Virus record (IMG/VR): IMGVR_UViG_3300048672_000514
Coordinates: 1-34,668 of that record
Strand: one strand, 5' to 3'
Length of the DNA: 34,668 nt
Origin: a virus
Shown: positions 1-34,668 of the stretch, piece by piece
Position numbering within the stretch: the first letter of the stretch is position 1
How the letters are laid out: each line of letters opens with the position of its first letter
Notes under the pieces: generated by a model
Databases searched by the model: none
Told to the model about the DNA's origin: nothing
What the model saw: only the letters and a program-made list of their open reading frames with translations
Made by a program: the position numbers and the translations under genes

Positions 1-13
1 CCTTTCACCTGCT

Positions 14-170
14 AGATACTCCCAGCTATAGGATAGTATCTTATAGGGTAGGTGTAGGGTGTAAGATACTACTCCCCTTATAGTAGTATCTAGCTCTATA
101 TAGGTATATATCTAATTTTAAAGATACCCCTATACATAAGACACATTTAACTTAGTGGGAGATACTCCCC
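14..170. repeat. GATACT repeat cluster
   Basis: Direct copies of a GATACTCCC-like word lie at 15-23, 65-77 (as GATACTACTCCCC) and 161-170, with a degenerate GATACCCC at 123-130. Inverted AGTATC copies occur at 35-40 and 85-90. AGATACTACT (64-73) and AGTAGTATCT (82-91) form a perfect 10-bp inverted repeat around an 8-base loop. The array could be an operator set, origin iterons or a terminase recognition region; the sequence alone does not decide. Confidence 0.6.
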
Positions 171-229
171 TTACATAAGATAGGGAAACTTACACAAGGT
201 AAGGGGGAGAAACTTAGAAGGGCAACCGC

Positions 230-257
230 TTGACGGGGGAGTGTAGGGGGGTAGAAT
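230..257 (+). promoter_or_regulatory. Rightward sigma70 promoter abutting iterons
   Basis: The -35 box TTGACG (230-235) and -10 box TAGAAT (252-257) each match five of six consensus bases, with a 16-base spacer. The expected start point is about 264, so the 9-bp iterons at 260-294 would lie in the first transcribed bases. Binding of a protein there could block early transcription. The promoter is inferred from sequence only. Confidence 0.55.
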
Positions 258-259
258 GT

Positions 260-294
260 TGGAAATTCTGGAAATTCTGGAAATTCTGGAAATG
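260..294 (+). repeat. 9-bp iterons TGGAAATTC, left set
   Basis: Three exact tandem TGGAAATTC units (260-268, 269-277, 278-286) are followed by a fourth, partial unit TGGAAATG (287-294). The period of nine makes a spurious reading frame with a WKF repeat. A related three-unit array sits in the opposite orientation at 34640-34666. Candidate functions are replication initiator binding, terminase recognition or transcription control. Confidence 0.8.
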
Positions 295-382
295 TTTGGG
301 AAGTTCACCAAAAGGGAACTTTTACAAAGGCAAGCAAAGCATCTTAATTTTGAACTTTCTTGAAAAATATCTCAAAAAGATG

Positions 383-411
383 TTGACAAGGAGAAAGTTA
401 AAAATTAAAAT
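383..411 (+). promoter_or_regulatory. Early sigma70 promoter
   Basis: A perfect -35 box TTGACA (383-388), a 17-base spacer and -10 box TAAAAT (406-411, five of six) make this the best host-type promoter in the left region. Transcription would start near 418, leaving a leader of about 70 bases before the ATG at 489. It probably drives the first gene and those downstream. Confidence 0.8.
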
Positions 412-488
412 AGCTTCACCAACTAAGGGGAAACGAAAGTTTCTAAACTAACCGGAGCGAAAGTTCCACACTCAAAGGAGAAATTAAA

Positions 489-1178
489 ATGAACGCAACC
501 AACACACAAGTGCAAACACAAGCAAAAGTTAAAACTATCACAATTCACGCCGTTGCACGCTTGGCGGGCGCGGAAGAATCCCCTACTCTTTGGTTAGGTC
601 GCGGGCGCAACGGGAAAGAGGCGCGAGACTTGCGCTTGTCTTCACCAATTCCTCGCCTTTCTGAGGATGAGGTATTGGAGTTAGCAGCATCCCAAGGGGC
701 AAAGTTGGCAGAGTTTTTGACCGGACAATTTGAGGATTACATTTATAGCGTGAAAGCGCAACGAATGGTTGTAGGGGATTCGATGCAAGTTGAATTGCCT
801 GCGGGTGAAGAATACGCGCCCTTTATCCTTCATGTTTTAACAGCAGGCGGGCGCACTCGCAAGATGCTCACTCAAGCTTCTATCTTGCAACTGCGCAAGA
901 ATGAGAACTTCCAAACCATGTGGAAAGCATGGGCAGCTTCACAAAACATTGCTGCGAACGTATTTGAAACACGCGCCTTGGACATCTTCCTGAACCCATG
1001 CTATCAAGCTAACCTCACATTTGACGTGGGCATGATGAAAGCATACGAACGCGCCATTTTCCACTTTCGCGGGATTGCTGACAGCATGAAGGGCGAAAGC
1101 CAAGAGAAAAATATCCTCTTAGCTGCAATCGGCGCACTGGAAAGCGCAAACTGGGTAGATTCTTCGGAAGGATTATAA
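489..1178 (+). CDS. Hypothetical early protein, 229 aa
   Basis: I do not recognise the family. The start is set by AAAGGAG at 474-480, eight bases before the ATG. The gene is first behind a near-consensus sigma70 promoter, as expected for an abundant immediate-early protein. The protein is soluble, with no signal peptide or membrane segment, and begins with a polar N/T/Q-rich tail. A central segment (about residues 57-90, with LSEDEVLEL and then FLTGQFEDYIY) has the same layout as a segment of the 236-aa protein at 4837-5547 (LTADAILEM, FLVEVANARIY), so the two may be distant paralogues. That relation is tentative. Confidence 0.85.
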   Translation: MNATNTQVQTQAKVKTITIHAVARLAGAEESPTLWLGRGRNGKEARDLRLSSPIPRLSEDEVLELAASQGAKLAEFLTGQFEDYIYSVKAQRMVVGDSMQVELPAGEEYAPFILHVLTAGGRTRKMLTQASILQLRKNENFQTMWKAWAASQNIAANVFETRALDIFLNPCYQANLTFDVGMMKAYERAIFHFRGIADSMKGESQEKNILLAAIGALESANWVDSSEGL

Positions 1179-1218
1179 CTAGAAAGGAGGCGGAATTTAA
1201 AGGAAAGCAGCAGACTTC

Positions 1219-1258
1219 GTTAGTCTCCATTGGGGACTAACTAGGCAATGTTGCCTAG
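1219..1258 (+). promoter_or_regulatory. Tandem leader hairpins
   Basis: Two stems lie back to back in the gap before the lipoprotein gene. The first is GTTAGTCTCC (1219-1228) with GGGGACTAAC (1232-1241), including one G-U pair. The second is CTAGGCA (1241-1247) with TGCCTAG (1252-1258). No U-run follows, so they are not typical terminators. They may stabilise or mark a processing site in the early mRNA. Similar CTAGGC stems precede other early genes. Confidence 0.6.
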
Positions 1259-1278
1259 CAACTAAAAAGGAAACTAAA

Positions 1279-1434
1279 ATGAAACTCCCAGAATCTTTCG
1301 CTCTTGCTATCATCTTAGCCTTAATTGCTATCCTGCTCACTGGATGCAATGCTACGGAAAAATCCGCAGATTGTAAGTCTAAAAGCGAACGTGCAATTGA
1401 CGTGGCACGCGCAGAGGAAACAGGCACAAAATAA
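1279..1434 (+). CDS. Small lipoprotein, 51 aa
   Basis: The product has a charged start, a hydrophobic stretch (about residues 6-20) and a lipobox ending LLTGC, with the lipidated cysteine at residue 23. The mature peptide would be only about 29 residues, rich in K, E and A, and membrane-anchored. AAAAGGA lies just upstream of the ATG. Known phage lipoproteins of this size include superinfection-exclusion proteins (such as T5 Llp) and outer-membrane spanins (Rz1). Its early-operon position and lack of proline favour the first role, but that is inference. Confidence 0.7.
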   Translation: MKLPESFALAIILALIAILLTGCNATEKSADCKSKSERAIDVARAEETGTK

Positions 1435-1496
1435 GAAACAAGGCGCAGCATTCTAAAAAGGATGCTGCCATCAGCCAAAGAAAGGAAACTTAACCA

Positions 1497-1589
1497 ATGA
1501 ATGCTACTATCTTAACAATCGAGGGCTTGACTTTTCAAGCCAATTGTGATACCTTATTGCTTTTGTGGGTAATGGGATACATTACATAA
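1497..1589 (+). CDS. Small hypothetical protein, 30 aa
   Basis: A 30-codon frame follows an AAAGGAAA ribosome site about ten bases upstream of the ATG. The peptide has a hydrophobic C-terminal half (about residues 17-30, LLLLW and VMGYI), so it could sit in a membrane. It lies between the lipoprotein gene and the first cysteine-rich gene, filling an otherwise empty gap. The short length leaves real doubt that it is translated. Confidence 0.4.
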   Translation: MNATILTIEGLTFQANCDTLLLLWVMGYIT

Positions 1590-1590
1590 A

Positions 1591-1610
1591 CTAGGCAGTC
1601 TCAAGCCTAG
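1591..1610 (+). promoter_or_regulatory. Leader hairpin CTAGGC/GCCTAG
   Basis: A six-base-pair stem (CTAGGC 1591-1596, GCCTAG 1605-1610, eight-base loop) stands just before the AAAGGAGG ribosome site of the next gene. The stem sequence matches the second hairpin at 1241-1258, so it looks like a repeated mRNA element of the early operon. Confidence 0.5.
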
Positions 1611-1641
1611 GAAACTTGAAACCTAAAAGGAGGAACTCAAA

Positions 1642-2028
1642 ATGACACAGATATATGAATCCCCCCAAGAGGCACTAGAAAAGGCGATTAAGATTTGGCA
1701 ACTTTTGGCAAGCGGTAAAGTTCTCTATAAAGAGGATGCTTACAATTTACTTTCCTTGCCAATGGATAAAGGAAATTGCCCATGCTGTCAGTACGATGCA
1801 CAATTTTTGCCTAGCGGCAAGCACCATTGCTGCGATAATTGCCCTGTTAAAGATTGGGGAAGCGGGGAAAGCCACTGTTTAAAACCTAAAAGCACCTATG
1901 CAAAATGGCGTAGCAGTGATTATAGCGTAAGAGCCTACAAAGCGGCGGAAGTGTTAGTCATTCTAATACGTGCGTTAGAATCCTATGATAAGAAAGAAGG
2001 AGAAAGCAATGGAAAACCTGAAAATTAA
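1642..2028 (+). CDS. Cysteine-rich CPCCQ/DWG family protein, copy 1
   Basis: This 128-aa protein is one of three paralogues in the window (the others are at 6129-6521 and 6514-6921). Shared parts are an N-terminal helix of the type PQEALEKAIKIW (residues 8-19), a CPCCQ knuckle (C46, C48, C49), a second knuckle C64-x2-C67 followed by PVKDWG, and a closing C79 in DWGxGxxxC. The C-terminus is a helix around residues 100-115. The spaced cysteines suggest a structural zinc site; no enzymatic residues are evident. AAAGGAGG sets the start. The function is unknown; an early regulator or host-interaction protein is plausible. Confidence 0.85.
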   Translation: MTQIYESPQEALEKAIKIWQLLASGKVLYKEDAYNLLSLPMDKGNCPCCQYDAQFLPSGKHHCCDNCPVKDWGSGESHCLKPKSTYAKWRSSDYSVRAYKAAEVLVILIRALESYDKKEGESNGKPEN

Positions 2029-2215
2029 AATTGTGCGAGGGGCTGAAAGATTCGCCCTTCCCCTTTTATGTATCTGTGGCTTCCTCTTGATGGGCTACAT
2101 GGAAAAGCAAGCCCTCGATTCTAAAGAGGCTGCTATCATGGCGGCGCAAGCGGCGAAAGCTGCTGCGCAAGCCGCAACTAAACCTAAAGACACATACATC
2201 TTTCAATGTAAATAA
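2009..2215 (+). CDS. Single-pass membrane protein, 68 aa
   Basis: The start at 2009 follows AAGGAG by five to seven bases and lies inside the end of the upstream gene. The N-terminus is basic (KIKIVRGAER), followed by one transmembrane segment (about residues 15-31), then an A/K/Q-rich tail that would lie in the periplasm and ends with a lone cysteine. The layout fits an inner-membrane peptide inserted N-in. It could be a host inhibitor, an exclusion factor or a diverged lysis protein; no family was recognised. Confidence 0.7.
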   Translation: MENLKIKIVRGAERFALPLLCICGFLLMGYMEKQALDSKEAAIMAAQAAKAAAQAATKPKDTYIFQCK

Positions 2216-2264
2216 TCGGCTAGGCTAGAATCTAGCATAATCTAAATCCAGTAAGGAGAATATG

Positions 2265-3851
2265 ATGCAAGTATTAAATTGGAATGAAGAACAGCAGCAA
2301 GCAATTGAAGCTTGCTCTGCTGGTAGCAGCGTAGTTATCACTGGCAGTGGCGGCACAGGTAAGACCACCCTAATGAAAGAAGCGGTGCGCCGTTGTACAA
2401 CAGCAGAATGGATGCCGCGAATCTCAAGAGCTACTAAAGTGCTGCGCGCTGGGGAAGCTGGAATCGTCGTAGTTTCCTACACTCGCACCGCCGTGAATAA
2501 TATCCGCGAAAAACTGGAAGGTGCTGCTACCTGTAGCACAATTCACGCACTGCTGGAATTTCAGCCTACGGAGATTGACGTGCCAACTAAGGATGGCGGC
2601 TGGAAAAAGTCCCGTGTTTTCATGCCAGCAAGGGATGCTATGAATCCACTCCCAAAAGAACTGCGCACGATTGTAATCGACGAAGCTGGCATCGTAAGTC
2701 TTGACCTCTTCGCAAAATTACTGGATGCTTTGCCTAACCCCGACAATGTACAGTTCATTTGCTTGGGAGACTTAGCGCAGCTGACTCCGCCTTATGACCA
2801 TAGCATCTTAGGCTTCACCTTAAATCATCGTAAGGTTGTGGAACTTACGAAGGTTTATCGTCAGGCGTTGCAATCACCTATCTTGCGGTTTGCATTGCAA
2901 ATTAAGGATGGGCAAACTTGGGGAAGCAATCAGTTCGCTAGTATCTGTGAGGATGGTGAACATGGTAGCATGACTGTTAAAGCACTACCAGCAAACATGG
3001 ATGAATTTGTTTGCGCAGAAGCGGCAGGTCGCTACCTGCAAAAAGAGTGGGAGGCAGGTCGCTACGCGGAGCATGAAACAATTGTTATCTGCCCATTCGG
3101 GGACACTGCTGCCAGCAAGCATCCAGAACTCAAGTTCTCTGCTCGTAATCTCAATGTTAGTATCGCACAATTTCTGGGGGATGCTCGCAGCGCAGAAATC
3201 TGGGAAGTTCGCACCGGATTCCGCAACCTCTACTTAGCGGTAGGGGACAGAGTCCTGATTGACAAGGAGCGCGGAATTATTCGCAGCATCTCCCCGAATC
3301 GCTTGTATGGTGGTACGCCTCCACAAGCTCCTAGCAAGTTCCTCACTCGTAAGGGATTCTTGCCAACGGAGCACCGTAAGGGTGCGACGTATCTGAGTGT
3401 AGATGATATGCTCCATGAAATGCCAGATAGCAGCAACATGGTTCGTGCTGCCAGCGCAGTCGTTGAAGTAGAAATGGATGACGGGGAACTGGTAATTTTG
3501 AAGAACGCAGGAGACTTCACTGAAGCTAAGTTCTCTTTGGGATATGCGATTACAGCATACAAATCCCAAGGACAAGAATGGGAACGGGTTTACATCTTTA
3601 CCCACAAAGCACATTCTATGATGGCAACACGGGAGTTTTATTACACTGCTGTCACTCGTGCTAAGAGACATTGCACGCTGCTTTGTGAACCTACTCACCT
3701 CTTTAAGATGAAGCAAGAGGTAGCAGGTAAAACATGGCAAGAGAAAGCAGCATACTTCCAGCAACGAAGCTTTCAAGAATCTTTATTGCGCTTCCCAGAT
3801 GTGAAGTTATGGCTGGCGGAAGGTTCTATCGAAGAAGAAGGAGGAAATTAA
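2265..3851 (+). CDS. SF1 (RecD/Dda-like) DNA helicase
   Basis: This ATP-driven helicase probably acts in phage DNA replication or recombination. With the start at 2265 it is 528 aa. Visible SF1 motifs are Walker A GSGGTGKTT (K33), motif II DEAG (D139-E140), motif III LGDLAQLTPP (near D169), motif IV in ELTKVYRQ, motif V in AYKSQGQE (near K433) and motif VI AVTRAKR (R465). The order and wording match the SF1B RecD/Dda type better than UvrD. Two ATGs are adjacent (2262 and 2265); the AAGGAG at 2253-2258 is better spaced for the second. It is one base upstream of the next gene. It lies far from the other replication genes, in the early block. Confidence 0.9.
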   Translation: MQVLNWNEEQQQAIEACSAGSSVVITGSGGTGKTTLMKEAVRRCTTAEWMPRISRATKVLRAGEAGIVVVSYTRTAVNNIREKLEGAATCSTIHALLEFQPTEIDVPTKDGGWKKSRVFMPARDAMNPLPKELRTIVIDEAGIVSLDLFAKLLDALPNPDNVQFICLGDLAQLTPPYDHSILGFTLNHRKVVELTKVYRQALQSPILRFALQIKDGQTWGSNQFASICEDGEHGSMTVKALPANMDEFVCAEAAGRYLQKEWEAGRYAEHETIVICPFGDTAASKHPELKFSARNLNVSIAQFLGDARSAEIWEVRTGFRNLYLAVGDRVLIDKERGIIRSISPNRLYGGTPPQAPSKFLTRKGFLPTEHRKGATYLSVDDMLHEMPDSSNMVRAASAVVEVEMDDGELVILKNAGDFTEAKFSLGYAITAYKSQGQEWERVYIFTHKAHSMMATREFYYTAVTRAKRHCTLLCEPTHLFKMKQEVAGKTWQEKAAYFQQRSFQESLLRFPDVKLWLAEGSIEEEGGN

Positions 3852-3852
3852 A

Positions 3853-4701
3853 ATGCAAGCAATCTGCCCTAAGAGTGGAGCAACTCTGTTTATTTCTCCC
3901 CGCATGGAACGCTGGGCGGTAAATGTCCTGCACCCACTCTTCTACACTTCCTTAGAAGACCGCGTTAATTTGGTATTAACTGAGTGGACTCCTGCTGCCA
4001 GCACCGAGGATAAGCTCCTTATGTTCGTAGCTTTGGCAGACTGTTTGCACCTGATTGACTGGCACGAAGGCTGCCCTGCGAAGGCAACCTTATGGAGCAT
4101 GGAAATTGCAATCCCTTCCCTGCTGAAGTTAGCAGCATTACCTAAGCCAGTAGAAAACTTACCACGCGTTTCTGCTAGTGAAGCATCCAGCATGAAGTCT
4201 ATGCTAGATGAAGTCTTCGCAAACCTTGACCAAATCAAGGTAGCAGATTGGTTAGCTGCGAAACGGGAAAGGCTGGAAGTAGCAGCAACACAATTGGTAG
4301 CAAGAGAAGGGAAAGAGAAACGCTTGCTGCGAGTTGTTGCACAGTGGGCGTTAGAAATGACTCGCCCTTTGTTTGCTGGTGAAGGAGTTGTACCAGCTAC
4401 GGAACAACTCTGGCTGGAAATCTTACAAACCCCTGCGTCTGCTGTGAAAGCAGCAAACTGGGAAATTACAGATGTTCAAGAGTTGCAAGAGTTCATGCTT
4501 GCCAATCTGCCGATTGACTCTAAAATTTCCTTAGAAGTTCACAATCATTTGGAAACCTTAACTAAGGTAAACATCATCGAATCTATCGGGATTCCCTTAG
4601 TTATGGTTAAACCTAAGACTACGCCGAAACCTGTGCGTGAGTCTTTCCCAGATACAATCAGCTATGCACGTGCCTTAGCAGCATGGCACACGAATGGCTG
4701 A
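3853..4701 (+). CDS. Hypothetical protein, 282 aa
   Basis: The gene starts one base after the helicase stop and has AAGGAGG eight bases before its ATG, so the two are almost certainly co-expressed. The protein is mainly helical and soluble, with a charged coiled stretch near residues 140-160 (AAKRERLEVA and neighbouring residues). I see no nucleotide-binding, zinc or DNA-binding motif. Its pairing with the helicase suggests a replication accessory such as a helicase loader, but nothing in the sequence proves this. Confidence 0.85.
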   Translation: MQAICPKSGATLFISPRMERWAVNVLHPLFYTSLEDRVNLVLTEWTPAASTEDKLLMFVALADCLHLIDWHEGCPAKATLWSMEIAIPSLLKLAALPKPVENLPRVSASEASSMKSMLDEVFANLDQIKVADWLAAKRERLEVAATQLVAREGKEKRLLRVVAQWALEMTRPLFAGEGVVPATEQLWLEILQTPASAVKAANWEITDVQELQEFMLANLPIDSKISLEVHNHLETLTKVNIIESIGIPLVMVKPKTTPKPVRESFPDTISYARALAAWHTNG

Positions 4702-4721
4702 AAGTAGCAAGTTAAAGGTAC

Positions 4722-4786
4722 TTGACAAAAACCTGAAACTGTAGTAAAGTGCGCATCACTGGCTGAGGGAAATAACAACAAGCCAG
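4722..4786 (+). promoter_or_regulatory. Sigma70 promoter and structured leader
   Basis: A perfect -35 TTGACA (4722-4727), 17-base spacer and -10 TAAAGT (4745-4750, four of six) sit in the gap after the 282-aa gene. Transcription would start near 4757. The leader of about 80 bases begins with a CTGGCT/AGCCAG stem (4759-4764 with 4781-4786). It gives the 236-aa gene its own promoter inside the early block. Confidence 0.7.
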
Positions 4787-4836
4787 ATTCTTAAATCTTG
4801 CTCAGTATGAGCTAATTAACTAAGGAATCTTTCATC

Positions 4837-5547
4837 ATGGAAAACACAACCAACACACAAACAACTTCCGCAACTCAAAAATGCCTGCTGCACTTCAAAG
4901 CATCTTCTGCTGTCAGCTTCTCCGCAGAGGAAGCTGAAACCCGCAAAGCTGCTGGCTGGACTCAAAACGATAAGGGCTACTGGAAACGCCCTTCCGTTGA
5001 AGTTGAACTGCCTGCGCTGACAGCAGATGCAATCTTGGAAATGTTGGCAGAAGCATCTGAATCCAGCAAGTTCTTGGTTGAAGTTGCAAATGCTCGTATC
5101 TATGAAGCTGCACGTTTGGCAATTGCGGCTGAATTGGCGACCAACCCTGTTGCTGACATCAAAGAAATTGTTGCTCGCAGCCCTCTGGATTGGCAATCTC
5201 TGGCTGCTGACTTCTTCACCCAAGCAGCAGAAACCAAACGTACTGGCATCACTAAGGAAACTTGGGAAGCATTTGCACAAGATTACGTGCAAGTCATGTT
5301 CCAACATCCTTCGCAAGTTAAGGCAGACAATACCTTCAAACCAATTGAAACTATCCAACTGCAAGCTGCCCACTTGCAAGCGAAGTTTGCAAACTGCAAA
5401 GGCAACACAAACACTGTCAGTCTGTTGCGCCAATTCTTGGCTACATGGTACGAAGCAACTCCGAACCAAACAGACTACACTGCTTGCTTCTTGGCACTGG
5501 ACGCACTGGCAGGCAAATACGCAGCAGCGGCTACCCAAGAGCTGTAA
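4837..5547 (+). CDS. Hypothetical protein, 236 aa
   Basis: The family is not recognised. The protein is Ala/Glu-rich, mostly helical and soluble, with a polar N/T/Q tail. Codon choice looks regular and unlike its neighbours in its heavy use of GCA, GAA and AAA codons, which fits high expression from the private promoter at 4722-4750. The start has only a modest AAGGA site ten bases upstream. Residues about 65-90 resemble in spacing the centre of the 229-aa early protein at 489-1178, so they may share ancestry. A long opposite-strand frame here is a shadow. Confidence 0.85.
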   Translation: MENTTNTQTTSATQKCLLHFKASSAVSFSAEEAETRKAAGWTQNDKGYWKRPSVEVELPALTADAILEMLAEASESSKFLVEVANARIYEAARLAIAAELATNPVADIKEIVARSPLDWQSLAADFFTQAAETKRTGITKETWEAFAQDYVQVMFQHPSQVKADNTFKPIETIQLQAAHLQAKFANCKGNTNTVSLLRQFLATWYEATPNQTDYTACFLALDALAGKYAAAATQEL

Positions 5548-5570
5548 GCATAACTTGAGTTAGTGTTTCT

Positions 5571-5662
5571 AAGTAGCATCCGTAGTGGGTGCTACTTAAT
5601 TAACATTAAGAATTAACATTAAGAATTATAGGTTCGCAGCTACCTAAGACGCTGCAAAGGAG
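5571..5662 (+). promoter_or_regulatory. Leader module, copy 1
   Basis: A strong 11-bp hairpin with one G-U pair (5571-5581 with 5587-5597) is followed by two direct copies of AATTAACATTAAG (5598-5610, 5611-5623), then TATAGG (5627-5632), a small stem GCAGC/GCTGC (5636-5640 with 5651-5655) and the AAAGGAG ribosome site. The same parts in the same order recur at 8528-8606. The first hairpin may terminate or process upstream mRNA; the AT-rich word may be a promoter. See the related finding. Confidence 0.65.
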
Positions 5663-5670
5663 AAGTTATC

Positions 5671-6114
5671 ATGTATAAAGAAGGAGACTATGTTGTTCTT
5701 GCATTCACTCCGTTGGATAGAATGACAAGAACATTTGCGAAACAGCCACTGCGGCAGCATCCTATGAGAGTTTTGCGCTACTACCCTGCATACAATATAG
5801 GGAATTTGCTTGTCTTTGTACCTGAGCCTATCATTAAGGGCGGTTTAGGTTTGTACGCGCACGAGTCCTGCTGCCTTCCTGCATATGACACTGGGCGCAA
5901 ATTGAAAGCATCAGAACTTGCAGATGGAACGTATCAAATCGAGTGGGATAGCCATGAAACCCGTGCTTCTTATGTCGCATTGCGCAAATGTTCTGCTGGT
6001 GGGTATTATGTCAGCAATGAAAGCAAACAAACTTTGCAGACTTTCTCTACACTGAAAGCAGCGCAAGCTGCTTATGCAGAGCAAGTAGCAGAGCAGCGTA
6101 AACTTCCCTTCTAG
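5671..6114 (+). CDS. Hypothetical protein, 147 aa
   Basis: I do not recognise this protein. It has a beta-rich N-terminal half that opens with a KEGDYVV turn typical of small SH3-like or OB-like barrels, and a C-terminal half with alternating strands and a final helix (about residues 125-145). There is no membrane segment and no conserved cysteine pattern. It is the first gene behind leader module copy 1, with AAAGGAG nine to ten bases ahead of its ATG. It heads a run of small overlapping genes. Confidence 0.8.
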   Translation: MYKEGDYVVLAFTPLDRMTRTFAKQPLRQHPMRVLRYYPAYNIGNLLVFVPEPIIKGGLGLYAHESCCLPAYDTGRKLKASELADGTYQIEWDSHETRASYVALRKCSAGGYYVSNESKQTLQTFSTLKAAQAAYAEQVAEQRKLPF

Positions 6115-6128
6115 CTGAGGAGATAGAC

Positions 6129-6521
6129 ATGAAACCAACTTACGCAACTCCTCAAGAAGCTATCAAGAAAGCAATCAAAATCTGGGAAGTTATTGCAAGC
6201 CCAGAAGTAAGAGAAACTATCCCGCAGATGCACAAGCTTGCAGCTTATGTGCATCTTGAGCTTCCTGAGACAGACTTACACGACTGTCCTTGCTGCCAGT
6301 TTGCGGAAGAAGAAAGTAAAGAAACAAATAAACTTTTGTGCGAATGCTGCCCAGTGAAAGATTGGGGGAATGGCGAGATTTCATGCTGCAGACAAGGGTC
6401 TGCCTACAATGCTTGGTGCATCGCATCTTACGAAAATGATTTGGCTGAATCCGCAGCAGTGGTGGAAGTGCTGAAGGCAGCTCTTGCAACTTATGAGAAA
6501 GGAGAACCTGATAATGAGTAA
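6129..6521 (+). CDS. Cysteine-rich CPCCQ/DWG family protein, copy 2
   Basis: This 130-aa protein repeats the family layout: TPQEAIKKAIKIW (residues 7-19), CPCCQF (C53, C55, C56), C71-x2-C74 then PVKDWG, and C86 in DWGxGxxxC. It has an extra insert of about ten residues before the first knuckle and an extra cysteine after C86. A pair of zinc knuckles is the simplest reading. It overlaps the third copy by eight bases, so these two arose by local duplication, while copy 1 is about 4 kb upstream. Confidence 0.85.
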   Translation: MKPTYATPQEAIKKAIKIWEVIASPEVRETIPQMHKLAAYVHLELPETDLHDCPCCQFAEEESKETNKLLCECCPVKDWGNGEISCCRQGSAYNAWCIASYENDLAESAAVVEVLKAALATYEKGEPDNE

Positions 6522-6921
6522 ATACAGTTCACCTACCTATGCCCTTAAAAAGGCAATCATCATTTGGAAAGTGATTGCAGCAGGTAAAGCACGGGAGAAA
6601 GCTGAAGCCTACACTGCTTTAGGAATCACATTCATTGACAGAAGTTATTGTCCCTGCTGCCAGTTTGCAGCAGATGCAAGGGATGCAATCATAGGGAAGG
6701 CTGAGGAAGCAATGTGTGATTTCTGCCCCGTGGAAGATTGGGGCGATGGCTCACAGCAATGCTTAGATTTATACCCTAAAATTTCATTCTACAGAGAATA
6801 CAGGGAAGCTGTCTGTGCTGAGGATAAGGATGCAATAGCTGAGGCGGCAGCTAAAGTAGTAGCTACGCTGGAAGCAGCTCTTGCAACTTACCGGCAGGCA
6901 GATAAGGAGAAACTAAAATGA
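6514..6921 (+). CDS. Cysteine-rich CPCCQ/DWG family protein, copy 3
   Basis: The ATG at 6514 is preceded by AAAGGAG at 6498-6504 and gives 135 aa; an upstream TTG in the same frame is less likely. Family features are ALKKAIIIW (residues 10-18), CPCCQF (C46, C48, C49), C68-x2-C71 with PVEDWG, and C83 in DWGxGxxxC. It is more acidic than the other copies, and K becomes E in the PVxDWG word. It shares an ATGA overlap with the next gene, so translation is probably coupled. Confidence 0.85.
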   Translation: MSKYSSPTYALKKAIIIWKVIAAGKAREKAEAYTALGITFIDRSYCPCCQFAADARDAIIGKAEEAMCDFCPVEDWGDGSQQCLDLYPKISFYREYREAVCAEDKDAIAEAAAKVVATLEAALATYRQADKEKLK

Positions 6922-7205
6922 TTTATGCAGATAAATCTGTGCACGCTAAGTATCTCTCCAAAGATGGGGAGCTAACTAAGGAAGCCTTGCATAAAGGCTA
7001 CATTCAATATCTAGCAGAATCCAACTTAACAGTCACCTTGCAAGGTAGCTGGCACTGGAATGAGATTACAGGGGAGCAGGACGTAATATACACGGTAGCA
7101 ATCGTGTCCCCGAAAAAAGCAGCAAAATTGAAAACTTTCTCACTGGCAGATGCACGAAAACAATTTCATCAATTCATTAAAGAAGCAAAGGAGCAATCAT
7201 GTTAA
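6918..7205 (+). CDS. Hypothetical protein, 95 aa
   Basis: The gene is joined by an ATGA overlap to the upstream cysteine-rich gene and overlaps the next gene by seven bases. The product is small, soluble and alpha/beta, with a Trp/His patch (SWHWNE, about residues 43-48) and a basic C-terminal helix. No family is recognised. Its tight packing within the operon supports it being real. Confidence 0.75.
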   Translation: MIYADKSVHAKYLSKDGELTKEALHKGYIQYLAESNLTVTLQGSWHWNEITGEQDVIYTVAIVSPKKAAKLKTFSLADARKQFHQFIKEAKEQSC

Positions 7206-7624
7206 ACATCCATACACTCACAGCCTTGTTAGCTGATACTTTCACCACCGTTCATGTATCTTTCAACAACAACAATCCTGCAACTTATACCTATAAGACT
7301 CGCCTCCAGTTGCAAGCTGGGGATACGGTGGTTGTCCCTGTAGGTAAGGAAGCAGCATATCGTCTCGCCACAGTTGCTTACGCTGACAACTACGCTGACA
7401 TTGATTACAATGCAATCTATCCTTACTCTTGGGTAATTGCCAAGGTTGATGATACTGCATACAAAGCACAGTTGGAGAAGGAAGCAGAAATGCTGCGCCT
7501 GATTAAACAGCGTATCGCAGATAAACAGAAATCTGCTGTCCTCTGCGACTTGCTGCAAGATACAGAACTCTCTTCGCTGATTGCACCTAAGTTAAGCCCC
7601 AACAGCGAAGATAACGCAGAATGA
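7199..7624 (+). CDS. Hypothetical protein, 141 aa
   Basis: The ATG is set by GGAG a few bases upstream, within the previous gene. The first about 85 residues look beta-rich, with a GDTVVVPVG turn (residues 40-48) like that of a small barrel, reminiscent of the GDYVV start of the 147-aa protein at 5671. The last 50 residues form a charged helix. No catalytic motif is visible. The stop overlaps the next start as ATGA. Confidence 0.75.
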   Translation: MLNIHTLTALLADTFTTVHVSFNNNNPATYTYKTRLQLQAGDTVVVPVGKEAAYRLATVAYADNYADIDYNAIYPYSWVIAKVDDTAYKAQLEKEAEMLRLIKQRIADKQKSAVLCDLLQDTELSSLIAPKLSPNSEDNAE

Positions 7625-7797
7625 TTGGCAGCGTTAAACTACCTGATGAAAGAATCCTGCTCATCTTCTCCGATGGGCAGAAGGTAAACATAACAATGAA
7701 AGATGCAGAAGCTCTAAAGATTCACCTCAATGAGGTTATCTTTGCCCCCTGCCAGCGAGAAGAAAGGAAAGAAAGATGCCAAGCTTCCTTGATTTAG
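7621..7797 (+). CDS. Small hypothetical protein, 58 aa
   Basis: This frame starts at an ATGA overlap with the upstream stop and ends 22 bases inside the next gene. The product opens with a strand-turn-strand pattern (RILLIFSDGQKVNI) and ends in a basic tail rich in E, R and K. The chain of overlapping frames on both sides supports expression by translational coupling. Function unknown. Confidence 0.55.
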   Translation: MIGSVKLPDERILLIFSDGQKVNITMKDAEALKIHLNEVIFAPCQREERKERCQASLI

Positions 7798-8018
7798 TTT
7801 CCAACTTGAAAGCAGCAAAGAGGTCTTGGGCTACGACAAGACCTCCATCCCCTTCCAAGGAAGAGATTGCAGCAATCTTGCGCCAACATCCTCCCTTACC
7901 TTGGGTTGAAATCATCGACCTAATTCCAGAAGGGAAAGCATCTAGGATGCGAGCGGTCTTAGAACATTCCCACAAAGTAGGGCGTACAATGTATTACAAA
8001 GTTAAGGAGGACGTATGA
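7776..8018 (+). CDS. Hypothetical protein, 80 aa
   Basis: The ATG at 7776 follows an AAAGGAAAGAA ribosome site within the previous frame. The centre (residues 28-70: KEEIAAILRQ, then a PPLPW turn, then two helices) has the spacing of a winged-helix-like or HTH fold, and the end is basic. A small DNA-binding role is possible but unproven. It shares ATGA with the next gene. Confidence 0.7.
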   Translation: MPSFLDLVSNLKAAKRSWATTRPPSPSKEEIAAILRQHPPLPWVEIIDLIPEGKASRMRAVLEHSHKVGRTMYYKVKEDV

Positions 8019-8287
8019 CACAAATTAAATTGCTGACTATGGAATCTGTTTTCTTGAAAGTGGAGAAAGGAGAAGAAGTTAAGATAGAGTTTGCAGAGTA
8101 TTACAAGGCTATTGCTTTCGTTCCGAAGTTCCGCGTATATGCAAGCAAAGCAAGAAAGAAACTCAAAGCTGAATTCCCTGAAATTACTTTCCCTTCCATC
8201 AAATCTAACGTGGAACAAATTAGAGAAAAGTTTGTTGTGACTCTGGTTCATAAGGAAGCGCATAAACTATATGCAGTTATGGAGTAG
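8015..8287 (+). CDS. Hypothetical protein, 90 aa
   Basis: The protein is basic, with a Lys-rich helix around residues 44-55 (SKARKKLKAE) and hydrophobic strands near the C-terminus. The Lys-rich surface would suit nucleic acid contact, but there is no recognised motif. The gene begins in an ATGA overlap, with AAGGAGG upstream, and ends three bases before the next start. Confidence 0.75.
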   Translation: MTQIKLLTMESVFLKVEKGEEVKIEFAEYYKAIAFVPKFRVYASKARKKLKAEFPEITFPSIKSNVEQIREKFVVTLVHKEAHKLYAVME

Positions 8288-8290
8288 GAA

Positions 8291-8521
8291 ATGAGCTTAC
8301 CAACATCTAAGTATAAAGATGCTTGGCAGAAGATACGGGATAGCGGAGGGGCAACTTTCCGCTATCCAAGAAACCTGCACAAGCGACTGGAGAAAGCTGT
8401 AAGAAATTACAAATCCCTAGACCAGAAAGCAAATGGAAAAGATTATGGATTTCTAGTTGTTTCTTGCGAAGGGGATGAAATTAAGTTCTCTTTCAGGGCT
8501 AGACAACATGATTCTCTATAG
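8291..8521 (+). CDS. Hypothetical protein, 76 aa
   Basis: The product is small and basic, with an Arg/Lys-rich helix (YPRNLHKRLEKAVRN, residues 25-39) followed by two short strands. It has the same size and charge as the gene just before it, and both may bind nucleic acid. The start is preceded by a weak GTAGGAA site. It is the last gene before leader module copy 2. Confidence 0.7.
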   Translation: MSLPTSKYKDAWQKIRDSGGATFRYPRNLHKRLEKAVRNYKSLDQKANGKDYGFLVVSCEGDEIKFSFRARQHDSL

Positions 8522-8527
8522 AGTTTC

Positions 8528-8606
8528 TTGCAAAGATTTCAAGGAGTCTTTGCAAATTAACTTTAAGATTTATAGGAACGCTGCACCTAGGACGCAGCAG
8601 GAGAAA
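8528..8606 (+). promoter_or_regulatory. Leader module, copy 2
   Basis: A 9-bp hairpin (TTGCAAAGA 8528-8536 with TCTTTGCAA 8547-8555) is followed by AATTAACTTTAAG (8555-8567), TATAGG (8571-8576), a small stem GCTGC/GCAGC (8580-8584 with 8594-8598) and an AGGAG ribosome site. Distances match copy 1 at 5571-5662 (16 bases from AATTAAC to TATAGG in both). The small stem is flipped relative to copy 1, a compensatory change. Confidence 0.65.
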
Positions 8607-8611
8607 TTAAC

Positions 8612-8932
8612 ATGGACACTCCAGTATTGAAAGGTAAGGTAATTAGCAAGGAACTTTTCGGTGTACTAGAAGCTGAATTTGCTTACGATGATTACATAGA
8701 AAAAACGCGTCTGCGGGACTTGTTGCTCCAGTATATCGCGGACTTGCCATTGATAGCAGAGCAGGCAGCAGCTTTTGTTTCTTTTGCTGCTCGCATGGAA
8801 GAGGTGCTGGAAGATTTACGTGACGTTCAACTCACGTTAGAATCCCGCAACACCGAGCTTGAGCGCAGACTCTCTCTCCTAGAGAAAGCACTTTGCACTA
8901 CGGCTGGTATGTTTAATGGGAGGGAAAATTAA
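8612..8932 (+). CDS. Coiled-coil hypothetical protein, 106 aa
   Basis: The protein is highly helical. Residues about 65-95 form a heptad-like coiled coil (MEEVLEDLRD, then TELERRLSLLEKAL). There is no membrane segment. It is first behind leader module copy 2, with AGGAG ahead of its ATG, and begins the block that leads into the recombination genes. It may act as an oligomerising accessory factor; the family is not recognised. Confidence 0.75.
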   Translation: MDTPVLKGKVISKELFGVLEAEFAYDDYIEKTRLRDLLLQYIADLPLIAEQAAAFVSFAARMEEVLEDLRDVQLTLESRNTELERRLSLLEKALCTTAGMFNGREN

Positions 8933-8933
8933 C

Positions 8934-9200
8934 ATGGATATCGAAGAACTTAAATTGGAAGTAGGTGAGTTGAAAGCTTCGATGGAAGCTGACTCCCCAG
9001 ATATGCGTAATTACTTATTACGCATCCACAAGAATCTTTTAACCTACCCAGAATTAACATATCTTCTGCAGCCTAGCGACCGTGCAACAATCGTTGCTGG
9101 GCTTTGCAAGATTCAGGGAATCCAACTGGAGACGAAAGCTGCAAAGCCTAAGTCTAAAACAGCTATGTTAAAAGCATTGAGTAGCGTGGAGGATTTATGA
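8934..9200 (+). CDS. Hypothetical protein, 88 aa
   Basis: The ATG at 8934 is chosen over an in-frame ATG at 8916 because GGGAGG lies about nine bases before it. The product has an acidic helical N-terminus (MDIEELKLEVGELKASMEAD at the start), a leucine-rich middle and a basic KPKSKTAM stretch near the end. Its stop overlaps the nuclease start as ATGA, so the two proteins are probably made together and may work together. Confidence 0.75.
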   Translation: MDIEELKLEVGELKASMEADSPDMRNYLLRIHKNLLTYPELTYLLQPSDRATIVAGLCKIQGIQLETKAAKPKSKTAMLKALSSVEDL

Positions 9201-10165
9201 CAACCTCCCTTCAAGATATTCTTGATGGTGTAGGTTTACACGCAACTACGCCAACTGGCACAAGCTACAGACAGCAGACCTCTGCTATCAATTGCTTGAG
9301 TTATTCTACGCAACTTACTTTGCATGGATGCCCTCGCCGCTTTCTTCTGGATAAGCTAACAGCGGAAGCCCACAGCGAGCAAACTTCAAATGTGGATTTC
9401 CTGTTCGGTCATGCTGTTGGTGCGGGGGTGCAGAACTTCCTAGCTACACAGGATGCAGACAAAGCAATCTTTGAAGCCTTCATTTCTTGGAAGGGAGACT
9501 TATTCATCGAAGGTTCTCAGCGTAAGCGCAAGAGTTTCTGGTATGCAATGACTGCTATCCAGCAATTCGCTTCCCTGAATATCTTGGATGGATGGAAACT
9601 CGCAGTAATGGGTAATGGGCAACCTGCAATTGAAGTTGCATTCTCCCTAAACTTGGAGAATGGCTATCGTTATCTTGGTCATATTGATGTTATCTTGGAA
9701 AAGGACGGAGAGTTTAAGATTCTGGAACTCAAGACAACATCTGCTACCGCTGTGGACGAAGCCACGTATAAGAACAGTGCGCAAGCTGTAGGGTATTCCT
9801 TAGTTTTGGATGCCTTGAAAGGGAAGCCTAATTACACAGTCATGTATCTTGTGTATAAGACTTCTGCGCAAGAGTTTGAGATTCTTGAATTTTTCAAGAC
9901 TCGAATCCAACGTGCATCTTGGCTGCTGCAATTGCAAATAGATTGCAACATCTTAGATACATTCCGTCAGATTGATTTCTACCCAATGCACGGCGAGAGT
10001 TGCCATAACTTCTTCCGGCAATGTGAGTATTTCGGAATGTGTGATATGAAGTCTTATGTGGACGGGAAGAAAGCAGCAATGTGGGAATCAGCACCAGATT
10101 CTCCTGTGGAAGGTATCACTTATTATTTCAACCTAGCAGAGATTGAGACCTCTGCTATTTCTTAG
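9197..10165 (+). CDS. Cas4/RecB-like PD-(D/E)XK nuclease with Fe-S cysteines
   Basis: This 322-aa protein is a likely DNA exonuclease for recombination or host DNA breakdown. The active-site set of the RecB/Cas4 class is visible: H72 in GHAVGAG, E146, D164 in GHIDVIL, E177-x-K179 in ELKTT and Q196 in the QAVGYS motif. Four cysteines (C45 near the N-terminus; C269, C276 and C282 near the C-terminus) have the spacing known from Cas4, AddB and Dna2, where they hold a 4Fe-4S cluster. The neighbouring Sak4-like ATPase and putative SSB complete a phage recombination set, with the nuclease making single strands. It is not a CRISPR gene here: there is no array or cas1. Confidence 0.9.
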   Translation: MTTSLQDILDGVGLHATTPTGTSYRQQTSAINCLSYSTQLTLHGCPRRFLLDKLTAEAHSEQTSNVDFLFGHAVGAGVQNFLATQDADKAIFEAFISWKGDLFIEGSQRKRKSFWYAMTAIQQFASLNILDGWKLAVMGNGQPAIEVAFSLNLENGYRYLGHIDVILEKDGEFKILELKTTSATAVDEATYKNSAQAVGYSLVLDALKGKPNYTVMYLVYKTSAQEFEILEFFKTRIQRASWLLQLQIDCNILDTFRQIDFYPMHGESCHNFFRQCEYFGMCDMKSYVDGKKAAMWESAPDSPVEGITYYFNLAEIETSAIS

Positions 10166-10174
10166 GAGGCTATA

Positions 10175-10342
10175 ATGGCAACAGCAAAAGAGTTAAAAGA
10201 TGACTTACAGAATGTTCCTGATGACCAGCAAGTTTGGGCTAAGGTGGACGGTAAGTTATTTGAAGTGGATGGGCTGCTACCTCGCGGTAAAGCAGTCCTG
10301 ACTGAAATCCCTCAAGAAGAGGAGGAAGATAAAAATGGGTAG
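10175..10342 (+). CDS. Small acidic protein, 55 aa
   Basis: A 55-codon frame with TAGGAGG seven bases ahead of the ATG links the nuclease and ATPase genes; its last eight bases overlap the ATPase start. The product is acidic, especially at the end (QEEEED), and has a short beta hairpin region (WAKVDGKLFEVDG). It may be a partner or modulator of the recombination proteins. The family is not recognised. Confidence 0.7.
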   Translation: MATAKELKDDLQNVPDDQQVWAKVDGKLFEVDGLLPRGKAVLTEIPQEEEEDKNG

Positions 10343-11135
10343 CTTAGTTGACTTTTTCGACCAGCCTCGCTGGATTGATGCTCTTATTTATGGGTCACCA
10401 AAATCAGGTAAAACTCTTCTCGCTGGCAGTTTGGCAGAAGGAATGAAAGTTATCTGGGTAGATATTGAAAACGGTGTGCATACTCTGCGCCAACTCCCTA
10501 AAGAGTGGCTTGCAAATATCACCCTCATCAGTATCCCAGATATTCGCACAAATCCTGCTGCTGCTACCACAGTAGTTGAGATGCTGAAAGGGGCGGAAGG
10601 TTATGTGTGCAACCAGCACGGTCGCTGGAAATGTGCAAGCTGTAAAGAACCTTCTCAGCATCAAGTTGTAAATTTAGGTGCAATGGAGGCAGATTCTGTT
10701 GTTGTTTTTGATGGCATGACCCAGTACGCTACCAGCGTAATGAATGCAATTACAAGCGGCAAGCCTGTATCTTACGTACCTAACTGGGAAGATTATCGCA
10801 AGCAAGGTCTGGATATTGCTAATATGCTGGCAATCTGGAAGCAATCGAAATTCAACCGTGTTGCGATTTCACATGAAACTTTCACAGAAACAGAAGATGG
10901 CAAGCGCATTTATGCTGCTGCGATTGGGACAGATAAGTTTGCCCCATTCGTGGCAGGTACATTCAACAATGTCATCTACATGGATAAACGCAACGATAAA
11001 TTTATTGGTGGTTCTACTGCCAATTTCAAGATGGGCAGCCAAGCAGGTAGCCGTGAGGGATTCGAGCTGGAGAAAGATACCAGCAAATATCAATCTCTGC
11101 TTCCTCTGTTTGGTCGCACAAGTAAGCGTAAGTAA
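10335..11135 (+). CDS. Sak4-like RecA-fold ATPase (recombinase)
   Basis: This 266-aa protein has Walker A GSPKSGKT (K26) and Walker B SVVVFDG (D126), and matches the Sak4/AAA_24 type of phage single-strand annealing or recombinase ATPases. Between the two motifs sits a zinc-ribbon-like insert, C92-x2-H95-x4-C100-x2-C103, with H109 nearby. The RecA core continues to about residue 230 and a basic tail ends the chain (TSKRK). AGGAGGAAGAT precedes the ATG. Context (Cas4-like nuclease upstream, putative SSB, ligase and polymerase downstream) supports a role in recombination-linked replication. Confidence 0.88.
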   Translation: MGSLVDFFDQPRWIDALIYGSPKSGKTLLAGSLAEGMKVIWVDIENGVHTLRQLPKEWLANITLISIPDIRTNPAAATTVVEMLKGAEGYVCNQHGRWKCASCKEPSQHQVVNLGAMEADSVVVFDGMTQYATSVMNAITSGKPVSYVPNWEDYRKQGLDIANMLAIWKQSKFNRVAISHETFTETEDGKRIYAAAIGTDKFAPFVAGTFNNVIYMDKRNDKFIGGSTANFKMGSQAGSREGFELEKDTSKYQSLLPLFGRTSKRK

Positions 11136-11183
11136 TTACGCAAATAATAGCAGCAAACTTAAATAACTTAATTGGAGAATAAC

Positions 11184-11627
11184 ATGAGCACAAAACAAAC
11201 AGCATTCGATTCCTTGGCAGCTTTCATGGACACACCTTTGGAAGACATTGTTTCCTTGGATGACTTGAACATTCCTTCTGGCACTTACGTCACTCGCATT
11301 GAAGTTGAAGAAAAGCAAGGCAAAGACGGCAAAGCACCTTCCATCATGGTAAAACATACCTTGCACAACATTGTCGAAATTCCAGCAGATTGCATCCCTC
11401 CAAAAGAGGGTGCAACCTTCATTGAATTCTTCAGCTTGGGTTCTCCGAAAGGCATTGCAGCTTTCCGCAATATGCGTGAACTGTTTGCAACTGAAACAGG
11501 TAAATCTGGGCTGGAATTACTGGAAGCAATGCAAGGTGCAACAGTGCAAGTTTCCTTGAAAGTCAGCAAGGCTAAAGATGGCGATATGGTGTTTTACAAC
11601 ACTGCCCACATGACCATCGTTCACTAA
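11184..11627 (+). CDS. Putative ssDNA-binding protein, 147 aa
   Basis: The ATG at 11184 follows TTGGAG by seven bases. The protein is beta-rich from about residue 30 to the end, as in an OB-fold (SGTYVTRIEVEE, then PSIMVKHTL, then ATVQVSLKVSK), with an acidic N-terminus instead of the acidic C-tail of bacterial SSB. The gene lies between a Sak4-like ATPase and the ligase and polymerase genes, where phages often encode an SSB. The SSB role is therefore mostly inferred from position and fold pattern; no signature motif is visible. Confidence 0.55.
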   Translation: MSTKQTAFDSLAAFMDTPLEDIVSLDDLNIPSGTYVTRIEVEEKQGKDGKAPSIMVKHTLHNIVEIPADCIPPKEGATFIEFFSLGSPKGIAAFRNMRELFATETGKSGLELLEAMQGATVQVSLKVSKAKDGDMVFYNTAHMTIVH

Positions 11628-11643
11628 GAACTAAGTCTAGGTA

Positions 11644-11700
11644 GCAGAACCCGCAGTTAGGGGTTCTGCTTCATTCTTCACGCAGATGAATGAAGCAGAA
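11644..11700 (+). terminator. Two overlapping, mutually exclusive hairpins
   Basis: Hairpin A pairs GCAGAACCC (11644-11652) with GGGTTCTGC (11661-11669) and is followed by TTCATTCTT, a weak U-rich tail. Hairpin B pairs TTCTGCTTCATTC (11664-11676) with GAATGAAGCAGAA (11688-11700), a perfect 13-bp stem. The two share bases 11664-11669, so only one can form at a time. This is the layout of an attenuator or a terminator/antiterminator switch ahead of the ligase and polymerase genes. Confidence 0.6.
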
Positions 11701-11726
11701 GTCTTATCAACAGCAAGGAGAACATG

Positions 11727-12614
11727 ATGTTCAAACCTATGAAATCAAGTCCAGTAAATCTGGCAACTTTACGCTACCCAGTTTACGCTTCACCTAAACT
11801 AGATGGTATCCGTTGTGTTGTTCGTGATGGCAAGTTGTGGAGCAATAGCAATAAGCTTATTCCAAATGTGAATGTGCAGGCTAAGTTCAAACATTTGGAA
11901 GGATGCGACGGTGAATTGATTGCAGGAGAGCCAAATACGGAAGGTGTCTGGAACCACACAATGAGTATTGTTAGCAGTAAAAACAAATCAGCAAACAATG
12001 TAAGTTTTTATGTTTTTGACTCTGTGCTTTCCCCAGATTTGGCGTATGACTTACGTTATAAATCGCTGCTTCTAGCTTCACTGAACAGCAGAGAACAGGA
12101 CAGAGCACAAGATGTGCTTTACCAGAAGCTTATCCATAACGAGGAGCAGCTTCTTGCTTACGAAGAATACAGCTTAGCAGAGGGGTATGAGGGTATCATG
12201 CTGCGTTCTCCATCTGCCCCCTATAAGTATGGGCGCAGTACAGCAAATGAACAATATCTCCTCAAGATGAAACGCTTCCAAGATGATGAAGCAATCGTAG
12301 TTGGCTTCACTGAAAAGCTGCACAATTTAAATCCCGCAGAAGTGAATGAGTTAGGTCACCTGCATCGTAGCTCTGCTGTTGATGGCAAAGTTCCTGCGGG
12401 TACGCTTGGTTCAATCCAAGCTAAATTCAAAGACCAAATCATTAACATCCGTGGCAGCATTACGGATGAAGAAGCTCTTCGCATTTGGAATAACCAAGCA
12501 GCATATCTCGGCAAATCTTGCAAGTTTAAGCATATGCCCTACGGAGCTAAAGACACAGTGCGCCAAGGAATCTTTCTCGGTTGGCGTGATGATTTCGATT
12601 TAAGCGGAGATTGA
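11727..12614 (+). CDS. ATP-dependent DNA ligase
   Basis: The 295-aa protein seals nicks in phage DNA. The adenylated lysine is K24 in KLDG (motif I), with RCVV just downstream. Further ligase motifs are the FYVFDSV region (motif III), EGYEGIMLRS (motif IV) and LLKMKR (motif V); the remaining about 90 residues would be the OB-fold domain. Length is close to that of small phage ATP ligases and shorter than T7 ligase. Two adjacent ATGs exist (11724 and 11727); AAGGAG at 11715-11720 is better spaced for the second. The gene ends one base before the end of the ribosome site region of the polymerase gene. Confidence 0.92.
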   Translation: MFKPMKSSPVNLATLRYPVYASPKLDGIRCVVRDGKLWSNSNKLIPNVNVQAKFKHLEGCDGELIAGEPNTEGVWNHTMSIVSSKNKSANNVSFYVFDSVLSPDLAYDLRYKSLLLASLNSREQDRAQDVLYQKLIHNEEQLLAYEEYSLAEGYEGIMLRSPSAPYKYGRSTANEQYLLKMKRFQDDEAIVVGFTEKLHNLNPAEVNELGHLHRSSAVDGKVPAGTLGSIQAKFKDQIINIRGSITDEEALRIWNNQAAYLGKSCKFKHMPYGAKDTVRQGIFLGWRDDFDLSGD

Positions 12615-12616
12615 CC

Positions 12617-14848
12617 ATGCAAGACTTAAAAGCAAGAGCAGCACAAGTTGCTGCCATGCAAGATACACAGCAGGTAGAAAGAAAGCCAATTTTGTTTATA
12701 GGCACTCCAGATGATATGGAACATGACAGAACATTGAAGTCCTTGCTGATTGGCTACAATGTTCTTACATATACCAAACCCGTGGATAGTTTGCAGCAAA
12801 TTCTTCACGCCTGCAAGACTCGTGGAATCTCTGCAATCTTAACAACCTCAGCCCAGTTCATCTCACTATTGGCAAAGAAACCTCGTGTAAATTTGGATGA
12901 TTACGCTGGCAGCGTCTTGTATCTGGAGGATATTAAGGTAGTTTGCCTGAATCCTTTGGAGCATTTCAATACTGTTCCTCACGGAAAACATTTAGCTGCA
13001 CGCTACATTAGCAAGATTACGAAGCCTCAGAACTGGTTTAAGCAATCTGACTTCTCTTGGGAAGTGGCAACACCAGCGACACTACCTGCAATCTATGAAC
13101 GCTTTCGTAAGGATGCTTGGCTGATTGCAGTGGATATTGAAACTTTGCGCGATGGATTACAGATTGATATTGCTGGGTATTGTGCTATCTTCCACGATGG
13201 AACTACCCACAGTATTACAATCTCTATCTGTGATGAAGATTCCCTCTTATGGGCTAAGAAGTTTAATGAGCTTCCACAAGATAAAATCTTCCAGAACGGG
13301 AATTATGATAACACATACTTCCTGCGCTGGGGAATCCCTCCTGTTGCATACTTCTGGGATACACTGCATATGTTCCATAGCTGGTATGCGGAACTTCCAA
13401 AGTCTCTAGACTTTATCACCAGCTACCTTCTCCCAGATTTCATTTACTGGAAGGATGAGAAAGGGAACAATCGTGCAGATGACTATCTCTACAATGCAAA
13501 AGATACTTGGGCAACTGCCAACTGCTTCTTAGCTTTGATGGCAGAAATGCCTGCATGGGCAAAGAAGAACTACACGATGGAGTTTCCTATTGTGTTCCCT
13601 TGCATTCAATGCGGGCTGGAAGGATTCAAGATTGATGAAGGTAAGCGCAAGGAAATTGAGAAGGTAGAAACAATTAAGCTGAACGCAGAGTTGCAAAGTT
13701 TGCAAGAATCTATCGGCAACCCTTCCTTTAATCCTAGCTCGCCTAAGCAGGTACTGCAACTCTTGCATATCTTGGGACATACAGATGCAAAGAGTTCTGA
13801 TTCCAAGACATTGGAAAAGTTGAAGACAACGCACCCACTGACTGCTTTCTTCATTGAAGCAATCACAACCTACCGCAAGGCACGCAAATTGCTAACAGGC
13901 TATGTGGAAAGTGAGTTGCTTGCAGGAAGATTCCTTTACGCTCTTAGTCCTGCTGGTACAACCACAGGGCGACTGGCAAGTAAGGCATCAAACTTTTGGG
14001 TAGGTTCTCAAATCCAGAATATCCCTCCATCTGCTAAATCCATGTTTGTTGCGGATGATGGCTGGTTGCTGGCAGAGTTGGATAAGAGCCAAGCGGAGGA
14101 TAGATGCGTTGCCACTTTGAGTGGCGAACCTGCCTTATTACATATCTTTTCAAGTGGACAAGATAGTCACTCCTTTAAAGGAAGTATGTTCTTCGGTATC
14201 CCAATGGAAGAAATTATTGCGCAGGAGAAAGCTAAGAAGCGAGGAGAATTCAAAGGTATGTCTCTTCGTGATTTGGCTAAACGTATCAATCACGGCGCGA
14301 ACTACAACATGGGTGCTGGTGTTCTTTTGCAGACTATGGGGATTGCAGCAGTAGCTAAAGCTCGCAACTTGCTAGGGCTTCCTGCAACTTTGCCTCTGCA
14401 CAATGTCTGCCAACATTTACTTGGAATCTACGAGAAAACTTTCCCTGCTGTTAAGGGAAGATGGTACTCCAGGATTAAAGCAGACATCGCAGCAACTAAG
14501 ATGCTAATAGGTGCAACTGGCTGGACTCGCTACTGTTTTGGCGACCCAATTGCAAGTAAGCAACAACTGAATGCTTATGTTGCCCACAGCCCCCAATCTC
14601 TGAGTGTTATGATTGTGAATAAAGAGTTCTATGCTATTTGGTTATGGGCATTGGACAATCCGCAGCATATCCGCATCAAGGCTCAGGTACATGATAGTAT
14701 CGTATTCCAGTATAAGGAGGACTGGGTTGTGGATAAAGTTATGAGTTTGATGCAAACAACGGTGCAAGTGACTGGCAGCGATGGAGTTGTTCGTGACTTG
14801 TATATTCCAACAGATTCCAAGAAGGGAGGAAAGTCATGGGGTGGTTAA
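12617..14848 (+). CDS. Family A DNA polymerase with 3'-5' exonuclease
   Basis: This 743-aa replicative polymerase keeps a complete proofreading site: D173-x-E175 in AVDIETL (Exo I), D231 in NGNYDNT (Exo II) and Y292-x3-D296 in YNAKD (Exo III). The polymerase site shows motif A with D489 in ELDKSQAEDR, motif B R551-x3-K555-x3-H559-G560 and motif C H692-D693 in VHDS. The first about 150 residues are a separate N-terminal domain; there is no 5'-3' exonuclease. Motif B has His where Pol I has Phe and T7 has Tyr. GGAGA six bases upstream favours ATG 12617 over TTG 12611. The gene follows the ligase directly. Confidence 0.94.
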   Translation: MQDLKARAAQVAAMQDTQQVERKPILFIGTPDDMEHDRTLKSLLIGYNVLTYTKPVDSLQQILHACKTRGISAILTTSAQFISLLAKKPRVNLDDYAGSVLYLEDIKVVCLNPLEHFNTVPHGKHLAARYISKITKPQNWFKQSDFSWEVATPATLPAIYERFRKDAWLIAVDIETLRDGLQIDIAGYCAIFHDGTTHSITISICDEDSLLWAKKFNELPQDKIFQNGNYDNTYFLRWGIPPVAYFWDTLHMFHSWYAELPKSLDFITSYLLPDFIYWKDEKGNNRADDYLYNAKDTWATANCFLALMAEMPAWAKKNYTMEFPIVFPCIQCGLEGFKIDEGKRKEIEKVETIKLNAELQSLQESIGNPSFNPSSPKQVLQLLHILGHTDAKSSDSKTLEKLKTTHPLTAFFIEAITTYRKARKLLTGYVESELLAGRFLYALSPAGTTTGRLASKASNFWVGSQIQNIPPSAKSMFVADDGWLLAELDKSQAEDRCVATLSGEPALLHIFSSGQDSHSFKGSMFFGIPMEEIIAQEKAKKRGEFKGMSLRDLAKRINHGANYNMGAGVLLQTMGIAAVAKARNLLGLPATLPLHNVCQHLLGIYEKTFPAVKGRWYSRIKADIAATKMLIGATGWTRYCFGDPIASKQQLNAYVAHSPQSLSVMIVNKEFYAIWLWALDNPQHIRIKAQVHDSIVFQYKEDWVVDKVMSLMQTTVQVTGSDGVVRDLYIPTDSKKGGKSWGG

Positions 14849-14849
14849 T

Positions 14850-16067
14850 ATGTCTGTCCTAGCAGATTACCTAAAAAATTATATCCGCAAAAGTGAGTCT
14901 CCAACTCGCTATCATCAGTGGTGTTTCATGTGTGCAGCATCTTCAATGTTAGGGAGAAGTATTCATCTTCCTTTCGGAGACAGCAAAATCTTTCCTAACC
15001 AGTATGTGATGCTGATAGGAGTTCCGGGGACACGTAAAAGTAGCGCAATCAACACTGTGCGTAAATTGATGCAGTCAGCAGGGTACACTGCTTTTGCTCC
15101 AAACAACACAACTAAGGAGAAGTTTCTTATAGACTTGCATAAGGGTACAGAGACTGCGGAAGGTTTCACAACTATTATGGACATCCTTGGGGAATCTCGT
15201 AAATCTGAGATTATGATTCCAGCGGATGAGTTCACTGATTTCATCGGTGCAGGAAATGCAGAGTTTCCTCAGTTGCTTGGGGTACTTTGGGATAACGTGC
15301 AATCTTATGAGGTGCGTATGAAGAATAGCCCTTCCTTTAAGATTGCAGAACCTTGTGTGAATATCCTAAGTGGCAGCACAACAACTATGTTCGCTAATGC
15401 TTTTGACCCTAAGTTAATTGGGCAAGGCTATACCAGCAGACTTATCTTGGTGCATGGCAATCGCACAGGAGTTAAGATTACGATTCCACCTGCGCCAGAC
15501 AAAGCGCAAGTAGCCCGATTCTCTGGAATCTTTCAGCGGATTCGAGCAGAGTTGCGTGGTGCTGTTTCCTTCAACCAAGAAGCGTATGATGCAATCGACT
15601 GGATTTATGCTAATTGGGATGAGATTGATGACATACGTTTCAATAACTATGGGAGTCGCAGACATACGCACCTATTGAAACTTGCTATGACATTCGCTTC
15701 ACTGGAATGCCGAATGGAGGTAGTAGTTGAGGATGTTATTTCAGCACATACCTTACTCTGCATAACTGAGGAGGAAATGCCAAAAGCACTAGGAGAGATT
15801 GGTAAGGGAAGACACAGTGAAGTAGCTAATAAAGCTGTAGAATATATCTCTTCCATCTTCTCCTCCACTAACAAGTCTGTAGAAATGCAGGATATTTGGA
15901 AGCACGTTTGCCAAGATTTGGATGGTATCAGACAGCTTGGTGATGTGTTGCAGGGACTTACACAAGCTGGAAAGATTCAGCAAGTAAGAGGAGGATATTT
16001 ACCTGTAGTTAGACCTAAGAAGGATACAGGTAAATACTTTGATTTAACTTTGATTGGAGGAAGATAA
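14850..16067 (+). CDS. DUF3987-like AAA+ ATPase, putative replicative helicase
   Basis: The 405-aa protein has a clear P-loop GVPGTRKSS (K63) and a PADEF word that could be the Walker B region (about residues 127-131), then a GQGYTSRLILVHG stretch with a candidate arginine finger. The layout fits the DUF3987 class of phage and plasmid ATPases often linked to primase-helicase functions. No zinc finger or TOPRIM primase domain is present. It follows the polymerase immediately. A GTG at 14841 in the same frame is better spaced from GGAGG and is an alternative start; ATG 14850 is given here. Confidence 0.75.
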   Translation: MSVLADYLKNYIRKSESPTRYHQWCFMCAASSMLGRSIHLPFGDSKIFPNQYVMLIGVPGTRKSSAINTVRKLMQSAGYTAFAPNNTTKEKFLIDLHKGTETAEGFTTIMDILGESRKSEIMIPADEFTDFIGAGNAEFPQLLGVLWDNVQSYEVRMKNSPSFKIAEPCVNILSGSTTTMFANAFDPKLIGQGYTSRLILVHGNRTGVKITIPPAPDKAQVARFSGIFQRIRAELRGAVSFNQEAYDAIDWIYANWDEIDDIRFNNYGSRRHTHLLKLAMTFASLECRMEVVVEDVISAHTLLCITEEEMPKALGEIGKGRHSEVANKAVEYISSIFSSTNKSVEMQDIWKHVCQDLDGIRQLGDVLQGLTQAGKIQQVRGGYLPVVRPKKDTGKYFDLTLIGGR

Positions 16068-16068
16068 A

Positions 16069-16290
16069 ATGAGCTTTAAATTGCGTTGGATGTGGTGGAA
16101 ACTTAAATGCTTGGCAGGTTTCCATCGTTATGTAGAAGTAAGTAATGCAGGTTTCCGTAAGAAAGGAAAGCGTCGTATTGTATGTGAGATTTGCGGGAAG
16201 GCTGCACCTATTCCAGTAAGCAACCCAGCAATCACAGCAAGCGCAGTGCGTAAAGCAGAAGAATTTGTGAAGGGAGGAAATCATGTGTGA
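16069..16290 (+). CDS. Small basic zinc-knuckle protein, 73 aa
   Basis: The start at 16069 is set by GGAGG eight bases upstream, one base past the preceding stop. The product is basic, with a Trp-rich start (RWMWWK), a KKGKRR stretch and a single CEIC knuckle (about residues 42-45), perhaps completed by an upstream Cys/His (CLAGFH) to bind one zinc. Small proteins of this kind often bind RNA or host factors. It overlaps the next gene by eight bases. Confidence 0.7.
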   Translation: MSFKLRWMWWKLKCLAGFHRYVEVSNAGFRKKGKRRIVCEICGKAAPIPVSNPAITASAVRKAEEFVKGGNHV

Positions 16291-16732
16291 TTGGCAAGCA
16301 GACAATGCAGAGTTTGTAGAACTGGCGGAATTCAAGAAACGCCACTCCTTCCAAGAGCAAATTAAGTTATGCCGTACCTTGATTGTGGAGGAAGTTAATG
16401 AAGAATTGCTATCCTGCCTCTATCCTAAAGGAGAGGAGTTCTCCTTGGAAGAAGAAGTCACAATCGCAGATGGCATCATTGATAGCATCTACGTCTTGAT
16501 GCAACTCGCAAATTGCGTTGGGCTGGACTTAGAACCTTTATGGGACGAAGTTCATGCAAGCAACATGAGCAAGTTTGTTCCTGTCTTCGGTGGTGGCATG
16601 GCTGCACTGCGACGAGCAGATGGAAAGATTCTTAAACCTGCAACATTTACTCCTCCAGACTTAAAGACCTTGGTAGAAGCCCAACGTAATCTGCGCAAGA
16701 TGCAACCTACACAAGGTAGTTTGTTTCCATAA
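16283..16732 (+). CDS. MazG-like nucleotide pyrophosphohydrolase
   Basis: This 149-aa protein belongs to the all-alpha NTP-PPase class. The metal-binding pattern is visible: E36/E37-x2-E40 in VEEVNEEL, E58/E59, and D63-x3-D67 in ADGIIDS, followed by the typical EVHASNMSKF helix (about residues 89-98). Such enzymes hydrolyse (d)NTPs or alarmones; in phages they may tune nucleotide pools or ppGpp. It is the last gene of the left block and ends four bases before the shared terminator stem. The C-terminal 45 residues are an extension of unknown role. Confidence 0.85.
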   Translation: MCDWQADNAEFVELAEFKKRHSFQEQIKLCRTLIVEEVNEELLSCLYPKGEEFSLEEEVTIADGIIDSIYVLMQLANCVGLDLEPLWDEVHASNMSKFVPVFGGGMAALRRADGKILKPATFTPPDLKTLVEAQRNLRKMQPTQGSLFP

Positions 16733-16735
16733 AAG

Positions 16736-16763
16736 AAAGCCCTCCATTGGTATGGAGGGCTTT
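16736..16763. terminator. Bidirectional terminator between convergent blocks
   Basis: AAAGCCCTCCAT (16736-16747) pairs with ATGGAGGGCTTT (16752-16763) around a four-base loop. T-rich tracts follow on the + strand (TTTTCTC) and on the - strand (TTTCTTTT). It lies between the MazG-like stop at 16732 and the 1543-aa stop at 16766, so one hairpin stops both opposing transcripts. Confidence 0.92.
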
Positions 16764-16765
16764 TC

Positions 16766-19700
16766 TCATTCTTCCTGCTCGAATGCTGGAGAATCCGCAC
16801 CTACGATAGCGGCAAAGTTTCTTGCCACTGGCTTGCGCAAACTATCCATCGTTCTAGCTACAACATCTTCGCTTTGGTCTTTCATCTTATCCAGAATAAA
16901 CTTGCGGTACTGCTCTGGATTTCCTCCTGCCTTAGCATATTCCCCAGCAAACTCATGCCACTTATCTGGGTCAATCGTGCCGTCAGCAGCTTCCAAGCGA
17001 ACTGCTCTTGCAATCTCCTTACGTCTTTCACTATCCCACGCTTCATACGCACGGCTGCGATATACTGCATCCGACGCAATAGCTTCAGTCATTGGCTTAC
17101 CGCCAGCAAGTCGGACAGCATTGCTAAGATTCAGCAATCCTAAAGATTCATCCAGACTGCTAATTCTCTTGCCTTGAGAGTCATAGGAAGCCCCCGCTAA
17201 GATTGTACCTACACCAGACAATGCACGACTAATCCCATTTTGCTGCAAGGCTTGATAGAATGCTTGGTCAAGCGGTGCTCCATTTGAGATATTCTGCGCC
17301 GTGTTTTTGATGTTCTTCATAAAGCCTAAAGTAGCCTTATATAAGATTGTATCTTCTGGCGATGTTGGAATCACAGTAAGCTGCCGAGGGTTAATATCAC
17401 CACGGGTAAACATATTAGTCTTAAGTTCAGGTGAAGCTAAACCCAAGATATTACTGCCAGCACCATACAGTACCCACTCTGCTGCATCTTTCCCCAAGAG
17501 AGAATTGGAAGCAGAGTACAAATCAGCATGGCTGGTATTCCCCGAAGCATCAGCGATGATATGCTGATTGATAGCATCCCAGCCAGGGAGACCTTGCATA
17601 CCAAAGATAGCAGTCTGCGTGCCTAGCAACATAACAGCAGCCCGCTTGTCCCCACTACCAGCATGGCGAAAGAGTTGTTGCATCAAGTTCACTTGGTACG
17701 TCATAAACAAACCTACAGCTTGCCCGATATTACCTTGGAACATAACTGGGCGTTGCGCAGCAACGGTATTACCTTGAATGCGATTTAATGCTGTGTTGAG
17801 ATATACGTTGGCTTCAGACTTACTTGCCATGATACCTTGTTCCATTGCCTTATCTGTAATCTGGCGCATACCATCAACAGCAAGAAAGCGAGTAAAGCGT
17901 TCAGCAAAGTTTCCTCCGCTCCACTTTCTTCCCTTTTCCCCGATTGCCATCAAACTATCATAGACCTTTCGGTTCAAGTCAGCAGCAGATTCAGCCCCAG
18001 TAAAAGAAAGATTATCCACAATTTGTTTCATGTTGTGTAAATCTTCCGTCACAAACCCTTGAGACTTGTAATCCTCCACTAACTCCGAGCCTGTTTTCTT
18101 AACCCAGCCATACACGCCGGAGTCTTTGCCAATCTCTCCCCAGACTTCACCGCCAGTAAAGAACCGTTTGATACTTGTCCCTAGCAACTTGGTTGGTGCA
18201 AGAAAACTTCCGCCAATTTCAGGAATGTTTACATGAGCCAACTTGCCAGCAACACTTGTATCCTTCTTGGCAATTGCATTTAAGACAGACCCCATCTCAG
18301 CATTCTGCAAAACCGCACTACCAAAGATATTGGTGAGGTGGTTAAGTACCTCAATGCCCAAGGTAAATGTGCTAATCAGAGCATTACCACGACTAACTGC
18401 ACGAGAGAAACTTGGGTTGGTGTTGATGACATCACCAAACATAGCTTCTGTGGCGCGACTAACTCCTGGCATCCCTACAGCTTCCGCCACCTTATTAGTC
18501 TTATCTGCCCAAGCATCCAACTCAGCTTCGCTTACACTCTTTCCTTTACGGCGTACAACTTCCATGAAGGACTCACTAACATCCCCTAGGGTTGCGAGAG
18601 CTTTGCTGCCAAGATTCTCTGTGAAGCGATTACCTACAGCCCATAGATGATGCTCCTCCATCGTGCTAAGATTGAGCGCAGTCTTGATATGGTCAAGGTA
18701 GGGATTCTTAAGGTTCTCTTCCAGCTTCTTACCACTAGCCAATGCACGAGAAGTTTCAAGTTCCGTAATGTCCGCACCTTGACCTTTCAACTGAGCGAAG
18801 GCTTCCGCATAGCGACTTTCTACAATATCCCGAACTGTGCGAGCAGCGGCACGTTCATGGAATGCAAGATACTCATTCAATTGTACCTCACCTGCACGGC
18901 TATCCTGCATTGTCAGCAATGGGCGAGCTTCACCCATAACGCCAGCTTTGCGCAACGTAGAATCAATACGGCTTTCATTGATACCTTTACTGAAGATATA
19001 ATCCCCGTGAGCCTTGTGATATTCCGCTGTATCTTTCTTTGTCAGGAATTCATAGTGGTCTAAATTCCCTCCCTCTGCTTGGATAGCATTCTTTACATTG
19101 TCAATCTTCTCCTGCAACGCTTCCGCAGTATGAGCTATAATGGCACTTACATTGCTGTCTCTTCCAACTAGCATAGGATTGTGGCGAACAAGAACAAAAT
19201 AGTTTGTCTTGTTCATATCCACTGGAGGAACATACACAGGAACAAAATCTCCTGCGTGTCTTTCATGCTCCAAAACATCCCAGCCACCACGAACAGTTGC
19301 AAGCGCAGACTGCGCTTTACGGTTCTTCAGGTTAATTTCAGAGTGTGTTTTCAGGAAATCTTCCACTTCCTTAGGCACACCCAATCTTTCTGGATTCTTA
19401 ACAGCATCAATTGTTTTATCAATTGCAGCCTCTGCCGGATTCAGACGATTGAGAGCTACATCCAATCGTTCAATCCCTCTTTCACCAATAACATACTTAG
19501 CATCAGTCAGACGCAATTTCTCCGTGACCAGAATTAAAGCATCCTGCAAATCCTTGCTATCTGCAATCTTCAGCACATGGGGGCGTAAAGCATCACTTGC
19601 GACTGACTTGAGTTTCAGGGCAGAATCCTGTACCATACGCCCAATTGCTTGTGCAGTTGCACCTAGCGTATCATAATTACCGTCAGCGAAGGATACCTTG

Positions 19701-21397
19701 CCAGCAGCTTCTGATACGCGAGACGCAGTTTTGGCTTGCTTGAGAAGTAATTGTTCCTCAGGAAGCAAGTCAATCAAGTGAGGTAAATCTACCTCACGCA
19801 GTGCTGCTGCTGTTCCAACATGACGCTCTACCATATGAGCACGCGCAACTTGCTCTGCGCGTGCTATAGCTTGAGCACCAAATGTAGGAGAACCCAGTTC
19901 CAATCCAGCCTTATTCACAGCAGCCATATCGTAGGAGATTCGAGCGTAGCGAGGTTTTGCGTAAGATTCCAACATCTTAGCTGCATCCATAGGCATATCC
20001 CATAAAGCTTGCGCCCCATTTTCTGGGAGGTTAAGAATACGCAGTACATCTTCAGGAGGCACACCTTGGGAGGATAACTCTCCCATCTTAGCCTTCTTAG
20101 CAGAATCCAGCGCAGAGGAGAGACTTTCACGATTCCACAGGCGACCATTTACAGGAACTTCAAATCTTCCTTCTTGCAGAAGTTTCTCTACCATAGGGAA
20201 GTTTGTCAACTCAACCCCAGAGGTAGGAAGCTCTGTATGTGCTGCAAGCAGATAAGCTGCTTGCGCATCCTTAACAGTAGCAACTTCGGTAGGCATAGCA
20301 ATTCTTTCAATTGCCTTACCTTCAGCGTCACGAGCAAAGATAACCCCGACTTTAGGTGCAACTTCAAGACTGCGCATACCTGGGATGCTGTCTGCAATGC
20401 CTCCAGAGATAGCAGCATCCCCATGGAACATAGCACCTGTCTGCAAATCTAGAATCTGGCTGCCCGCTGCTTCACCTTCATCTAAGCGAGAGACACCTGT
20501 AGCTAGATTCATCATGGAATGGGTAGCTTCAACTGTCTGCTTCTTAATTAAGGTGTGCAGTTGCGGAGTAATACCGCCGTCACCCCCACCAAAGCGTGTG
20601 ATTTCCTCCGCCAAGTTGGATGCGTCTGTGGCTTTAGCCCGAACAATGTTATCAGATGCAGGCAGAAACTTAGTTCCAGTAGCCCCTACAACTTTTTCCA
20701 TATCCGCCATACCTACAGCTTTCTTAACTCCGTAGTATGTTTTGGCTGCACTGAAGCTGCCCATGATGCCCCCGCCAACAAGCCCACCTTTCAGAGTATT
20801 CCAAGCGATGTCAGTAGCATCCATCCCCTCATACATAGGGGATGCCAATGTTGTGGATAGTGCTGCTATTTCATATGCCAGAGCTTCCATAGCCTGCGCA
20901 CCATAACCACTTGCAATGGCTTTCATGGTAGCACCCTGCAGGGGATTGAATACAGCATTGGAGGAAGCATTAACATACTTGGCTTCCTTGCGCAAAGTCT
21001 CCATGCGAGACACAGTTAAGCCGAAGGCATCCATAGCACGCACACTCTGAGATAGGGCGCGATATACTTTTACGCCAGCAGTTCCGGGGATGATACCACC
21101 AGCAATCAAGCCAAGAGTATCTACGCCTTGTTGGTGCTCTTGGTAGAAATCTGCTGCGCTGCCAAAACCTTTATCACGCAGACTGGAGATGGCACTTTCA
21201 TCCTCATATTCCTTATCCTGCCCAGTCATGAGGTTATCTACAGCGTTGAAGATACTTCCAACACTATTCTTAGCTCCGTAATAGGCAGAAGCAGCTACTG
21301 CTACAGTGCCATCAGCAGCAGCTTGAAACCAGCTTCGTTCACCTGAGGCTGAGTTTTCGTTATCTGCTGCGAAGGAGATTGTGTTTAAATCAGACAT
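16766..21397 (-). CDS. Large putative internal virion/ejection protein, 1543 aa
   Basis: This is the largest gene and the last of the virion operon. The product is mostly helical and Ala/Glu/Lys-rich, with several small-residue hydrophobic stretches (for example GLIAGGIIPG near residue 95 and GGLVGGGIMG near residue 210) that might cross a membrane during DNA ejection. Size and position match the role of T7 gp16 (about 1300 aa), but I see no lysozyme or transglycosylase motif. GAAAGGGAAG precedes the ATG, two bases after the previous stop. The role is inferred from size, composition and context. Confidence 0.75.
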   Translation of the reverse strand: MSDLNTISFAADNENSASGERSWFQAAADGTVAVAASAYYGAKNSVGSIFNAVDNLMTGQDKEYEDESAISSLRDKGFGSAADFYQEHQQGVDTLGLIAGGIIPGTAGVKVYRALSQSVRAMDAFGLTVSRMETLRKEAKYVNASSNAVFNPLQGATMKAIASGYGAQAMEALAYEIAALSTTLASPMYEGMDATDIAWNTLKGGLVGGGIMGSFSAAKTYYGVKKAVGMADMEKVVGATGTKFLPASDNIVRAKATDASNLAEEITRFGGGDGGITPQLHTLIKKQTVEATHSMMNLATGVSRLDEGEAAGSQILDLQTGAMFHGDAAISGGIADSIPGMRSLEVAPKVGVIFARDAEGKAIERIAMPTEVATVKDAQAAYLLAAHTELPTSGVELTNFPMVEKLLQEGRFEVPVNGRLWNRESLSSALDSAKKAKMGELSSQGVPPEDVLRILNLPENGAQALWDMPMDAAKMLESYAKPRYARISYDMAAVNKAGLELGSPTFGAQAIARAEQVARAHMVERHVGTAAALREVDLPHLIDLLPEEQLLLKQAKTASRVSEAAGKVSFADGNYDTLGATAQAIGRMVQDSALKLKSVASDALRPHVLKIADSKDLQDALILVTEKLRLTDAKYVIGERGIERLDVALNRLNPAEAAIDKTIDAVKNPERLGVPKEVEDFLKTHSEINLKNRKAQSALATVRGGWDVLEHERHAGDFVPVYVPPVDMNKTNYFVLVRHNPMLVGRDSNVSAIIAHTAEALQEKIDNVKNAIQAEGGNLDHYEFLTKKDTAEYHKAHGDYIFSKGINESRIDSTLRKAGVMGEARPLLTMQDSRAGEVQLNEYLAFHERAAARTVRDIVESRYAEAFAQLKGQGADITELETSRALASGKKLEENLKNPYLDHIKTALNLSTMEEHHLWAVGNRFTENLGSKALATLGDVSESFMEVVRRKGKSVSEAELDAWADKTNKVAEAVGMPGVSRATEAMFGDVINTNPSFSRAVSRGNALISTFTLGIEVLNHLTNIFGSAVLQNAEMGSVLNAIAKKDTSVAGKLAHVNIPEIGGSFLAPTKLLGTSIKRFFTGGEVWGEIGKDSGVYGWVKKTGSELVEDYKSQGFVTEDLHNMKQIVDNLSFTGAESAADLNRKVYDSLMAIGEKGRKWSGGNFAERFTRFLAVDGMRQITDKAMEQGIMASKSEANVYLNTALNRIQGNTVAAQRPVMFQGNIGQAVGLFMTYQVNLMQQLFRHAGSGDKRAAVMLLGTQTAIFGMQGLPGWDAINQHIIADASGNTSHADLYSASNSLLGKDAAEWVLYGAGSNILGLASPELKTNMFTRGDINPRQLTVIPTSPEDTILYKATLGFMKNIKNTAQNISNGAPLDQAFYQALQQNGISRALSGVGTILAGASYDSQGKRISSLDESLGLLNLSNAVRLAGGKPMTEAIASDAVYRSRAYEAWDSERRKEIARAVRLEAADGTIDPDKWHEFAGEYAKAGGNPEQYRKFILDKMKDQSEDVVARTMDSLRKPVARNFAAIVGADSPAFEQEE

Positions 21398-21399
21398 AG

Positions 21400-23139
21400 C
21401 TACTTCCCTTTCTGCATTTGTAGTCTATAGACCCACTCAACTTCATTAGGGTCTGTAAGATTCTTCACTTTGGTGACAGTTCCGCCATAATTAAATCCAG
21501 CAATTGTGGGCTGTACGCCCAAAGAAATTTGCATGGATTTAGGTGCTTGGAAACCGTTCTGGGTAAGAGGTGCTGTGCGAGATACAGTATCCAAGCGCAG
21601 GCGATTATATTCTGCAAATTTCTTGGAAGCTTCTCGCACTGCCTCATTTTCCTTAAATGCTGCCCCATACTTACCAGCTCCTAATGGCAGTGACTCTGCC
21701 CCGGAAATACCTGCATCCTTTCTAGCCTTCTCTAAGAAGATTCCCATCATCGTCTCATTATCTACAGCAGCACCTTGCTGCAAAGGAAGAGCAACTTCAG
21801 GGAACTTAGACAGCAAGTTAGGCACATGAGTCTGTAATTCTGCTGGAGACATACTCGCAGCCTGCTGTGCAAGAGTAGCAGTCACAGCTCGTTGAGAGTA
21901 TGTTTGCTGCACAGTGGCTCTTTCTGCTGGTGGCAATGCCTCGAAATCTGCTTGCTTAATCTTCTGCCCACGCCACAGGACTCCTCCTTGTGTAAGTTCA
22001 GCGTCCAACTGCTGCTTACCTTGATTCATCGCTTTGGCAAGTTCTACCAGAGGTTTAGATGCTCTCTCCTTATCTGCATAGCGAGCAATAACTTCCGCAT
22101 TAGCAGGGTTGATTGTGTTGGAGTACGCAAATTGAGCCAGAGCATCTTGCTCTTTCTGCGAAACTGTTTTCAGCAGGGATGCGAAAGTTCCAGGAGCAAG
22201 ACCCATATTCTGTTCAGCAGAAGCATAAGCAAGTTCAGAGTATTTAGACCCTGAGATTTGAGCATCTCTCCAAAGGCGTTCATTCTGACCAGAATCCCAC
22301 TTGAGCTTATCCACAAGAGATGCGTGGTTCTGCGCTGTGACTTGGCGTTGTGCTCCTCCGAGTTGAGCTGCATTGGTATAGCGAGCTTCTTGTGCGCTGG
22401 CAATAGCTTGCTGTGTCATATTGGAGGAATTCAGCAAACCTGTAGCAGTCTTGTAGGCAGTCTCCGCCGCCTGCATCTTGATTGCATCTAACTCAGCCAA
22501 CTTGCCTGCTTGAGTCAGCGGGTCTAACTGCGCGCGATATGCTGCATCTGCTTGGGCAGCCTCAGCCACACCTTTTTCCATACTGTTGCGCATGGTGGTT
22601 TGTGTTGCATCTAGGGTATTATGTTGTTCAATCAACCCATTGACAGTGAACTGGTTAAGAATCCACTGCATTGGGTTATCCGCAAACTTAACCCTGTCCA
22701 TTGCAGCAATCTGTTCAGCTACTTTCTGCTGAGCTTCTGCTACTGATGCAATCTTCACCCCAGTTTCAATGGTTTGTTGACGAGAGCTTCCATAAGCTGC
22801 GTTTAACTCCTCCCGTCTTGCAGCTAACTCTGCATCACGCGCCTGTCTTTCTTGCAGAGCTACTACCTGATTTGCAGTTGCCACATCTCGTTGAGCTTGC
22901 TGCGCCCGTGCCAACTCCTCTTCCTTGGCACGATTAGTTAGTAGGGTATCTGCAAGAGTGGCTTGTGCAGCTTGTGCTGCACGTTGCGTATTTACTTCCT
23001 CAGCACTTATTGATTGGTGCAAAGTAGGGATGCTTGCACCTGCTGCTTGCTGCATGCGCGCACGCATAGTTGCTGCTGGATTCTGTCCCTGGGTAATGCC
23101 CACTCCATTCCCAGGAACTACATTATTGAAGTCTGCCAT
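21400..23139 (-). CDS. Putative internal virion/ejection protein, 579 aa
   Basis: The protein is rich in Ala and Gln and has long predicted coiled-coil stretches (residues about 45-130 and 180-260). It lacks enzymatic motifs. Together with the 328-aa and 1543-aa products it makes a three-protein set in the same order as T7 gp14-gp15-gp16, which build the trans-envelope ejection channel. TAGGAGA lies ahead of the ATG. The C-terminal about 80 residues are less repetitive and may form a folded domain. Confidence 0.7.
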   Translation of the reverse strand: MADFNNVVPGNGVGITQGQNPAATMRARMQQAAGASIPTLHQSISAEEVNTQRAAQAAQATLADTLLTNRAKEEELARAQQAQRDVATANQVVALQERQARDAELAARREELNAAYGSSRQQTIETGVKIASVAEAQQKVAEQIAAMDRVKFADNPMQWILNQFTVNGLIEQHNTLDATQTTMRNSMEKGVAEAAQADAAYRAQLDPLTQAGKLAELDAIKMQAAETAYKTATGLLNSSNMTQQAIASAQEARYTNAAQLGGAQRQVTAQNHASLVDKLKWDSGQNERLWRDAQISGSKYSELAYASAEQNMGLAPGTFASLLKTVSQKEQDALAQFAYSNTINPANAEVIARYADKERASKPLVELAKAMNQGKQQLDAELTQGGVLWRGQKIKQADFEALPPAERATVQQTYSQRAVTATLAQQAASMSPAELQTHVPNLLSKFPEVALPLQQGAAVDNETMMGIFLEKARKDAGISGAESLPLGAGKYGAAFKENEAVREASKKFAEYNRLRLDTVSRTAPLTQNGFQAPKSMQISLGVQPTIAGFNYGGTVTKVKNLTDPNEVEWVYRLQMQKGK

Positions 23140-23148
23140 GATTCTCTC

Positions 23149-24135
23149 CTACCAAAGACCCAAGAGGTTTCCGAGGTCTGCCGCCATCTGAGACAGTCCA
23201 CTACCTACACCGCTGATAGTGCTAGATGCGATAGATGGAGCATTTGTAAGTACGTCTGTTGCCAGTTGTGGGGCACTGTTTGCTAAATCTTTAGCGGCTC
23301 CAGTTGCCCCAGATACCATGCCACTCACACCTTGGTTCAAGGCAGACATTGGTTGCTGCAAGTCATTGATGCCAACGGCACTTAGCAACCCGTTAAGAGC
23401 AGCAGCTCCTGCGTACCCTGGAATCATGCCAAGTGCCCCGCTAGTGGCGATTGCGTTCCCAGCTTGCCCGAAGTTTCCGTTGCTACTGATAAGCGCAGCT
23501 AAATCATTAGCCCAAGGCAAGGAGGATTGCAACCCTGTATCTGCTTGCATGGCATTGGTGGTGCCTCCCAGAGGTAATGGATTGATGCCACCAGTAGATG
23601 CAGCTGTTGCAGCAGTTTGGGCAGCAGTTTGGGCAGCAGTATCTGTAGCTCCTGGAAGTAGACCTACCTTGGATGCAAGCTGTGCCCCAGCAGTGAGGGC
23701 TGCCAATGCAGCAGCATTCCCAGTATTAACACCTGTTTTTGTGGATTGCACAGTAGGCATTTTTGTGTTTGCTGCAATCTGTGCACCTACATTAGCTGCT
23801 GCTTGCTGTTGAGAAAGCAAAGCCTGCTGTGCCTGCCCTGCAAGTCTAGCATTCAAATCATTTTGCATTTGCATAGCTTGCGAGCTATTGCCGGGAGACA
23901 TACCCGCACCTAATGCGGCACTTGTAATTCCTGGCATATTTGTTTGTTGCCCCAATTGGAACAGTTGCTGAATTAAAGCTTGCATCCCAGCAGCAGTTGT
24001 TCCAGGCAGCATGTTCCCATACTGCTGCTGCAATGCTTGGATATTACCGCCACCACCAGAAGATGTGGTGGTACCTGTGGTGAGTAAGGAACCTAATGCT
24101 GCCAAAGGATTATCTCGTGTTGCCATCGCTACCAT
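23149..24135 (-). CDS. Putative ejection protein, Ala/Gln/Gly-rich, 328 aa
   Basis: The product is low in complexity, with a G-rich patch (SGGGGN), Gln-rich helices and small-residue hydrophobic segments (for example GMIPGYAGAAALNGLLSAVG, around residue 240). A 12-bp DNA tandem (23609-23640) encodes a TAAQ repeat. Such composition is typical of small phage ejection proteins (T7 gp14 type, P22 gp7 type). AGGAG seven bases ahead fixes the first ATG; another ATG follows three codons later. The role is inferred from composition and gene order. Confidence 0.65.
   Translation of the reverse strand: MVAMATRDNPLAALGSLLTTGTTTSSGGGGNIQALQQQYGNMLPGTTAAGMQALIQQLFQLGQQTNMPGITSAALGAGMSPGNSSQAMQMQNDLNARLAGQAQQALLSQQQAAANVGAQIAANTKMPTVQSTKTGVNTGNAAALAALTAGAQLASKVGLLPGATDTAAQTAAQTAATAASTGGINPLPLGGTTNAMQADTGLQSSLPWANDLAALISSNGNFGQAGNAIATSGALGMIPGYAGAAALNGLLSAVGINDLQQPMSALNQGVSGMVSGATGAAKDLANSAPQLATDVLTNAPSIASSTISGVGSGLSQMAADLGNLLGLW
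23609..23640. repeat. 12-bp tandem repeat within the ejection protein gene
   Basis: The unit GCAGCAGTTTGG occurs at 23609-23620 and 23621-23632, with a partial third unit to 23640. On the coding strand it gives repeated TAAQ. It is a likely slippage product that lengthens an Ala/Gln-rich linker. Confidence 0.7.
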
Positions 24136-24145
24136 GTCATTTCTC

Positions 24146-24670
24146 CTAAAGATTTATTTTTACGTACAGGATTCCTGTGGCTATGCCGATACCTACTTTG
24201 ATTGGGGTAGTTCCAGGAACGGCAGATACAGAGCCAGGGGAGTTGGAAAGGTAGTACAAAGTTCCAGAAACTACCCCGGTTATATTTAACATACCCTCAA
24301 ATAAGATAAACTCTCCCCAACCAAGCGCAGCGCAGTTTGTTGTTGCATAACCTATAACCGCAGTCATTGTTGTGGCATCGGCTAGAACTACCTTACCAGT
24401 AGCGTCTAATGCAATTAACTGCCCAGCAGATATAGCTACTGCTGCCTGCTTATACAGCTTGCGCATTCTTGCTGTCTGCACCGAAGTTGCCGGGGTAATC
24501 CCACTGTATTCTGCTGGGTTTGGAATCCAAGCACCGATTAACTTGCTTATACCTCTATGAAGTGTGTGCAATCCCACATGCAAGGGAGCTACAGCAATCT
24601 GAGTTTTTATATCCACAGTTGCATCTGGAGACTCTGCCACACCAACAGGTAATTCACTGTTAATTGCCAT
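24146..24670 (-). CDS. Fibre/knob-like virion protein, 174 aa
   Basis: The ATG at 24670 overlaps the upstream stop as TGATG, seven bases after GGAG. The C-terminal half has the pattern GTLYYLSNSPGSVSAVPG followed by KVGIGIATGILYV, a beta-rich word order common in small phage fibre, knob and appendage proteins. The N-terminal half is less structured and may attach to the particle. It is the only fibre-like candidate in the window and is short, so it may be a head or tail appendage and not a long receptor-binding fibre. Confidence 0.6.
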   Translation of the reverse strand: MAINSELPVGVAESPDATVDIKTQIAVAPLHVGLHTLHRGISKLIGAWIPNPAEYSGITPATSVQTARMRKLYKQAAVAISAGQLIALDATGKVVLADATTMTAVIGYATTNCAALGWGEFILFEGMLNITGVVSGTLYYLSNSPGSVSAVPGTTPIKVGIGIATGILYVKINL

Positions 24671-26247
24671 CACCTTACTCCTGCTTGCATTGTTGTAATC
24701 TGCACATTCACTAAGTGGAAGTCCCCTCTGAACTCTACATTATGCTGTAAAGCTGAAATTCTACAAGGATAGTGACCATCCACGGCTGGAGGAAGAACTA
24801 CCTGTGCGCCCAAAGTGACGGCATCCATGGAGGGCAAATCTAGCACGGTGATAGGACGACCTCCTGAATCCGCCTTGACTTCCATGAGAGTAGATACAGT
24901 ATCCCGTGTGAAAGAAATACCTCCAATCAGCAGACTTGCTTTGTAGTGGGCTGGGTTGAAAACTGCTGTATCTGTACTATCTATGATTGACAATTTCCCT
25001 GATTCCGCAAGAAACATCAGAGAGTTATCTCGCGCAGGCATACCAACTGCCATCGTAGGAGCGATGCTTACATAAGCATGAGGCAACCGTAATTTCCCCC
25101 ATCGCTGTAAAGCAACATCATATACAAGGGCGTAGGTGAATGCAGTAGCTATAGCTAGACCGTAGCTGATAACGAAATAGCGAGAGCCTACACGCTGCAT
25201 CCGATAGCGCAGTTGCGCAGGAGTTGCTGTAATTGTCAGACCTGTATGTTCTTCAAGGATGCCAGCATTTAGAAAATCCCAGACTTCTGGAAAGACTACT
25301 TCTGTACCTTGAGCACTCATACGAACAAACCCGGAAGCAGTCGCAGCGTAGTTGAAAGCATCAGTGTAAGAATGAACTGCACCTTCTGCATCCATCAAAC
25401 CTGTACTGCCTGCAATGTCTTTGAAAATCCAAGGGAACTGAGAATTCCCAGAGAATGTAGCAGATATTGCCCCAGTTGTCGTGTAAATAATGAACCCATT
25501 ATACGAACGATAACAAGCAATAATGGAAGAATCCAGCCCTGAGGGGCTACCGAAACCTGCGCCTGTTATAAGAGAGGGAACAAAATCCAAGGGGTCTGCT
25601 GGATTTGACCAGTAGATAAGATTCTCGCTATAGAAAATCATATAATCCCCAAACACCAAAGCACCAATGATTGGCTTTTGCGTAGGTGCTCCGCCTATCA
25701 AGACACTTGAGGGCACTCTATCTACAAAAGCAGATATTGTATCCCACTCACACATACTCTGCTCCGGCAAGAAAATGAAAGTCCTGCCACGCAGATGCAA
25801 TAAGATTGGCAACTTATCTCTGTTCCCTGTCACCTGAGTTCCAGCTCCAGGCGAGCCTACAGCATAAAGGGCAGGCTGCCATGCTTCTGCCATGGAAGTA
25901 AATCTTTTAAAAAAGACCGGACGTAAGACCCCTGATTTTGCTGACATGAATCCGGCTGGGCTTAACTTTCCCGGTACTGTATCATATAGCATTGTATTCT
26001 GGTATTCTACGCAAGGTACCGCCAGTACAACATTGGAAGGAATGTCATTGAATGTGACACTCTGCATACCATCGAAGGTAGGCATAACATTCTGGCAGAA
26101 TGTCACCTTAGGGCGCATCTTGCTGTATGGTTGCTGCGCGGATTGCTGTGTAATATCGTTTCCTGGGATGACAACTGTACGCCCAGCATAGGCACGAAGC
26201 AGAGGAAAATCAGCACTCTGCAAATTTAGTCTGTAGATATGTTGCAT
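24670..26247 (-). CDS. Putative tail nozzle/tail tube protein, 525 aa
   Basis: The protein is beta-rich throughout, with repeated strand-turn units such as GRTFIFLPEQSMCEWD and GDYMIFYSENLIYWSN that suggest beta-propeller blades, as in T7 gp12 or P22 gp10 tail proteins. There is no enzymatic motif. The gene lies after the adaptor candidate and before the fibre-like and ejection genes, the usual place for the nozzle. The start has a weak AAGGGG site. The family call rests on fold pattern and order. Confidence 0.65.
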   Translation of the reverse strand: MQHIYRLNLQSADFPLLRAYAGRTVVIPGNDITQQSAQQPYSKMRPKVTFCQNVMPTFDGMQSVTFNDIPSNVVLAVPCVEYQNTMLYDTVPGKLSPAGFMSAKSGVLRPVFFKRFTSMAEAWQPALYAVGSPGAGTQVTGNRDKLPILLHLRGRTFIFLPEQSMCEWDTISAFVDRVPSSVLIGGAPTQKPIIGALVFGDYMIFYSENLIYWSNPADPLDFVPSLITGAGFGSPSGLDSSIIACYRSYNGFIIYTTTGAISATFSGNSQFPWIFKDIAGSTGLMDAEGAVHSYTDAFNYAATASGFVRMSAQGTEVVFPEVWDFLNAGILEEHTGLTITATPAQLRYRMQRVGSRYFVISYGLAIATAFTYALVYDVALQRWGKLRLPHAYVSIAPTMAVGMPARDNSLMFLAESGKLSIIDSTDTAVFNPAHYKASLLIGGISFTRDTVSTLMEVKADSGGRPITVLDLPSMDAVTLGAQVVLPPAVDGHYPCRISALQHNVEFRGDFHLVNVQITTMQAGVR

Positions 26248-26250
26248 ATA

Positions 26251-26478
26251 CTACCCCTTATCATTGCAATTGCAGCGTCTCCGTAATTCTGCACATTCAT
26301 TCTTGCTAACTTTGTGCGCGTATTCGCTGCTCATAACTGTTATGGATGTTGTAAGGTTTGCTATGGCTTCACGGAACTCTTTCCCTTCTGCGCGCAGAGC
26401 GCGAACTTCCCAGAGTTGAATACCCCAAAGTACAGCTAACATTGCCACTAGAGCATTAAGCAAAAAATGTTCGTCCAT
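26251..26478 (-). CDS. Small membrane protein, 75 aa
   Basis: One hydrophobic segment (residues about 5-22) is followed by a charged helix (residues 26-60) and a Cys-rich end (CAELRRRCNC). An N-terminal anchor plus coiled-coil tail is the plan of an inner-membrane spanin, and single-span holins can also look like this. No lysis gene is recognisable elsewhere, so this is one candidate. It could equally be a minor virion protein. Its ribosome site (TAGGAAA) is weak. Confidence 0.6.
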   Translation of the reverse strand: MDEHFLLNALVAMLAVLWGIQLWEVRALRAEGKEFREAIANLTTSITVMSSEYAHKVSKNECAELRRRCNCNDKG

Positions 26479-26486
26479 GTTATTTC

Positions 26487-27086
26487 CTATCTGATTTGTC
26501 CATTTAAATAATTATTGCGCAAACTAAGAGCTGCTTGTTGTGCCTGCTGCGAGAAATGCTGTTGCAACTCAGCATTCCCTGTCATACGGAATAGGTATGC
26601 TGCAGCTTCCAGAATAATTGCATAAGGCTCCAAATTAGCAATCCAGGAGCTATAACTAACTTCAGGCAACAGCACCGGATTAGCATAGTACCCAATTGCA
26701 AGAGAGGAAACTGCTGTAGAACTCTTAATGTTCAAATTAGTTCCAGCCAGCCACCAAATGTCAAGAATTTCCACCCCGTAGGAATCAGAAAGCATCCGTG
26801 GATTGGAGGGAGTGAAGAGTTTAGGAAGGATTGTAGGTGTAGCTGCACCTGACGTATCTCGTATGTAAGAGATACCCTTCATCGTTGGAAGACTTAGGGA
26901 GGTGTTGATTACAACATTCACAGCAGAAGGAGCTACGGGGTAAGTAAGTTCCACCAAGTCCCTCGCAAAATTATCCATAGAATGGAGTTTAGCCGTAGCC
27001 ATGCGAAGGGCAGATTTAGTTTCTGCAATCAAATCTGGGCGGTTTGTGATTGTATATACTTCTAGCAGCATATCTGCGAATAACAT
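26487..27086 (-). CDS. Putative head-tail adaptor (tail tubular A-like), 199 aa
   Basis: The helical N-terminus (ITNRPDLIAETKSALRMATA region, residues 13-33), a central beta-rich stretch and a helical end of about 50 residues match the plan and length of T7 gp11 (196 aa) and related adaptors that join portal and tail. Position after the capsid genes and before the nozzle candidate agrees. AGGAGG lies five bases before the ATG. The family call is by layout. Confidence 0.65.
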   Translation of the reverse strand: MLFADMLLEVYTITNRPDLIAETKSALRMATAKLHSMDNFARDLVELTYPVAPSAVNVVINTSLSLPTMKGISYIRDTSGAATPTILPKLFTPSNPRMLSDSYGVEILDIWWLAGTNLNIKSSTAVSSLAIGYYANPVLLPEVSYSSWIANLEPYAIILEAAAYLFRMTGNAELQQHFSQQAQQAALSLRNNYLNGQIR

Positions 27087-27115
27087 TTCGACCTCCTGAG
27101 TTAATAATCTTTAAT

Positions 27116-27138
27116 GATGCCTCTTTGAGGGAGGCATC
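27116..27138 (-). terminator. Hairpin downstream of the capsid genes
   Basis: GATGCCTC and GAGGCATC pair over an 8-bp stem with a seven-base loop in the 63-base gap between two virion genes. Read on the - strand it is followed by ATTAAAGATTATT, too mixed for a strong terminator. A leaky stop or mRNA-end stabiliser here would raise capsid expression over tail genes. Confidence 0.5.
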
Positions 27139-27149
27139 AGAACAGATTA

Positions 27150-27344
27150 CTACGCTGCCTGTTCTACAGTTTTAACTTCTTCGTAGTAGCCCAAGCGAAC
27201 CATGTCACGCAGTTCTGTAATTTCTTTTGCGTTGGATGTAGCATACAAACCATCCACACCAAAGAAACCTTCGTGACCATCGCTGAAAACGAAACGGGAA
27301 GAAGGTACTGATGTTTTGAAAATAACAACTGGGGTTGCTGCCAT
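27150..27344 (-). CDS. Small head-region protein, 64 aa
   Basis: The product has a beta strand pair (FVFSDGHEGFF) followed by LYATSNAKEITELRDMV and a short helix. Small proteins with this word order often sit directly after the capsid gene in tailed phages, but their role is not clear to me; a head-completion or capsid-associated function is possible. TAGGAGA is seven bases ahead of the ATG, and only 12 bases separate it from the capsid stop. Confidence 0.7.
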   Translation of the reverse strand: MAATPVVIFKTSVPSSRFVFSDGHEGFFGVDGLYATSNAKEITELRDMVRLGYYEEVKTVEQAA

Positions 27345-27356
27345 GATTTTCTCCTA

Positions 27357-28574
27357 TTAACCCAATGCGCCAGCAGTCAAATTAGTGACAACTGCATTGG
27401 CTGCTGCATTCTTGAACATTGCGGTGCATTCTGTTGTGTATGTACCACCCATACCGTCGATACCATTGTCAACTTGGTAGCCACGATTCAGACGAGGGTC
27501 GTTAAACATCAACACTTCTGTCTGCTTGCCACCCAAGTATGCAATATTGAAACTTGGAATATCACACACAATCATCATCTTCTGACGAGCCAAACCACCA
27601 CCTGTCAACAATGGATGTTCCATCAAACGAATGTCACCACGAGGCAAGCGCAAAGTTGTGAAGCGCAGACCAAAGTCATTGCGTTCGGGCAACAATTGGT
27701 AATTACCATTCAAGCGACCAATCTGGTTGATTACGTTGAATGCAGTCTTACCTACGAAGGCGATACGCTCGCTACCACCACTCAGGTCGGATTGAGTATC
27801 AAACACAGGGTCAATCATTGCTTGCAACTGAGTGAAGTTGGTTGTAGCTGCTGCGATGGTGTAGTTCGCAGGTGCCAGTTTCTTGACGGTGGATACAATA
27901 CCATCCATTGTAGTCAAGCGTTGACCGTTTACAGTTTGTGCAACTGCTGCACGTTCACCAAACAGCAAAGCATTTTCAATGTCAATTGCGTGCAACAAAG
28001 CTGCATCCCGCTTGTTTTCTGCTGCCATACCCTCGCCTGCATTCATCACCAATTGCTGCATGGTACGAGATACCGCGAAAGAGTTGCGGAAAATCTGAGT
28101 TTCATTCTGAACTTCAACCATCTGGATGGCGGAAGCTACAGGACGCAGCGAGCCTTGTTCCTGCGCATTACCACTGGAGCGAGCAGCTACACCAATGGCG
28201 ATAGCAGCAGCAGGAGTCCAGCCAGTAGCGCGAGCAACTGTCAAGGTTGTGGGGGAGTTGACAGCCATTACACGCATCTGTTCACCAGTTGTATCCACCT
28301 GCAACAACATACCTGGGATAATGTCAACTGTGGAAGCAACTGTCAGCAAGGTGTCTGTAGCCAAAGCGGCTACTGTCAATGTGACGCTGGCAATAACCAA
28401 AGTCTTACTCAGATAACCGTGAACTGTATTGATTGCAGTTTCTGGTTTCATTTCCCCTGTCATTGCGAACAGAGGGGAACTACCACCGGGGGCGATGCGC
28501 AGAATGGCTGCGGCTAATGAAGGCTTGATTGCATTTGCTGGAACCGAAGCCTGACCATACATACCTAAAGGCAT
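27357..28574 (-). CDS. Major capsid protein (SU10/DUF5309-like, HK97 fold)
   Basis: This 405-aa protein should form the icosahedral shell. The region NETQIFRNSFAVSRT (about residues 156-170) and the following helix with KRDAALLHAIDIENALL are characteristic of the SU10-type HK97-fold capsid proteins. An insert of alternating strands (residues about 55-110, VTLTVAALATDTLLTV and following) precedes that core and may form a surface or N-arm domain. Placement between decoration/scaffold genes and tail genes is canonical. AGGAG lies seven to eight bases ahead. A long opposite-strand frame is a shadow. Confidence 0.9.
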   Translation of the reverse strand: MPLGMYGQASVPANAIKPSLAAAILRIAPGGSSPLFAMTGEMKPETAINTVHGYLSKTLVIASVTLTVAALATDTLLTVASTVDIIPGMLLQVDTTGEQMRVMAVNSPTTLTVARATGWTPAAAIAIGVAARSSGNAQEQGSLRPVASAIQMVEVQNETQIFRNSFAVSRTMQQLVMNAGEGMAAENKRDAALLHAIDIENALLFGERAAVAQTVNGQRLTTMDGIVSTVKKLAPANYTIAAATTNFTQLQAMIDPVFDTQSDLSGGSERIAFVGKTAFNVINQIGRLNGNYQLLPERNDFGLRFTTLRLPRGDIRLMEHPLLTGGGLARQKMMIVCDIPSFNIAYLGGKQTEVLMFNDPRLNRGYQVDNGIDGMGGTYTTECTAMFKNAAANAVVTNLTAGALG

Positions 28575-28607
28575 AATATACTCCTAGTTAATTGTTTGTT
28601 AAGCTGA

Positions 28608-29366
28608 CTAGATAATCAGCACAGCCCATGTAGCGGCTGCTGTACGCGAAATGCGCAAAGTGACTGCAGAATTTGCAGGCACGACAGTGACAGAACCTGC
28701 GAGGATTGTGAACCCTACACCCGGCGCAATAGTCATCGCCACAGCGGACAGGTTGTTCAACTTCATGCTGTAGCGGATACCACCACCTACAAGTTGCTTG
28801 GGATGCATAGCTGCATCCATCAAAGCCCCGGTAGGCAAAGTGTCTGTGAACGCTACTGTCGGACCGCTGCGGTCATACTCATACGCCATAAGTTCCGCAC
28901 CTGTGAATACACCACCAGCGGTTGCAGTATCTGTGACGACAGCGGGCAGAGGAAGTTTCGGGGCTACCATAGCATCAGCAGACCAAGAAGCTACGCCCAG
29001 TTTGGTAATACGTACCCAAGTGCCACCTGCAATAATCTGCAAAGGCGCAGGAGTTGCAAAACCTACACCAGGGTTGATTGTCCACAGATAATCAGTGTGA
29101 TTCATGAACTGAACTACCCAGCTATCACCAATAGCTACGTCAGGCATTGCAGCATCCATAGCTGCGCCTGTAGGAAGCGTATCAATGAAAGCGGAGGCAA
29201 TTACAGCATCACGCGTATAGACATTGCACAGCAATTCTGCTGGAGTAATGGTATTACCGACTGGGTTAACATCCAGCACAGAACGCAGCACTACAGGAGT
29301 AGCAGTGGAAAATAAAGCCTCCTGCTGCATACTACCGTTAGCAAAAACAATATTACTTTTTGGCAT
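28608..29366 (-). CDS. Putative decoration protein with duplicated domain, 252 aa
   Basis: Two similar domains are joined in tandem (about residues 40-131 and 154-252). Both contain DTLPTGA-x-MDAAM (62-74 and 175-187) and PGVGF (99-103 and 215-219), and both end in strands followed by a tryptophan (ASWSA, ATWAV). The protein is beta-rich and soluble. Its location just before the capsid gene suggests a capsid-stabilising or surface protein. AAGGAC precedes the ATG. The exact role is inferred from position. Confidence 0.7.
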   Translation of the reverse strand: MPKSNIVFANGSMQQEALFSTATPVVLRSVLDVNPVGNTITPAELLCNVYTRDAVIASAFIDTLPTGAAMDAAMPDVAIGDSWVVQFMNHTDYLWTINPGVGFATPAPLQIIAGGTWVRITKLGVASWSADAMVAPKLPLPAVVTDTATAGGVFTGAELMAYEYDRSGPTVAFTDTLPTGALMDAAMHPKQLVGGGIRYSMKLNNLSAVAMTIAPGVGFTILAGSVTVVPANSAVTLRISRTAAATWAVLII

Positions 29367-29368
29367 TT

Positions 29369-30031
29369 TTATTGTCCTTCCATTAAGAATGAGAAATCAG
29401 TAGAACCCTTAGAGCCTTGTGCAGGTTCAGCAGGAACCGCTGCTTGTGGGGTCATTCTCTTCGCCAGTTCCTGCATGTACACTTGGGTACGTTGTGCAAC
29501 TTCGGCAGCAGAGATATGTGGGTCAGATTCCGCAATCTGTTGCTGGATTGCTGTAATCATTGGTTTGAAAGTTGGGTCTGCAAATTTAGAATCTGCTGCC
29601 AGTTGCTCAGCAGATGCAAAGTTGCGGAATTGCCCAGGCAATTGGGCTTGGAAATCTTCCATCTGCTTCTTCACTGTTGCTTCTGTAAGTTTGGAAGAAG
29701 CAAGCAAAGCTTCAGTGAAACCTGCACGGGATGCTCCATTCAGAGCTGTACGCAAAGCTGCTTCATCGCCTTTCAGCGCAGCAGATAGCAAAGTAGGGTC
29801 AACCCCAGTTGTGAAATCTGCTTGGTCTGCAACTTGTTTGATTTGCTCACGTGTGATGCCAGTCAAGGGAGAACTTCCTTTTTGACTGCCTGTATTATTC
29901 CACAGATTAGCCATCCAATCAACCTCGGATTTCGGCTCTGCTGGCTTGCTAGTAGCAGGGGCTGCTGCCTGAGGTGCTGGTGCAGCGGCTGGTTTCTTTC
30001 CACCAAATAATTTGTCCATAATACCTGACAT
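29369..30031 (-). CDS. Putative scaffolding protein, 220 aa
   Basis: The protein has a low-complexity A/P-rich N-terminal region (residues 12-35), a helical charged middle and a C-terminal segment ending FLMEGQ. Composition, length and location between portal and capsid match phage scaffolds, which guide procapsid assembly and then leave. No protease motif is present. AAAGGAG is set eight bases before the ATG. The next gene's start lies two bases after its stop. Confidence 0.75.
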   Translation of the reverse strand: MSGIMDKLFGGKKPAAAPAPQAAAPATSKPAEPKSEVDWMANLWNNTGSQKGSSPLTGITREQIKQVADQADFTTGVDPTLLSAALKGDEAALRTALNGASRAGFTEALLASSKLTEATVKKQMEDFQAQLPGQFRNFASAEQLAADSKFADPTFKPMITAIQQQIAESDPHISAAEVAQRTQVYMQELAKRMTPQAAVPAEPAQGSKGSTDFSFLMEGQ

Positions 30032-30044
30032 GATTCTACTCCTT

Positions 30045-30266
30045 TTAGTTGAGAATTAAAGTTAATACGTCCAGCTTACCTGCCAGGTAAGCCTCTTCCT
30101 GCACAAAAGATTGAATATCCAGCGGATTCACTTTCAATTCAAGTTTATCTACGCATACCTGATGGCGTAAGTTTTGCAATTGTCTGCGTTGCACGTCTGT
30201 TAAGGAGAGACCTTGCTGCGTCTCCTCCTCAGTTAGATTGAATTTTTCAAACGGGTTGTCCTGCAT
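30045..30266 (-). CDS. Small helical protein, 73 aa
   Basis: The product is charged and helical, with a dimeric coiled-coil look (residues 10-60). Its first 20 bases lie within the end of the portal gene, and its ribosome site AAGGAG is embedded in the portal's CAACCT repeat. Small helical genes between portal and scaffold are frequent in podoviruses, often of unknown role. It may assist portal or scaffold assembly. Confidence 0.7.
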   Translation of the reverse strand: MQDNPFEKFNLTEEETQQGLSLTDVQRRQLQNLRHQVCVDKLELKVNPLDIQSFVQEEAYLAGKLDVLTLILN

Positions 30267-32109
30267 TTGGCTCTCCTTGAGGTTGAGGTTGAGGTTGTTG
30301 CTGAGGTTGGATACGGAACTTATCCAAATCTTTCATCCCTTGAGTTTTCAAGTAGTACATCATGAATCCCACTACATCAAATTGCTGCTGCAATTGGGGA
30401 GAAGTACCAAAGATTTGTAGCACTGTCTGGAAAGTATCTGCCCCGATCAGTTTATCTACTGGCATCAATCCATCTGCAACCTTAAACACTAGGGCGCGTT
30501 TGCGCAACTCTAGGGGATTTACTTGAACTTCCATCCCCTTCTCACGGTTATACACAAGCTGCTCTTCTGCGTATTGCAAGATATTGAGAAGGAGGATTTG
30601 TTTTAAGGGAGTGAAAACCTGGGCTTCCAGAAATTGCGCCACAACTTGTAGCCGCATGTTTCCATTTGCCATAATGTTTTCAAACTCATGGCGCGTTTTA
30701 TTTCCCTTGACAAACTGACCTTGCTGTGCTTGGTTGATGCCATTAACTCTATCCCCAAAACCGGCAATAACTTGCATCTCTCCCAATGCTGCTCCACTCT
30801 GGTCATTGCGGAAAGGGAAAGCGTACACAGCATCCCCAATAGGTTGATGCCCATAAGCAGAGTTGCGTACAGGAATACGAGCTACGGGATTCTTAGTGTT
30901 GATATCAGCTTCATTGATACGTGAAGGGTCATAGAAGAATCTGTCCATGATACCTTGACGTTTTTCATGCAAGGAAGAATTAACCAAAGCAGACGCAACA
31001 TCTTGGAATGGCATTGCATTCTCTGCCAAACTCTTAGTTTGGTAGCGCAACATATCTTCCAATGGCTGTGCCACTAAGATAGGCAACCAATTATGCGCAT
31101 TGGTTTGGCGTTCAGCCAAGACCAAAGTTGTACCATTCACCAGGATAAACTTCCACACCTGAGGGGTATTGGATGCAGATACTTTCATGTCAAAGTCACT
31201 GGGCAGGATACGTGCATACAAGGTAATCACCTCATAAGTATCCTTATAATCCAAGTCACCAGACTTCTTCTCCTTCCACATAAGGAAGCTAAAGTCTGTA
31301 GGGTCGTTGCCGTTGCTTGAGGCAAATAGCTGGCGGTTGATTTCTGGGGTATAAAAGATGCCAGAATCAGAGCCTTGTGCTGCGAATATCTCAGACGCAG
31401 GAGAGGCAAGTCTCTCCCCTAAGTCATTCACAAGTTGCTTGAAGCGAATACGACCCATGCGCTCCACATAACCAGCGAACTCCCCACTCTTATGTACTTC
31501 TGCTGGTGGAACTGAGGAATCCCAGAAAGTGTTGTAGATATCCAAGGCTTTGATTGTATTCCCAGCCCAGAGAGTTTCTTTTGGTCGCCCAGTTTTGCGT
31601 CCTTTTGTAATATCCAAGTCCGAAGTTTCCACAGAGAATACTGATTCTTCTGTCCAGTTTACTTCCAGTGCCCCTAAGTTGTACTTAGCTGCAGAGCGGA
31701 AGAAAAGATTCAGCTCGCGTGACCAACCTCCGCGAATTCCGTGCTCTGCCATCAGAGTATCCATCATCAGCGCAGCATCAATGTTGTCTTTGTCCGCTAC
31801 AACAGGGAAAATAGGGGTCTCTGTGAGAAAGATATTGTGCAGAGTAGCTACAGCAGTCTCAATCTGAGGCATCACTACAGGCACAGTAATATCTTGGATG
31901 CGGCTCTTATCTCCGTAAGCGTTGGAGATAGCTGCCATTGTATGCTCATACCCCCAGTTCCCCTCCCGTGCGTAGGAAAGGTCAATGTTGCGCAAGCGAT
32001 TGCGCATTGTATCTTTATGGTGGGAGGATTGTGCGGCAGCCTTACAGAAAGTAGCGAGCTTTGCTCTCTCTACTTTCGAGGGCTTGAAAAATTTATTTAC
32101 TTCGGTCAT
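30247..32109 (-). CDS. Portal protein, 620 aa
   Basis: The protein forms the ring through which DNA is packaged and ejected. It is placed directly after the large terminase, has a typical length, and shows a long helical stem region (about residues 440-520) between mixed wing domains. The C-terminus ends in a Q/P repeat (about residues 598-612) coded by a six-base CAACCT tandem (about 30276-30310), which also contains the next gene's ribosome site. AGGAG lies eight bases ahead of the ATG, nine bases after the terminase stop. The call rests on context and general layout. Confidence 0.85.
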   Translation of the reverse strand: MTEVNKFFKPSKVERAKLATFCKAAAQSSHHKDTMRNRLRNIDLSYAREGNWGYEHTMAAISNAYGDKSRIQDITVPVVMPQIETAVATLHNIFLTETPIFPVVADKDNIDAALMMDTLMAEHGIRGGWSRELNLFFRSAAKYNLGALEVNWTEESVFSVETSDLDITKGRKTGRPKETLWAGNTIKALDIYNTFWDSSVPPAEVHKSGEFAGYVERMGRIRFKQLVNDLGERLASPASEIFAAQGSDSGIFYTPEINRQLFASSNGNDPTDFSFLMWKEKKSGDLDYKDTYEVITLYARILPSDFDMKVSASNTPQVWKFILVNGTTLVLAERQTNAHNWLPILVAQPLEDMLRYQTKSLAENAMPFQDVASALVNSSLHEKRQGIMDRFFYDPSRINEADINTKNPVARIPVRNSAYGHQPIGDAVYAFPFRNDQSGAALGEMQVIAGFGDRVNGINQAQQGQFVKGNKTRHEFENIMANGNMRLQVVAQFLEAQVFTPLKQILLLNILQYAEEQLVYNREKGMEVQVNPLELRKRALVFKVADGLMPVDKLIGADTFQTVLQIFGTSPQLQQQFDVVGFMMYYLKTQGMKDLDKFRIQPQQQPQPQPQGEPNAGQPV

Positions 32110-32118
32110 GGAAATCTC

Positions 32119-33588
32119 CTAAAAAGGTGAGTTATCTTCTAAATCCAGCACTCTTGCTCCGCTGTAAGTATCTGTGAATAGTGGAGAAGCTATAGCTCCC
32201 CAGAATTCTTGGATAACTTGGTAAGCATAAGCAAGCACATCCAGTATATCATCCTTGTTATCTCTCTTTAATGGATGCCAGTTGGAGAGTTGGTATATAA
32301 CTTCTGAGTGTACATCAGGAGAAAGCTGCAACTCCCCTTTAAGCATCTGGTTGAGGGCTTCACGGATGCGGTAATTCTTACTCCCTCGTGGCTGCAGCTC
32401 AGCAAAATTGATGCCAGCATAACCCAAAGTTGAAACTGCACGCTTAAACCAGAATAAGAGAGATTGCTGGTAGGCTACTGCCTCCACCGCTATGAGGGAG
32501 CAGCGAGTTTCTGACGCTAGGGACAGGGCAGAACTGATTAAATCCCCTGGAGTCCATTTACCTACTAGGAGTTTCATCAGGCAGGGCTTGCCATCACGCA
32601 CCTCAAAGTACCCAATAACAGAATCATCACTGGTAGTTTTGCTGCCAGCAGGGTCAATCACAATGAAATTTCCTAAGAATGGCTCTGCTAGAAGCTCAGG
32701 AGGAGCAGGAAGCAACTTGCCCAAGTCTATACCACTCTTGCCATTGGCAGTATCATCATTCAGAACCTCTGCCAGGAAGATGTCTCCCTTACCCAGGGCT
32801 ATGTCATTACGATATTCTTGCAGAAGTTGCTCTGTGCTCTGTAGCTCTTCCCATAAACTCTTGCCATCTGCGAGAATTCCACCAGCAATGAAGCTAATCC
32901 ACTCTGCATTCTTCTTCAAGATGCGCAGGATACTCCCTTGGAATGGGTACATATTTCCTACAAAGATGGTTGTGCAGCGTGCCTTGGAGGCAGCTTTCAT
33001 CAAAGTTCCTGTCATCCAAGTTAATAGCTGGTCGGAGATAACAGGGGATGCTGCTCCTTCCCAGTCTTGCATATCATCCATGAGGATAACATCTGGGCGT
33101 TTGTTCTTTCTGTTGCGTCCTCGAACACTCTTGCTCCCTGCGCCTACGGCGGCAAGGATAATGTTGCGCCCTTGAAAGGTGAAAACTTTCAGGGATTGTG
33201 TATCTTGCTGCAACCCAACCTTCCAGTCCCCGAAGAGGGCTAGAATGTTAGGTTCACTAAGCATATCATCTACATCACTGAGGATGGATTCAGCTAAGTC
33301 CGCTGTGCGCCCGACGATGAGAATGTAGTTCCTATCTGTGTGCAGGATGATATATAGGATGAGGAGCTTCATCACTGTTGTTTTTGCAAACCCACGGGGA
33401 AGACCTACAGCAAACTTGCTGAACCCTTTCGGATTCATTAGTTCTGTGGTAAGTAGCTGCCACAGTAACTTATAAAGTTCTGGAAAAGGGAACTCATACA
33501 AATCAGGGAGAGCCAGCATCGCCAGCGCATCCATGTTTTCTTTGGTTGCTTGTACGATTGGCACTCTCTCTAAGCCTACGACTGGCAT
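32119..33588 (-). CDS. terL: Terminase large subunit
   Basis: This 489-aa protein is the packaging ATPase and nuclease. The ATPase part shows a Walker A variant GLPRGFAKTT (K69), Walker B VILMDD (D171, D172) and the coupling region after GNMYPF. The RNase H-like nuclease part shows D312 in IVIDPAG, E369 in IAVEA and D446/D450 in KDDILDVLAYA, so all three acidic sites are intact. AAAGGAG eight bases upstream supports the ATG at 33588. The gene starts inside an overlapping small gene (33503-33691). Confidence 0.95.
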   Translation of the reverse strand: MPVVGLERVPIVQATKENMDALAMLALPDLYEFPFPELYKLLWQLLTTELMNPKGFSKFAVGLPRGFAKTTVMKLLILYIILHTDRNYILIVGRTADLAESILSDVDDMLSEPNILALFGDWKVGLQQDTQSLKVFTFQGRNIILAAVGAGSKSVRGRNRKNKRPDVILMDDMQDWEGAASPVISDQLLTWMTGTLMKAASKARCTTIFVGNMYPFQGSILRILKKNAEWISFIAGGILADGKSLWEELQSTEQLLQEYRNDIALGKGDIFLAEVLNDDTANGKSGIDLGKLLPAPPELLAEPFLGNFIVIDPAGSKTTSDDSVIGYFEVRDGKPCLMKLLVGKWTPGDLISSALSLASETRCSLIAVEAVAYQQSLLFWFKRAVSTLGYAGINFAELQPRGSKNYRIREALNQMLKGELQLSPDVHSEVIYQLSNWHPLKRDNKDDILDVLAYAYQVIQEFWGAIASPLFTDTYSGARVLDLEDNSPF

Positions 33589-33691
33589 CTTTCAGCTCCT
33601 TTGCTTTAGCGAGAAGGTCTGCGGCTCTTGCCTGGTCAGATTTCTTCTGGTGATATTCCGTAATTAACAACAATCTCTTTGCGTTGTCCAT
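33503..33691 (-). CDS. Small overlapping helical protein, 62 aa
   Basis: The frame begins 56 bases inside the small terminase gene and ends 86 bases inside the large terminase gene, both in other frames. It has AAAGGAG three to six bases before a double ATG. The product is basic and helical (AADLLAKAKELKDASRRLRE region). Its ribosome site and the gap it fills support expression, but the long overlap lowers confidence. It might help couple translation of the two terminase subunits. Confidence 0.5.
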   Translation of the reverse strand: MDNAKRLLLITEYHQKKSDQARAADLLAKAKELKDASRRLRESANRTSNQRKHGCAGDAGSP

Positions 33692-34151
33692 CATGCTCTC
33701 CTTTCAAAGCAAGTAGCCCTGCGGGCGGCATGGTAGCTAGGCTGCGTCCTCCAGCTTCTACAACTTCCCCCAAGGAGGATATGCGAAACTGCTTGACTGC
33801 GCTCTCTGGAATAGTAAGCTGCACAATGTTCACGGTTGTAGATGGGGCTTGAGTTGCCCCTCTGCGCTTCAAGCTGTTCACGCGGGATAAGATATCTGTG
33901 ACATCTTTTGGACGAGTTATGTAAGGCAGCATAGCTGTGAGTTTCTTTAGCAGCGCGTCCTCTACATCATCCAAGGCTGAGTTAAATCCTGCAGCTTTCT
34001 CACTGGTAGCTGCTCGCAGACTTTGAACATCCAGAGCAAAGTCCTCATCGCTGAGGAGCTGCGAGATATAACTCTCAGATATGCCTAGTGCAGAAGCCAC
34101 ATTAGCTGGAGTATAACCGCTGCCAAGCATATTCTTAATTCTGTTCTTCAT
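33636..34151 (-). CDS. terS: Terminase small subunit
   Basis: This 171-aa protein would recognise phage DNA for packaging. The N-terminus carries a helix-turn-helix (about residues 13-38, YTPANVASALGISESYISQL), followed by helices for oligomerisation and a C-terminal strand-rich tail likely to contact the large subunit. It is the first gene of the leftward operon, immediately upstream of terL, with AGGAGG five bases before the ATG and the late promoter just behind. Confidence 0.85.
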   Translation of the reverse strand: MKNRIKNMLGSGYTPANVASALGISESYISQLLSDEDFALDVQSLRAATSEKAAGFNSALDDVEDALLKKLTAMLPYITRPKDVTDILSRVNSLKRRGATQAPSTTVNIVQLTIPESAVKQFRISSLGEVVEAGGRSLATMPPAGLLALKGEHDGQRKEIVVNYGISPEEI

Positions 34152-34173
34152 GGCGACCTCCTAATTAGGGCGT

Positions 34174-34202
34174 ATTATATAGAGGTGAGGGTAGCAGGTC
34201 AA
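34174..34202 (-). promoter_or_regulatory. Virion operon sigma70 promoter
   Basis: Read on the - strand, -35 TTGACC (34197-34202, five of six) and -10 TATAAT (34174-34179, perfect) are separated by exactly 17 bases. Transcription would start near 34167, about 15 bases before the small terminase ATG. The spacer contains CTACCCTCACC, found inverted at 34315-34326, a possible operator. Confidence 0.85.
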
Positions 34203-34320
34203 CATAGGAAGTTAGTAGCGGGGTAAGTTCCTTTGCTGCAAGCAGTCCAAAACTTTAGAAAAAAATTTACGTCGTCGAAGGAATATCTGGCAGCTCCGAC
34301 CCTCAAAAAGCCCTCTACCC

Positions 34321-34452
34321 CTCACCCTAGGTGAGAAACCTGTTCACGCGCAACCTACCAAGGGCGAAGGCAAAGGAGAATGCGAACGCGAGGCTGGCGA
34401 TAATGTTAATGATAATGATAATCATTCTCACCAGAACCCTGCGCAAGGTGAG
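34321..34452. repeat. CTCACC/GGTGAG inverted repeats
   Basis: CTCACC (34321-34326) and GGTGAG (34330-34335) form a tight palindrome. The same arms recur more widely spaced at 34427-34432 and 34447-34452. A fifth arm, GGTGAG at 34184-34189, lies in the spacer of the late promoter. A dimeric regulator could bind all of them. Confidence 0.5.
34401..34424. repeat. Six-base TAATGN array
   Basis: Four consecutive six-base units (TAATGT, TAATGA, TAATGA, TAATCA) form an A/T-rich tract that ends in an AATGAT-A-ATCATT palindrome. It is a candidate easily melted region of a replication origin, or a regulator site. Confidence 0.5.
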
Positions 34453-34491
34453 CAAGGCGCAAGGTAAGAGAATCTAAGCAAGAGCGCGACC

Positions 34492-34551
34492 GACGAACGG
34501 TAGATTTTACCTGACGAACGGTATAGACAGGGGGAAGGGATGCTATATAAT
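34492..34551 (+). promoter_or_regulatory. Rightward sigma70 promoter with paired upstream repeats
   Basis: -35 TAGACA (34524-34529, five of six) and -10 TATAAT (34546-34551, perfect) are separated by 16 bases. Two copies of GACGAACGGTA (34492-34502, 34513-34523) lie directly upstream, 21 bases apart (two helix turns), the second touching the -35 box, as expected for an activator or repressor pair. The transcript would leave the window after about 110 bases, which suggests the right edge continues into position 1. Confidence 0.75.
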
Positions 34552-34639
34552 GCAATCACTGAAACGAAACAAACATAGCAAGAAAGCGAAGGAGACAAGG
34601 GGAAACTTAGGGGCAAGGACGACTTCCGAAATATATGCG

Positions 34640-34666
34640 AAATTTCCATAATTTCCATTATTTCCA
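34640..34666 (-). repeat. 9-bp iterons TGGAAATNN, right set
   Basis: Three units on the - strand (34658-34666, 34649-34657, 34640-34648) read TGGAAATAA, TGGAAATTA and TGGAAATTT. They have the same period and seven-base core as the left array at 260-294 but point the other way. With the ends joined, about 260 bases separate the two arrays. Confidence 0.75.
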
Positions 34667-34668
34667 AC

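Follow-up and report, generated by a model that had tools for sequence, protein, structure and literature searches.

Results

GATC and GGCC are almost completely missing from the window

The DNA analysed here, a stretch of 34,668 bases that constitutes an entire IMG/VR virus record (hereafter the window), raises the question of why two tetramers, GATC and GGCC, should be nearly absent from it. Exact counting gave a single GATC and no GGCC, the same numbers as in the initial annotation, which had also correctly placed the lone GATC in the portal gene (Table 1). Synonymous codon shuffling within genes predicts ~98 GATC (minimum of 300 shuffles, 80) and 42 GGCC (minimum 28), a second-order Markov model 132 and 50, and the conservative Burge compositional-bias estimate 58 and 33. 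The three nulls concur, and chance is ruled out as the cause of either loss. The earlier expectation of about a hundred or more copies of each word is borne out for GATC (97–132 from codon shuffle to Markov, lower by Burge) but was too high for GGCC (33–50). Since the other 14 four-base palindromes are present at 0.39–1.13 of shuffle expectation, palindromes are not lost across the board, as had already been remarked; counted against Markov and codon-shuffle expectations, only GATC and GGCC are near zero.

Table 1. Genes, repeats and leftover sites in the window
Feature	Position	Strand	Remark
Early arm	489–16732	+	
Small cysteine protein	1642–2028	+	first of three paralogues
SF1 helicase	2262–3851	+	
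Small cysteine protein	6129–6521	+	
Small cysteine protein	6514–6921	+	
PD-(D/E)XK nuclease	9197–10165	+	
Sak4-like protein	10335–11135	+	
ATP-dependent ligase	11724–12614	+	
Family A polymerase	12611–14848	+	
DUF3987 primase/helicase	14781–16067	+	
MazG-like protein	16283–16732	+	
Virion arm	16766–34151	−	
Large internal protein	16766–21397	−	
Cement-like protein	24146–24673	−	
Major head protein	27357–28574	−	
Sole GGWCC (GGACC)	28861–28865	+	in virion-arm gene without assigned function
Portal	30247–32109	−	
Sole GATC	30445–30448		inside portal gene
Large terminase	32119–33588	−	
Sole GTWAC (GTAAC)	33465–33469	+	within large terminase gene
Small terminase-like protein	33636–34151	−	
TGGAAATT-like repeat, left	258–304		
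TGGAAATT-like repeat, right	34622–34668		

Other words are erased together with GATC and GGCC

Testing covered 5-mers, IUPAC six-base palindromes, GTWAC itself and Biopython's table derived from REBASE, which lists 613 distinct specificities (532 of them with adequate expectation). It indicated that the window is almost free of at least four words: GATC, GGCC, GTWAC and RGCGCY. The list of lost words first drawn up was hence right in both its entries but incomplete. GTWAC (that is, GTAAC/GTTAC) occurs once against 40 expected by codon shuffle or 53 by Markov (19 by Burge), the lowest ratio among the tested 5-mers without GATC or GGCC inside, and the HaeII-type site RGCGCY not at all against 25 or 30, respectively (only 9 by the conservative estimate). 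The AvaII-type site GGWCC (1 against 13 by codon shuffle or 34 by Markov) probably belongs among the erased words too. Its deficit barely passes correction and, by the Markov null, it is low in many relatives as well; its compositional bias is uninformative, since GGNCC is about the same set of sites once GGCC is lost. Under a published definition of elimination, which asks for a compositional bias below 0.1 and an expectation of over 15 sites, GATC (1/58, 0.02), GGCC (0/33, 0.00) and GTWAC (1/19, 0.05) are eliminated, and RGCGCY (0/9) falls short on expectation alone.

CAGCTG (2 against 22 expected) and GGNNCC (10 against 50) are strongly reduced. Part of the GGNNCC deficit may be secondary to the missing GGCC and GGATCC-type words, because excluding these lowers the expectation to 34. 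GRGCYC (0/13.6), GRCGYC (0/9), CYCGRG (0/9) and ATGCAT (1/8.5) were set aside for their small expectations, CTGCAG was rejected as a window-specific loss, being low in many relatives too, and CCWGG (26/56, compositional bias 0.90) is only partially reduced. The leftover GGACC, GATC and GTAAC all lie within the right-hand 6 kb of the window, three sites being too few to exclude chance.

The losses are unlikely to stem from codon usage, mismatch repair or an artefact

Erasure is seen in all reading frames (GATC, 0/0/1 observed against 44/10/42 expected per frame; GGCC, 0/0/0 against 14/2/25), in each quarter of the window, in both gene arms and in the 2,733 bases of non-coding DNA, and hence cannot be put down to codon bias. 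Words a single step away are enriched, GATT/AATC 1.25-fold and GTSAC, which differs from GTWAC at the middle base only, 1.56-fold (36 against 23 expected), as would be expected if sites had been mutated away. Where GATC, GGCC, GTWAC, GGWCC and RGCGCY sites of four relatives could be aligned in the polymerase gene, the window keeps none of them (small numbers, one to six sites per word per relative), and some were replaced synonymously, as in Gly-Tyr (GGTTAC to GGGTAT) and Lys-Ile (AAGATC to AAGATT).

These data bear on several other origins of the gaps. The window has a moderate shortage of some words, such as TCGA, CGCG and A-runs, as base composition or a bias in codons or codon pairs might produce, but shuffles that preserve the protein and the codon usage of each gene never approach the observed counts; with non-coding DNA and all frames hit, and neighbouring words enriched, we regard such an origin as highly improbable. 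Enzymes cutting at GATC or GGCC are part of some metagenome protocols, and library preparation or assembly involving them could deplete a contig of both words. Here, however, the genes are intact, aligned sites are replaced rather than deleted, and RGCGCY and GTWAC have, to our knowledge, no use in these protocols, leaving an artefact a practically negligible chance. Methyl-directed mismatch repair, in which MutH acts at undermethylated GATC, has been proposed to select against GATC in enterobacterial phages, and GATC is the most frequently erased word in the clade to which the window belongs. Such selection, put forward initially as a Dam-based alternative, could cover GATC and nothing beyond it: the loss is not confined to this word, since GGCC, GTWAC and RGCGCY are equally erased in the same genome and would call for separate causes, and GATC is near expectation in several related phages. 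Mismatch repair is therefore a very unlikely source of the pattern.

The avoided set has turned over among related phages

The carrier looks like a lytic podovirus, a virus of bacteria with a two-arm layout (Table 1). Of the ORFs compared with Pfam and PHROGs, none proved to be a methyltransferase or an integrase. Three paralogous small proteins, two of them encoded adjacently (41–42% identity to the first), have common cysteines (CPCCQ...C..CPV.DWG.G...C) that could bind zinc, and gave no confident Pfam match. The two TGGAAATT-like repeats are inverted relative to each other, with 81% complementarity across 47 bases. The right arm stops at the last base of the window, so a genome-end repeat may lie at or close to where the contig ends.

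The closest cultured relatives, Polaromonas phage Tiera, EBPR podovirus 3, Aeromonas phage P5 and Pseudomonas phage PaP2, are ~28–39% identical. Membership of Fredfastierviridae (PaP2-like phages) was rejected, since its terminase, portal and polymerase are too dissimilar to PaP2-group proteins (only ~28–37% identity); with its similar two-arm layout, the virus is a distant relative only. Searching phages at the nucleotide level with the first 25 kb, and scanning viral contigs with single proteins (portal, major head protein, helicase, terminase, primase), yielded no close relatives. All relatives came from alignment-based scans only, the nearest metagenomic one (L087) having a polymerase 64% identical in a sequence of only 6.8 kb.

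Avoidance of 136 palindromic sites (compositional bias below 0.1, expectation of at least 10) was compared across 110 loci of at least 10 kb, the window included and some sharing a contig. No site is erased in 96 loci, one in 11, two in one, and four in two: the window (GATC, GGCC, GTWAC and GGNCC by this locus-wide measure) and an 11,291-base locus (L075) with a different multi-site erasure (GATC 0/22, CCGG 0/19, GGWCC 0/14, CCWGG 1/29). Words erased in other lineages are GATC, GGCC, CCGG, GTAC or TTAA, whereas GTWAC is erased in the window only, among the loci compared, and is retained by relatives at 46–64% polymerase identity. L087, the nearest, keeps GGCC (19/18) and GTWAC (7/8) with GATC merely reduced (7/29), and another relative, L088, lacks GATC yet retains GTWAC (63/55); hence there has been turnover of the avoided words within the clade, and erasure is lineage-specific. 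Aeromonas phage P5 (OM519319), a distant relative, resembles the window in its lack of GATC (3 against 154 by Markov) and near-lack of GGWCC (3 against 66), but differs in keeping GGCC (168/169), GTWAC (131/111) and RGCGCY (75/83 by compositional bias).

Discussion

Near-absence of these sites very probably serves to evade several Type II restriction enzymes of the host. Unmodified GATC, GGCC, RGCGCY and GTWAC, and probably GGWCC, would be targets for cutting in the entering DNA, and variants losing a site, often through a synonymous change, would have a better chance of survival, until hardly any of the words were left. Restriction would then be the selective agent, GTWAC a Type II recognition site, and the host or host range would have, or recently have had, enzymes of these specificities. 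The initial annotation had proposed restriction by MboI/Sau3AI-type and HaeIII-type enzymes, a reading strengthened by our data: the strongly erased words are all Type II-like palindromes, they are lost from non-coding DNA as well as from every frame, some aligned sites were replaced synonymously, what relatives erase, if anything, is other Type II words, and the scan revealed no methyltransferase.

Catalogued Type II enzymes exist for GATC, GGCC, RGCGCY and GGWCC, but none for GTWAC among the 613 specificities (1,088 enzymes, part of REBASE). A full-text literature search found the word GTWAC only in unrelated contexts, a search for GTAAC methyltransferases found no paper with the word GTAAC, and the GTWWAC methylation of Ralstonia (PMC5390034) concerns a different, six-base word. 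The closest catalogued specificities, MaeIII (GTNAC) and Tsp45I/NmuCI (GTSAC), fail to explain the loss because GTSAC is not depleted. We give about even chances to the view that the host has an orthodox Type II restriction-modification system, so far undescribed, that recognises GTWAC, and that the phage has to contend with four to five Type II systems simultaneously. As GTAAC and GTTAC are reverse complements, counts alone fit equally an asymmetric five-base GTAAC, the target of a Type III, Type IIG or BREX-like system. We consider this unlikely and favour the palindromic GTWAC, since in a survey of prokaryotic viruses elimination was almost confined to orthodox Type II sites, rarely affecting Type III and never Type IIG sites (Rusinov et al., 2018; PMC6286503).

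Our searches matched no cognate enzyme to the erased words and identified no host. Prokaryotic contigs carrying the polymerase family are MAG contigs from scattered phyla at 28–45% identity and were of no use as a host clue; on one of them, from a Ponticaulis MAG (NZUJ01000115.1), two polymerase matches (L169 and L171) are separated by ~43 kb, as though the assembly had circled a phage genome more than once. A search for the HaeII family in 369 genomes gave no match, its control also matching nowhere. Site avoidance is nevertheless a record of the enzymes met by a phage lineage. Here it names four to five specificities together, one without an enzyme in the tested table, and therefore yields a concrete prediction by which the host might be recognised: a GTWAC system, possibly with an undescribed enzyme, plus GATC, GGCC and RGCGCY systems. 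The related phages further indicate that the avoided set shifts between lineages whose polymerases still have roughly half to two thirds of residues in common.

Site avoidance in double-stranded DNA phages is itself documented, with near-complete elimination in about one tenth of prokaryotic viruses and mainly in non-temperate phages (Rusinov et al., 2018; PMC6286503). Like those cases, the window has nearly eliminated palindromic Type II sites and bears no signs of lysogeny; unlike them, it drops four or more words together, one of which, GTWAC, has no enzyme in the tested table. What is new is thus the number of sites erased together and the GTWAC specificity to which their loss points.
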